DNA of 64,000 nt from Sipunculus nudus (lineage: Eukaryota; Annelida; Sipuncula; Golfingiida; Sipunculidae), in assembly GCA_026874595.1 (NCBI GenBank), contig CM049306.1, positions 57,914,019 through 57,978,018 on the forward strand. The letters run 5' to 3'. A program made the position numbers and the translations under genes. Below are positions 1 through 64,000 of the stretch, piece by piece (positions within the stretch are counted from its first letter, which is position 1; every line of letters begins with the position of its first letter). The notes beneath the pieces were generated by a model. It was not told the DNA's origin. It ran no database searches and saw only the letters and a list, made by a program, of their open reading frames with translations.

Positions 1-926
1 ATGCTTAAAAAAAATAGGATTATATATAAACTTAAATGCATTATTCCCTTGAAAGTGAAATAAAGGTATTAGTCCATTCTGTCCACTTGCCTGTCCATCT
101 GTAAATTTTCATATGCATCACAGTATCTCAAAATTTTACTGTTTTTCTTCATGACAGTTTTGTCAGAGTATTGGTTTGCAATCATATATTTAGAACTTTA
201 CTATAACAAAGTAGGAGGGCACCGTTCCTCTTAGCTTTTCATATTCTTATATAAATGAAAAACATTACAATAGAATATTTCTACATCCACCTCCGTGCTG
301 CCCTCACTTTTCCCTTCTCAGAACCCCATCCCAAAGTCAGCCTCAGTAAGCAAGAACAAGATGAATCAGATATATTCATACTTTAATATTTTTTATAACT
401 ATACGTCCATAGGTACCTATGTACATGCCAGAAATTATGTCAATATTGTGTAATATGTAGACATAGTGTGCATCACAATAATGTACCTTGTCAAGACTAA
501 AGAGATATTGTGTCATACAGTCACAAATTCATAAATCACTTCATCAGCAAAGTTAATCATAACATCATATCTGTCAAATTGAAAGCTTGCAGACTACCAT
601 ACACTTTAGATCCTTTAACAAATAGCCTTATCATCATTCTACTACTGCTTATTACTGCTGTCATTGCATTCATATTTGCTCAAATATATCACAATTTTCA
701 ACCCCTCCTAAATAAATAAAAAATAAACCACTATATTTGACTCTATTAATCCATCAGTCAGGTAATTTCATTTATCATTTACTCACATATTACATTACAT
801 TCCTTAAAATAGCCCAACATGTCCATGATATTCATAAGCTTTATCGACTCGATATAGTATCACAGTGGAGAAACATTTATAGTACAATCACGATCAGCTG
901 AGCGCCGTGACCCATGGGTCCCTTGT
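1..926 (-). repeat. Dispersed repeat, copy 1 (cut by window edge)
   Basis: Bases 1 to about 282 match 43654-43941 almost base for base, for example the shared stretch starting AAACTTAAATGCATTATTCC at 28 and at 43681. Bases 900-926 (AGCGCCGTGACCCATGGGTC then CCTTGT) match 43976-44001. The second copy lacks about 580 bp of the interior. Read on the minus strand, the 926 end begins ACAAGGGACCCATGGGTCAC and resembles the CCATGGGTCATGACGCTCAGC end of another family in this window. No transposase or reverse transcriptase frame is visible, so the element is non-autonomous or decayed. Confidence 0.7.
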
Positions 927-2178
927 ATTGTATATTATTAAGGGCTAAGATGTAAGAGAAAAGGCTATATAGGATACAATTAACGTACACTTTACATGTA
1001 TCCATTGTTGATAAAGGAGTCCAGAGCAGTAGGCACTAATTCTATGGTCGCACACAGTTGTTTTATGTGTAGGCAAGGATTCTATAGTTAGACCAAGAGC
1101 TTACCCCAGTGATAAACACATAAAAAATGGGCTTCCCCCAATGATCAACACAAAAAATGATAAAACTCCCGAATATCTATATGAAAATGATAACTACATT
1201 TGGAGATTTTGTGCTGTGAAAAAAAAACAAACTTGCTTACAAACAGTAAGTGACCCTATAAATTATAATCATTTCTGTAAGCTGTGACTGAGTGATGACA
1301 ATTTTTTTATAAAAGAGTGACTGATGCATGTGATGTCACTTGGGGGGGGTGGAGAGAGGGGTGTGATGTCGATCTGAGCTAGTGCAATTTAATCGGACAC
1401 TATTATTAGGCCCAGCTATATATAGTGTGATATAGCCATATAGTTAAGAGTTTGTACAATATAAGCCATGGTATATGCAACAGATCCATTGCATCTTCTC
1501 TGACTGCCTAATTACTGCCTAAAAACAAGACGCAGGATTACACCATTTTTGTCTTTCATTGGTTTCAGTAGCAACTAAAATTAACCTTGGATCACCATTT
1601 TTAAACATTTACTGATCTTTAAACCAGAGGCATATCAATGAGTTTAGTAGGGACAGAAAAGGAAATTTGTATGGGCAATTAATACCTCACTGGGAGCATG
1701 GCTGACTAAAGTGGGTGACTGAGAGCCAGAATTAGCTATATTTTGTTTAAATGGGCCCACTTTGGAAGAGTGATGCACTGGCACTGGGTAATAGTAACAC
1801 CTGCTGACACCTTTTACAAGGGCATTGGATAGTGTGTAGTCTCTGGCTTATATATTGCAGCGCCTTATAATATTGAGTCCTGTTAAAACATGCTAGACCA
1901 GAGCCTGTCATCCTCCCAGCTCCCTCTCTATTATGAAATTAAGCATACTGGTAAAAAAGTTTGAATGGAGCGGTTGGACTATCCCAGAAAACCACCGAAA
2001 ATTATTGAACAAAAAAAAATTGAAATGACTGTCCTGACTATGTAATTGTTTTGACAGGTAAATATCAAAATTTTACATAGATACCAGCTCATCTAAAGTG
2101 TTATATAAATCAATTCTACAGAGATGCAGGCACGTGAAAAGTGTTATTGGTTTTTACAGAAATACATCATGTGCAGGG
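927..2178. other. Upstream region of the ankyrin/SOCS gene, no gene seen
   Basis: AT-rich DNA without a convincing coding exon. It should contain the promoter and any 5' untranslated exon of the ankyrin gene, but no TATA box or initiator can be assigned with confidence. A 3' splice-site-like TTTTTACAG lies at about 2151-2159, just before the proposed start codon, so an upstream non-coding exon is possible. Confidence 0.4.
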
Positions 2179-2403
2179 ATGTCTGTCAACTTCAGGAGCA
2201 GTGCATTGGTCAAGATTCATGAGAAAATCAGTCCTGCAGCTTACCATCTCTTCATAGCACTCAAAACAGGCAGCACTGATGTCCTGAGTAAAGCTCTGAG
2301 GGAATACCCTGGCCAGTTAGATGTCAGAGATGAACATGGCAGCACTTTGCTTGGGAAAGCTTCAGCAGAGGGCAAGCTGGATCTGGTCAAACTACTGATT
2401 GAG
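2179..2403 (+). CDS. ASB-like gene, coding exon 1
   Basis: Encodes the N-terminus (MSVNFRSS...), a first ankyrin-like helical pair and most of the next repeat, ending in KLLIE. The donor is GAG|GTGGGG at 2404, phase 0. The reading frame continues unspliced to a stop at 2452, but the continuation after 2403 loses the ankyrin pattern while exon 2 restores it (LLIE joined to DGAEVN). The ATG context is GCAGGGATGT. Confidence 0.8.
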
Positions 2404-5400
2404 GTGGGGACATGTAAAAGTATTTTTATGTCAGCACTGACCAGAGCTTGATGCTGTGCGTTTGGTATATATCTAGGATAAATTTTTTTGTACAAATTAA
2501 AAATAATTTGGCTGATAATGTACAGTATAGTTGTAGTATCATGATTAAAACTTTATGAATGATTCATTGAGAACAAGGATGTGTACCATATGTAGTTCTA
2601 AGTAGAACTTTTAATCAAGAGGATAGAAATGCAATATGGCTTTCTAAAAAAATGGTGTGATTTGTGATGTGATACCTACTGGTACCCCCATCATGTGATG
2701 TTGACTGAATATTCAATATTATTCATTTCTGAAAAAGTTTTAAATTTTGCTCAAAAATAGGTTTGTAAGGTTTAATATTGGTCTTTTACATAGCTGCAGG
2801 GGGCATGAAGAAGGGAGTTAAACATGGATCTTTTGTCCTTATTCTGAACAGGACGGAGCTGAAGTAAACACACCTGACTTGTATGGCCAGAATCCTCTGC
2901 AGTATGCATCAGAATACAGCTACACGGACATTATGAAGGAGCTGATATCAGCAGGTTGGTATATTACTTAAAGACCCCACAAAGTCTTTTAAAAAGCATA
3001 AGGATTCAAAACTTGAGTACTTTAAGGGCATTATTCAAGTTCAGAATTTGTGTTATTACAAGTTATGGCCTCTGGTTATAGGACTTTTTGGACTGTACAT
3101 AAAAGTTGCATGACAAGTCACTGGAGGTCCATGAAGGTCATTGACAATCATAAGAAGAAAATATGTTTGGACAGACTACGCTCCCAAGGCAGCTGAAATC
3201 TTGCGCTTCTAAAGAAGCTACTGATTTCCCCGCTGCCTGCTTTGACTGTTAATGATGCACTTAAACACCAGGTGGTGCACATGGGTCTGTCTGCTGAAAA
3301 AACTGCTGATGTCACGGTGACAACAGCCAACCAAATACCAGTCAACAAACACTTGACAGGCATCAGGCTCCGCCCAGAAACCACGTGTGGGGCAATTCTC
3401 TCTGAGCCTGTGACCTGTTCAAACGGTTGCCGGGGTGATGAGCTGTCACTCAAAATGAAATGAACAACATTGGCTTTGTGTATTCCTCGCTTGCCTGGTA
3501 AACCATTTTGTCTTCAGCACAGGGTCTCAATTGATTGGACCAAAATACAGTGCTCCCCTCTCGTGTAGAGATACAGGATACAAGGTCATAACAAACAGCG
3601 CTTACGATATAGGTATAGTTGGCCTATGGGTAAAGCGCTGTGTAAAGGGCATAGGACAGACAGGTCTTTTTATCCAACACATAATGGTCATTGATAGTCA
3701 CTGAAAATTAAAATTGTATTTAAATCAGGGGAAATTATTTTTTATTATGGGTGACATATATTTTGCTTTTTTTCACCAGGTTTTGCCATGATCTTGTCAG
3801 TCAGTAACAAGATGCCAAAAATATATGAAACTGAGGATGCATGTGCAGGGTGTGAATTTCAGAGGGTGCACAGGTGCACGTTCACATGTACATTTTGTTT
3901 TGTGCAGGTAGAAATTGTACTGAGGGTGCACTCTGTGCATGTATTATAAACCAATGTATTTTTTTTAATGTATCTTATTTTTTTACTATTCATTATCATC
4001 ACAATCATAAATTAGAATTTCTGTTCTCTGTGCAACAGAAACTCCTAAACAAGCAAATTTTCTCACTAGTATTACAAGGTGTATGTTGAAATCTTTAGGT
4101 GCAATGTGCATGTAGGTTTTGTTTCAAGGGTGCACCTGGAGCATGTAAATTTTTTAGCCTAATTCGTACCTTGATGTGTCATGGGTTGTCACATCAGTGA
4201 TCATTCTGGATATTTTTCTTTGAGCTTGTTTGCACCATATACAGAACCATTTCATTTAACAAAATTACACATTTATGCACACCTTTACCCGTAATTTTGC
4301 CTTTTCATAATTTTGAAGACATTTTGTGTGCTGACAATGTTTTACTCATTTTCGTAAAAAATTACATGACACCAATCATTACTTTCTGGTGGATATTGTC
4401 ACTCAGGTGCTGACGTTGACTGGGTGGACACTGGAGGACTCACGGCATTACATATCGTGGCCTGTAAAGGTAAAGCTGACTCAGCAGAAATACTCATCGA
4501 GGCTGGCTGTACTGTGGACGCACAAGACATGTAAGTCAAGCTAACATCTAGCAGCACTGTCTGACATGTAATATCTATCATCTGCTTTTAAATTGACAGA
4601 CAAATTTCATGATCATAAAAAACTGGTCACTGTCTCACCTTGGAAGCTGTGCGAGCTTATGTAAAATGTTAACTTAAGATATGCTTTATTTAAGGTAAAC
4701 TGGGAATTTCTTCACTGGTAGAATTGTGAACTTAAAATTCATCATCTATGTATATTTTAGCAATGTTTTCTGCTAAAACTGATCAGTTAAAGGGACATAA
4801 TCAGGAGCAGTATCATGCCTATTCTTTCACACTTTTAGTTCAGTTTTGCTTGATACAAAAGTTTCCCAGCAAAACCATCCCAGCACACAGTCTCTGTACC
4901 TTGCATACCGCTGTTTAAGACCTTTTTATTGCTCTGCATTTTGGTACACAGTCCATGTCTGTCTGTTTACCATGGCAGGGCTGCATGACTGGAGGTCCAA
5001 TTGTGAGCTGCAAGACAATGTTTCAGCCAGTGGGAACATGAATTACATTTTTTTTGGCAAAGTCAGGGCATCTCCTGATTGACATTGTGTTGTGGTCAGG
5101 CGATACAAGTGCTTTGTTTATGTTAGCGATAAAGTTGTGCAGAATTTATACATACCGGTATATGACATATCACATGCTACAGAACCTGGTCATATCGGCC
5201 TAATGAAGCTTAGTTACGTCATATATGATGGTTACAGGCAGAAAAAATAGATTTCCTGCTTAAAATGGTCTGTTATTTTGGAACAGCATATTCAAGTTTT
5301 TAAAAAACTATTATTTGTCACAAATGTTGCACAAGGTCAATTGTGCTGTTTCTGAAAACATAGGAACAAATTCGTTGCACTATGAAATATGAAGAAATTT

Positions 5401-8400
5401 TCACAGCCCAAATGATTTTGTCGTTTTCATTCTTTTTAAGACACAGACACAGTCTGTGGTGTAAGACACTGTTATGGATACAGTCTGTGGTCTAAGACAC
5501 TGTTATGGACACAGTCTGTGGTCTAAGACACTGTTATGGACACAGTCTGTGGTGTAAGACACTGTCATGGACACAGTCTGTGGTGTAAGACACTGTTATG
5601 GACACAGTCTGTGGTCTAAGACACTGTTATGGACACAGTCTGTGGTCTTAGACACTGTTATGGACACAGTCTGTGGTCTAAGACACTGTTATGGACACAG
5701 TCTGTGGTCTAAGACACTGTTATGGACACAGTCTGTGGTGTAAGACACTGTCATGGACACAGTCTGTGGTCTAAGACACTGTTATGGACACAGTCTGTGG
5801 TCTAAGACACTGTTATGGACACAGTCTTTGGTCTAAGACATTGTCTTGGACACAGTCTTAGGTCTAAGACATTGACTTGGACACAGTCTGTGGTCTAAGA
5901 CACTGTCATGGGACTGCATGTTTCAGACACAAACAAACATCTTGTGTTACAGAAATGATGTATCCAGCTTACACTGTGCTGTGGGCAACAATCATCTAGA
6001 AGTTGTACAGCAGCTGTTGGATGCTGGGGCTGATGTTAACATCACAGAGAAGACTGAGAGAACACCGCTGCATCTAGCGGCTGAGCTCGGTAACAACAAG
6101 GTCATAGAGCTGATGCTGAAATACAAGACCATTAAGCTCAACATGATGGACAATTTTGGTAATTTTTGTCTCTGTATGTTATTATTTATATATGTAATAC
6201 CATAACTCATATATGACATGGAAAACAATATGTTGTAACTTTTCAGTAATTGTGGTAAATGTTTCAGGATAATCTTTGGATATTAGGTATTCATTGTTTC
6301 ATTTTATTTTTAATATTGCAAATACAAACACTCTGGGACCACAGGGTTTCTGAAAGCAAAGAAAGCTCTCCAGGGGGGTTTGACTAATAACTGAAAAGGA
6401 CTGAAAAACACCTAAAAGCACCAAAATTATCACATTATTCTGCTTTCAATCGGTCCTAAATAGTAAGTTTGATTCAATCTTGTACAAATTAGCTTGCAAA
6501 AATGTGCAATCTTAGATTGTCAATATAACTGAAATACTGATAACTGTGATCTGGCTTGTGGTGATTTGGTATGTAAAGTGGCCACCAGGTGTCAGCAGTG
6601 CATAATAGTTACATATGATATGGTGGTGGCAGTTGGCAGATTATTTTGACAATTACATAAATATTTATACCAAATTAAACAAAATATCTACTTTAAGACC
6701 ATTTATAAGTAGAAATAGGTGAGAATATCAAGTGTTTTTGGGTGCTTTTTGGTGCTTTTTGGTCCTTCTGGGTTGTTAGTCTGACCTTCTCCATAGTCTC
6801 CACATTGTGCTACATGAAATTTTTGATTTTATAAAGATAAACAAATTGATTTTATTTATACATTTTGACTTTAAAGCAAGCTTTCTTGGCAGTTAAGGGT
6901 TCTAAATATGATAGTGTAAAGATACACATGAATTTTAAATAGAATTTTTCTATTGCTGACAGTTAACATATTTTATTTTTTTTCATGTATTTTTAGTCAT
7001 TTAATGTAAGATTGCAAGTTTTGTAACATACTGGTAAATCAGCCAATCAGTATTGTGAGAATGTTTTATTCATTCCAATCACAATTTTTTTGTAAGATTT
7101 GCTTTATTTTCAGGCTTGACACCACTGAGTATAGCTGTGATACATAACTGCACAGAGACAGCAAAACTTCTGATAAAAGCTGGTGCCAAAATTAACATTG
7201 CTGATGCTCGTCACAACTTACCAATACACTACACAGCGAGGAACGGAAACCTTGGACTGACACAGCAGCTCCTAGACTTAAGTGAGTCCTTGGCACTCTG
7301 CATGATACATCAGTTTGTATAAGGCCAAAAAAAAAAATAAAAAGAATGGTTCTCAGGCAACACCCATGTCAATTTTACACCCCCACATCAAAAATTTTTG
7401 TTTTGTTTTTCAATGAAAACTTACCAATTTTGAGCTCCAGCCGCTCAGACATTTCTTTTATGAAAATAAACTCATACAATTTTGATAAAAAATTCCTTTG
7501 GTATGTAGTGCTTTTACTTGTTTAGCAAAATAAATCTGTTATTATCATGCTTTTCCCTTGTCATATGACATTTTCAACGAAACCTACAAAAAAATAAAAA
7601 ATAAAAAAAAAGCCAGCCTGCATTGATTTCTGAAAAAAGTGCCTGAGAACCAAACTTTGTTTTAAAACTGTGGATTCTGAAAATTTCTTGGGCTTTTGAT
7701 TAAATCCTGTATTATGTTGTTATTAATATTGAGATTTTGTGAGACATCAAATCCTTAATAAATTAGAAATTGAAAAAAATATGATTAAATGAATTGAAAA
7801 AAAAAAAGCCTGCTAAAGGATTCATTATATTCAGCTTTTTTCATGATTGTTGTGGGGATGTCAGCTTGTTTTGCAGCGTCCTCACCTATATTCAGTTTGA
7901 CATCTGGACAAAAGTGAGAAATACTAGTTCATTTCTAAATTGACTAAGACTTATGAAATAAAATTGGATAAAACATATGTTTATACCTGTATTTCAGGGA
8001 GTCCAGTCAATGTGCTGAACAAATATTTTGAGAGTCCTTTACATCTAGCTGTGAGAATGGGTCATGTGGACATGGTCAGATTGCTTGTAGACAATGGTTA
8101 GTCTCATTGGTTTAAATTAACCATGTACATAGGAACTAGTGGTAGGAATTGGGTTTTAAAATCATAATCTATGATTGAAAAAAAAAAACGACTGATGATC
8201 AATTATTAATCAATTATTTTATGTACTTTCTAAATAACAGTGAAATCTGCTGTATACTAACTAGAACTTGACATATTCAACCCCAGTTAATAGTGTCACA
8301 TGTATATCAGTATTCATAATGAAACATCAATCCACCTTCACCTAACGTTGACTTGCTGTTGGATTATTGTTGGCTGCACAAGGTTTTGTTTTGATGCTGT

Positions 8401-9340
8401 TTGTTACTTTGTGTTCGTATATCGCTGACAGGTTCTTTAGATTCTTTGCATGTACACACATAATAATTATAATGTTTATGTTTATAATCGATTATGCAAA
8501 ATTGCAGTCAATTTAATCAATTTAAAAAGAAAACGACCAATATAGATTTAATGGATTAATTTGCACACCACTAAAGGAACCTCTTTTGTAACAATCAGCT
8601 ATTCAAAATTTATGTACACAAATTAAATAATATATTACTTTATTTATCATCATTATTTAATGCTATGAATATGAAAGAAACCAATATTCATGACTGTATT
8701 GTGTGTATAAGTAAAACACTGGAGGAAACTGTACTTTACAGGGTGTGATGTGAACCTGTGTGAGCCGTTAGGGAACGTGGCGGCGATTCACGTGGCCGTC
8801 AATGTCTACAATGATCCTCAGCACTTTCGGCAGGTGCTTGACCAGCTCGTTAGAGGTGGCTGCTTGCTGAGTTCACGTGCCTTCAGTTCACTCGAGTCTC
8901 CATTGTACAGAGCTGTGGAACTTCAAAAAGCAGGGATGGCTAAAGCTTTGTTAGAACATGGTTCTGACGTTAACGTTGAGTGTCCCTTTGATGTAACAGT
9001 TCTTCACAAAGCATGTCAGAAAGATTTGTTGGAGGTTGTTGATCTCTTGATTCATTGCGGGATTGACTGGAGTAGAGAATCATGGCTCGATCGGGACATA
9101 CATCAGTCAGGAATAAATCCAAAGTTACTGCATGACCATGAGAGGAATATCCCAAGTGCGCTGATTGGTAAGGTGGAACTGTTCTTTGAAATAATGGAGG
9201 CTCGGTGTAATCCACTGACTTTGATGCAAATATGCAGAGTTGTCATTAGAAATCTTCTGCAAGATCGACTCTTGCTGAGCCTTAAGAAACTGTCACTGCC
9301 AAAGAGTATTGAGAATTTCATCATGCTTCAGGAACTTTGA
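2179..9340 (+). CDS. ASB-like ankyrin repeat and SOCS box protein (spliced gene, 7 exons)
   Basis: Exons 2179-2403, 2852-2954, 4407-4530, 5953-6158, 7114-7281, 7998-8096 and 8742-9340 join with matching phases (0,1,2,1,1,1) into 507 codons plus TGA. About 12 ankyrin repeats fill residues 20-440, recognised by recurring TPLH-type and hydrophobic LLIxAGADVN-type motifs. Residues 461-507 form a SOCS box: the BC box reads LTLMQICRVVI (consensus L-x3-C-x3-hydrophobic) and the Cul5 box position reads LSLP. Known family role: ASB proteins recruit substrates through the ankyrin domain and bind Elongin B/C and Cullin-5 through the SOCS box for ubiquitination. The start at 2179 is the first in-frame ATG; the frame is open upstream to at least 2098, so an earlier start in another exon is possible. 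The orthologous ASB number cannot be decided here. Confidence 0.88.
2852..2954 (+). CDS. ASB-like gene, coding exon 2
   Basis: Acceptor TTCTGAACAG at 2842-2851 and donor CAG|GTTGGT at 2955; 103 nt, phase 0 in and phase 1 out. It translates to DGAEVNTPDLYGQNPLQYAS followed by EYSYTDIMKELISAG, a full ankyrin repeat joint. It is too short to stand out as an open reading frame and was found by following the splice phase. Confidence 0.85.
4407..4530 (+). CDS. ASB-like gene, coding exon 3
   Basis: Acceptor CACTCAG at 4400-4406 and strong donor AT|GTAAGT at 4531; 124 nt. With the split glycine codon it gives ADVDWVDTGGLTALHIVACK, then GKADSAEILIEAGCTVDAQD. This is ankyrin repeat 3 with the canonical T-A-L-H turn. 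It leaves in phase 2. Confidence 0.88.
5446..5910 (+). repeat. Minisatellite, 15 units of 31 bp
   Basis: The 31-bp unit begins GACACAGTCTGTGGTCTAAG and continues ACACTGTTATG. The array spans 465 bp, exactly fifteen units. Units differ at a few positions (GTCTAAG or GTGTAAG, GTTATG or GTCATG), and the last three before the end are the most diverged (CTTTGG, CTTAGG, GACTTGG). It sits in intron 3 and ends 42 bp upstream of exon 4, within range of the branch point and polypyrimidine tract. Confidence 0.95.
5953..6158 (+). CDS. ASB-like gene, coding exon 4
   Basis: Acceptor TGTTACAG ending at 5952 and donor TTTTG|GTAATT at 6159; 206 nt, phase 2 in and phase 1 out. It encodes ankyrin repeats 4 and 5, including SSLHCAVGNNHLEVVQQLLD and AGADVNITEKTERTPLHLAA. 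Both repeats have the canonical hairpin residues. Exon 5 continues the sixth repeat (DNFG-LTPLSIAV). Confidence 0.93.
6371..6798. mobile_element. MITE-like element with long imperfect terminal inverted repeats
   Basis: The left end reads TTTGACTAATAACTGAAAAG followed by A/C-rich AAGCACC motifs. The right end, reversed, reads GGTCAGACTAACAACCCAGA followed by the same AAGCACC motifs. The arms run about 55 bp and enclose about 320 bp of AT-rich DNA without a coding frame. It lies in intron 4 of the ASB-like gene. Superfamily not assigned; exact boundaries and target duplication are unclear. Confidence 0.6.
7114..7281 (+). CDS. ASB-like gene, coding exon 5
   Basis: Acceptor TATTTTCAG ending at 7113 and donor TTAA|GTGAGT at 7282; 168 nt, phase 1 in and out. 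It encodes ankyrin repeats 6 and 7: LTPLSIAVIHNCTETAKLLI, then AGAKINIADARHNLPIHYTA and a third helix ending QQLLDL. The open frame runs on past the donor into a non-ankyrin tail, as expected for intron read-through. Confidence 0.93.
7348..7651. mobile_element. 304-bp MITE with GGTTCTCAGGCA termini
   Basis: A 12-bp perfect terminal inverted repeat, GGTTCTCAGGCA at 7348-7359 and TGCCTGAGAACC at 7640-7651, flanks an AT-rich core without coding capacity. A diverged second copy lies in opposite orientation at about 15420-15618, and a terminal fragment at 11605-11650. It is in intron 5 of the ASB-like gene. No clear target-site duplication was recognised, so the superfamily is open. Confidence 0.75.
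7998..8096 (+). CDS. ASB-like gene, coding exon 6
   Basis: Acceptor TGTATTTCAG ending at 7997 and donor AATG|GTTAGT at 8097; 99 nt, phase 1 in and out. It gives RSPVNVLNKYFESPLHLAVR then MGHVDMVRLLVDN, a textbook ankyrin repeat with S-P-L-H. It was found by phase and homology to the repeat. Confidence 0.9.
8742..9340 (+). CDS. ASB-like gene, last coding exon with SOCS box
   Basis: Acceptor TACTTTACAG ending at 8741; 599 nt ending in TGA at 9338-9340. It encodes the last ankyrin repeats (CDVNLCEPLGNVAAIHVAV, SLESPLYRAVELQKAGMAKA, VTVLHKACQKDLLEVVDLLI), a linker and the SOCS box PLTLMQICRVVIRNLL...KKLSLPKSIENFIML. The hydrophobic spacing and the C of the BC box are intact, so Elongin B/C binding is plausible. 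The Cul5-box tetrad is LSLP rather than LPLP, within the variation of the family. Confidence 0.95.
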
Positions 9341-9430
9341 AGGAACTTTTGTAATCACAGAATTTCTTAAGATATGAAAGATATTGTGATATTGGTGATG
9401 AATATTGGGATATGGTACAATATCTTTATG

Positions 9431-9604
9431 CAGTAAAACCTCACCTAGCGACCATCTCTGTTTAATGACCACCTCAAAATTATGTCTACTTTTTCATGGT
9501 TCTGATTCTTTTTTGTTCTTTATAAAAGACCTTGCTTAAACAACCACCTAAAAGTATGACCACTTTATCAAGGTTCCATTTTTGATTTTAATTCAAGGTT
9601 TTAC
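9431..9604. mobile_element. pogo-like MITE in the presumed 3' UTR
   Basis: The left end CAGTAAAACCTCACCTAGCG pairs imperfectly with the right end AAGGTTTTAC. Internal GACCACC/GACCATC motifs recur as in the 21150 element. CAGTRnAACCT termini are shared with three other elements in the window and resemble pogo/Tigger-type non-autonomous elements (inference). It lies 90 bp after the ASB-like stop codon. Confidence 0.6.
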
Positions 9605-9777
9605 ATGATAAAAAATTCCAAGTGAATGTTTCTCCTTTCTCTCATAAAATTTATTTCTGAACCCTAGGTAAAACTCAAGTTGTTTCCTATATGTTTCTAA
9701 AAGAAGCAGCATCACTGAAAAAGCCCCTTTTATTGGTTAAATTATTTAGCAATTGTCCATGAATCTTGTATTTCACA

Positions 9778-9783
9778 AATAAA
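9778..9783 (+). promoter_or_regulatory. Candidate polyadenylation signal AATAAA of the ASB-like gene
   Basis: A canonical AATAAA hexamer lies 438 bp after the stop codon at 9340. It is followed within about 30-60 bp by GTGTTAAG and T-rich sequence that could serve as the downstream element. In AT-rich DNA such hexamers also occur by chance, so this is a position-based guess. Confidence 0.35.
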
Positions 9784-9861
9784 ATATCACTTTACAGACC
9801 TTTAATTGTGTTAAGAGACTATGAAGTGTTTGAAATTGTTTTCCATTGTAAGATCAGATGA

Positions 9862-10289
9862 CAGGGCTTGACATTAAAGGTTAACCACTAGCCAAGGGCA
9901 AGTGACTAGTTCCAGAATATTGTGTTAGGGCAACCGAAACTAGGCTCCCACTTGCCACACTTGGCAAGTGGGTATCACATAAATCCTTACACAAAGATCT
10001 GAATTAAACTTAACTTAAATTAGCCAGTTTCTTTCTTGGAGAAATGAAACCAAATGTTTGAAATACCTGATATTTAAAATTTCCTGTATGTCTGTCTGTG
10101 CAAATGCTAAAGAGATATTATTGACGAAAAAACACATGAACCTTTCAATTGTTGCAAAATAATCATGTGGCATACACTTGTTGCAGAAAACACGGATTTT
10201 TGTAAGACTAAAAATTCATGCAAGGCAAATAAAAGGTTTTTGCCTTACTGGGCGAGTACCGGTACTTTCCAGTGTATAGTCAAGCCCTG
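9862..10289. mobile_element. 428-bp MITE with CAGGGCTTGAC termini (hAT-like ends)
   Basis: CAGGGCTTGAC at 9862-9872 is mirrored by GTCAAGCCCTG at 10279-10289. Inside, two motifs around ACTTGCC and GGCAAGTG form a further hairpin. No transposase frame is present. Termini of the CAGGG type are typical of hAT elements; an 8-bp target duplication was looked for and not clearly found. Confidence 0.7.
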
Positions 10290-11604
10290 GATGGGGCCAT
10301 TGTATCGAAACAATGTTTGGTGAAACGGCCATCATCTGATCATTACAGCTATGATGAGCATGATTCTCTTAGTTCATACAGCTAGATGTGAATGAGTTTA
10401 AGTGTTCCATTTTTATAACTGCACAACAGTGAGAGAATGAAGCAATTTGCTTGTGCTACTTGACCAGTGTTTAGTTTTCAGATAACTGCATCATATGATG
10501 TGTGGATTGAAGAAGTTTACTGAAGAAGTATTTTTTTACCACCCTCTTTTCATTATCCCAACAACCAACATCCAGTTAAATGATTCCAGCATAGTGTATA
10601 CAGACTTAAGAACATGCCAATCTTGTTGCCATACCTGGTCAATCAGGGATTTCAAATATACTGGTATTTATAGTGCAGCTGCTGTTAATGAGAGAGAACT
10701 TTAGAAATGTAATGATACTCAGAATGATGCAAGGTTAGATTAATGTATGAATTAATCATTACCTTGAATCATATTTAAAAGTTGTACAACATAAATATGA
10801 TTTTGCTTAATGCCATGAGGTTGGTGATGGGGAGGGACTTGTACTCTATATCATGAAGGTTTGAGAGATTATCACAAGGGGGGGGGGGGGAGGGTTAAGA
10901 CAGGAACACCCATCCATTCTATCAAGGTATTTTGAGTATATTTGTGATACAAAAGTTAACCTGAGGTCTGACTACCACACCCTCTGGTGTTGCATCATCA
11001 AAGCATACATGTTTACTAAGGTTGCACAACTGACTTTGCTAGGACGGCAAAGTGATTGTTGTTTTTGAGATTTCTTTTTAAGTGATAACATAACCTTCAG
11101 GTTACTGTGAAGCTAAGAAACTTTTGTGCATGGTTAAATATGTAATAAGACAGTTTTAACACAAAACCTTAAATTATCTCATTTTTGCAAGATGTTCAGT
11201 TTTGAATGGTTAAAAGTCAGTGAATCAAATTGACCATTAAGAGTGATATTAATTGTAGTCTTACTTACAATTGCTATTTAAAGTGAATTCAACTCCACAA
11301 GATGTGATTTATATTTGTATGTCAGCAGATCATCCTGTCTTCTTTGTCTGTAGTAATATAGATTTTTTTTTTCACGGTAGATTTGTGGCGCTTATCAAGA
11401 CTAAATAGGATGTGTATTTCAGGAAATGTTTCTCATTGACGATTACACTACAGATATTTGACTATAAACTTATACCATCATATTCAGATATGATTCCCAG
11501 GAAGAATCTGTAGGATATATAGGTTAACAGTTTGTGATATGTTTCATGTGTTTTATTGGTGCAAAGGGAGAAGGCTGTCAGTGTTAAGGCCTAAAAAAGG
11601 GTAT
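10290..11604. other. Intergenic, no gene seen
   Basis: AT-rich unique-looking DNA between two repeat blocks. Short open frames (for example 10495-10704) show no domain, splice context or codon pattern that would support a gene. A run of G at about 10879-10889 is the only local oddity. Confidence 0.5.
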
Positions 11605-11659
11605 GGTTCTCAGGCACTTTTTCAGAAATCAGTGCAGGTGGGCAATTTCTTTTTAACCT

Positions 11660-13900
11660 TATTTTTTAGCGAACCTGTGAGCTTATGCGATGGTGTGGCG
11701 GCGTCCGGCTTCTGTACGTTAACAATACTATCTTGAAAACGGCAAGAGTAAGCATCACGAAATTTAATGCAAAAAATCTATCGGATTTTGCTAATTTTTT
11801 GGCTGACAGCATTTTCTTAGATTTTATTGGGAAAAAGCTAAAAAAAGCTTTAAAATCTTCTCCGACGAAACTGTTCAGCCAAATTGTCCAAAATTTCCCA
11901 GAAATGATTCCTGGAACATTCTTTTTCAAGTTTGTTCGAATTGTTTAAGTTTGGTGATTTTTGGCTGAGTTACAGGAAGTTGAACTTATTCATCTGTCAA
12001 AAAAGCATAGTAAAATTACAATCTCAGAAACAGCTGGAGTTATCATCACCAAATTTTATGCCAATGTTAGTCACATGAGTCATATGTGAAATTGAGGTAT
12101 TGGTGGCGCCTTTTGGCCTTTTTGTACGAGGGTCATCAGTGCCCGTACCATACTGACAGCTTCAAAAAACTTCTTCTCTGAAACCATATGGCCAAATTGT
12201 TTAATATCGCATAGAAATGATCCTAGGGTAGTGCTTTCTGAATTCTGTCCAAATGGTCTCAGTTCAGTGACTTTTGGCTGAGTCATGGTAGGCTGAAATT
12301 AGTCATATGCCATAACATCCCATTTTAGCTAAGTGGCTGCAAAGATCTTCTTCTCAAAAACCACTGGGCCGAATTCTTAAATCTCACACATTAATTATTC
12401 TTAGATGTTGATAATTCAAGTTTGTTCAACTGGTTTTGGTTAATTGATTTTTGGCTGAGTTATGAGAAGCTTAACTTAGCCATTTTGCTGTAGTTTACCA
12501 TATGAGTTATAAACCTGTAAAGCGTTTTTTTTGACTGAGGCAAATTTGTTTAATATTTTACAAGAATAATCCCCTGAATAATTCTTATAATAATTGTCTT
12601 TTATGGTTCCAAAGAATGAATTTAGGCTGAATTTTAAAGATTGAATTGAGGCATTTTACCATATATGTAAGCTGTGTGAAGCAGATACATCTAGCCTGGC
12701 ACCTGTTTATCAGCATCCATAACATCATGCCTCTAGACATTGAGATTTCAGGTTATCTATGGTTAATATTGACAAGAATGTTTTTTAAAAGCTTTTAAAA
12801 AATGTAGATTTATAATTTTAGATATTCCTCATGCCAGGCAATGTTTACAATCACAGGTGTACAGTTCTCTGTGGGTATGTAAAGACGGCTGTACATGGAT
12901 TATAAATAATAGGTTTCCATACTCAACTTAATTCAAGATTTTGCCATCAGTGCAATGTATCTGTATTATAATTTTGCATTCAATATGCATCTGTAGTAAT
13001 TTTTAGTGAACCTTTGAGCTAATGCGATGATGTGGCGGCGACCGCTGTCTGTATCATGAAATTTAATACAAAAAATTAGCTATCTGAAAAACTCTGCATT
13101 TTCTTAGATTTTATAGAAAAAGGTAAAAAAAAAAACCTTTTAAAAATCTTCTCCTAAACGGTAAAGCCAAATTGTTCAATATTTTGAAATAATCTTTTAT
13201 ACCATCTCTCTCAAGTTTGTTTGAATGGTTCAAGTTCGATGAATTTTGGCCGAGTTACAGGAAGTTGAACTTAGTCATCTGTCAAAAAAGCAAACTAAAA
13301 TGACACTCTCAGAAACGGCCGGAGCTATCATCTCCAAATTTTATGCCAGTTTTGGTCACATGAGTCATATTTGAAGCCCAGGTATTGGTGGCATCGCCTG
13401 CATTGACCTTTTTTTTGTATGGGGGTCATTGGTCATCTGTTCATTAACCCATAAATTCTCAGAAATGGCAGGAGCTACCATCCCGTGATTTTATGCAATA
13501 ATCTGTAACATATCAAATGTTGTCGGATAAAGCTAATTTTTTTGCTATCTGCGTTTACTAGATTTTATAGCAAAAAAGTGGAAAAACCTTTAAAATTCTT
13601 CTCCTTGTAAACAGTCCAGCAAAATTGTTTAATATTTTGCAGAAATGATCCCAGAGGCAAGCTCTCTCAAGTTTGTTCAAATGGTTTGCATTTGATGAAT
13701 TTAAGTGGAGTTACATGAATTTGAACAGTCATTTGGCAAAGTAAGCATACTGACATAGCAATCTCAGAAATGTCAGAAGCCAGCATTACCAAGTATTGTG
13801 CAAATGTTGGTCACATAACTCATATTTGAAGTTGCAGATTTTGTGGTGCCACCTACATTGACTGTTTTCTTTTATGGGCAAAAACCTCATAATTTTAGCC
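11660..13900 (+). repeat. Long degenerate direct repeats
   Basis: Segment 11672-12110 recurs at about 13005-13400 and partly at 13440-13860. Shared landmarks are GAGCTTATGCGATGGTGTGG (11687) versus GAGCTAATGCGATGATGTGG (13017), then TTACAGGAAGTTGAACTTA, GTCAAAAAAGCA, and GTCACATGAGTCATAT followed by a GGTATTGGTGGC motif. Divergence is high, so the duplications are old. A related piece in reverse orientation appears near 59640-59770 and 59900-59990, so this is a dispersed family arranged locally in tandem. No protein frame survives. Confidence 0.7.
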
Positions 13901-14349
13901 TCTTTCAGCTTAAAATGTTTATGATGTAACTATCAAGTTGAATCGTTATTTTTTTCAAAAAAAAATTATCCTAGGACATGGTTCTTTCAATCATATCAGA
14001 AAAGCTTTCGTTGGTCTTATGGCCGTTATTATGTCTATTTCAAACTGAGGACTGCAAAACTGTTCTACAAAATTATTGTTTCAGTTATAACTTCTGTAAC
14101 ATTACACAAAAAAATTATTCTTAGGTGGCCTTTGTTCAAGTTACTTGAATGATTTTTGGCAGAATTATTGGACCTTTAACAATGAAAGAACTGCATCTTT
14201 TATTTTTCTAGATATTTTGATAAAAAGTTTATGAATATGTCAGCTTGAATAAAAAAAAATTAGCCAAAGTCCTTCAGTATGCCTAAACAGATTCACCAAC
14301 ACTCCAAGATTGTGTCTGTATCTTTAAATAGTTGAAAAACTGCCAACTG

Positions 14350-14870
14350 TTTCAGATTTGGCAACAGATCAAGAGTTCATTCAGTGCAGCCAGATTTAGG
14401 TCAAGAGTTCAATCAGTGCAGCCAAGCACCATGTGATCACCTCATTGGTGTCATGCCCCTTAGGGCAGGGCCCCTGCATGAGCTTATGCAATGGTGTGGC
14501 TGCTGTTTCAGACTTGGCAACAGACTCGAGGTCAGTCTCGATCTATTTATAGCTTTGGCAGACTGCCAGCAGTATCAGATCAGGCAACAGGTCAAGAGTT
14601 CACTCAGTGCAGCCAGGTATGGGTCAAGAGTTCACTCAGTGCAGTAGCTGCATTCTATTTATGGTGTTAGCAGACTGCCCACTGCATCAGATTTGGAACC
14701 AAAGTTCAGCCTTGATCTATTTATAGCTTTGGCAGACCGCCAACTGTGTCAGATTATGCAACAAGTCCATAGTTCACTCAGTCTAGCCAGGTGCAGGTCA
14801 TGAGTTCACTCAGTGCAGTAGCCTGAGCCAGCAAATTTGCCACAGTTCACTCGGGGCAACTGCCTTTCTC
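14350..14870 (+). repeat. Short degenerate tandem repeat block
   Basis: GTCAAGAGTTCACTCAGTGC and close variants recur about five times between 14365 and 14840, interleaved with GCAGACTGCC and ATCTATTTATAGC motifs. The block continues the preceding repeat family (it contains GAGCTTATGCAATGGTGTGG at 14480). Non-coding. Confidence 0.65.
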
Positions 14871-14914
14871 ACCTACGCCTGGTCAGCCCCATGCATCAGA
14901 CTCAAGGTAATTTT

Positions 14915-15295
14915 GATGTATTGGCCTGATATTTTGACCTGTCTATGTGTCTTTGATGGCTTTCTCGTTAACAAGACAGGTGTCGCCACCTACAATTACT
15001 TTTGCATATTGTATGTGCAAGCTTATTTCTACAGAATAAATTTGATATATCAGCCTGAAATTGGGCATATATATACATATCGAATAGCTTGGTCGTATTC
15101 AAGACTGATGGTGCCACTTACAATAATTTTTGCACAGTGTGTGCCCCTGCTTATTTTCAGGAGGGGTTTGATATATCAGTCTGAAATTGGGCATATGTAT
15201 ATATCTCTGATAGCTTTGTTGTATACAAGACTGGTGGTGCCAGCTACAATCATTTTTGTGTTGTGTGCAACCAGGCCAGAATTTCAGCAGTGATG
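14915..15295 (+). repeat. Three tandem units of about 126 bp
   Basis: Units begin at about 14915, 15044 and 15170. Each starts GATATATCAGCCTGAAATTG or a variant, and contains ACAAGACTGGTGGTGCCA-like sequence and CTACAAT(C/A)ATTTTTG. The open frame across it only reads through the repeat and should not be taken as a gene. Confidence 0.75.
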
Positions 15296-15419
15296 TTTGT
15301 GCAATTGTTTCTAATTCAAAATGTTTGGTACTTGTATTGTTCATATACATGAGAAGTAATGGTCCAGCATTGAAGCATTATACCTGGTGTATTTCCAAAT
15401 GCACAGGTTCGCATTAGGC

Positions 15420-15618
15420 CTGTAGGCCTTGTTTATGTTTGGATAAAAATTACATATGATCAGGTAAAAGCATGATAATAACAAAATTGTTTTGCTTAAC
15501 AGGTAAAAGCGCTACATATCAAAGGAAATCTTATAAAAATTGTATTATTTTACCTTCTTGAAAGATTAAAATCAAAATAAAAAATGTTTAAAATTGACGC
15601 AGGCGGTACCTGAGAACC
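15420..15618 (-). mobile_element. Diverged inverted copy of the GGTTCTCAGG MITE
   Basis: Read on the minus strand from 15618, the sequence starts GGTTCTCAGGTACCGCCTGC and later reads TATGTAGCGCTTTTACCTGT and TTATTATCATGCTTTTACCT, closely paralleling 7348-7580. The far terminus is not preserved. Confidence 0.7.
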
Positions 15619-15639
15619 TTACCTTTTTTATTTTTTCCT

Positions 15640-18600
15640 CCTTAGTAGTCAGTATTATTCGTAATGGTGTTATGGTTTGAATATTTAGTAGGTAAGTGAA
15701 AATACATCTTTAGCATCATTTCTCAAAATAAATGTATAAAAAGTGGATATGAAATGATATATAAAACACTATATGGTTATAAAAAAAACACTGATCTTGC
15801 TTAATTGGTTTTATATCAAACCTTATAGATATAACTAATATTATAAAGAAATAAAAAAAATGTGTTTGTTCAGGAAAAAGATACAATTAGAAACCAGAAG
15901 CATATTGACAGCGCGTAACACAGTAGGTATTTTTAATGAATTGATAGACTGATACCGATCTCTAGTCAGATATTTTATTATTATGAAAGCGTTGATTTGA
16001 TAACCATGCAGTCTTTATTTTTATACACAGTGCAACTCAAAATTATCGACGCTGGTGGGGTTTATAAAAAATCAATTTCCCCTTTTTTCATGACCAAGCA
16101 TTTATAATGCCTGTCATAGAAAGTTGTCCATAATTATATAGACAAGTGTCAATAATAGAGATGTTTTCATAATAAAAAGAGGTTTCCACGAATCTCCAAC
16201 AGGATTGTTATAGACCTATATTTGTTGTCGTACTATGTGTAGTTGTTATTATTTTAACATATTTGAATAATATGGAAAAATGAAAGCAGATGGTTTCATT
16301 AAATGTTTGTGTGTTGTTCTTGTGTACTTTTGTTTTTGTAACTGCATGTCAATATTAGAGTCACTGAAATTAACATCTTTATTAACACTGCTTGACTTTG
16401 CTAAGTGGTTAACCCTCTATTGTGTAATTCAGCACTTTCCAATAACATAATGCAAGTAAATGCGTTGTCCCATTTCAATGAGATTGAGCTGGTACCTTTG
16501 AGACATTTCATCACAAATAAATATAGCCAACACAGGACGAATTGCAACAGTAATAAAATGGGGGTGTGTTTTTGCTTTTCCAACGTGCTGAATTTCATTT
16601 CAAAAGTATACAGAAATATATTCAGTGGGACAGGATCAAATTACCAAATGTAAATTAACTGTCGATTTGGGGGATTATAATTCTTTCGGTAAATCTACCG
16701 ATAAAAATACCTTTTCTGATGTTGCTAAAAGGTACTCCTATAATGGTTAAAAAGTTTCGGTAATTAAAAATGATAATACATTTATTAAAGTACATATATA
16801 TAGGGTTTTATATCGGTTTCATGTTAGAAACCTTTGGTTTCTTATTAAATACTACCTTTTCAAATTACGAAAAGAATGGGCGGACTTGAAAAGTCGTGTT
16901 TCCGCAATTCTCCCGATTTCTGCATCCATGTAGTCCGGCAGTTCCACATTCTTCACGGGTGGAAATTATAGAAAGTTAGTTTAAATATAACTGAGGTTAT
17001 TAAATCTGTGCTATGAAATATCCAAAAGCCGCTGAATTTTTCAGTGGTGAAAATGTTCTATTTTCATTGATTCTTAAAATCAAAACATGAGTGCCTTGTT
17101 TTGTGAAAGTAGAGGCCTAATTAGCACATACATAACGTGTCATAGAAATATTCTTGTCCGTGGTGTAATGAATTCATTGGAATGCATAGTGTTCGCTTTT
17201 AATTTTACATTGAATTTAAAAAAAGAAATTATTTGAGGTCACAGGGTAAAAGGTCAAGTTCATAGAGCTGCCATCCTCATTTTTACACACAGTATAATTG
17301 CTCCCGTGCGAGGGGATGCTTCGCTTTGCGGTGCCCTTGTCTGATCTTAAAAATAAGCATTGTGAAATATAAAATATAGGAATTTCAAATATTCAAAATC
17401 TTTTCTAATTTAAGTTTGTTTAGAACATTTCTCTAGTTCTATATAGGATTAACTGTACCCATTATGGATCTTATTTCGTCTACATCCTTTCGTAAACCTT
17501 GTATCTAAAAAAATAAGTCGTGACGTCGTGACCATGGACGTTAGTCCTAATACTCCTTTTATCAATCATTATATTATGATATAATATAATTTTCCTGTGC
17601 TAAGTCAATTATAATTGTTTACCAAATTTAGGCCGATTTAAATTATTGTGCATTATACTTTTGACATTTTATCTTCAGGCTCTTTAAATATTTAAATATA
17701 TATGAAAAGGGTTGAAAAATTCCATGTCTATTTTTTAAGTATTACTTTTTAAATTTTAAATTTATATCAACGAGTGTGCCTGATTTAAACGTGCAAAGAA
17801 TTCATAATTGAACCCCCTTAAAATGATCTTGTTTATTTTTCATGTGTGATTATATTGATTTGCTGTTATACTGTTGTTGTACTGTGTTATTGTATTGATT
17901 TAGTGTATTGTAATGTTAGGGTTGTTTTAAGAATAAATTATAGTTATTTGTTAACAAAAAAAAAACTGACTTATTTATTCATTCCCCTAGACATTACACG
18001 CTGCCCAGTGTTACAGAATCTGATTTTTTATCTCCTTGACAAAATTTATGTTCATCGCGCATATCTGTTGATATTAGGTTCCGTAACAATATTTGTCCAG
18101 GAAATGTCAATGTTGAGTTTAAAAGAAGTAACATCAATGTTATAGAATATTACATTTGTGGGAGGCAGCCAACTTGCCCAAGGTTGGCCCAACACCCATT
18201 TCCTTCTTTATTATCCCATAATACCACAATTCTCTTAACCAATATCACACCTCTCTCATTCAGAACTACCACACACCGTAAAAGAAAATAACTTGCTCAG
18301 TCTGACAATATTGCATCAATTTAATAACCTTCACAACAGGCGCATATGAAAACATGTGAATACTCTGGACTTTGTACATAATGTCATACAGAGAGGGCGT
18401 TACAACCAGTGGACAAAAACGCGCGCTTATTTGAGTAAGACTCGATCAAGAAAACTAACAATAACATTTAACGACCAAATTAATGGTGCAAGTCAGGGGT
18501 CAACGAGGATAGGGGCAGCACTGATCAGTGATGACAACATGGAATGATACAAATACACAAAACGTTCCACAAGAACACATGGAAAATATACATATAAAAT

Positions 18601-19400
18601 TAGTTATAATCATAAAAACCCTTTGTAGGGCGAAAATAAACGACCTCATTTCTGATATACTGTCAACAGTAGGTCAAAATATTGTCCGTGTATATATATT
18701 TCTGAGGGTCCCTCAGCGGTCTTCCACATATAAAGACTATTCACTAAATCCGTTTCACAAAAAGGCAAATTGCAACAGAAACAACAATGGGACAATATTT
18801 TAGGAAATACTTTCCAGAATATTTAAGAAATCAAACAAGTATTACTTTCGAGAAAATAAGTCTATTTTTCAACTCCGTTTATCGTTGGCACAACCATGTC
18901 CATGTATTTAACAGCTGCTGAATGGATCAAGTCAAGTATAATCTCTAAAATATAACCACCTTAAACAGAGATTGCTATTCATGCAGGTAGACATTCGCTT
19001 TGTCCTTTCTATTACCAGATCCAAGACCAATGTATAAGTAATCTTTGTATTAAATAATCAAATTCTTACTGCTTCAATTGTCGTTCCCGTGTGAATGTTT
19101 ATCGACTTGTACAAAAATTTAATGCTTTCATGTATGGTTTCCGAGAAATTTCATTCTGAAAATGAAGGCAGCAGAAAGAAACAAAACCTAAAAAAAATAA
19201 CATAATCCTTTAATAGTTTTGTGCATAGAATATGCGGGAATAACTATTATTTGACATCCGGTCAATAACGTTATGGCATGCATGTTATACTTTTAAATAT
19301 CCTCGCCACATATTGTTGTATTTATGGAAATGAATAAATAAAAATGAAAATCGAAACAAATATGTCGCTGCAGGTACCACCCTTAGGTCTCTCTATCGTC
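15640..19400. other. Intergenic, no gene seen
   Basis: AT-rich DNA downstream of both genes (they converge here). No exon with supported splice sites or domain was recognised on either strand. The stretch GCTCCCGTGCGAGGGGATGC near 17302 resembles repeat ends, but no second copy was found in the window. The 3' untranslated region of the receptor gene should occupy the last few hundred bases on the minus strand. Confidence 0.5.
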
Positions 19401-19650
19401 TCTCACAACGTCACTTCGATTTAATAAAGTCTGAAACAACAGTCCCCGTAGCAAAAATCTTGTCACTGTTCTTCATGTCTCAATCCAATTGTATAAAGGA
19501 ATATCATGTTCTTAAATCTTCAGAGACTATTTATGCCTCGGTCTAGTTTCTTCACTTTTAGTTATCTTCGCATGATACATTCCCATCCGCCTTCAGTCCT
19601 TGTTTCGACGAGAGGTTGCGAGATTAAGCATCTGCATTTTGGAGAGACCT

Positions 19651-20377
19651 TCAGTACTCCATACATTGATCGTTAAGTACATTATCCTCATTGGTTTGGT
19701 GATCATCTCCAGCTTCACGAGCCAGCTCTAGTCGGATATTATTCGTCTTGTCGCTGTATTTTTCGTACGATCTCTTCCGGTTGGCTTTCTGTGAATGACT
19801 ACATTGTACGTTGATCTCGCCGTGGCCGTACTTCATGGAGGCGATGTTGGAGGGCCGCTCGTAGCTTGAATCAGCGTCGGTTTTCTGCCATAAGTTGGCG
19901 TTGGTGATAATTCCATTGAATCCCTTATCGATCTTGCTCTCGTGGCCTCGAGAGCTGTAAGAATCTGATCCTGTTTGTTGGCTTCTGGGCCTCAGTGTTC
20001 CGTTTCGTGCAAGATCAGCCCAGGCGTTCCTGGCTTCTTTGTAAGTTATACAACGGAACACACAAATGAAGAAACCCTGGAATGTGTTCGCAAAACAGAA
20101 AATATATTCGAACGCTAACTTGGCGTCTTTGATGGCGAACAGTCCAAACACCCAGGTGATGCCAAGAAGAACCATAATTGTAAATGTTCCACGAATTTGC
20201 CCCGTGGTCACGTGTGTCTCTTTTTCTCCGAAACCCGCCATTTTGTCTTTCGGGCGGGGCTGTAAGATCACTCTGGCTACCAGTATAAATATGACAAAAT
20301 TCGCTATCAGAATAATCAACACAGGGAAGAGTATTCCAAAGTAATAAGCCCATGGATTCTGTGGCGAGAAACGGCAC
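19651..20377 (-). CDS. EGF-aGPCR last coding exon: ECL2, TM5-TM7 and cytoplasmic tail
   Basis: Acceptor ATATTTCAG (minus strand, ending 20378). The exon opens with the ECL2 cysteine (CRFSPQNPWAYYFG), then TM5 ILFPVLIILIANFVIFIL, TM6 TFTIMVLLGITWVFGLF and TM7 FEYIFCFANTFQGFFICVF. The basic junction RCITYKEARNAW and a serine-rich hydrophilic tail follow, ending QCMEY and stop. The tail has no recognised docking domain. A minus-strand ATTAAA at 19425-19420 could be the polyadenylation signal. Start of the exon was set by the splice site and the phase of the preceding exon, not by an ATG. Confidence 0.95.
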
Positions 20378-23300
20378 CTGAAATATTGAAAAACTGATAA
20401 CTAAACACCTCTGTTTTACAACATATATATTTTTTTTGCATTTACGTTGTTGTACCTGGATTAATGAAAAAGGTTTAAATCAAAGACGAAAAAGTATTAA
20501 TTTGTCAGAAAAAAAGTAAAAAAAAAAAAAGAAAATTTAAAGCAATAAAAACTACGCAAGTTTTTGGTTTTACTATGCTTCAATACATGCTTTAGGTATG
20601 ATACTTGCAGACATGTAGCAAGCTACAGCGCTGTTTCCAGTATTACTCATTTCCAGTCATCTTGTAGAAGGGTGATTAGATAGAAATAAAACCTCTGCTC
20701 AACCTTATGCCACTATTATGAATGAATGGCAAAGCAAGTCTTTCATGTCTCAGTCATGTTAGGAAATATGTGGAAACAACTTAAAATCAGTTAAAACCAG
20801 CATCTGGCACATGAAAGTTTGATTAAAGAAATATTATTCATAGTTAACATAAGAAAATAGTCTGAAAACACTACACCAAGTACAAAGTATAATAAAAGTA
20901 TAAGGAATTGCATAAGTAAGAGAGTTGCAGCACCGGAGAACGTGGAGCACTTAAAATTTTGGAGCTTATCGGTGCTTATTCTATGGCAATTTTTTAATCT
21001 ATGAATGAATGACTCAGGTGTAGAGAGAGTAGTGAATATTTGACTTACTCAGCAGAGACGCCTGTGTAATGGTCGACATCAACTCCAAGCATGATGACCA
21101 CCACGACTAATGGTAGCCCTGTAATATAAAAGATCACATGTTTAAAAAACAGTAGAACCTTCTATAAGACCACCTGTCTTATATAAAACCAGCTATGTTA
21201 AGACCATCCTTGAGTGAACCGAAAGCATTCACAATGGTTACAACGTAACCGTTTAATAAGACCATCTGTGAATTATAAGATCACTTTTGTTCAGTCCCAC
21301 GGATGGTCTTATTACACAGGTTTCACTTTAATTACCAAAAAGCTCAATGTATAGTCACTAAATAATACAAATACATCGCACCAATTTAAACATCTTTTCT
21401 TTCGATGTTAGTTTATACGTGACCCCTCCTCCTCTCTGTTAATCTTTAAAGCTTCAATTATTTATTTTTTTTAAAACAATTGTGAAATGTTTCTTATTTA
21501 TTTATTTGGCTATTGCATTTTGTACATATCCCAAAAATTTGCTAAATAATCAAATTTGACAGATGTACCGGGCGGCTTTCACCTGGGATATCTTGTTCGG
21601 TCAATGGCTGTTTAACCAGCTTTCATTTCCGTGGATCGTGATTACAAAAGTTAATAATTTACATGAGGAATTGTATCATTAGATGGTATGAATACTGGCC
21701 CAGTGTGGAAATGCTTCAAGCTACACATTTAGAATACAAACTTTTTGAAATATCAATATTCCATTAAAAGTAAAACGACGGCTTTGTCATTACCACGACA
21801 TAGTTACTTTATGGCGTTAAATCAGTTTAATGACGCAGTGACAGTCTGTGATGAAGATCATTCAGTTGGTTCCTGGCCAGTTATTGGTTATGATTCGAGG
21901 AGGTGGGGAATAATTATAAAGTGCTCATTGAAAACCCTTGCTGTGGCTCTCCGTCAGCACTCACACACAAAAAGAAATAAGTGATCGCGATATGTCCCAT
22001 AGTGCTTGCAGCATTAGTTAATTTGTTAATCGAGTTTTGGGGATGCAATAGTAAATATGGAAAAATAATGTCTTCGTTGTGTATTTTACAGAAATTCAGG
22101 TAATAAATGCTGAAATATGTTATCATGTCTGTTTTCATGCAGACATTACTCGACGCAGTGCTCTAATACCAATGCATAAACTAAAGCCATACAGGTGTGA
22201 TTATTACAGATGACTCGGATATTTCAGTCCAGACTATTAAAGGAACATAAGCTATTAAACTTTTAACTGTCGTCACATTTCCCTAAATCATATTATCCTT
22301 TTAAAAATGGATTTTGACTGTTTCACAATTCCAGAAACATCAAACTTGTGGTAATCCAATGTGTTACCAATTTTCTCTGTATCATCGATGATAAGCAGTC
22401 CTCATTCTGAATTAAAGGTCTCCAGCATTTCATGAAAACAAAATTTTCTAATCAATTCCCAAATAATTATACCAATCTGTTGCCAGTTTGACAATGTATT
22501 TTCTCTCTGCATAAAAGCCATCATGCCAAAAGGGAGATAAAAAGAATATCCACTTTAAAAACAATGAGGCTGGTCATCCAGTAAAAGTACGCTTACTCCG
22601 TGTGGACATCAGCCAAACACATTTTAAGGTAGCGCAATGTTTTAAATTTATAATAGACCATAAATTTTACACGATTTGAACCATTTACAGTGCTTTTTTT
22701 AATGGTATACATATTTTTGAACTATTTATTTTTTTATGATATTTAAATATTTGAAAAAATTAAATTTTTAAAAGGTACGCTACTTCAGGTACCTAGTAAA
22801 AGCAAGCCACTTTTCATTGGACTAGTATTTAACTATATGAGAATATCTCCATAGCCATTTTTCGTTTTTCTTCTGGCATGTATCTATCTTGTTAAAAAAT
22901 GAAATCTTAATTTTTTATTTTCTCAAAATTAAAAATTTCAGTTGTAAGATGGATATCTTTTTTGAGAAAGTGCCATGTAGTTTAAAATTGGTCCACTAAA
23001 ATCGGCTTACAGGTACTGGGTTCTTAAATTAACGTATTGAATTTCTTCATTTTCCACTTGTGTAAGTAGACTGTTTTAGAATGCAATATTGATAGCAACA
23101 ATGATATTGTTTAAAATGATAATTTTGGAGAAAACGCTATACTTCATGTATATCTGACATATCTGATCAGTGAATGGGCCTAATTAAAGAAGGAAGTGAG
23201 CTTTGATAAATTCAAAGAAATTACCCCATGCAATGATGCATCTCTTGAGGAGGAAGTGGGATTCATACGAGATAAAGACGGTCACCAGCATCTGGTAGAG

Positions 23301-26300
23301 ATTGATGGCTTCCAGCAGCATCCAGAGGAAGGACGCCAACAGGAAGTAGTGAAGTAGCGCAGCCACGGCCACACACCCGCCATGAGGGAACAGCCCCGGG
23401 ACTGTGGCCAGGATGTACATCACGTTCAAACACAGCAGAGCGAAACACAGGTTGATCAGTACCCGGCCGCTGCGGTCCCCACGCAGTTTCCTGTAGAAAG
23501 CAGATTCGAAAGAGTACGACTCTGTTGGTTGAGTTTGTGTGCGGGAAAAATATGCCACCCACAATGCACCGGGGCTTCAAAATACACCAGCGGCGTAGGT
23601 ATACACGTAGAGAAAATGGTAATGTAGTCCGTTCAAAAATGTTCGATTAGCATTGTGTCCAGGCAAATTACATAAACATGGGTGTTTTTGTGATAAGGCC
23701 TTTACGGAATAACTAACATTTTGAACATATACGTATGTGAAATGTAAACAGAATTTCTTCCTTTGAAATGTAACAGATTTTGATTTTAAAGTTGATATTA
23801 GAGACAAGGAATCCCGGCCGTTCTACATTGGCAAACAGAAAGAGGTTCGTTTTTGGTAGAAACGACTTCTGGTTGACCAAATAGTACATACGTTGCAAAT
23901 TAGGAAATCAATAGTGATCAAGGGTAACTCATACGTTTCAAATTCCTAACAAAACCAAAGTTCATTTATAATTAATAATTCATTATTGTGTTACATCAAA
24001 TGATTTTCATTTTTACAGACACCACAAGTAGTACTTCATTCAAGGCATGAATTATGTAGTAAAACAGAATTCTACAAGGTAAAAAAAAACATCAGTGTGT
24101 GTCACAGAATATTTAAGATTTAAAATTAAGAAACATTCAATTAATCTAGTACATGTCTATCAGTGAAGCTAACAATTTAATAAGGAAAATCATTGTTAAA
24201 ATACTTCCAAACTAGCCCATAGTCTTTCACTCATGCCATATCAGACGGTCGGTTATTTTGTCATTTCTAAGAGGGTTATTACTATAGCAAGTGACGTACC
24301 TGAACAGTGCGTATGTCAGCAGTGTGATGATTAGTCCAAGGATTGACAATGCACAGCCGACATAGGAAATGACAGACAGGGCAAGCTGGTGACTCTCTGG
24401 GATCTTAGAGCCGGGGTCCGGGTCCTGTAAACGTAAAAACCTTGACTATTTCGTGTGCTCAATTTTCAATTTTAAATATACTTAGTATTCATCCGCGCTG
24501 CGCTGTCTCTCTTCAGCCTAATAATAAAATTAAGCAGCGCCCCGTCTGGAAATCTGGAAAATAGAAAAATAAGCGCATATATACCGAAAAAAAAACTGGA
24601 TTTCATATAAAGATGCTTTTAAAACGACTCCAGATTCTTATTATTCACCAAAGTTTCTACACCATGTGGGTGGGGGGGGGGTGGGGGGTTGGGGTTCAAC
24701 AATGAATTTATATGGTTTGTTTTTAATATAGACGGTCAGTTGTTTAAAAATACGACAGCCAGAACTTACCAGGAGAACAGCAAAGCTTGTCAGATGGTTT
24801 GAAAAACAAGTGGTCCTGTTGCTGTCGCTGTCGTTCAGGGTAACACCACTGCTTGACCATTGTCTTTCTGCAAAGAAACATAGCGTTAAAAAAAGCGCGT
24901 TCTTACCTTTCTCTATAGCTGATTCTCACTACACGTACTTGAGTATGTTTCTCCCTACACAGTATACATTCAAAGGAAAATCTGGCGACGTATAGCTACG
25001 CCACATATAAATAAGGCGAAGGGTTCAAGACAAAACGAAAGTATGGTTCCGTTTTACGTTATCAGAGTGTTCAGCTGTGTTTTAAATTTCAAGGCACGTT
25101 TAAAAATGGAAATGGTTTGAAAATAGCTTTGTATTTTGCATAAATACATTTTCAAGGGGGGGGGGGGTTATTGCTTAGAAATGAGAAAGGGACAATTGAC
25201 AGAAGCCCCCCCCCCCCCTTTCTCCCCTGAGACTATGACTTTATTTTTCCTGCTGATAGTCGGCCCCCGTTATATAATGACAAAGCTCTCTGCCTTAATA
25301 ACCTATTTTTTTATATACTTTTATTGAGCCACATATAATTGAATATGTATTTTCTTTATACAAATATATTTTTAACAGTACATATCACTGATATTTTACA
25401 TTCATTTGATTTTGACAATTAAAGAACATGCGATATGCTAAACATTTTGTTGATTATTACACATTTACTTTAAATTGAATGACGGAAATTATTTTGAAAT
25501 GTTCAAATTATGAGTTTCACTCCATAAAATGTGAGGGGATCAAAAGGCACTTTGTCCACACTCCTAAAAAATGAGGGAACATGTCCGGTTGCCCCCCCCC
25601 CCCCCCCCCCCCCAGTTTCAATCTAATTTATTATGCTGATAATAACACCTGCTACGTATCAAGAATACACAAATTAAGAGCCCATCAACCTATTTCCTCT
25701 GCTTTATTGTTTACTTTACTGCTGAAACCTCAAGGCTTAAAATACAGTTTTACATCACAAATTAAAGAATAAACAAAGCAGTGATAACAATGATGAGTTT
25801 AACTTATAGTGGATAAAAGTAAGTAATGCCCTCACCGCTTGATTTCCAGAAGACACACCGCGTCCGCAGCGCCCCCTGGAAAGATATAACTGTATTATTG
25901 TCCAGTGTTACACACCTTATAAAATTAAGCAGTCCTTCAATAAACAGGTGGCCCATGGGTCATGACGCTCAGCTGAATTTGACAAGTATAACGGTGATGA
26001 ATATATTAATTATTGATGTAATAATCTGGTTAAAAATAATATTTGTTAAGGAACCTTGATCAGTGGGTAGGATGACTTCCAGGTAACAGGCGAAGGTAAC
26101 AGCAGAAAGATTTTACAAAAAATCCCCAGATGCTTAGTGAGAAGTTTCTACGTTAAACTGCTTATACTTATAGCTAGGGTACTCAAATCATGTTGTTTCA
26201 CACAGCTCAATTACTATAGGTCACAGTGACCTTATTTTGGATATCAAAGGAGATATTATAATGATCTACCTTGATAATAAAAGAGGCATTACTAGAGCAA

Positions 26301-29300
26301 ACAGTTAAGATTTGTGACCTGCCAGACTTTCTGGGTGCTCAAAATTAGGTTCTGCTCACAATGACCTTATTTTTGAAATCAAAGGAGACTTGAAAAGACA
26401 TCCCTTGATGTCATATAACGTCTAGGTTTTAGGACTGTCTATGTGCTAATAACCATATTTCTGGCCAGTTGCTTGCAGAATATAGGACACCATGACCTAC
26501 TTTCAGGTTTAAAAGGAAATTTGGTCAGAACCTCCTTGGATGTCGTGTTATAAAATTCTGGGTCTAACAGTTACAATTTGTGTCCTGTCTGACTATCTGG
26601 TTGTACAAATCATGTTTCTGGCCAGTCGCTCGGCGTATACAGGTGTACCATCATAACCTAATTTCAGGTTTAAAAGAAATTTTTCCCTAGACTTCCCTGG
26701 ATATTACAGTAGAAGACTCTAGGCCAAATGGATATAATTTGTGCCATTTATCACTCTGGGTGCTCAAAATCATGTTTTAGGCCAGTAGCTCGCAGAATGT
26801 AGGTCACAATGAATTGATTTAATTTTACGGAGGAGATTCGCCTAGGACTTCCCTGGATGTTTAGTAAGAAGTTTCTAGGTCTTACGGTTACAAATTGTAC
26901 GCTGTTTACGGAAGGACTGCTTCATCTGAAAGTCTCGAAAATAGAGTAAAACTGCGTAAAGAAATTGGAAAAAAATACAAGTTGCGCCACCAGTCTCAAG
27001 AAAATGATGAAACACTGTTTTATCAATATGCATGGAAAGATTCATGGCAATCAATGTATTAGTTATTCAGATAATGGAGCTTTTTATTAAAATTTTTAAA
27101 ATATTTTTGGGTTACTTTTGAGTCTCATAGCTCGGAATATAAAGGTCACAGTGACCTAATTTCAGGTTTTCTAGAATTTTTTGTATGGGCCTCCATTGGT
27201 GTTAAGTTTCTAGGTTTAGCGTGTACGATTTTTGCCCTGTTAACGGACGGACGGACAGACGGACGACAGACAAGGAGTGATCATTATAGCTCAGATGACT
27301 TTCAGTCAGCTTAGCTAGAAATAACAAAATAGCCCAGACAAGCAACAAGCAAATTAGTTAGCTGTCTAAATGCGAGTTTGTGTCACAGTAGTGACTTCAA
27401 AGAAGTTAACTTGGTTGTCATACAATCAGATGGGTCCTGTACTGAGGTCATTCTTTTTCTTTTCTTTTATTTCATCCTCACTGAGGTCAGCTGCAAAACA
27501 ACCACATGTTCGTGTCACAACTTCACAGTTTACACATAACTCAGTTAGATAAAACTTCAATATAACTAACTGACAGTTAGATAAAACTTCATTTTTTATA
27601 GAGACACAAGTGAGATGTAAATGTTGAACATGCATTACTTACTCACCGTCTTCGGAACTATCCTTCAAAGGTGCCCATTCACCTACCCTTCAAAAGAATT
27701 TATTTGACTTCTGGCTTCCTCTGTGTATATATTAATGATCTAAGGGTAACTTTTGTTGAGAAAAGTTCTTATAAGGCCTTCATGAAGGATGTTTATCAAC
27801 AACATGTTTGTAAACACAGCAATGTTGATAAACAGGACAAACATGTAACCTAAGGTGGTAGGTTGCCTATATGCGATGGCAGAAACATCACTTGTTGCAA
27901 ATCGCCATTTTTAAAGCTCAATGCAAGATGCCCTTGTTGAATTTGACATCATTTGGCGAATCACCATATATTATAAACACGTTGAAATAAACAAAACAAC
28001 CAGCCTGTGTGCGGTGATATCCACGTTTTCTGGCCTTTTTTTTTATAAAAGCTCCAACGATTGTTAAGGTCAGTTAGGTGACTTGATCTCTTTCAATTCA
28101 TATATAAAAGGGATTGTTCAACGCGATTAGCAGTAAGAATTAGGAATGCCGGAAATGAAGTAAAGCAGTCATGTTCAGTGGTTTCACTGATGATGTTCAT
28201 TCTTAAGAGGACTTTGAAGAGAAAGTGAAGAAACCATGTTAAAACCATGACCATTTGCGCAGGGATTTCAGAATTATTGCCTGTATTCATACTGCACAGA
28301 CGAGTGTTTCCAACTTGTGTTCATTTAGAGAATTAAACCATTTGTCTGTATGTATTCCATTTACATTCTTAAATAATGCAATGATTGTTGTTTTGTATGC
28401 CTTGCAATACTGCCGGCATAGTCTCCAGGGCTAAATAGCAACAATGTGAAAATTAATGGTTTGGTTAAAAACTACCGCCACAAAGTCGTTCACAAGTGAA
28501 AATGCCACTGATGCCCCCAAGATTTGAACTTAGTTCTTAGTTTTCTGCAGTGTTTTAAACCTAAAATAAATAAATCTGGTCGTTCACTGCTTGTTTTAAC
28601 ATGCTATAGCTTTGGTCGATCGGTTTCCATTAAAATTAATGGTTTATTTTTTTTTTCATCTGAATGATGAACCCCACAGTTTAGTGCACAGTGTGGTATG
28701 TTTATACATCCTGCTTAAAATTAAATTAAAAAATTTATAAGATTTCCTTCTATCATTTATTGTTATATTAACCTGGATATAACCCGGGTTTTTAATTTTG
28801 CGTTTGAGAAGACATATGACGCTATGTGAAATCTACTGGTAATAAAACGGTTTATAATTTTAGTTATGATATCCTGGCGATTTGTATATACCTGCAAATT
28901 TAATTAGCCATGAAAGGGTAACCATGGTAAGGCCGTCGTCTGATAAAAAACCTGTGGATTGTTGTGACATGAAAATGAAAGCAGAAGTCACATTGTATCA
29001 TTCACCTATCAGTCGTGCGTTTACGACAGACACGCAGATGTAATTTTTAATGGAACAATAAGCAAGTATTAACCTAAGAGAATCCGACGGTAGGCGAGTA
29101 CGAATCTCCTTGCGGAGTGATTGATGAATAACAGTTCTAACGCCAAACAGATTGCCTCTTCATACACACCTTGACAATAGTTTATCATTGTCACCTAAAA
29201 TTACATTATCAATATATGTGACCGGCACTTTCCATGCTGGTTTAGATCGAACATGAGAATGAGGCTACGAGAACACGGATAACGGACAAAGCCTTACTAT

Positions 29301-32300
29301 ACTGCTGCTCTAATTAATCGGTGTTGTTTTGTATGAATAAAATGTAAAACTGTATTTGAAACTCCAGAGCTATGTTAAATTTCCTGACAAGATATATAAT
29401 AAGATGCATGTTGTAATCGTATTGTCTTAATTTCCTCCTACGAAAAGGTCAATTTTGATAATGGATTGTAATTCCTGCGCTCCTCAGCAGGTATACACTG
29501 CAGTAGTCCAAGGTTTCTTTTGTTTAAACCGCTGCATGATATAGAAAGATTCTCTACAATACACGACCAGCGTGGGCACAGAGCAAAGCATTATAATCAG
29601 ACCAATGATAGCGTGGTATTGCATTATGAATCCAGCTAAAAATAATAAACATGTGACAGCTGTTCTCGTTTGACTTATTATCGTCCTGGCCAGAACCAGT
29701 GTAAAAAAACGGTTAAAATAGTCACTCCTGGGTCATGACGCTCACCTGAAATTTACATACAGACGATGCATGTATTAATTATTAATGTTATGATCTGATG
29801 AAAAATATTTGTTCAAGAATCCACAATTGGTAGAATGATTTCAAGAGTGCCAAAAGTCATGCGTTTTGCTCATAATCCCTAAAAAATAGGTTACAGCGAC
29901 ACAAATAAGTCAGCAATGACCTAATTTCGGTTTCCAATGAGATATGTTATGGACCTCCCTGAATGTACAGTTTGAAGTTTCTAGATTCAATTAATGGTTA
30001 CAATTTGCTCTCTGTTAACGGACGGAATGCCAGACAGCACGACGGTCGACGGACAAAGGGTTGATCGCTTTGGCTCAGGTGACTCATCTGAGCTAATAAA
30101 TTAGATTAATCATCAATTCGCATTAAGTTAAATTAATGAATTTCATAAAAAAGGTTGCGACGGTTTAAACAAAAGGGGGAAGGGTGGTCAAGACCCCCAG
30201 GATCCCTGATCTGGAACGGCCACGGAAAATAGTACGTTTGAAAATATGAAAAAAATTTTGTTTGTTGACGGCCATGGAGATTTAAGTTGACGCTCACCTT
30301 TGGGTTTGGCAGTGTGTAGGCTACAGGGTCAGATAAGTTGAAGATGTTCGCGTCTCCTATGGCGGCTGATATTACCATTCTATCCATGGCTGAACCGTAA
30401 GAACTGTTCTCCTTCTTCTGCAGGAAGAGCTTGCTGTTGGAATACAGCACGAACCAAACACGGACTTTGCTTTTGTTGGTTTGCTGGCTTGCTCCTTCAC
30501 GCAGGGCTTCAACAGGTATCCGTATCGATGGCAAGACCTGTCATCAGATGAGAAAAGTATTCATCAATTGACAACGGAATCATACGAAAATTGTACAAAA
30601 CTTGTAAAAAGTTAATCACTTCATAATTAATATATACATGTTAATACAATGTCATGAAGCTCATGATCTTATGCTTTATTATTCAGGAAAAACAGGTATA
30701 ACAGTATGGATTTTCATTCTGGCATGTAATAACTTAGCAATGGAGAAAGAAAGAAATACATCATGATTAAGAACATTGATGTGAATGGCTTATACATGTG
30801 ATAAAAGGAAATATATCCCTGTAACATCAAACTTGTTGCCTCTATAACTGTTCCCTAATAAAGAGTCAGGTAATGTATTTTAAATATGAAATCAACGGCA
30901 TTCCTAGATCAAATTCTAAAGGTTTGCAGTTATATTTGACATAAAAAATGTATAAAAGAAATGAATTCAATGTATTGTTTGTGCCTTACTATTCTCCGTA
31001 GAATAATTGTTGGCAGTTGGTTGTAAAGTCAACACAGGAAAAAAGATATCCGGAGAAATCTGAACCGAGCTTTTTAAAGTACAAGACAGGCTTCATTGTC
31101 AATAAATCAACAACCAGTGTTTACACAGGTATATATACCCCTGTGCCCGGGACATCATCCACACGGGATGCAGACAGTCGCTTCATTCCTTTAGGTTCAG
31201 TTTCGTATAACCTGTCCTTCGTGAACCCCTGAATGTCTAGAATATCTGTTTTACGTCAGAGCATGATCCATCAGGACACATTTTGTCCATTAAGCAGCAT
31301 AACTATAGAAAAATCTGCAAAACACTGCAATGAAACATAACACTATTTTAAAAAGCCATCGCATGTTTCATCTGAATGATTAAACGTATTTACTGTTTTA
31401 ACATTCAATGGATTATTCCTTTCCTATTTTTTTTTGGGGGGGGGGGCACGAAAATGACATGAAAATTTCACATTTATTGATTTCAAACCAAATGTGTTCG
31501 CTAAAATACCGTTTTTGGTAATATTTACTTTTGCGCTTTTGTTTAAAGATGTATACAGTTGTTTGAAGTTAGATAAAGTTAAAAGTATTTGATTCAATTT
31601 GAACTGTCAAATTAACAGATTACATCGCAATATTCAGACTATCTAATGTGTACGTGCTCTCGATCTTCTGTAGACACTTTCACTCCCATATAAAGAAGAA
31701 GGAAAGTTAAATTGTTCCTTTACTTGTTAATATTAAGTTATATTTATTGTGATAAAATATTTGCATTTATTTAAAAGAGAGTATGAAATTTATTACTCAA
31801 GTAATAATTGAATCGAGAATTGAATCGAGGGTAAAGAATAGACAATCGAAATCGATTCCAAGGCCTTTTATAATTCATAGGGTTACTGAATGTAATATCT
31901 GGGGATTTATTATATATGGTTTAATAATTCATAAGGAAAATAATACTTGTTCATTAATATGTACAGTTAAATGTATCTGGAAAGTTTGCACATGTGCAGT
32001 TTGCTCACTCCTTCTCATCGGACATTTTACGTGAAACATTACGAGCAAACCAGAAATGTGCTTTCTAAGGAATGCATGAAGCCGCCATACGGGGATGGCC
32101 CATATTGTGGGATACTCCCCAAGCCTTGTTTGTATTAAACTATTCGTCTTCATTCGTGCATACGTGAGTTCTGAACATTTCTGAATATTCCTTTGACGTT
32201 TCTGAATCCGGATTATATTCCAGATCCACACCAAAATCTAATCGATTCTTCATTGACCTATTTCCGAAATGGCATGAGATTTCATAAGATTTTGTTCATG

Positions 32301-33087
32301 ACTGCGTGAGTTATGTTGTGAACAAACACACACAAACACAAGGACGGATATGAACGCATATAACCTTGTGGCGCAACAATATGGAAACTGCGTGAAGATA
32401 AGCCTTTAAAGCGATCCTACATGTAGGAATACATGTTAATGGTGATCTTTAAGGTTAAGCTGCCTAGGCTGGCCCTCGGCTTCTGATTTGCATCTAACTT
32501 CTATGACATGGCCTTTGATGGCCTGGTGTGGTATCCTGCATCAAATTCCCTATCCACCTAAACGCTTTGAACACTTTTCAAAGAGGGAAAAAAACGTAGG
32601 AGAAAAAGCAATTTCCTACAAATAAGCCTTGAAGAGATCTAAATTGGAATGGCGCGACGGTCTGATTGCTACTTTTCTAAATTCCTCATGTCACAGTCGT
32701 GACTACCACAGCTTTGCATCATATTGTTATCAAGGAGACGAAAAATCAATATCAAATTATTTCTTTCTTTCATTTATATAGGATCACAGTATCATAGAAG
32801 CAAACAAAAGTTTCCGTTCCCGGCCGCGTAAATACGTTAACTTTTCTTTTTTAAACACAAAAACCTACAAGGTTATCAGTCATTGAAAACCTCCTATTAA
32901 CCAATCAACGAGAAGCCAACACTGACTTTGGTTAAAAAAGGCAAGTTGTTCTTCTCTGACTGTACTTCTGGCTGAGGCAGATTGATTTGCAATGCAATGT
33001 TTGTTTAATAAATAGATGTCGTTGGAGGTAGCGTTTCTTAATCATCTCATCAACCTGCTTGTTAACCAGCGTGAAATACTTTAATGA

Positions 33088-33131
<44 letters not shown>

Positions 33132-36100
33132 TCTTGATAAATAATTATTATTGTAAGTATTCACGCTTACAAGCAGGTTGGTGAGATGACATGATATTGT
33201 AATATATATATATATATACATATACATGTAAATATATTACATTATTATATGTATAATTTAAATATCTTTTTATTTATATTATACACTGTAGGTATAATCT
33301 ATATATTATATATTATATTATATGTATGTAAAGTATTAATATACGACATGCCTGTTACAAAGGTGTGTACGTAATCTGTTTAGGTGTGTAGAGTTTTTTG
33401 TCAAACTAACATGCTTGCACTACACACTCTGAGGTAAAGTAGTAGGACAAAAGTAGAAAACAATTAACAAAGTAGGAGCACAGTTGGAAACTAAAAGGAC
33501 AAAGTAAAACAAAAGCAGGAAACTAGAAGGAAAAAAGTAGGAGCACAGTAGGAAACTAGGACAAATTAAGAGCACAGTAGGATACTAGAAGGACAAAGTA
33601 GGAGCACAGTAGGAAACTAGAAGAACAAATTAGGAGCACAGTAGGAAACTAGAAGAACAAAGTAGAACAAAGTAGGAAACTAGAAGGACAGTGTAGGAGC
33701 ACTGTAGGAAAATAAATGGCCAAAGGAAAAAAGTAGGACACTAGAACGACAAAGTAAGAGCACAGTAGGAAACTAGAAGGACAATGTAGGAGCACTGTAG
33801 GAAAATAAATGGACAAAGAAAAAAAAGTAGTACACTAGATGGACAAAGAAGGAGCACAGAAGGAAACTTAAAGGACAAGATGAGAAAACAGCAGGAAACT
33901 AAAAGGACAAAGTTGGAGCACAGGAGAGAACTAAAGGACAAAGTAAAATAAAAGCAAGAAACTAGAAGGATAAAATTAGGAACAGAGTGGGAAACTAACA
34001 GGACAAGGTAAGAGAACAGTAGGAAACTAGAAGGACAAAGTAGGAGCACAGTAGGAAACAGTAGAACAAAGAAGTGAAAATAGGAAACTAGAAGGACAAT
34101 GTAGGAGCACTGTAGGAAAATAAATGGACAAAGAAAAAAAAGTAGTACACTAGATGGACAAAGAAGGAGCACAGAAGGAAACTTAAAGGACAAGATGAGA
34201 AAACAGCAGGAAACTAAAAGGACAAAGTTGGAGCACAGAAGAGAACTAAAGGACAAAGTAAAATAAAAGCAAAAAACTAGAAGGATAAAATTAGGAGCAG
34301 AGTGGGAAACTAACAGGACAAGGTAAGAGAACAGTAGGAAACTAGAAGGACAAAGAAGGAGCACAGTAGGATACTTAAATGACAAAGTAAAACAAAAAAA
34401 AGGAAACTAGAAGGATAAAATTAGGAGCAGAGTGGGAAACTAACAGGACAAGGTAAGAGAACAGTAGGAAACTAGAAGGACAAAGAAGGAGCACAGTAGG
34501 ATACTTAAATGACAAAGTAAAACAAAAGTAGGAAACTAGAAGGACAAAGAAGGAGCACAGTAGGAAACTAGAAAGACAAAGTAAAACAAAAGCAGGAAAC
34601 TAGAAGGACAAAGAAGGAGCACAGTAGGATACTTATATGACAAAGTAAAACAAAAGTAGGAAACTAGAAGGACAAAGAAGGAGCACAGTAGGAAACTAGA
34701 AAGACAAAGTAAAACAAAAGCAGGAAACTAGAAGGACAAAGAAGGAGCACAGTAGGAAACTAGAAAGACAAAGTAGATAAAATAAAAGCTAGAAGGACAA
34801 AGTAAGACAAAAGTAGGAAACAAGAAGGACAAAGTAGGTGCACAGTAGGAAACTAGAAGGAAAAAGGACAAAAGCAGAAAATAGAAGGACAAAGTAGGAC
34901 AACAGTAGGAAAATAAAAGGACAAAGTAAAACAAAAGCAGTAAACTCGAAGGACAAAGTAGGAGCACAGTAGGATAAAAGGAGGACAAAGTAGGAAAACA
35001 GCAGGAAAGTAGAAGAACAGAGTACACAGTGATCGCTGGGGGGGGGGGGGAAGTGATCCCTGGGATTTTACGATATAGCTTATTCCAGCAGTGGGCGGAC
35101 ATCGCACAATTTCACCTACTTTAATTGCATATGATAAATGGCCGCTTTTGTAAGATAACCTGACGAGCAATGATAGATTTCCCCCAACTCGGCATATTTT
35201 AAAAGTTTAAATATGCACTAAAACGCATACCTGTTCATTGTGAGTCCCCGAGAATTTCGCTGACCTCTTCGTTTGTTTGTCCACGTCCACCGCTTGAACT
35301 TGAATGTTGCCGGTTCTCATTGTCAGATTGGAACCTCTCAATGGAACCCTGCTCAGGTAGCGGTCAATAGCTGTCGTCAGTCTGAAGAATTATTACGAAA
35401 TGATATATAAGTCAGCTTTAAAAGATATAATTCAATAATAACAAATGTTTAAAAAAATAACAAAAAACTTAATATTTTTTTGTAAATCTAAAGAGCCAAA
35501 ATTATTTTATACGAAGAAGCCACAGCTTAATAATAAATAACAATTAATAAATTATGAAAAATCATTCGGATAAAAAACATTAATTCAAGTAAGAGAAACG
35601 TTGTTTTATTAATTTTTATTTTTATTCGATTTTTATATTTTTAATCTGATTAACAAAAGTAAAATAAAGAAAAAAAATCTTTCTATCAATTTCTTTTTTT
35701 TATGTTAGGCGAATGTAAAGATAAGTTCACATCAGTTATATAAATATTTAAAAGCATTCCAGTGTCTTTTAATATTTTTTACTTTCATTACTATTACTAT
35801 TGTTATTATTATTTCACTGGGTGCAGTCATGTCACACAAACCATCATTTACGTTTTTACATGTTTACGGAAAACAATTAGGTTACGTCATGAAATAAGTA
35901 CAGTAACCAGGTTGTAGTAATTAAACGCGACCTTTACAAAACACCATCATCACTCTAACAATAGATTTTTCCTGCGTATCATTTTCAGATATAACAGACT
36001 GCTATTGTATTTACTGACCTTTCCCCGACAGTTTTGTCTTGTTCAGAACTCTGGATTACAGAGGTGTTGACATCCATTAAATTACTGATGATGTTTATCA

Positions 36101-39100
36101 TGGAAACAGCAAGCTGAAATCAATAAATCACCTTACGTAAATATCATGGACGGTATAAGTAATGACTAGACAATTTTAACATAATACAAGTGGCGCCAGA
36201 CTCGAGCCACAGCGGTCAGTGGGCCCCCTAGATTAAGTATTGGTAACTAGATAAACATTTTAATGACCTACATTTGTCCGAGGAATATTCCTGAAAAAGC
36301 TTAATTTAGAATGATGAATTAGACTCTATATGGACTTGTTAACCCTAATCACCGGGATCACATGGTCGTTATGGCATTATGAAGCATACTTCATCATAAG
36401 GTTTAAAAATAACAGGGTCATATACATGAAAACCTCTACTTTGGCCGAATTTCCATGTATACTGGTACATAGAATTGAAGCCACTGAAACATATTAAACA
36501 AACGCCGCACCATATAGACACGTGATAAAGCTATTGTACTACTGCATTACTAGCCGTGACAACCCGACTCCGTAGGCAATCGGATAATTGGGTGGTAATT
36601 TTAAGCCTACTCGAGTCGTGATACTAGTAATATGGAGGAATGTATCGCAGTGGTCTTGCATCTGGTTGCATTCATATTGTGGTAAACGACCCATAATCTC
36701 AATATAATCCGAAGAATGGTGAATAAACACAGGAGTATATATGTGAGCTCGCAACCCAAACTGAAATACGTCTCCATGGACACGGGTCATTTCCTGTGTC
36801 GCCTGCAACTTGCCTGCGTCGTGTAACCCGTGCGAGCCATGCTTGTGTTCATGCGGTCATAAATTCAACAAACATGCAGAGAGGTTTACCAATGTGCTGG
36901 GTTAAACAGGAACTTTTCTCGTTCATATTTGGTATTATTAGAAAGTACACAAAAATGCTTACAAATGTTCTGGTTTATGTTGTTTGACAGTGTACCTGTA
37001 GCCCATGAAGCGTTGTCAGAAATGTCGAAAATATTTGCATCTTCATAAGGCCTTATAATGCGATCTTCAGACGTAGATGTCATGACACTCTGGCGCCAGT
37101 AATCTGGTCGTAATGCCAGAGACGCTACTGCATTACTTGACCTCATTAGTTCTCTTCAAACTCAGGAATATTCCTCCAAATTTAAGTACTACAGAAATAA
37201 AGTGACCAAAATACAAAGAGATACAGCAAAGCCATGTTGTATATGTAGTAACTAGCAACTACAGCTGCAGTCAGAGCCTTCACAGGAATATTTCTAATGT
37301 TCCTGTGTATACGGAGTGTCAGGGTTTAATTACTGGCTCGGTTCACGGGTTTGCTCTAGAACATAACCAGCCCATAATACCGATATGTGGCCCCACAGCG
37401 GAACAGAATAATTTGAATTAAACACATATTCAATTCATATAAACGCCAACCTTCTTTGCAATTTATGTTATCCATTTAAACTATCTATCTGTCTGTATCT
37501 ATTTATCTTTTGAGGTGATTCAGACTACCTTCAAAATATAATTGATTGGACCACCCACTCACAATCCATACAGAAGCTTTGTGTAATTTTGCTTAAGTAC
37601 ATAGTACCAGGGAAAAATATAATAATTTGTATCTGGTGGGAGGTAAAACTTAAATTATGCATCAGGATGTATAAATTCAGCATTACTCTCAAGGAGTTGG
37701 TAATAAAAACAATTATTAAAGATCGGGGTTCTTATTAGAGAAAACCACTTTACACAGAACCAAGGGCCAAAAGCTCATGTTACCCTTTTCGATTTGACAA
37801 TAATGAAAAAGTTTGCTCATTTCCAACAGAAAAAATATCCATGAAAATTGTTATCAGAGAAGGACTTCTAGATCCTAAAAATCCTAAATGAATCATGAAT
37901 TATGTAGGGGACACCAAAAAAATTACCTTAGGATTAACTTTTCAATAAAGTATTTTTTTTTAACCTTTTCACAGTTGACAGCTCCAGATCATAACCAAAT
38001 TCATGGTGTCAATTGAATTAACATGTGATAAAAGCACACACTCTTTGGATTTATTCCAATTAAAGTCCCCTCCGAACATACTCTTCTTTACACAGTATAT
38101 TATTCACTATATTAACCTTTTCACCAAAATCAAACCAGGGGAAGTTCGGCCAGATGATAAGGCCAATTTCACACGGTGTTAAGGATAAGAGGGTGGCTTG
38201 TGACAAGAAAACACAAGGACCATTAGGCAATTACAGGAATCGAAAATCCTACAAAAGATAAGCTTCCTTACCTTCGGGTCTTTGAGTGTGAAGGAGGCCA
38301 TGTTTTCCACTGTGTTTGCGGCCTTGTTAACATCCTTTGGGGTCAGGGTGGACGAGTTTTCCGTCATGTTTTTGACGGCCTCAGCTTCCTTCGTGGCTTC
38401 AACAGCCGTTATCTGAAATTACCCCGATAACTTACATTAAATGTACGATGATATGTGTATACAAAATGCTTAAAAAGGTAACTAAAGCCATGCAGTTAAA
38501 AGAAGATATCAGAATATTTCACTTGTTAACGCAGTCCTTATATGATGTACAGACTTTATTTAGGAAAAACAGTGGATAATTGGTGACAGAGAAATATTTG
38601 GTGACAGTTTAAATATCTCCTTGAACCCATGCTCTCTACAGTGTACCACCTATATCCCCACAATCTTCTTTTCGGATATCCATCATGTTCATCAGTAAGA
38701 AGTATTGGAGGCTTTTGGTAAGCCAAGACTCCACTTCCATATGAGCATGCGCAGTAAGCTGAGTCACCATTGCGGTTTTGTCAGGCGAAATCATATACAA
38801 AGCATTGCTACGTTGGGAACCTCGGTATGAAAAAAAAAAGTTTTTATTTTTTATATGGAAAAAAAATGATCTTTGTATGTCGATATAATCGAACAGAACA
38901 GTCGGTTGTCACTATGGTGGTAAGGTCTAACAGCTTTCATAGTCATTTTCATTAAACTGTGGGTACATTGAGACATTTTACGGAGTCAACTCTGTTTGAA
39001 ATCCTAAGATCCGGTTAACTCTTTATACAACGACAAACATTCCTATTGATAAAAGTTCATGAACGATATCATAATAAGATTAAAAAAAAAATACGAATGT

Positions 39101-39736
39101 ATAATTCCTGTACAATGATATTGTGTTTATTGTCAATTGAAATAAATGTAATACTAAGATAAAATATTAGGACCTAAAAACAAGGCATAATTTTAAAAGC
39201 ATTTTTATGAAGGTATTCATGCAGAAGCGGATCCCGGGGGGGGGGGGTCCAGGGGGTCCGAACCCCCCCCCCTTTCCATACCTGGGGACCTGTTTTTAGG
39301 GTTTTCATTAGTCCTCCTGAGTTGGAGGTATTCATGCAGAAGCGGATCCCGGGGGGGGGGGGAGGGGGGTCCAGGGGGTCCGAACCCCCCCCCCCTTTCC
39401 ATACCTGGGGACCTTTTTTTAGGGTTTTCATTAGTCCTCCTGAGTTGGACCCCCCTTTTCCCAAATCCTGGATCCGCCCCTGTCATGTAGTTTATTATAC
39501 CGTTTTACCGTTAAATGCACATGTAACATGGGGGTCATAAAGGGGCGTCAATATAGGGGGGATGGGTTTTTAGCAAGGGGGGGGATGGTCAATGTAATCA
39601 TCCCCCCACTTTCAGAGAATAATATTATAAAATTGCAAATAAAATATATTAATAAATAGAATTAAAGACTTTGGTTCAATTTACTAAAAAAATAACTTCT
39701 TTTCTAAAACTTTATAACTATTTGAAATTTGATTTC

Positions 39737-39807
<71 letters not shown>

Positions 39808-42800
39808 GTTGAATGTGTCACTCAGAGACGCTTTAAAAGGTATGTGTGTTTGTGTGTGTGTGTGAAAATGTGTGTACATATATACAATGTCACCCCCCCC
39901 CCCCACCCTGGAAGAAAAATTGACGCCACTGGGATCATATACTTTATAAAAATCAGGCAGTGCATTTTTTTTTATAAATCATACTGATTAGCGTTTAATT
40001 GTAATGAGTCCTGGAGTACGGGTCGGGTAACAGCTGTCGAGTACAAGAGTCTAACATGTGCCACATAACTTGCCTCTTTACAGTTGTCATACACGGGCTG
40101 TTGCCACTTGACTTTTCCGTCAGTTAATTCACACCTGCGGGAAGCGTACGACGGTTTTTCAGGCTCCACGGGGCCGTGAGGACATTCAGTTTCAGCTACC
40201 TGGCCATGAAATGTCTTCTTCCACTTTGCGGTGCCCCAGGACCCTCCAGTCTCCGTGCTGGGGCAGCTGCCTATCATGTGAAACAAAATACGAAGATTAT
40301 ATAACAGTGCTGTCAATGCGATTTTGAAAAGACTTCGGGGGATGCCGGAAATGCTTTCACATGTCAAGCTCATCACTACCTTCTAGAAGTTTTGGTGCTT
40401 TAGTGGTAACGTCAGCTATATCCCTTGGTAAGGTAGTGACAGGGTTTGTATAGAATTACATTACTATGAGCAAGAGTACTGACAACCATTGCTTAGCTAT
40501 GAGCGTCAGTGTACGATTACCTTATCTTGACATATCCACAGTTATTTATAGTTTTTATATATTTCGCTCACATGATAAATGTATCTCTATTACTCGTTGG
40601 ACAGACATTTTGTATGTATATCATAATAATAGTGATCGACTCTTTAAAGGTATTTAGACGTGCCAATGTAAAGATGTCAGTCTGTGACTGAAAAAAATTA
40701 AATGCGTGACTTTTTATCAGTCTAAGGTCACATTGGTGAAGACTGAAAGGCATGCAGCCATAATAAAATTCTGAGAGAGAGGGGGGGGGGGATGTTTTTT
40801 AAGAATAAATCACTTACCCTTGGTTCCACAGTCGACACCAGAATAACCTGGGGGGCATTCGCATTTGAAGTTGTTGATATAATTCACACAAGTTCCACCA
40901 TTCTGACAAGGCAGGGACGTACATTTGTTGATCTCCTCCTCACAATGTTGTCCTGATGAAAATCAGTTTTAAATGGGAATAAAAATAGTTCGTGTAAAAT
41001 GTGTCTAATTTAAAAGTTAACGTATTTCTAGATTCATTTAAAATTTAATTGAACTGATTTTTATCCAATGCTCTTAACTGAGTGGTTCTGATTTCTACTT
41101 TTATTAGCACGATTATGCCGATATCAGTTTCTTAGCAATACATGAATCAAACATCGATTTCTCATGTCAATCTTTTTACATATCTGATACCCCGGAATCT
41201 CGAAGAAATTAATTAAAATGTCACCCGATAATCATACATGCATTGTGAATTCTCGTACTCATCAAAAGTGCCTCCGTGTGAGTACTGTGACATCTTGCGG
41301 CTACATATGCATTTTTGACACTGCACTACATGTAAAAGATATAAATGATATATTAAACATGAACAAGTGAAGGGGAGAACGTACCATCCGTGAAAATTAA
41401 AGGTGAAATAAGTAATCTGCTATCTGTCAGCCTCCCGGGGCAGATTTCTATGTAGCTTACAATCTAGACAAGGGTCTTGAAGTGCGGTCTCGATTCCTGA
41501 AGCGGTCTTGAGTTAGACCACTCTCAAGAGTCCAGACCGTTTCCATATTTTGGTCTTCACTTAAGGCTGCCTTGACCTTTACAGGTGGTGACAAGAAATT
41601 AATAGGGAGCAAAATTGAACCTGTCATTATGTTTTAATTAAAACGTACACCAAAACTATAAGTATTATCTTTGTTTGCAACAAACATTACCGGTGAATAT
41701 AGAGTGTTTCAATCAGGTGTTATTAAAAGTAAACAAATGCCAGTGTTTACCTCATGATCACATTTGACACCGATTGTCCCCGGAAAATATGGATAGTTGG
41801 ATATTTTATGGCCTGTCAATTTCAACGCGTGCGCAGATTCGAATACAGCTAGCTTACAGCAGGCATACTTAGGTAAGGTTAATTATTACTGGAAAATACA
41901 GTATTCTCGTGATTGTCCAGGTATTGTAAAATATTTTTTGATGATCTGGCACTGTATCTCAAGACATCATCAAGACTGCCCGGGACCTGTATTGGGTTAC
42001 GAAAGTATAGCAATCGAATGTTTAACAAGACCGTTCTAAAAACAGTCTTGGAAACTGGAACCCGACTTGACCTCAAGACTGTCTTGAGATTTTTAGCTGA
42101 GCTGACTATAAGTCATCTGAGCTATAGTCGTGGTCCTTTGTCCGTCGTCCGTCCGTTAACAGGGTACATTTTGAAACCTTTGAACCTATGAATCCAAAAT
42201 GATGCATACAGTTAGATGTCCCTAAAATCTCCTACCATACAAAAAACTGGGTCACTAGGACTTCGTTCCTTCGAAATATTAAGGAAAAGCTCCGTTTTCC
42301 ATAAAAACTGTTACACTTCAAGGCTGCCTAATATCGAAACCACTGGTCTGTTTTTGATTATATTTGGTATTCATATTCTTCCATACATTTTCTATTAATG
42401 TACCAAAAAATGGGTCAGTATAATGAGTATTGTTTTGAAGTTAGGGGTCCAAATATAATGCAATTTTTAAAAATCAGGAAATATATTTACTCACTTAACA
42501 TGAGAAATGCTGAAGATGGAGACTTTTTTTCAAGGATAAATCAAGATTCAATTGTTAATCCAAAATTTTGAATTTTGCCAATGTTTTCAGTTATTAGCAT
42601 AAATAAAAAAATTAATACCTTAAATTTTGTCCAACTTTGGCTACGGCACGTTTTTCCCCTGTAGGCACTGTTGATTTAATTTTCACCGCATATATACATA
42701 AGGATTTAATCTTTTAAAATATGAAATTTCAAAGGAATTGATTGAAAAGAGAAGCTTTTATTCAAGTTTTCATTCACCATGTCAGGTGTTGTTTACATCA

Positions 42801-45800
42801 GGCCCACTTTGTAGGACAACCTTCACTTATATTATGTAACCCTCTCCAGGCAGCTTGCCTTGGCTCAGCTTGGCCACTACTAGCAGGCTTCCCCTCTGCT
42901 CTGCACTCCGCCCCCTACCCCAGCTGGTGCATAAAGTAGATGAATGTTATAATTTTTTGTATTTGATTCATTCTTATTCTAGGCTGTGCTACATTTTAGA
43001 TTTTGTATTGTACCACCAGGGTTATAATGATTAAAGTGCACATTTAATTGTGTCCACAATATGGTGTATTGCTATATGAAAGTGTGGATGTTCATCAGAT
43101 AGTAATTCTTTACTTCAGAAGAGTAAAAACCTCACCAGGTGAAGTTTAATTGATTATTAATTCCAGTATAAAAATTATAGCTGAGATAGTAATTAGCACA
43201 ATGATGATGTTTGTCCCTCATTCAACTAACAGTGTGTTTACTTGATTTGAAAAGATGGTTTTATTTTATCAGATTTACTGAATCTTTTATTTCGGTGAAT
43301 TAAATTAAGCATGTATTGAAAGCTCCAATGTACAAAACTTTTCAATAGTGATTCAAAGAATAATTTTGAAGATGCCATGTTGTGGCATTATTTTCTGTTA
43401 AATTCACTTTAAGCATTTGTGATTAAAAAATAAATAAAATATATGTGTATGCATAATATGACCCTACATGAGCTACACTCTGGATAAATAAATAATGACT
43501 GCAACTTAGAATTCTGATATTTTAACTTAAAATTTCAGAATTTTTCTATTACAATTTTTCAAAAACTTGTAAATAAAAAAAATTGAATCTGATAAAAACT
43601 GTTAACTGAAAAAGTGGATATGCTAAAAAAATAGGCTTAAATATAAACTGATGGATATGCTAAAAAATAGACTTAAATACAAACTTAAATGCATTATTCC
43701 CTTGAAAGTGAAATAAAGGTATTAGACCATTCTGTCCACTTGCCTGTCCATCTGTAAATTTTTCATATGCATCACAGTATCTCAAAACGTTTACTGGTTT
43801 TCTTAATGACAGTCTTGTCAGAGTATTAGTTTTGTAATCATATATTTAAAACTTTACTATAACCAAGTAGGAGGGCCCCTTTCCTCTTAGCTTCTCATAT
43901 GCTTGTATATATGAAAAACATTACAATAAAATATTTTGCATATTTTGCATTTGGAAAAATTTCAAACTTCAGCAAAGCGCCGTGACCCATGGGTCCCTTG
44001 TTATTGAAACCCTACAACAATGCCAGTTTATTCATAGTTTCTATACACGTTACGCTCTTGTTCATCGGGCCTGATCTATCTTGTAGCTTTTCTCTTGGGA
44101 ACAAACGTCCACAAACACGCTATTTAAGGTACTATGGCTAATTCTTCTACTTTGCCTGCTGCTCAAATCAGTACCAAGTCACCTCTTTGGGAGTGTGCTC
44201 AAACTCTTGGTAAAACTTGGGCCAGGAGTAAGCGCGGACTGTTCAAATGGGACTAAAACATTACTCTTACGGTCACAAGTCTTGTATCCTGACCATCCAT
44301 TGCACCATCATGCTCCATATTGTAAAATATGTATAGTAAAATGTTGCACTACGACCCTTTTGATTCACAACTAAATTTACTCAGATAAAGAAATAAAAAA
44401 GAAAAACTGGGACACGTGAATCGGAAGTGTGTAGCAATGACCTTTCAATATAAACCTACAATTTTTACTGTTAAAACGAATCATGTGATTGAAATACGAA
44501 ATAAATGGAATGAATCATTTTTATGTCCATTAACAATTTATCTTATTGCACATATCAGGCAGATTCTTGCCTGCCATCATGTAGACATTATGATGATTCC
44601 TCTGTCATGGTATTGATTTTTTTTTTAATTTCAGTACATAACGTTGCAAAAATTATGCATTTCTCTTTAACTGTATTACACTGTTGGTAAATGAGAAATC
44701 AACAGGTAATAGATGTTAAACGGGTGACGGTCTGAAATATTAAAATACATATTAATAATTACTGTCATAGTACAAGTGCCAGGTCAGCAGATATTTCCTT
44801 TTTTCGTGTAGCAAGGTTCTAAAAGAGTCTGCCTTTGCGGATGAGGAGGGGGAAGGGGGGGGGGGGGGGGGGAGGGTTAATTCTGCATAATTATTGACTC
44901 ATATTGTCGCATGCCATATACATTTACCATACAAGTATGTTTTCTTCAAAGGAATTTTACAAGTTAATCTTCATACTGGAATGTATCAAAATAAACAAAT
45001 CAAGACGTTCAAGATGCGGTAAAAAAATGCATATTTTACCTTGACTCCTAGAAACAACATCAAGCAACAAGTATATAACCATGCAGGAACACTGGAGGAA
45101 CAATCATGCATTGAAGGAATATATGTGACGGTGGCAGCGTGTAAAGAGGATTTAGAAACTGCTACCCCACCTGCATGAGAGCTGAAGTATGATTGTTTTG
45201 TACCAACTATAGAAAAAAAACCGATGAACACTGGCTAGTGTAAAAAATACTTTTCTGATGAGTGATTAAATTCCATGTCAAAATGTTTGTGTAAACAATG
45301 TGAAATTACTAACTGAAGGAGTATGGTTTGTAATATCCACCTGAAATTTTGAAAGCATGAAGAAAAAAGTATCTTTTTATGAATGCAAAAATATAAGCCC
45401 TTTTGAGATAGCGTTATCTCTGTTAATTCCGGTATACTTTGTATTCTTTGACGCTCAACTGTCAACCAGGTGGGTATGCAGAAATAAACAGCGTTTGATT
45501 TTGTGATCCATGTGCCGTAGAAGTTTCCATGCGCCCATGGGCCAGGTGCTAGATTGACCGAACGTAATGGTTTTTTTTTTTATTTATTTCTTTTGTCAGT
45601 AAGATAATGTACCTGTATAACCGGCGAGGCAAATACACGTGTACTTTGCAGTCAGGTCAATGCAGTATGCGTTGTTCTTGCATGGAGAGGAAGCACATTC
45701 CTTAATATTGGTCTGGCATCTGTTTCCTGTAAACCCCGCGGGACAGCTGCACGAAAAGCTGTTTATTTGGTCGGTGCACTGCCCTCCGTTAAAACAAGGA

Positions 45801-48800
45801 TTATTGGCGCATTCATTGATATTAATCTCGCATGATGGGCCAGAGAACCCAGGTTTGCACGTGCAAATGTAACCTCCTATGGCATCGTCACAAGAACCTC
45901 CGTTCGCACAAGGATTTGAGTGGCATTCGTTTATTTGGTGCTGACACTGGATGCCGGCGTACCCTCTAGGACACAAACATTCGTAACTATTTAAAGCGTC
46001 CACGCATCTTGCGTTATTTTTGCAAGGTTGAGAGTCACATTCATCTATCTCCAGCTCACAATGTTTCCCTCCGAAACCACTGGGGCATATACACTCATAT
46101 ATGTTAACGTGGTCGACGCACCTGGCATCACCCGCGCAAGGACTGGATTCACATTCATCGATATTTATCTGACAATGTGAACCCGTAAACCCTCGTGCAC
46201 AGAAGCAGCGGTACCCACCCTTCACGTCTACACAGTCACCCGAGTTCTGGCACGGGTTTGACAAACACTCATTGATTTCTTTTTCGCATAATTTGCCAGT
46301 GAAACCATTTTGACAGGTGCAGATGTATCCACCATCTTTCATACTGCAAGATGCCCTGTTCTGACAGGGTTCAGACAGACATTTATCTTCCGGGATCTCA
46401 CAGTTAACTCCCTGATAACCCACAGGACAGGCGCATACGTACAGGTTCTCAAAGTCTACGCAATGTCCTCCGTTTAGACACGGATTGGACGCACACTCGT
46501 CTATAGGCGTCTCGCAAAATTGTCCAGTGTATCCAGGGAAACAGGAACACTTGTAGGCATCAACCAAGTCCTGACAGTTTCCATGCTGGCATCTCACTCC
46601 TTTACATTCATCTACATTTATTTCGCAATTATAGCCGGCAAACCCTCTGAGGCACTGGCAGGAGTAATAGTTTACATGGTCCTTACATGTTGCGCCATTG
46701 TTACATGGATGGGAAGCACACTCATCTACTTCAGTCTCGCACCGCACCCCAGTGTATCCATCCATACAGTTGCACCGGAAGCCATTGACGTGATCTTGAC
46801 AGTAACCTCCGAACATGCACGGATCCGAGGCGCACTCGTTGATATTGACCTGGCAGTATACGCCTGTATAGCCGCCGGCACATTCACAATCGAAGGAATT
46901 AACTTTATCTACGCATTTAGACCCATGGGCGCATGGAGACGAACTACATTCGTTTACATCTATTTCACACGTGACACCGGTAAAGCCTGGCAGACATGCG
47001 CAGTAATACTCGTCCAGTCCATCATGGCATGAACCGCCATTTTGACAAGGTGCTGATGCACATTCATTTATGTTAAATTCACATCGCATTCCATTAAATC
47101 CCGATACACAGTCGCATGTGTACCTGTTCACTTGATCTTTGCAAGAGCCGCCATTAAGACAAGGTCTCGATTCACATTCATTGATATTTTGCTCACATAG
47201 CTTACCTGTGTATCCCAATGGACAGAGACAGCTAAACGAATTCACGTGATCCACACACGTGCCGCCATTGGCACAGGGTCCGACGCCGCATTCGTCAAAG
47301 TTTGTTTCACAGTGAGTGCCTGTAAAACCGGGTCTACATGTGCATCTGTATTCGTTAACTTTATCAACACACGTCGCCGCATTAAGACATGGGTTTGAAG
47401 CACATTCGTTAATGTTCTCTTCACACACTGTACCAGTCCAACCTTCCCTACAGAAACATTGGAAACTGTTTACCAAATCAGAGCAGGTCCCTCCATTCAA
47501 ACACGGGCTCGAATCACATTCAGCTATATTTATTTCACAGTGATCCCCCGTGTACCCAGCAACACAAGTACAAAAGTAGCTGTCCACCTGGTCATTGCAT
47601 ATGCCTTGGTTTTGACATGGGTCAGACGAACACTCGTCTATCTCGCCATCGCAGTATGTCCCGTTAAAACCAGGAGGACACTGACAGTCAAACCTGTTAA
47701 CACCATCAATGCATGTACCCGAGTTGTAGCAAGGGTTCGAGCTGCATTCATCTATGTTAGTCTCACAATGCACCCCAGAGTATCCTGGATAACAGCGACA
47801 GGAGTAAGCGTTGATGTGATCTACGCAGGTCGCCTCATTCTGGCAAGGAGCAGACGAACATTCGTTAATGTTGGTTTCGCAATGGACTCCAGTGAAGCCA
47901 ATCGGACATTTACAACGATATTTGTTTATTTGATCGACACAAGTTGCCCCGTTAACACAGGGATCTGACTCGCATTCATGTATATCGGTTTCACATCGCT
48001 CAGATGTAAACCCCAACATGCAGACACATCGGTATCCATTGATGAGATCCACACATCTGCCGCCATTTCGACATGGGTTTGACAAACACTCGTTTATGTT
48101 TAATTCGCAGTGTTTCCCAGTATAACCCTCACTGCACACGCATACATACCCATTCAGCATATCAAGACACGTGGCACCATGGGCACATGGATTTGATACA
48201 CACTCATCCACATTATTCTCGCAATGAATACCTCCATAACCCTCAGCACACTGACACGTGTATCCATCCACGGAATCCATACACGTTGCACCATGGCGAC
48301 AAGGAGAAGAGCTGCATTCATCCACGTTGACGTCGCACAACCTTCCAATGAATCCTTTCTTGCACTCGCATCTGTAAAAGTTGGACACGCGGGGATACGT
48401 TTCTTCGTCATTTTGGAAAACAACTCGGTCCTTTAAAGCATTCCTATTGAGCGGTTCTGCCGTGTTCGTCAATACACATGTAGCGTCATTCTGGCATGGC
48501 CAAGAGGTGCAAAAATCATAATTTTGACAGTGGCTTCCAGAAAAGTTGCCTTTACACTCACACGTGTAGGTGGTGTTAGTAACGTTGTGGCAGATGGCGT
48601 CATTCAAACACGGACGTTCAATACATGGGTCATAGTTCTGACATCTTTTCCCAAAGAAGCCGCCAGTGCATTCACAATTGAATTCTCCATGTGATGTGTT
48701 GACGCATTTTCCGAAGTGATGGCAAGGCGATCTGATGCATGGGTTATAGAAGGCGCAATTTGACCCGTACCAGCCAGCTTTACAGTGACACTGATACGCT

Positions 48801-51800
48801 CGGCTCGATGTGTTGACGCACTTTCCTTCGTTGAAGCAAACTTCAAGAACACAGGGGTTAAAGAGCTGACAGTTTTTACCATAATACCCACTGTTGCACT
48901 CACAAATGTATTCTGTGTTTGAAATATTTCTACAAACCCCTTCGTGTTCGCATGGTTGGCGAACACACGGGTTAAAACGACCGCAGTTATTGTCATAATA
49001 TCCCTCAGAACACTGACATTTGTAGACGCTGCCAGATATTTTGACACAGGGTGCCCCGTTCTGACAGGGGTCAGATATGCAAGGGTTATAATGTTCACAA
49101 TGGCGCCCCGAGTACCCATGCTCACACTGGCATTCGTAACTGTCCGGGGTTAATCCAGTTTTAGAACATCTGCCGCCATTCATACAAGTTACGAGGGCGC
49201 ATGGATCAAAGTTTTGACAGATGGTACCATAGTACCCTTTTGGACACTCACACAAGAATATGGTACTTGATATATTACGACATGTGGCGCCATTCCTACA
49301 TGGTGCACGCATGCACGGGTCAAAGAACTGGCAAGCGGACCCGTAGTAGCCGTGTTCACAGCTACATTTGTAACTCTCGCTGGAGATGTTAATGCAGACC
49401 CCATGGACACACGGACGGGTGACGCAAGGATTGTAGAGTTCACAATGTTTGCCAAAATGGCCTCGGGCGCATATACATTTATACACCTCATCAGTTTTGT
49501 TTTGGCATATGCCTTCGTTTAAGCAAGGTTTTATGGAACAAGGATTGTAGAGTTCGCAATTAGATCCATAATAACCCTTTTGACATTGACATCTATACCG
49601 TTTATCCTCGTCATGTATGCACTGTCCCTCATTCAAACACGGTGATTTTACACACGGGTTGTATCGCGTGCAGTTTGTTTCGTACCAGCCTTGGCGACAG
49701 GCGCACTCGTACACGTTATCACCACGAGGGTAGCATCCGCCGCCATTTTGACATGGCGAGTACAACAGACATGCGTCCCGGATTTCGCAGTTGTCTCCAC
49801 TGTGACCTGGAAAGAAGAAAACACCATCCTCCTACACCACGAACATGCATCTATCTGAACTATAGATTATAATGATATTACAGGCTACTACTCTACCATA
49901 GATCTTCACATGCCATTGTCCCAGGCCAAGTCGGGCATTGATAGAGGGAACAGATCAAAGTATATATTTACAGTAAAGCACATCAACAGACTCAAGGTTT
50001 ACATCTAAATAGTCAGAACTGTAACATATAAGGCACATTGAGTCAAATATTACTTGCTGATATATCTACACTTACACAAAAGAAACAGGGAAGTTTAAAG
50101 AGAAACCGAATACACATAAGCAGGAATAATTAAATATACCACAGAATTCCATATACATGATCAGCATAGATGTAGCTACCGCTGAACCTATGGCGCTTTT
50201 GTTTACGGATGTTTATGGTACGAAGCTCCACGGGAGTCACACGTGATAAGTCACGTGGTCTTACCCTTTTCAGACAAGTTTTACCATATGACAGAAAACA
50301 AGAAGTTCCCGATGTCTTGCTATTTTACAAGTACATACCTCCCGTAGGAAACATCCAAGGTAATCAACGATGTCAATTTGTTTTAGGAGCTTAACTTCGT
50401 AGTTTTCCTTTGTCAATAGTTCATACGTATCCCCCCTCCGCCTTTTGTATACTTGATATTAATTTTATTCATCAATAAGTATAGCCTTTTATATCCACGG
50501 AAAGTATATATCAGAGATGATGTAATTACACATATATTAATCAGAAGTATATTATTTTGTAAAGCTTATTATGATTGTAAAGAATTGTAATCTTCAGTCA
50601 TGTTTTTATTGCATAACTGAAAGTATATATCGTAGAGCGCCGTTTTTTTTCCAAAAGCGTCGGGGAACAAGCTTTTCTTTCGGAAAAACGAATTTTTGGG
50701 AAATCGGTCAGGGTTCAAGTTCCAAGTTCGTACGACAGTTAATGATTCATTTATCGCCATTTTACTTAGGGAACACCGTGTTTCTTTTCGACCTACGTAA
50801 TTGACATAAACATATTCAATTTATTGCAGAGCTTGATTGGTAAAGATAAGTCTGACCTGGGGCGCCATAACGGCACACGCAACACGAATGAAAGGCAAGA
50901 CTTGAACGATCGTAGAGCCTTCAAATTATTTTAATTTTCAGATCTTACGTATGTTTAAACTTATTGAATACCCTAGCCCACGTCGCATATTAAACTTCCC
51001 TACTTCGTTTTATAAGAATGTTCTCTTCTCTCTATTTTTATTAACATCTAGATAAAGGCAGGCTTGTCATCACGGTTGAGCCGCTCAAGGATTGTCAGAT
51101 AGTCATCAAAGCATAACGACGTCCGTTTTCTCTTCTTCGACTCCATATCTCACAAGTTACAGCAAGACGATTGTGTTTGAGAAGTGTTATTTTTGACAAT
51201 GAAATGATGAATAAGCTTAATAACAGCGAGTTTAAGTAGATGACACAATTCCTCTTGGGAATGAACTGCTCTTTTTTATAGCCAGGCCGCATGCTTTGGC
51301 CTCGCACCTAAGCCTGTTCGAGCACAAGCGATGTATGAATGATACCTCCCCAATGTCCATGCGAGTAAAATGCTCATTTGTATGGCCTGGCATACTAGCC
51401 CAAGCGACGTGCTTCATAACTGATTATTTAAATATATTTGAAGGTGGGTACCTTCAAAGCTTGAGCGAGGATAAGTTATTTCTAATCTTATTTGGTAAAG
51501 CTTTTCCTCTGATAGAGGACACTGAGCACCTTTTATTCATGTATAAACGATCACTGTTTCTAAAAGATCTATTCCCAGTAATATGTGAACTATGGCCTAC
51601 TGAACTTAAGGTTATGATCTCTAGTTAAGAACATCCTTCAAGACATTCACTTTCCTGCAAACAGGATGGTAAATGATGTGCTTTAATGAAATGACATTAT
51701 TTTCATGTACTTCTTCTCACCAACTTTGTTTCACCATTGCAATCCATTGTGTTTGTATTTTCGGTGTATTACCTTTGTATCTCTTCGATCTAAGAGGAAT

Positions 51801-52896
51801 AAAATGATTACTGATAAACTGCTCAGCCGCTTTTTGGGTGTATGCCTAGCGTTGCGGCACCAACTGTAGTTTTCACACCTTTGCCCGGCGATAATATCGG
51901 CCCAGAACTAAATAATTAAGGATCACAACTGTGTTTAAACACCTGAGTGCAGGCCCTTGTGAGTCGTAATTACAAAACATCATTTGAGGAATTTACATGG
52001 TCACAAATGTAAGCCTAAAAGTGGTTAATAAAGCTACCCTCTTAAGAAGATAGAGAGTGGATCCACTGTTACAGTATTGCAAGGTTACAAGTTTCAAGAA
52101 GTTGTGGAAATAAAGACCGTTTTTAACCTTTCACGAACTCTAATGTTATTTTGTGGATTTTGGCGGGAGCTATAATTTGAAATATAGAATGTTTAAAAGG
52201 GAAGAAAACGATTAATTTGAAATAAAGTATACCGCCTACCTCTCGTGCAGTCACAAGTGAATGACTTGGTGGATACATTTATACATGCCCCGCCATTCTG
52301 ACAAGGATCGCTGGCGCACGGGTTTAGGTATTCACACAGATCCCCGTAATATCCAGGGGCACAACTACAGGTGAAGTTCACGTTGGATTCGTTCTTACAG
52401 GTTCCACCGTTCTCACATGGTTTGGTCGAGCAAGGGTTGTACGATTCGCAGTTTTGTCCGTAGAAACCGCTGGGGCAGTCACATCGGTAACTGTTATGGG
52501 AAACATGCTTACACGATGCGCCATTTTGGCAAATGGCGACCGCCGAACACACATTGAAAAACTGACAGGCGTTGCCGTAGTAGCCTGTACGACAGTCACA
52601 TTTGTAAGTATTATGGGATGTATTACGACACATTCCTTCGTTCTGACAAGGGCTTAATGAACAGCGATTGAAGTTGGTACAGTTTCTCCCCCAGAATCCT
52701 TGGGCACACTTGCATTCGTACGTGCCGCTAGAGATGTGATGACATTCGCCGAAGTTCTCGCAGGGATCCATGGAACAAGGGTTGAGGAATTGGCAGTGGT
52801 CTCCATAGTAACCATTTTCACAATCACAGTGGTATCCCGGAAAGTAATTCTGCGACATGCATCCCCCATTTTTACATGGCTTATCAAGACCGCATA
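19651..52896 (-). CDS. EGF-array adhesion G-protein-coupled receptor (spliced gene, 3' 14 coding exons; 5' end missing)
   Basis: Fourteen exons joined with consistent phases encode 2,377 residues to a stop at 19651. Order, numbered from the first complete codon in the window: 43 EGF-like domains (1-1660), hormone-receptor domain (about 1662-1727), GAIN domain (1728-1982) with GPS and predicted cleavage L1975/T1976, seven transmembrane helices (about 1995-2245) and a tail of about 130 residues. Family knowledge: adhesion GPCRs self-cleave in the GAIN domain and are activated by the tethered peptide that begins here TSFAVLL. Helix motifs HYFLLASFLWMLLEA (TM3), GITWVFG (TM6) and NTFQGFFICVF (TM7), and the TM3/ECL2 cysteine pair, are all intact, so signalling competence is likely. 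HRM+GAIN resembles ADGRL/ADGRC, but no cadherin, laminin-G, lectin or olfactomedin domain is seen. Ligand unknown. Confidence 0.92.
21049..21118 (-). CDS. EGF-aGPCR exon: TM4
   Basis: Only 70 nt. Acceptor ATATTACAG ending at 21119 and donor GA|GTAAGT at 21048. It reads GLPLVVVVIMLGVDVDHYTG then VSAE, the fourth helix and start of extracellular loop 2. The split glycine joins it to ...IIAWG of the preceding exon, as in other adhesion GPCRs (AWG-P at the start of TM4). Found by phase. Confidence 0.93.
21150..21329. mobile_element. pogo-like MITE
   Basis: The left end CAGTAGAACCTTCTATAAGA pairs with the right end, whose reverse reads AAGTGAAACCTGTGTAATAA. AAGACCA(C/T)C motifs repeat inside. It is non-coding and inserted about 30 bp upstream (minus sense) of the TM4 exon acceptor, in the preceding intron. 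Confidence 0.7.
23225..23490 (-). CDS. EGF-aGPCR exon: TM2 and TM3
   Basis: Acceptor GCTTTCTACAG ending at 23491 and donor GG|GTAATT at 23224; 266 nt, phase 2 in and phase 1 out. KLRGDRSGRVLINLCFALLC starts intracellular loop 1 and TM2. GGCVAVAALLHYFLLASFLW carries the conserved TM3 cysteine and the aGPCR HYF-LA-F-WM pattern, ending MLLEAINLYQMLVTVF. The open frame runs upstream of the acceptor but loses similarity there. Confidence 0.95.
24300..24424 (-). CDS. EGF-aGPCR exon: post-GPS stalk and TM1
   Basis: Acceptor GTTTACAG ending at 24425 and donor CAG|GTACGT at 24299; 125 nt. It encodes DPDPGSKIPESHQLALSVIS, then YVGCALSILGLIITLLTYAL-FR, the end of the tethered-agonist stretch plus TM1. 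Y-V-G-C-x-L-S-I at the start of TM1 is typical of adhesion GPCRs. Phase 0 in, phase 2 out. Confidence 0.95.
24770..24867 (-). CDS. EGF-aGPCR exon: GPS cleavage site and tethered agonist
   Basis: Acceptor TCTTTGCAG ending at 24868 and donor CTG|GTAAGT at 24769; 98 nt. It reads RQWSSSGVTLNDSDSNRTTC, then FSNHLTSFAVLL. The second GPS tryptophan, the third cysteine and the cleavage tripeptide H-L-T are present. The cysteine expected after G is V (residue 1958) and the one before N-H-L-T is S (residue 1972). Autoproteolysis is predicted between L1975 and T1976, releasing a tethered peptide TSFAVLLD. Confidence 0.93.
25836..25875 (-). CDS. EGF-aGPCR micro-exon: start of GPS
   Basis: A 40-nt exon, acceptor TCTTTCCAG ending at 25876 and donor GCG|GTGAGG at 25835. 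It encodes GALRTRCVFWKSS with the first GPS cysteine and tryptophan (C-x-x-W). Phase 0 in and phase 1 out fit both neighbours exactly, giving NPK-GALRTRCVFWKSS-ERQW. Confidence 0.88.
25945..27315 (+). repeat. Long dispersed repeat with internal degenerate tandem units
   Basis: The left end CCCATGGGTCATGACGCTCA(GCTGAA) and the right end, GTTAACGGACGGACGGACAG followed by ATCATTATAGCTCAGATGAC, are shared with 29728-30103 and, reversed, with 57752-58054. Between them are about six degenerate units of about 170 bp built on TTTCTGGCCAGT, ACCATGACCTA and GGTTTAAAAG motifs. No coding frame is present. It fills most of the intron between the GPS and GAIN exons of the receptor. Confidence 0.7.
27316..29727. 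other. Receptor intron, no gene seen
   Basis: Unique-looking AT-rich intron sequence between two repeat copies. Open frames here are short, lack splice context and match no domain that I recognise. Confidence 0.5.
29728..30103 (+). repeat. Short copy of the CATGACGCTCA...AGCTCAGGTGAC repeat
   Basis: It begins CTGGGTCATGACGCTCACCT and ends with GTTAACGGACGGA, GACGGTCGACGGACAAAGGG and CTCAGGTGACTCATCTGAGC. Compared with the 1.37-kb copy at 25945-27315 it retains both ends with a much shorter interior. It ends about 195 bp downstream (minus sense) of the GAIN exon at 30298. Confidence 0.7.
30298..30537 (-). CDS. EGF-aGPCR exon: GAIN subdomain B
   Basis: Acceptor CTGATGACAG ending at 30538 and donor AAAG|GTGAGC at 30297; 240 nt, phase 0 in and out, 80 codons. 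VLPSIRIPVEAL opens the exon; VRVWFVLYSNSKLFLQ and MVISAAIGDANIFNLSDPVA followed by YTLPNPK are typical GAIN beta-strand segments just before the GPS (family pattern: V-I-S-A-x-I ... L-S-x-P-V). Several sequons (NKS, NSS, NLS) suggest glycosylation. Confidence 0.94.
31000..33080. other. Receptor intron, no gene seen
   Basis: AT-rich intron sequence. It contains a run of G at about 31436-31447. Nothing coding is supported. The open frames at 31017-31232 and 31929-32234 have no recognisable domain. Confidence 0.5.
33089..33130. repeat. Compound (CA)n(TA)n microsatellite
   Basis: An uninterrupted CACACA run followed directly by TATATA, in the receptor intron. More TA-rich sequence follows at 33200-33340. 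Confidence 0.9.
33430..35030 (+). repeat. 1.6-kb minisatellite of about 31-32 bp units with 315-bp higher-order unit
   Basis: The basic unit is GGACAAAGTAGGAGCACAGT plus AGGAAACTAGAA, repeated some fifty times with variation (AAACAAAAGC, AGAACAG and similar subtypes). A block of about ten units starting at 33779 is repeated nearly identically from 34094 (period 315 bp). Smaller blocks of about 125 bp repeat from 34280. The minus-strand open frames full of L, S, F, P and C are only translations of this array. It lies in the intron between the 35231 and 30537 exons. Confidence 0.95.
35231..35381 (-). CDS. EGF-aGPCR exon: GAIN domain
   Basis: Acceptor ATTCTTCAG ending at 35382 and donor CAG|GTATGC at 35230; 151 nt, phase 2 in and phase 0 out. 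It encodes LTTAIDRYLSRVPLRGSNLT, then MRTGNIQVQAVDVDKQTKRS and AKFSGTHNEQ. The helix followed by a strand (N-I-Q-V-Q-A-V-D-V) matches the transition from GAIN subdomain A to B. Confidence 0.9.
36019..36113 (-). CDS. EGF-aGPCR exon: GAIN subdomain A
   Basis: Acceptor TTGATTTCAG ending at 36114 and donor AAAG|GTCAGT at 36018; 95 nt. It reads LAVSMINIISNLMDVNTSVI, then QSSEQDKTVGER, an amphipathic helix pair typical of GAIN subdomain A. Phase 0 in, phase 2 out, matching both neighbours. Confidence 0.88.
36541..37146 (-). pseudogene. Two adjacent exon-like open frames of unknown origin in a receptor intron
   Basis: Minus-strand frame 37146-36997 contains DRIIRPYEDANIFDISD and then a CTACAG|GTACAC donor-like site. 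Minus-strand frame 36802-36541, after an acceptor-like AAGTTGCAG, encodes about 87 residues with HGDVFQFGLRAHIYTP and PPNYPIAYGVGLSRLVMQ before a stop. The DR-[IM]-[IV]...DANIF-x-[IL]-SD stretch resembles the genuine GAIN exon (DRMV...DANIFNLSD), hinting at a decayed exon duplicate. The second frame matches nothing I recognise. Neither fits the phase 0/0 junction of the flanking receptor exons, so they are not proposed as part of the mRNA. Confidence 0.3.
37400..38271. other. Receptor intron, no gene seen
   Basis: AT-rich intron sequence between the exon-like frames and the 38272 exon. No repeat copy or coding exon was recognised. Confidence 0.5.
38272..38412 (-). CDS. EGF-aGPCR exon: start of GAIN subdomain A
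   Basis: Acceptor AATTTCAG ending at 38413 and donor AAG|GTAAGG at 38271; 141 nt, phase 0 both sides, 47 codons. ITAVEATKEAEAVKNMTENS, then STLTPKDVNKAANTVENMAS and FTLKDPK. The L-T-P-x-D-V...A-x-x-V-E-N-M pattern is the usual first helices of GAIN subdomain A after the hormone-receptor domain. Confidence 0.93.
39211..39482. repeat. Tandemly duplicated G/C-tract repeat ending in GGATCCGCCCCTG
   Basis: Two tandem copies at 39211-39325 and 39326-39449 share AGGTATTCATGCAGAAGCGG, long G and C runs, TTTCCATACCTGGGGACC and TTAGTCCTCCTGAGTTGGA. The block closes with CCTGGATCCGCCCCTG, the inverse of AGCGGATCC at the start. The copies differ mainly in homopolymer lengths. Open frames rich in G and P on both strands are read-throughs of this repeat. 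It is in the intron between the HRM and GAIN exons. Confidence 0.85.
39739..39805. repeat. (AT)n microsatellite
   Basis: More than 30 AT dinucleotides in an uninterrupted run in a receptor intron, followed at 39843-39865 by a short GT-rich tract. Confidence 0.95.
40074..40270 (-). CDS. EGF-aGPCR exon: hormone-receptor domain (HRM)
   Basis: Acceptor ACATGATAG ending at 40271 and a GC donor, GAG|GCAAGT, at 40073; 197 nt, phase 1 in and phase 0 out. It encodes GSCPSTETGGSWGTAKWKKT, CPHGPVEPEKPSYASRRCEL and TDGKVKWQQPVYDNCKE. Four cysteines and the W...CP...A-x-R-x-C...G-x-x-W...C order are the HormR signature found before GAIN domains in latrophilins and Celsr. No GT donor giving phase 0 lies nearby. 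Confidence 0.93.
40818..40952 (-). CDS. EGF-aGPCR exon: last EGF domain
   Basis: Acceptor TTTCATCAG ending at 40953 and donor AAGG|GTAAGT at 40817; 135 nt, phase 1 both sides. It completes the cysteine pattern of the previous EGF (GQHC) and gives EEEINKCTSLPCQNGGTCVN, then NFKCECPPGYSGVDCGTK. The calcium-binding I-N-x-C start is kept, though its E is replaced by K. It is followed directly by the hormone-receptor domain. Confidence 0.95.
41980..42090 (+). repeat. Dispersed repeat fragment, copy shared with 61412-61512
   Basis: GACCTGTATTGGGTTACGAA, then AGCAATCGAATGTTTAACAA and CAAGACTGTCTTGAG, closely parallel 61412-61512. The flanking GTCTTGAG/CTCAAGAC motifs are complementary, and similar ones occur at about 41470-41530, so this may be the edge of a hairpin-forming element. 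Confidence 0.6.
42092..42240 (-). repeat. Terminal fragment of the AGCTCAGATGAC repeat family
   Basis: On the minus strand it contains GTTAACGGACGGACGACGGA, then CTATAGCTCAGATGACTTAT and AGTCAGCTCAGCTA, which is the right end of the family seen at 25945-27315 and 29728-30103. The left end with CATGACGCTCA is not present here. Confidence 0.6.
42640..43653. other. Receptor intron, no gene seen
   Basis: AT-rich intron sequence. The open frame 42742-42939 has no recognisable domain and no splice support. Confidence 0.5.
43654..44001 (-). repeat. Dispersed repeat, copy 2 (internally deleted)
   Basis: It matches the left 282 bp and the last 26 bp of the element at 1-926 (same orientation), with the middle missing. 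The orientation given follows the terminal ACAAGGGACCCATGGGTCAC motif read from 44001. Confidence 0.75.
45613..49806 (-). CDS. EGF-aGPCR giant exon: 12 [YF][ND]PC-type and 24 Notch-like EGF domains
   Basis: Acceptor CTTTCCAG ending at 49807 and donor ACAG|GTACAT at 45612; 4,194 nt, phase 1 both sides, 1,397 whole codons in one open frame. The first 12 EGFs start N/D-P-C after an aromatic residue, carry many N-x-S/T sequons (NIS, NTS, NVT) and lack the calcium-binding start. The twelfth (DFCTSWPC) has an insert of about 30 residues between C3 and C4. The following 24 begin [DN]-x-[DN]-E-C and mostly fit C-x-S-x-[PA]-C (O-glucose) and C-x4-[ST]-C (O-fucose) consensus, as in Notch. The last EGF finishes in the next exon. 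The plus-strand open frames here are antisense shadows. Confidence 0.97.
50271..50364 (+). other. Orphan exon-like segment on the opposite strand of the receptor intron
   Basis: A strong acceptor CCCTTTTCAG, an open segment encoding QVLPYDRKQEVPDVLLFYKY followed by IPPVGNIQ, and a donor-like CAAG|GTAATC. The VLLFYKY stretch recalls the start of rhodanese-domain proteins of the TSTD2/TrhO type (V-L-L-Y-Y-K-Y), but I found no neighbouring exon for that protein. It may be a chance match, a stranded exon or part of a nested gene. Confidence 0.25.
51296..51790 (+). pseudogene. Possible decayed non-LTR retrotransposon 3' end
   Basis: The plus-strand frame 51296-51628 contains EDTEHLLFMYKRSLFLKDLF, reminiscent of the C-terminal zinc-knuckle region of LINE ORF2 proteins (VEDxxHFLFxCxxYxxLR), but without the cysteines. 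It is followed by a T-rich stretch and AATAAAATG near 51799. No reverse transcriptase core is present. The call is weak. Confidence 0.25.
52240..52896 (-). CDS. EGF-aGPCR exon: first six EGF domains seen in the window
   Basis: Acceptor ATTTTTTCAG ending at 52897 and donor AGAG|GTAGGC at 52239; 657 nt, phase 1 both sides. The first EGF begins VCGLDKPCKNGGCMSQ. Five [YF]-N-x-C-type domains follow (LNPCSMDPC, FNRCSLSPC, FNVCSAVAIC, YNPCSTKPC, LNPCASDPC), the last completed by HSGDNC in the next exon. Sequons NFT-, NIS- and NTS-like recur. The frame enters in phase 1 from an exon not found, so this is not the first coding exon. Confidence 0.95.
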
Positions 52897-53295
52897 CTGA
52901 AAAAAATAATACATGCCAGCTATTACATGCATCGTTATTCAGTGCTTTTCAATCCATCTACTTAAACAATATAAAACATGCCAGCCATTTCATGCCTACT
53001 TTTTACATGACCTGTCTAAACCATTCACTAGAGCTAAACAAGTCATGCCAGTCATTACATGCCAAGTATTTACATGAACTGTCGATACCGCACACTTAAA
53101 CAAACCAAGACATATAGCAGGTATTACATGCCTGGTTTATACATTGATTAATTATACCGCCTACTGAAACAAAATAAGGCATTGTAGCTATTAGATGCAT
53201 TACATACCCCGTTATTACAGGATCTAACCAGACACACAATGAAACAAAGAGGACATGGCAACCATTGATGATCACCCACAACCAGTACAAAAACT
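52857..53295. repeat. About six degenerate 63-71 bp tandem units overlapping an exon edge
   Basis: Units with homologous CCGCATACTGA-like marks start at 52890, 52953, 53021, 53088, 53157 and 53228. Each has a TTTACATG-type block before the mark and AAACA...CATGCCAGC after it. The first unit contains the true acceptor and first 13 codons of the 52240-52896 exon. On the minus strand other units still show acceptor-like TTTAAG or TTTCAG followed by TGCGG, and one reads CGIDSSCKYL, parallel to CGLDKPCKNG. Confidence 0.7.
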
Positions 53296-53299
53296 AAAA

Positions 53300-55430
53300 A
53301 TAACAACCAGAATCCTGCAATCGCTAAGAGATCACTGTAAGCGTCTCCCCGAACCCCATATGTGAGCGATAATAGGGAATCGTTAGTGGAGTACACCCCT
53401 TTTGAATGAGGTAAAGGTAAATGATATCAGGTGCAAATTGGTGACATAGGATCAATATTGTTCTCAAATTTCAGCGTTTGCAATCAGCCATAAAACGCAC
53501 ATGGACATTGGCGGAAGACAGAAAAAAATTATATGTTCTGTCCAGGTCACATATTTAATGAGAAAAAGACATGACAGCCATTAATAAACACCCATAACTG
53601 GTACATATACAAAACAATAACAAATACAAATTCGAAAAGAGAACCTAATCATAGAACATTTTACATGGCACTTAATTAATAGTTATGTTTGGCCTAATTT
53701 GACACAAGGTCTATAGGCCTACTACCGATCCTCATTCAACAGGACTTGTTTTAAAGCATTTCAGTCGTACTTATCGAAGTTACACACGATGAACATTTCA
53801 TATGTTTTGGTTCTAATCAACACATAATGCAGAGGGCATATATTTTTGAGAGATCTCAAAGACCTGCGCATACAGCATGACCAGATTTAGAACGAGCTTT
53901 TGCTCTGTAGTATATATACAGAGCCACAAGGCCATGCCTTTATATATCTGGCGGGAAAAGCGTATATAACGTTCTAACCCTGTATATGGGTGCCTGTCCT
54001 AGTGATTGTTTCACCCAGCGGGTATGCATGTTTTACAACATCACTGCTAACCTCCTGGCTCACCCATCAGAAATGTAATACATATACACGGCAGGCTGAA
54101 ACAATCGCGTGTGCAACAAGTGGTCTGTTCACTTGGACAGGCACCCAACACAGAGTTTCAGAACAAGTGCTGCGCAGACCGTTGTATGCGCACCGTCCGC
54201 TAGATAAATGAAGGCAGAGGCCTATGTAGTTGGCCAGCCAAACTCTGAAAAGTCCTCTAGAATTATTTTTTAACGGCATCGCGTGTTAATAGCAGGCATT
54301 CGTGTGGGGTCTGACAGTGATAGAAGGTAAATAAGATGTGGGTGGATGCCATCACGAAATTTGAATTTGAAGGTCATTTTGAAGGTCATCAAGGTCATAA
54401 GGTATAAAATTTCGTTTTTTTTTTCTTGTTTGGTGTAATATAGGCCACTTTTTTCAAATTTAAAATGGATATATCAATTGTTTTGTTGATTGCAAATGAA
54501 AATTTAGTATTACAAACAGATAAACTTGTAATGAATAAAAATGTGCATGATTCAATACATATACTATAGGACTGTGGTTTCACTTAATTTGTAACCCTGT
54601 GTTTGCACTGTACATAGTCTGATCGTCCTGTCCGTTGGTTTGTGTGTTTGTCTCTCACTCACCTCTGAGACGTCTGAATGCAAAACTTAGTCATTTTATC
54701 ATGCATGGGCCACATAGGGATCATTGGCAACTTTGACAAGGCTACGTTTTGTTTTGTAATAGATGTTAGTATGTTCTATGTGTTAACATGTATTGACAAT
54801 TTGACAGCAGTTTCTTAAACAATATTAAGTTGCTTACTCCTTCCACTGCAGTGATATAAACTTTTTATTTATTTCTTTTTGTCACGAAGCAGATCAAGTC
54901 TCAAATAGACGCATTCTGCAAATATTTCATTTATGATAGTGCAAACTGACGCATAATCATTTTTATACTATCTTTTTCCAACTAGTTTTATTTATATTCA
55001 GAGCCTGAGAGAGAATCCTAAAAACACTAGAATGTACATGCTACTTTGACGACTATAGTGTTTGGAATAAAATAATAGTAAAATATCATGACATAATGCG
55101 TATCAATAATAGGAATATCTTTGACTGATTAATCGATTGCACGCATGAATGAAAGTCCCTGCAGGTGTTTGAACCCATTTAAGTCATATGGAAATATTAC
55201 GACAGTTATAGTGACAAAAAACAATAATAACTAGAATACGGGTAGTCGACAAGCGACTACGTGTATCCGCCTAAATCAGAGTGGAACGGGTGAAGTGAGG
55301 CATGGATTAAGTGGCAAGGGGAAATAGAGTGAAGTGTTGCATATTAGCATGGATGTCTGCAGCCAAATTGTGTATGAAGGTTGCCCCCCTACCACAAAAT
55401 CCAGAAATCAGGAGGTATCTGAATATATAT
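53300..55430. other. 5' flank or intron of the receptor gene, no exon identified
   Basis: No further EGF codons or signal peptide with acceptable splice sites were found on the minus strand. The region includes a small inverted-repeat element at 53987-54147 and AT-rich unique sequence. It may be a large intron separating the 5' exons. Confidence 0.45.
53987..54147. mobile_element. 161-bp MITE-like element
   Basis: TGGGTGCCTGTCC at 53987-53999 is exactly inverted at 54135-54147 (GGACAGGCACCCA). A second inner pair, GATTGTTTCA and TGAAACAATC, strengthens the hairpin. No coding capacity; superfamily not assigned. Confidence 0.6.
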
Positions 55431-55439
55431 ATATATGTT

Positions 55440-55616
55440 CAGTAGAACCTTCGAATTACGGACACGAACGGGACCGGACATTTTGTCCGCAGTAGAGAGG
55501 TGGCCTTAGTAAAAAGGTTACAGATTTCGGGACCTACTTTCAAGGGACTGTCCGTAGGTGGCCGTAAATAGGAGGTGCCCTTAGTACAGAAGTGCCCGTC
55601 AGGAGAGGTTGCACTG
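55440..55616. mobile_element. 177-bp pogo-like MITE, copy 1
   Basis: It starts CAGTAGAACCTTCGAATTAC and ends GAGAGGTTGCACTG; the reversed end CAGTGCAACCTCTCCTGACG matches the start at about half its positions. It is flanked by TA-rich repeats on both sides, in line with the TA target preference of pogo/Tc1-type elements. By my reading it differs from copy 2 at a single base (TTAGTACAG versus TTATTACAG). Confidence 0.75.
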
Positions 55617-55640
55617 TTAATATATATATATAGAAAGAAA

Positions 55641-55758
55641 TGATCGAGATAGAAAGTCTGTATACCTGGACGGCCATGCTTGGAAAAGTTTAGTTTAGGC
55701 CATAATGAATTGAAAGCATGAGATAATACATATCCTGTTCTAAATGATTAGGTATCTG

Positions 55759-55759
<1 letters not shown>
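55641..55759 (+). repeat. 119-bp arm of an inverted repeat (left)
   Basis: It begins TGATCGAGATAGAAAGTCTG and ends ATTAGGTATCTGA. It is repeated in inverted orientation at 56049-56167 with no difference that I could see. The second MITE copy and two TA tracts lie between the arms. Confidence 0.85.

Positions 55760-55815
<56 letters not shown>
55760..55815. repeat. (TA)n microsatellite
   Basis: A pure TA run of about 25 units directly before MITE copy 2. A matching TA run of about 23 units follows the MITE at 55997-56045. Confidence 0.9.
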
Positions 55816-55818
<3 letters not shown>

Positions 55819-55995
55819 CAGTAGAACCTTCGAATTACGGACACGAACGGGACCGGACATTTTGTCCGCAGTAGAGAGGTGGCCTTAGTAAAAAGGTTAC
55901 AGATTTCGGGACCTACTTTCAAGGGACTGTCCGTAGGTGGCCGTAAATAGGAGGTGCCCTTATTACAGAAGTGCCCGTCAGGAGAGGTTGCACTG
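55819..55995. mobile_element. 177-bp pogo-like MITE, copy 2
   Basis: The same 177-bp element as at 55440, in direct orientation, 379 bp downstream. Embedded in TA tracts and enclosed by the 119-bp inverted repeat. Confidence 0.75.
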
Positions 55996-56048
<53 letters not shown>

Positions 56049-56049
<1 letters not shown>

Positions 56050-56167
56050 CAGATACCTAATCATTTAGAACAGGATATGTATTATCTCATGCTTTCAATT
56101 CATTATGGCCTAAACTAAACTTTTCCAAGCATGGCCGTCCAGGTATACAGACTTTCTATCTCGATCA
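56049..56167 (-). repeat. 119-bp arm of an inverted repeat (right)
   Basis: Reverse complement of 55641-55759. The near-perfect identity of the arms points to a recent event, gene conversion or an assembly effect. Confidence 0.85.
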
Positions 56168-56169
56168 CC

Positions 56170-57750
56170 TGATTAAGCCTAGTTCAATATCTATTATTTA
56201 GCTATTATTTTAAGAATGAAAACAAGAGAAAACTTTTGTCACCTACATATGAAGGTGTAGAGTAACGAATGGCTGATATGTTCATATTTTTATGCGGGGG
56301 GGGGGGGGCATGGCCCCCTGCGACACCCCGCTGGATGCGCCCCTGATGCAGACGTCCAAACTTGGGTAAAGAAGCTCGAAAAAGTAACAAAGTCTTCATT
56401 TAACACCTCCAATCAAAAACTCGAAGCCCCGTATGTTTATTAAAGTGACCTCGCTTAAAGTTGATTTGCATATTTGCATATTAAGGGAAAAGTTCAGGGC
56501 ATATTTGCTGACTCACTTGACTTGATGAAACAATACAAAAAAACTTGATGTCCTTATTTACTCTAAGATGATGTTTGATTGATTATCTAATTTTGATGGC
56601 CTGCAGACTGGCAGGCGAGAGAAGCAACCGAGACTTTCAGGCAAGCATTGCAAGTGAACAGCCTTTTCAAAACACAGTAGAATGTTTCTATCACATGTAC
56701 TGTGAATTCACGACATCTCGTGATCCAGGTCACCACGTAGATTAAAGAAAAAAAATCCTTTATACCTGTTGTGAAATATTGCTAAAAGCTGAGAGTAATA
56801 AAGGTATTCGTTTAATATGAGGTGCATGTGGTCACTTTGAATAAATGCTTATCACTGAGATAGGGGTACTAACCCTAACCCTTGAAAGACGGAAAATCAT
56901 CGCAGATTGTAAAAAAAAATGGATAATGCCATTGATGTATTGATGCCAGGCAAATGGAAGGGTTCCCCCCAGTTTCGATAACAAAGACAAACCTGCGCAT
57001 GCGTGGGACACAATCTTCCTGAAAACTATGATAAAAATTCGAATACGCAAGCAGACAGGCGCAGCAAATAAACGCATTAAAAAGGACAAGGCACCATGTC
57101 CAAAACAACTATTTCCTTTTATTTCCTGCAGTTATCGTGCTAATCGAGTCCCATTGTAGCTTATCACAGAGCAGAACATCGTAAACAACACAGCGTGTGA
57201 GGTTTTAAAGCAGACCCTCCAGAGTTCTGACTATTTTTCATCACAGTTTGATATGCATCGCGAACCAAATGATTGTCCTTTGCACGAAAACGACAGTTAT
57301 TAGGTTTTGCGTCGATTTCTTCCTATTATCGGACCAACGACGGATGGTTTTCCTGGAGCTCGGTAAGTTGTGCTTTGTAAATCTCGGCGATTACGCAGGC
57401 CACGATTACTTAGTCGATACTTGGTCTTTGTTGGACTTCCGTTAGGGGTACCACCACAGCAAAAACGACCTGCGTCACAGACTCGTTAACCTGCGCTGAT
57501 GGAGTACTTGCTTCGTTGGCAACGAATATGAACTAGAAGTCCCCCACCCTCGGCCATCATTTCGCCAAAGGTCTGGTCAGAAGGGCCTGCCTTGGCTATT
57601 TAATAAAAAAATAATTTATTTTGAATTCTGTTGAAATTTGGCAATGTAAAAAAAATACATTGGCGAACCAGTCCGGAAAAGTAAGCTGGAATGACGGAAT
57701 GCAAGAGTTTTAGAAATCCGATTGAATCCGTAAATAATAAAGCAATATTT
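56170..57750. other. No gene seen
   Basis: It includes a run of G at 56297-56307 within a repeat-like GGATGCGCCCCTG context. Open frames at 56832-57108 look hydrophobic, but the better one has no ATG in frame and neither fits the receptor phase, so no exon is proposed. Confidence 0.45.
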
Positions 57751-57751
57751 T

Positions 57752-58054
57752 TAGCTCAGCTGACTTTTTAATCTGGGTTCTCTAAGATTAAGGTCACTGT
57801 GACATACCTTCTCCGAGTTACGGCAGACGCTATGACTCCCTTGAGTTTAAATTCAGCCTGTCAGGTTTCAATAAGGGCCCATGAATGCAACAGGAAAGTA
57901 ATCCGAGGACAGCGTCTATCTGCAGAGAGATTTTTGTGGCAAGGGGACGTGTATTGACAAAGTTCAGAGCTGAGCAACCCTTCCTTTGGCCACAACCTAT
58001 CAAATGATATTAGTATGACAAACTGCTGAGCGTCATGGCCCATGGGCCAATAAG
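57752..58054 (-). repeat. Short copy of the CATGACGCTCA...AGCTCAG repeat, reversed
   Basis: On the minus strand it begins GGCCCATGGGCCATGACGCT and ends AAAAGTCAGCTGAGCTAAAA, with GTCACAGTGACC before the end. Same termini as 25945-27315 and 29728-30103. Confidence 0.65.
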
Positions 58055-58059
58055 TTTCA

Positions 58060-59370
58060 CAATGTCTCAACCCGAAAGATAATTGTCCAGGTTATAAATA
58101 ACGATCAGTTAAATGCTGATGATTGTTTGTTTGGTGTCATTATAGAATGCCACTATCAAAGTGAGTTTGGCAATTATGTGAGACAATATGAAATGGAGGC
58201 AACATATTGCAGAACCCAAAAGTCATTAGTGAAAAAATATATATATTTGTTCATATTATTCAGATCGTCAATTGTTTACTTCTGTGATGATTAATTAAGT
58301 ATGAACTTTCAAGACTTAACAATGTCTCGGACTAACGCACTTAAGCAACATACAAAAGCTCGACCAAAGAGTGTTGGCAACATAAGAAGCACGTCTCTTT
58401 TCTTCCCTCTCTTTTGGTTACATATCAATGTGTAAATGTAAGCAACCTATGAATAATTACGCACACTAGGTCTTTTTCACGGACATCTGCATTGCTCGCC
58501 TGCAGTGTTCAGATCTAAATTAACAGGTTAATTGGGATTTTGTCAAGGAAAAGTAAACACAAGCCAATGCCATGTCAAGGGAAAATAATTACAGGGCTAG
58601 GGTAGATTTTTATCATTTAGGATATAGAAAAATATGACTTTTTTGCAACAACATTGTGTATCGAACCCGAACATTTAGTGCCATTCGTCTCCTGCAGGTG
58701 TCACTGGTTAGTGGGAAAAATAAATAGCAGCTCTCCAGCAACCTTACTTTATTGAAAAGTTAGGCCATACCTGTCAAAAGTCGGAATGCATGGGTTCATT
58801 GTACAACTCTCATGATTGATTTTCTATATTTTGATATAAAAGTGTGCATTGATAATTACAGTAATTCCTGAAATATTAAGGTCTTTTACGTATGCAAACC
58901 CATAAACCGACTGCTTTTTTTCAACGAAATGTAATGTACATTTTATATTCTATATTTGATTAAATCAATTCAAACTAATTCAGTATATCAATAAACTAAG
59001 AAACTGAATATTAAATATGATATAAAGCCTACCATTTATTATATTAAATGATTCGCAATTTGTCTCTTATTTTTTCTTGCTTTAAAGAATGCATATGCAT
59101 ATGCATTAATCTTAAATGCCACTTTTTGTGGCATATTTGTAGAAAAGCGTCATGGCAGTTTGACTCAAAGGGAGTATTAAAACACAGGTTGCACCACCAA
59201 ATGCTTATTTTCACATTGGCTATTTGCACAGTATATCTGCAGATTTGGTAAGCGTAGCTTTCAACGAACGGAATAAAACACAGGTAAAATGTATCACATT
59301 TAGTAAAATTGTACATGGCGCATCATGTCTCAGGAATTAAAGGTCTTCAAGAACTCTCTCTCTCTCTCTT
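58060..59370. other. No gene seen
   Basis: AT-rich unique-looking sequence; neither strand shows a supported exon. Confidence 0.45.
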
Positions 59371-59375
59371 AATAT

Positions 59376-59393
59376 ATAATTCACAGGAATGGT

Positions 59394-59445
<52 letters not shown>

Positions 59446-59496
59446 CATAAATATAAATATATATATATATATATTCTCCTCTCCCTCTCTTTATAT

Positions 59497-59562
<66 letters not shown>

Positions 59563-59579
59563 CCATTCCTGTGAATTAT
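59376..59579. repeat. TA-rich hairpin with 20-bp perfect arms
   Basis: ATAATTCACAGGAATGGTCA at 59376-59395 is perfectly inverted at 59560-59579. Between them lies about 165 bp of TA and TATC microsatellite, itself palindromic. The open frame of I-Y repeats across it is not a gene. Could be a TA-rich MITE whose ends are the 20-bp arms. Confidence 0.8.
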
Positions 59580-59639
59580 TGAATTATTTGGCTGGACAGA
59601 GAAGATGTTTATATTAAGGGACGAAAGAGGCCTAAATCA

Positions 59640-60000
59640 CTAGATTCCCTGGTAAAAATAGGTCGATTCAGGTGACACCACCGAAATTTCAAATATGGGT
59701 AATGAGACAAACATTTGAATATACTTTGGTGATGACAGCGCCTGCAGTTTCTGAGATATTAATGTTAGCATGCCTGATGGACCAAATGAACAAAAGTTCA
59801 GCTTCATGAACAAAAGCAACCAAATGTGATCATTCGATAAAACTTGTCTCTGTGATCATTTTTAAAAGAAATATTAAACAATTTGGCTGAACTAGTTTTT
59901 ATTCAAGAAAAATGAAAGTTGATACAGGTGGCGCCACAAATACTTCAATCCCACAAGGTCTGACATATGACCTGACATATGTTTGTATAAAAGTGATTCT
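59640..60000 (-). repeat. Reverse fragments of the 11.66-13.9 kb repeat family
   Basis: Sequence such as GTGATGACAGCGCCTGCAGT, GGTGGCGCCAC and CAATTTGGCTGAACTAG, read in reverse, resembles the TTTCTGAGATTG, GGTATTGGTGGCGCC and CAGCCAAATTG parts of the family at 11672-12115. Diverged; boundaries approximate. Confidence 0.45.
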
Positions 60001-60709
60001 ATAACTTCTGCCATTCCTGAGAAATATAGCATGGGTCAACGTATGGGTGAAATCACATGTTCTTCTAAAGGACAACACAATTCAATCAAATACCAGTATA
60101 TTTGGTTTCCTTAAAATTGATGTCATAAATGTCATATATACCAGTTGAAAACACTTAAAACTGACAAACTGATTGATATACTCCGGCGGCGCTCGTGTTC
60201 GGATTACGTGTAAAGATTAATGGAAACGTCAATAAAATGTACAGGTTGAGGGGGGGGGGGGGCTAGAATAAAAAAATTGCAATTTGATTTTACTCATTCC
60301 TGTTGGAATATCATTTTAAAGTCATATGGATAAAGTACCTCTTATAAAAAGGACAGATGTGACTCATCACATCAACATTGAAACATGAAAATATAAATAT
60401 AAGGCAAACCGATACCTCTCTATAATCGATTTTATACTCAAATTACTCTGCTGATTTAATAGTTTATCTTTTCATCGTCGGCGAGGACAAATACGTTCAA
60501 CAATGTGTTCCCCTACGAAAATTTGAACGGATATATACAGCCCAAAAGCCTCCCCGCCTTTCTGGATCCGCCACTGCATGCAGACCACGCATATAGAGTA
60601 CGCACTAATGGAAAACCAACTTGACTCGAGACATCCTTGACCTTTACCCTAAATAACAATATACACATCATTTCACATCGCTTGGTTATCCTAATAGCAA
60701 GAAAGACTG

Positions 60710-60731
60710 ATAAAAAAAAAAAAAAAAAAAA
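60710..60731. repeat. A-rich homopolymer
   Basis: An uninterrupted run of about 20 A starting after GATA at about 60711. Could be a poly(A) relic, but no retroposed gene body was recognised upstream. Confidence 0.7.
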
Positions 60732-61411
60732 TAGAGTGTCATTAATTTATACTGATCAGTCACAACAAAACTCATTATATTTGCTACAACAAATATTTTT
60801 CTTTCTATATTGAGCGTGAATAATCATTTTTATAAGTCTATTATTGCAGAGTGACAGAACGTCACAAATATTACACCGATCTTTCCCCTTTAAATGGAAT
60901 TGCAAGATTTGTTGTGCTTGTTAATTTCAAAGCGCGAGAAGTTTAAGCCTTGGTCAAACTGTCACGTATCTCACCACAGAACATCACGGACTGGCTGGTG
61001 ATCTGTTTATAATTCCTAGTGAACCGTAGGGAATCGTAGAGAATCCGTGGCTTTATCCGTCGTCATCCGCCGTGATCCTTGCTGACTGTTTTTGGTCCGT
61101 CAAACTCCACGGAAGTTTTGAAATGTTCAAAACTTCCTTGGTGCTGACACGGATTAGCCCATCCGGGGTAAGACCGCGGAGCTACCGCCATGCATTTGCC
61201 GTAACGCCAACGTGCTTGCCCGTTCATGTGCCTACTACTTCCGTACATGCGTACGTCGTTGGACGGGGTCTTCCTTGGTTGGTCGTGGAGAGCCGGAGTG
61301 CCATACGGACAGGCGGGTCGCGAGAGGATTGCACCATGATCAGTCGTGCTTGGAGAAAACTGTTAAATTACATTATTTTACAGTGTTGTTCATCCATAAC
61401 CCCTTTAGGAA

Positions 61412-61512
61412 AGACCTGGACCTGTCTTGAGTTACCATAGCAATCGAATGTTTAGCACGACAGTCTGGATACTGAAACGCAACTTTACTTCGTCTTCAAG
61501 ACTGGTTTGAGC
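61412..61512 (+). repeat. Dispersed repeat fragment shared with 41980-42090
   Basis: GACCTGGACCTGTCTTGAGT, then AGCAATCGAATGTTTAGCAC and CTTCAAGACTGGTTTGAGC match the other copy with moderate divergence. Confidence 0.6.
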
Positions 61513-61519
61513 ACTAGGT

Positions 61520-64000
61520 TTTTCTTTTAAATCATGCACTCCTGGATCTTGATCTGGTAAAATGCGTTCCTATTTCTCTGCTGTTCTATTTATTTCACCA
61601 CACATTTTTACACACACAAAAAATTATCGATCGACCCTAAACTGCCGTATCCTGCACAAATGTGCATGTATATACACCAAACTTTTATATGGTCAGTCAT
61701 CGGCTACATTATATAAGACCGGAGGGTCCATTTACCCACCATCCGTCTATATAGGCGCAATTGCCTGTAGACGGTGAGACAACTTTACGTGACAAGAAAC
61801 ATAGCAGTCAGGTATCACCACTGTCTCTGTATGGTACTTGTTTAATTATGTTTATATATGTTTTACACTGAATAAGATTTGTGGAACTGTGGAGAAAATT
61901 GTTTTTATAATGAAAATATTATTATTCATTTCCAGGTTTACTATAATGCTATTCCTATCACTGTAGATTGTTTACAGCGTTTGATTCGAGGACGGAGGAT
62001 GTGAGAGATGTAAGGAATTTCTTTAATAAAGTTTGTACTGGAGGTCGGGATGAACCAAAAAAAACTTCAGCATCAATTCCGTGCACCTTACGTGAGAAAT
62101 AGCAGTCAGTAACACCACATATCCTTCGAGCTTAGAGCTGTAAACACCAGTGACCATCTTGGATAAAGAGGAATTGATTATCCCAAAACTCTAAAATAAC
62201 TACTTTAATGGAATTATTATGTGATCATTATTGAGAAATGACAATTCATATGTACTTCTCGACTCAACTGATGCTAGAGACACTAAATATGTTTTTCAAT
62301 ATGGCGTTGGCGGCCATATTAATCATCGGGATCCACCGTAGTTAGCCGTCACTTGTAAGAGGGTCATATATGTCTATTTTCCTCTAATATGACCCTTGCT
62401 GTCAAACCCATCATGGAAAAATTGTACAAACAAAGATGTCATATGACCCTACTAAAGTGGTTGAGTGACCTTACTCTATTTATGTCCAATATTTGCTCCT
62501 ATTACTTCAGTGTAATGTCGAATCGAAAACAAATGGAGTCGGGGTTCAAGCTGATCACGTTGACTCCAGCAGACTTAGGACCGCATCAGCTGCCTCACCG
62601 AAGAAGAAAAGTTAGATTCCATGCAGGTATTGGTGAAGCGATGCCTGTATATGAGTATAACAGCTATAGATGCCACTCTAAGGCATCCACGACGCATTTA
62701 CAGAGTAGCTCAAGATCGCCTGATAACGAGGACAAGACGAGAGGTCGCACGAGACAGCAAAGCTGCAGCACCAACGCCTAGTATAAGCGGTGAACGCCTG
62801 AACACCTCAGCCACCAGCATGCAGACAGTTTGGCGCATGACTAGCACCTTTACAACGAAATCTTACAGAGTGATCTTTGTTTTCTTCATAAGCCGTTTAG
62901 TGTAATGTCTGACAGTGAAACGGTCAAATCGTACTGGATCGATGAAATGGAGGCAAGGCTACGAAGACCCATCTAGGCTCTTATCCATTAGGAGATAAGA
63001 AAAAAATTACTATATATAACGACCTCAAAAGAGATGAATAAACTGTCCCTTGAAATAAATATTCTCTTTTTGCATTTGAAAATTAAATATAATCATTACA
63101 GATCTGCAGATCTGTAGTGTACCGTAATAAAAAAAATATACGGCACATTTATCTGTATCTCATTTTGTGCCCAAATACTTGAAGCGCCAAATACAATTAC
63201 TGCAATAAAAAATATATAAATACATTTACGCACGGACGTCGCGGAAGGGACAATGATGAGTTTGATCATCAGTTTCATTGGGGTCATTTGGAACAGGCCT
63301 CGCGGTAACAATAACATTTACTTAATAAATTAGATTCAGACTTTGGCCGGTATCAAATTAGACGCGTCCCTCCAGATACATCAAGAATCAATAGAGTTTC
63401 TCGACTGAATGTAGACGGAAAATAGACGAAACAACCAACTAAATAGAGAAAATACATTTACAGTTTTCTGATTTTAGTAAAATCATCTTATCATCGTTTT
63501 GAGATTTAACACAGTGCTAAAATAGAAGTATATACGTACACACATACGTACTTATACGTAATAAAAAGAACTTTGTAACACACACATATATATATGTGTG
63601 TATTAAATTATCTTTTATATTGCATACATTTTCAGGCACCAACAGCCACGTTTTTACGTTGATAATACTAACAGAAAGTTACCAAAGTTACCGAAGTTCA
63701 CACTCTTCTCCGGAGGAAGGGAGGCTTTTAGGGGTGGTTGAGTTTCGTCAGTATGTGGGTCATCAATTTGTGTGGGTGGACTTCCTCAGGAACCCAAGAG
63801 CGTAAAAACCATCGAATGCATATTTTTCTTATTCTTTCTTGCTTCTATCCGTGTTTGCACCAGATCTCAAATATGGCTGATATAAAAAAACTGATCTTTT
63901 TTCCAACAATATTAATCATAGGTTACAGATTTGCACAGGATATTTATTTTTTGCCTTGAATCTATAAGATCGAACACTCAGAAACTGATTTACCATTATC
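61520..64000. other. No gene seen to the window end
   Basis: Short overlapping frames at 62389-62905 have a basic, arginine-rich composition but no recognisable transposase or other domain. The rest is AT-rich. The missing 5' exons of the receptor may lie here or beyond the window; none could be supported. Confidence 0.4.

Follow-up and report, generated by a model that had tools for sequence, protein, structure and literature searches.

A predicted adhesion G-protein-coupled receptor with a two-segment array of 43 EGF domains in Sipunculus nudus

The locus and the EGF array

Analysis of a 64,000-nucleotide stretch of the Sipunculus nudus genome (C1:57914019-57978018, hereafter the window, whose numbering is used for positions given without a contig; the genome comprises 1.43 Gb in 153 contigs) revealed a receptor gene on the minus strand, running from position 52896 to position 19651, for which splice-site reading of the stop-to-stop frames gave 14 exons (A to N) with matching phases in one frame. 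Joined, the 14 exons encode 2377 amino acids and a terminal stop, with no internal stops. All 14 acceptors are AG, 12 of the 13 donors are GT and the remaining one, that of exon D, is GC, while the junction phases are compatible at 13 of 13 junctions, an agreement that is not an independent statistic because exon phases partly guided the choice of splice sites. Independent support for the chain comes firstly from alignments with PDB structures, which are unbroken across the junctions from the middle of exon D to exon N, and secondly from EGF42, which is split between two exons, exon B ending in ...CLAGYT and exon C continuing with GQHC.

The EGF domains are encoded by the first three exons. 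Exon A (52240-52896) starts in phase 1 and carries EGF1-5 and most of EGF6, all of a distal, non-calcium type; exon B (45613-49806; 4194 bp) carries the end of EGF6, EGF7-18 of the same distal type, EGF19-41 and most of EGF42, the latter two being of a Notch/calcium type; and exon C (40818-40952), running from phase 1 to phase 1, contains the end of EGF42 and EGF43 and connects the array with the next exon. The distal segment, EGF1-18, thereby spans 48335-52894 (exon A and the first part of exon B) and the proximal segment, EGF19-43, spans 40818-48316 (the rest of exon B and exon C).

The receptor core follows on the same strand, beginning with a HormR-like domain in exon D (40074-40270). Exons E (38272-38412) and F (36019-36113) encode subdomain A of the GAIN domain, exon G (35231-35381) a further part of GAIN and exon H (30298-30537) its subdomain B. 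The GPS starts in exon I (25836-25875) with the residues CVFW and continues in exon J (24770-24867), which contains H-L|T, with predicted cleavage between 24791 and 24790, and the start of the tethered agonist TSFAVLL. Exon K (24300-24424) encodes what follows the tethered agonist, together with TM1, exon L (23225-23490) TM2, TM3 and the start of TM4, exon M (21049-21118) the remainder of TM4 and the start of ECL2, and exon N (19651-20377) the ECL2 cysteine, TM5-TM7, a cytoplasmic tail of about 130 residues and the stop codon. An earlier note on this DNA had proposed 14 exons joining 43 EGF domains, a GAIN/GPS and a 7TM domain in one frame, and this is borne out by the exon chain, the parse of the array, Pfam and the PDB alignments.

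Regarding other features of the window, ankyrin-repeat open frames, the last of them with a SOCS box (Ank_2 1.6e-12, SOCS_box 5.2e-9), lie beside the receptor on the plus strand at 2062-9334 and probably belong to an ASB-type ubiquitin-ligase adaptor gene. A 31-base unit is repeated in 15 copies with 94% matches at 5446-5911, and the intron separating exons G and H holds a purine-rich minisatellite of 1.56 kb at 33467-35024, whose periods of 32, 64 and 315 bases are nested. RNA families and tRNAs were not detected in the window.

A regular-expression parse of the joined translation gave 43 EGF units with six cysteines each, all 258 of 258 being present, and the Pfam EGF model matched the exon-bearing open frames at 3.1e-212 (exon B), 5.7e-36 (exon A) and 1.2e-10 (exon C). 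Chance is an unlikely source of these matches, since an HMM built from the 43 units detected no further EGF frame either within the window, where the next best hit had E=0.033, or across 80 kb of upstream DNA, where the best had E=0.21. The statement of the earlier note that the array is longer than that of Notch therefore holds, with 43 units compared with 29-36 EGF repeats in Notch (PMC8166818).

Linkers and sequence motifs divide the array at EGF18. The linkers are of five residues in 17 of 17 cases between units 1 and 18 and of six residues in 25 of 25 cases between units 18 and 43. A calcium-type C3-C4 loop was found in none of the 18 distal and in 24 of the 25 proximal EGFs, and the strict motif preceding the first cysteine in 0/18 and 14/25, respectively. 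Motifs for O-glucose (3/18 distal and 22/25 proximal; Fisher 4e-6) and O-GlcNAc (1/18 and 17/25; 4e-5), and for O-fucose (4/18 and 14/25, 18/43 overall; Fisher 0.03) follow the same division, the p values being descriptive of the class split and not a proof of it, since the border was noticed first and tested afterwards. N-glycosylation sequons within units number 13 in the distal and one in the proximal segment. The O-fucose consensus was that of PMC11990869, according to which it occurs in 20 of the 36 EGFs of mouse NOTCH1, a proportion near the 14 of 25 predicted here for the proximal EGFs.

As judged from these linkers and motifs, the array is composed of two classes, EGF1-18 of a non-calcium type and EGF19-43 of a calcium, Notch type, so that the earlier description of the array as Notch-like applies to EGF19-43 and fails for EGF1-18. 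Exon A, which contains distal EGFs only, still has Notch1 and Delta-like 1 as its best PDB matches, and the term non-Notch-type for EGF1-18 is thus based on motifs and linkers and not on the ranking of matches. At the class border, EGF18 has a C3-C4 loop of 35 residues, a possible hinge; no exon boundary coincides with this border, exon B being common to both classes.

Outside the cysteines, distal units share a mean identity of 28% with one another and proximal units one of 37%, compared with 25% across the classes. Differences between units are more frequent at third codon positions (0.658) than at first (0.417) or second ones (0.434), as under selection at the protein level. No array inside the EGF exons was listed by the tandem-repeat finder, which suggests that the units are old and diverged. 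Internal block duplication was not detected at lags 1 to 9 in either half of the array (lowest value 62/1000 shuffles, at lag 1 of the distal half). Assembly stutter as the origin of the array is ruled out by the mean identities of 25-37% outside the cysteines, the best pair reaching 58%.

The receptor core

The HormR domain named in the earlier note is supported with a borderline score, the Pfam HRM model reaching 26.0 bits in the exon D open frame against a cut-off of 26.2, and 22.4 bits in the joined core. The domain has four cysteines and aligns with the second half of the HormR of ADGRG6 and weakly with ADGRB3 (E 0.12); the predicted structure of the exon alone, at a mean pLDDT of 52.5, is uninformative. 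In the joined core the Pfam GAIN model scores 24.3 bits, below its cut-off of 26.5, and GPR128_GAIN_subdomA 23.9 bits, above its cut-off of 22.0, and the GAIN domain is further supported by continuous PDB alignments with the GAIN domains of ADGRG2 and ADGRG6. When the HormR-GAIN part was compared with PDB, ADGRG6 ranked first (57 bits), aligning from the middle of HormR through the GPS (query 31-314 of 314), and L3, G1 and L1 came next at about 30 bits.

The 7TM domain matches Pfam 7tm_2 over model positions 3-250 of 250 (8.6e-47, joined core). Of the 7TM signatures given in PMC8584163, LHxxxLxxFxW and FxxxxxxQG are present and GxGxP appears as AWGLP, its first glycine changed. Among PDB chains the 715-residue core is best matched by ADGRG2 (2.5e-64), with which a single alignment extends from GAIN through the 7TM domain (query 87-594 of 715), followed by G6, L3 and D1. 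The 7TM domain alone, in pairwise scores taken from the best 60 of 62 rows, where chains of ADGRA, ADGRB, ADGRC and ADGRV are absent, gave 170 bits for G2, 153 for G4, 144 each for G6 and D1, 116 for L3 and 110 for L2, with lower values for E5 (96), G1 (91), F1 (89), L4 (81) and E1 (78). Among the solved receptors in the matches listed, the core is thus closest to the ADGRG2/4/6-ADGRD1 side, and the gene is, on its predicted domains, a real adhesion GPCR (class B2) with an unusual ectodomain. The family comparison of the earlier note left out these closest relatives, and its linking of HormR plus GAIN to ADGRL, ADGRB and ADGRC does not stand, as ADGRG4 also has an ectodomain of SEA-HormR-GAIN (PMC13197933).

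The GPS is matched by Pfam at 5.9e-13 in the joined core, and its HxS/T triad adjoins TM1, the sequence being NHL|TSFAVLL at residues 1975/1976. The whole region, CVFWKSSERQWSSSGVTLNDSDSNRTTCFSNHL|TSFAVLL, contains two cysteines, not four: missing are the one that follows the glycine (GC to GV) and the second one of the CxC motif (CxC to CxS), a pair that would form one disulfide. Both of these cysteines are kept in five of five other adhesion-GPCR loci of the genome that were compared, namely the three best core matches on C16, with the whole GPS, and two multi-exon receptors on C4 and C10, with part of the GPS. The GPS region of the receptor has retained the His, the Thr, the Gly and the Phe of CVFW, as well as a hydrophobic agonist; by comparison with ADGRL1, this Phe is presumably the residue numbered F803 in the study cited next. 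In that study, F803 is described as orienting the GPS His in cleavage-competent receptors, the HxS/T motif by itself as insufficient for cleavage, and the Gly-Cys stretch by the GPS as supporting the cleavage-competent state, its disulfide being kept in all human GAIN domains (PMC13062082), unlike in this receptor.

Self-cleavage at H-L|T is expected to be possible but is not claimed, because the GPS has lost one disulfide that human GAIN domains all keep. The same loss, together with the insufficiency of HxS/T and the role of Gly-Cys in the cleavage-competent state, speaks for a single receptor that is uncleaved and/or serves chiefly for adhesion or as a co-receptor, its tethered agonist working without loss of the fragment; had cleavage been abandoned, however, the retention of His, Thr, Phe, Gly and a hydrophobic agonist would be unexpected, and we regard such a receptor as unlikely.

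Related loci and gene boundaries

A search of the genome with the core gave 62 matches, nine of which are the receptor's own exons, and no close paralogue is present in the 1.43 Gb among the matches listed. Identity to the other matches does not exceed 34% where the alignment is long, though short stretches of 7TM exons reach 52%. Some of these matches are exons, located on C16 and C6, but most are long open frames without introns, and the one of the latter that was read (L001) looks Methuselah-like. The best of them, with 34% identity, lies at C16:41.27 Mb. Four loci on C16 (L026, L027, L031 and L033) have a HormR-like region, GAIN, GPS and TM1, and by eye two of the C16 loci have C-type-lectin-like frames in their vicinity and one has an Ig-like frame. 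These C16 adhesion GPCRs are the best other core matches, but differ from the receptor in having a four-cysteine GPS and HormR to TM1 within one open frame, and no EGF match (E 0.1 or better) was found in the 10 kb upstream of three of them. Elsewhere, 7tm_2 matches in long single open frames are clustered at C17:20.25-20.45 Mb and C14:8.4-8.9 Mb, many of the C17 frames being near 790 residues and several matches near-equal in score, suggesting recent tandem expansion.

The distal EGF exon gave at least 159 matches to EGF loci in the genome (150 of 1077 candidates scored). Of 92 listed EGF positions, just the receptor's own three lie within 500 kb of any of 115 7tm_2 positions, both lists being lower bounds and therefore no proof that a second EGF-7TM locus is absent. 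The best other distal-type array among the matches listed is found at C1:69.37 Mb, with 44% identity and the same 'NPC' linkers; at C1:69369000-69377860 (L040 and L041), two open frames with 5 and 11 EGFs of the distal type stand behind a stretch that is FN3-like by eye, with a further single EGF frame about 5.5 kb on. No 7TM core match was detected there on the plus strand of the 30 kb read. The distal tip module would thus occur in a second context, which fits domain shuffling.

Regarding the 5' end, exon A begins in phase 1 and the end of the gene lies beyond the window model, so that the earlier designation of the module as complete is apt for the receptor core and not for the gene, its 5' exon being absent from the model. 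A stricter scan of the window for a signal-peptide first exon found none. In the 91 kb upstream, two distinct places (three rows) pass the filter for a signal-peptide first exon with a phase-1 donor, the nearer of which lies 13 kb away at L009:2104-2044 and, joined to exon A, would read METLLINICLMVITLPITVK-I-CGLDKPC. Because control DNA yielded nine such look-alike rows in 160 kb of strand, at least as frequent as those upstream, this candidate is treated as a lead only.

No signal-peptide-like first exon was found from exon C to exon D; the intron between exons B and C, where the earlier note had considered an alternative start and stop, by contrast contains both a candidate start and a read-through stop. 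The candidate start at 45082-45040 (14 codons, hydrophobicity 2.63, good donor score of 4.0) could begin a short receptor with one EGF. It ends in phase 1 and could splice to exon C or D, and this, the 4.66-kb length of the intron with its 13 AATAAA/ATTAAA sites, and the array at C1:69.37 Mb, where a related distal-type segment with an FN3-like stretch occurs with no core match on the plus strand of the 30 kb read, would be in keeping with two neighbouring genes or two promoters, whose products, a secreted or membrane EGF-array protein (A-B or A-C) and a short receptor (C-N or D-N), merely look joined. EGF42, however, begins in exon B and receives its last cysteine from exon C; only 547 bp separate this exon from the HormR exon, it reads through to its donor with no stop, and it ends in the phase 1 in which exon D starts; first-exon look-alikes, moreover, occur at about nine rows per 160 kb in control DNA, and we consider separate genes or promoters very improbable. 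A locus with two products, the full receptor and a secreted EGF1-42 serving as decoy or ligand, might be read from the stop after five codons past the exon B donor (starting 15 bases beyond it) and the AATAAA on the minus strand at 45588 (25 bases beyond the donor, after that stop), but is highly unlikely, as such hexamers are common in this intron and the one at 45588 may be due to chance, and as the final EGF domain of the secreted product would be unfinished.

A single gene joining the EGF and receptor exons is the best reading, because EGF42 is interrupted by the end of exon B and finished in exon C, which also supplies EGF43 and matches the phase of the HormR exon. We assign a probability of roughly 0.7 to the presence of one gene encoding an adhesion GPCR with a two-segment arm of 43 EGFs, a HormR, a GAIN and a 7TM domain related to those of ADGRG2/4/6 and ADGRD1.

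Proposed function and comparison with known receptors

In such a receptor the N-terminal fragment would consist of 18 non-calcium EGFs outermost, 25 calcium-binding Notch-type EGFs, and then HormR and GAIN, forming a long arm that could reach a putative ligand on a neighbouring cell or in the matrix. The distal segment, with no calcium sites and with N-glycan sequons, is probably a binding or spacer tip, and since the calcium-type proximal segment should be stiff, a pull on the tip would reach HormR-GAIN. GAIN would probably self-cleave at H-L|T, with the two fragments remaining together non-covalently, and binding plus pull would then free TSFAVLL and activate the 7TM domain. Under this model, cells might use the receptor to sense contact or a pulling force, and the role as mechanosensor put forward in the earlier note is likewise an inference.

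As a more far-reaching and rather doubtful proposal, the gene would be the founding member of an undescribed adhesion-GPCR subfamily, in which domain shuffling brought a Notch-type arm decorated with O-glycans and an 18-EGF non-calcium tip to an ADGRG/D-like core with one GPS disulfide lost, and in which contact or pull, modulated as in Notch by O-fucose and O-glucose, would free the tethered agonist and lead from Notch-style reading of contact to G-protein signalling. If expressed as modelled, the receptor would equip a GPCR with an EGF arm of great length, coupling Notch-type EGFs and their glycan code to a tethered-agonist receptor, and would be a naturally occurring system in which to ask how the length of the arm, its stiffening by calcium and the GPS disulfide determine the force that frees the agonist. 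It also suggests that the shuffling of adhesion-GPCR ectodomains extends beyond the vertebrate set.

The receptor belongs to a known class, and its two-segment 43-EGF arrangement appears not to have been described in the open-licence literature, where no description of dozens of EGFs combined with HormR-GAIN-7TM was found. In that literature, varied ectodomains are described for sponge and amphioxus adhesion GPCRs, with EGF named in figure legends, the HormR-GAIN-7TM combination predates animals, and an expansion of adhesion GPCRs in octopus is noted with leucine-rich repeats.

Among the solved structures, the closest 7TM sequences are those of ADGRG2, ADGRG4, ADGRG6 and ADGRD1, with ADGRG6 closest for HormR-GAIN, and all share a tethered agonist after the GPS. 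The ectodomains of this group carry pentraxin, CUB or, as in ADGRG4, SEA modules and are not known to have EGF arrays; here, neither the exon A-D open frames nor the joined core gave a Pfam match to pentraxin, CUB or SEA.

ADGRC receptors (CELSR/Flamingo) have few EGFs. As in the present receptor, a single ADGRC protein has EGFs ahead of HormR, GAIN and 7TM (PMC13197933), but these receptors carry cadherin repeats and laminin-G, for which the open frames of exons A-D gave no Pfam match. ADGRE (EMR/CD97) and ADGRL4 similarly have EGF modules ahead of GAIN-7TM, with a lower 7TM likeness (96 bits for E5, 81 for L4 and 78 for E1). Neither is known to carry a HormR, a point also made in the earlier note, and the ADGRE receptors have few EGFs, as against 43 EGFs and a HormR-like domain here. 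CD97 has 3 to 5 EGFs, and for this receptor (ADGRE5) the EGFs have been argued to transmit ligand force to GAIN, with stiffening by calcium (PMC8191316).

With regard to Notch, exon B has its best matches in structures of Delta-like 1, Notch1 and Notch2, and the density of O-fucose motifs in the proximal segment is NOTCH1-like. Notch proteins have LNR, a single TM and an ankyrin domain, whereas the frames of exons A-D contain no LNR match and the array leads instead into HormR, GAIN and a 7TM domain.
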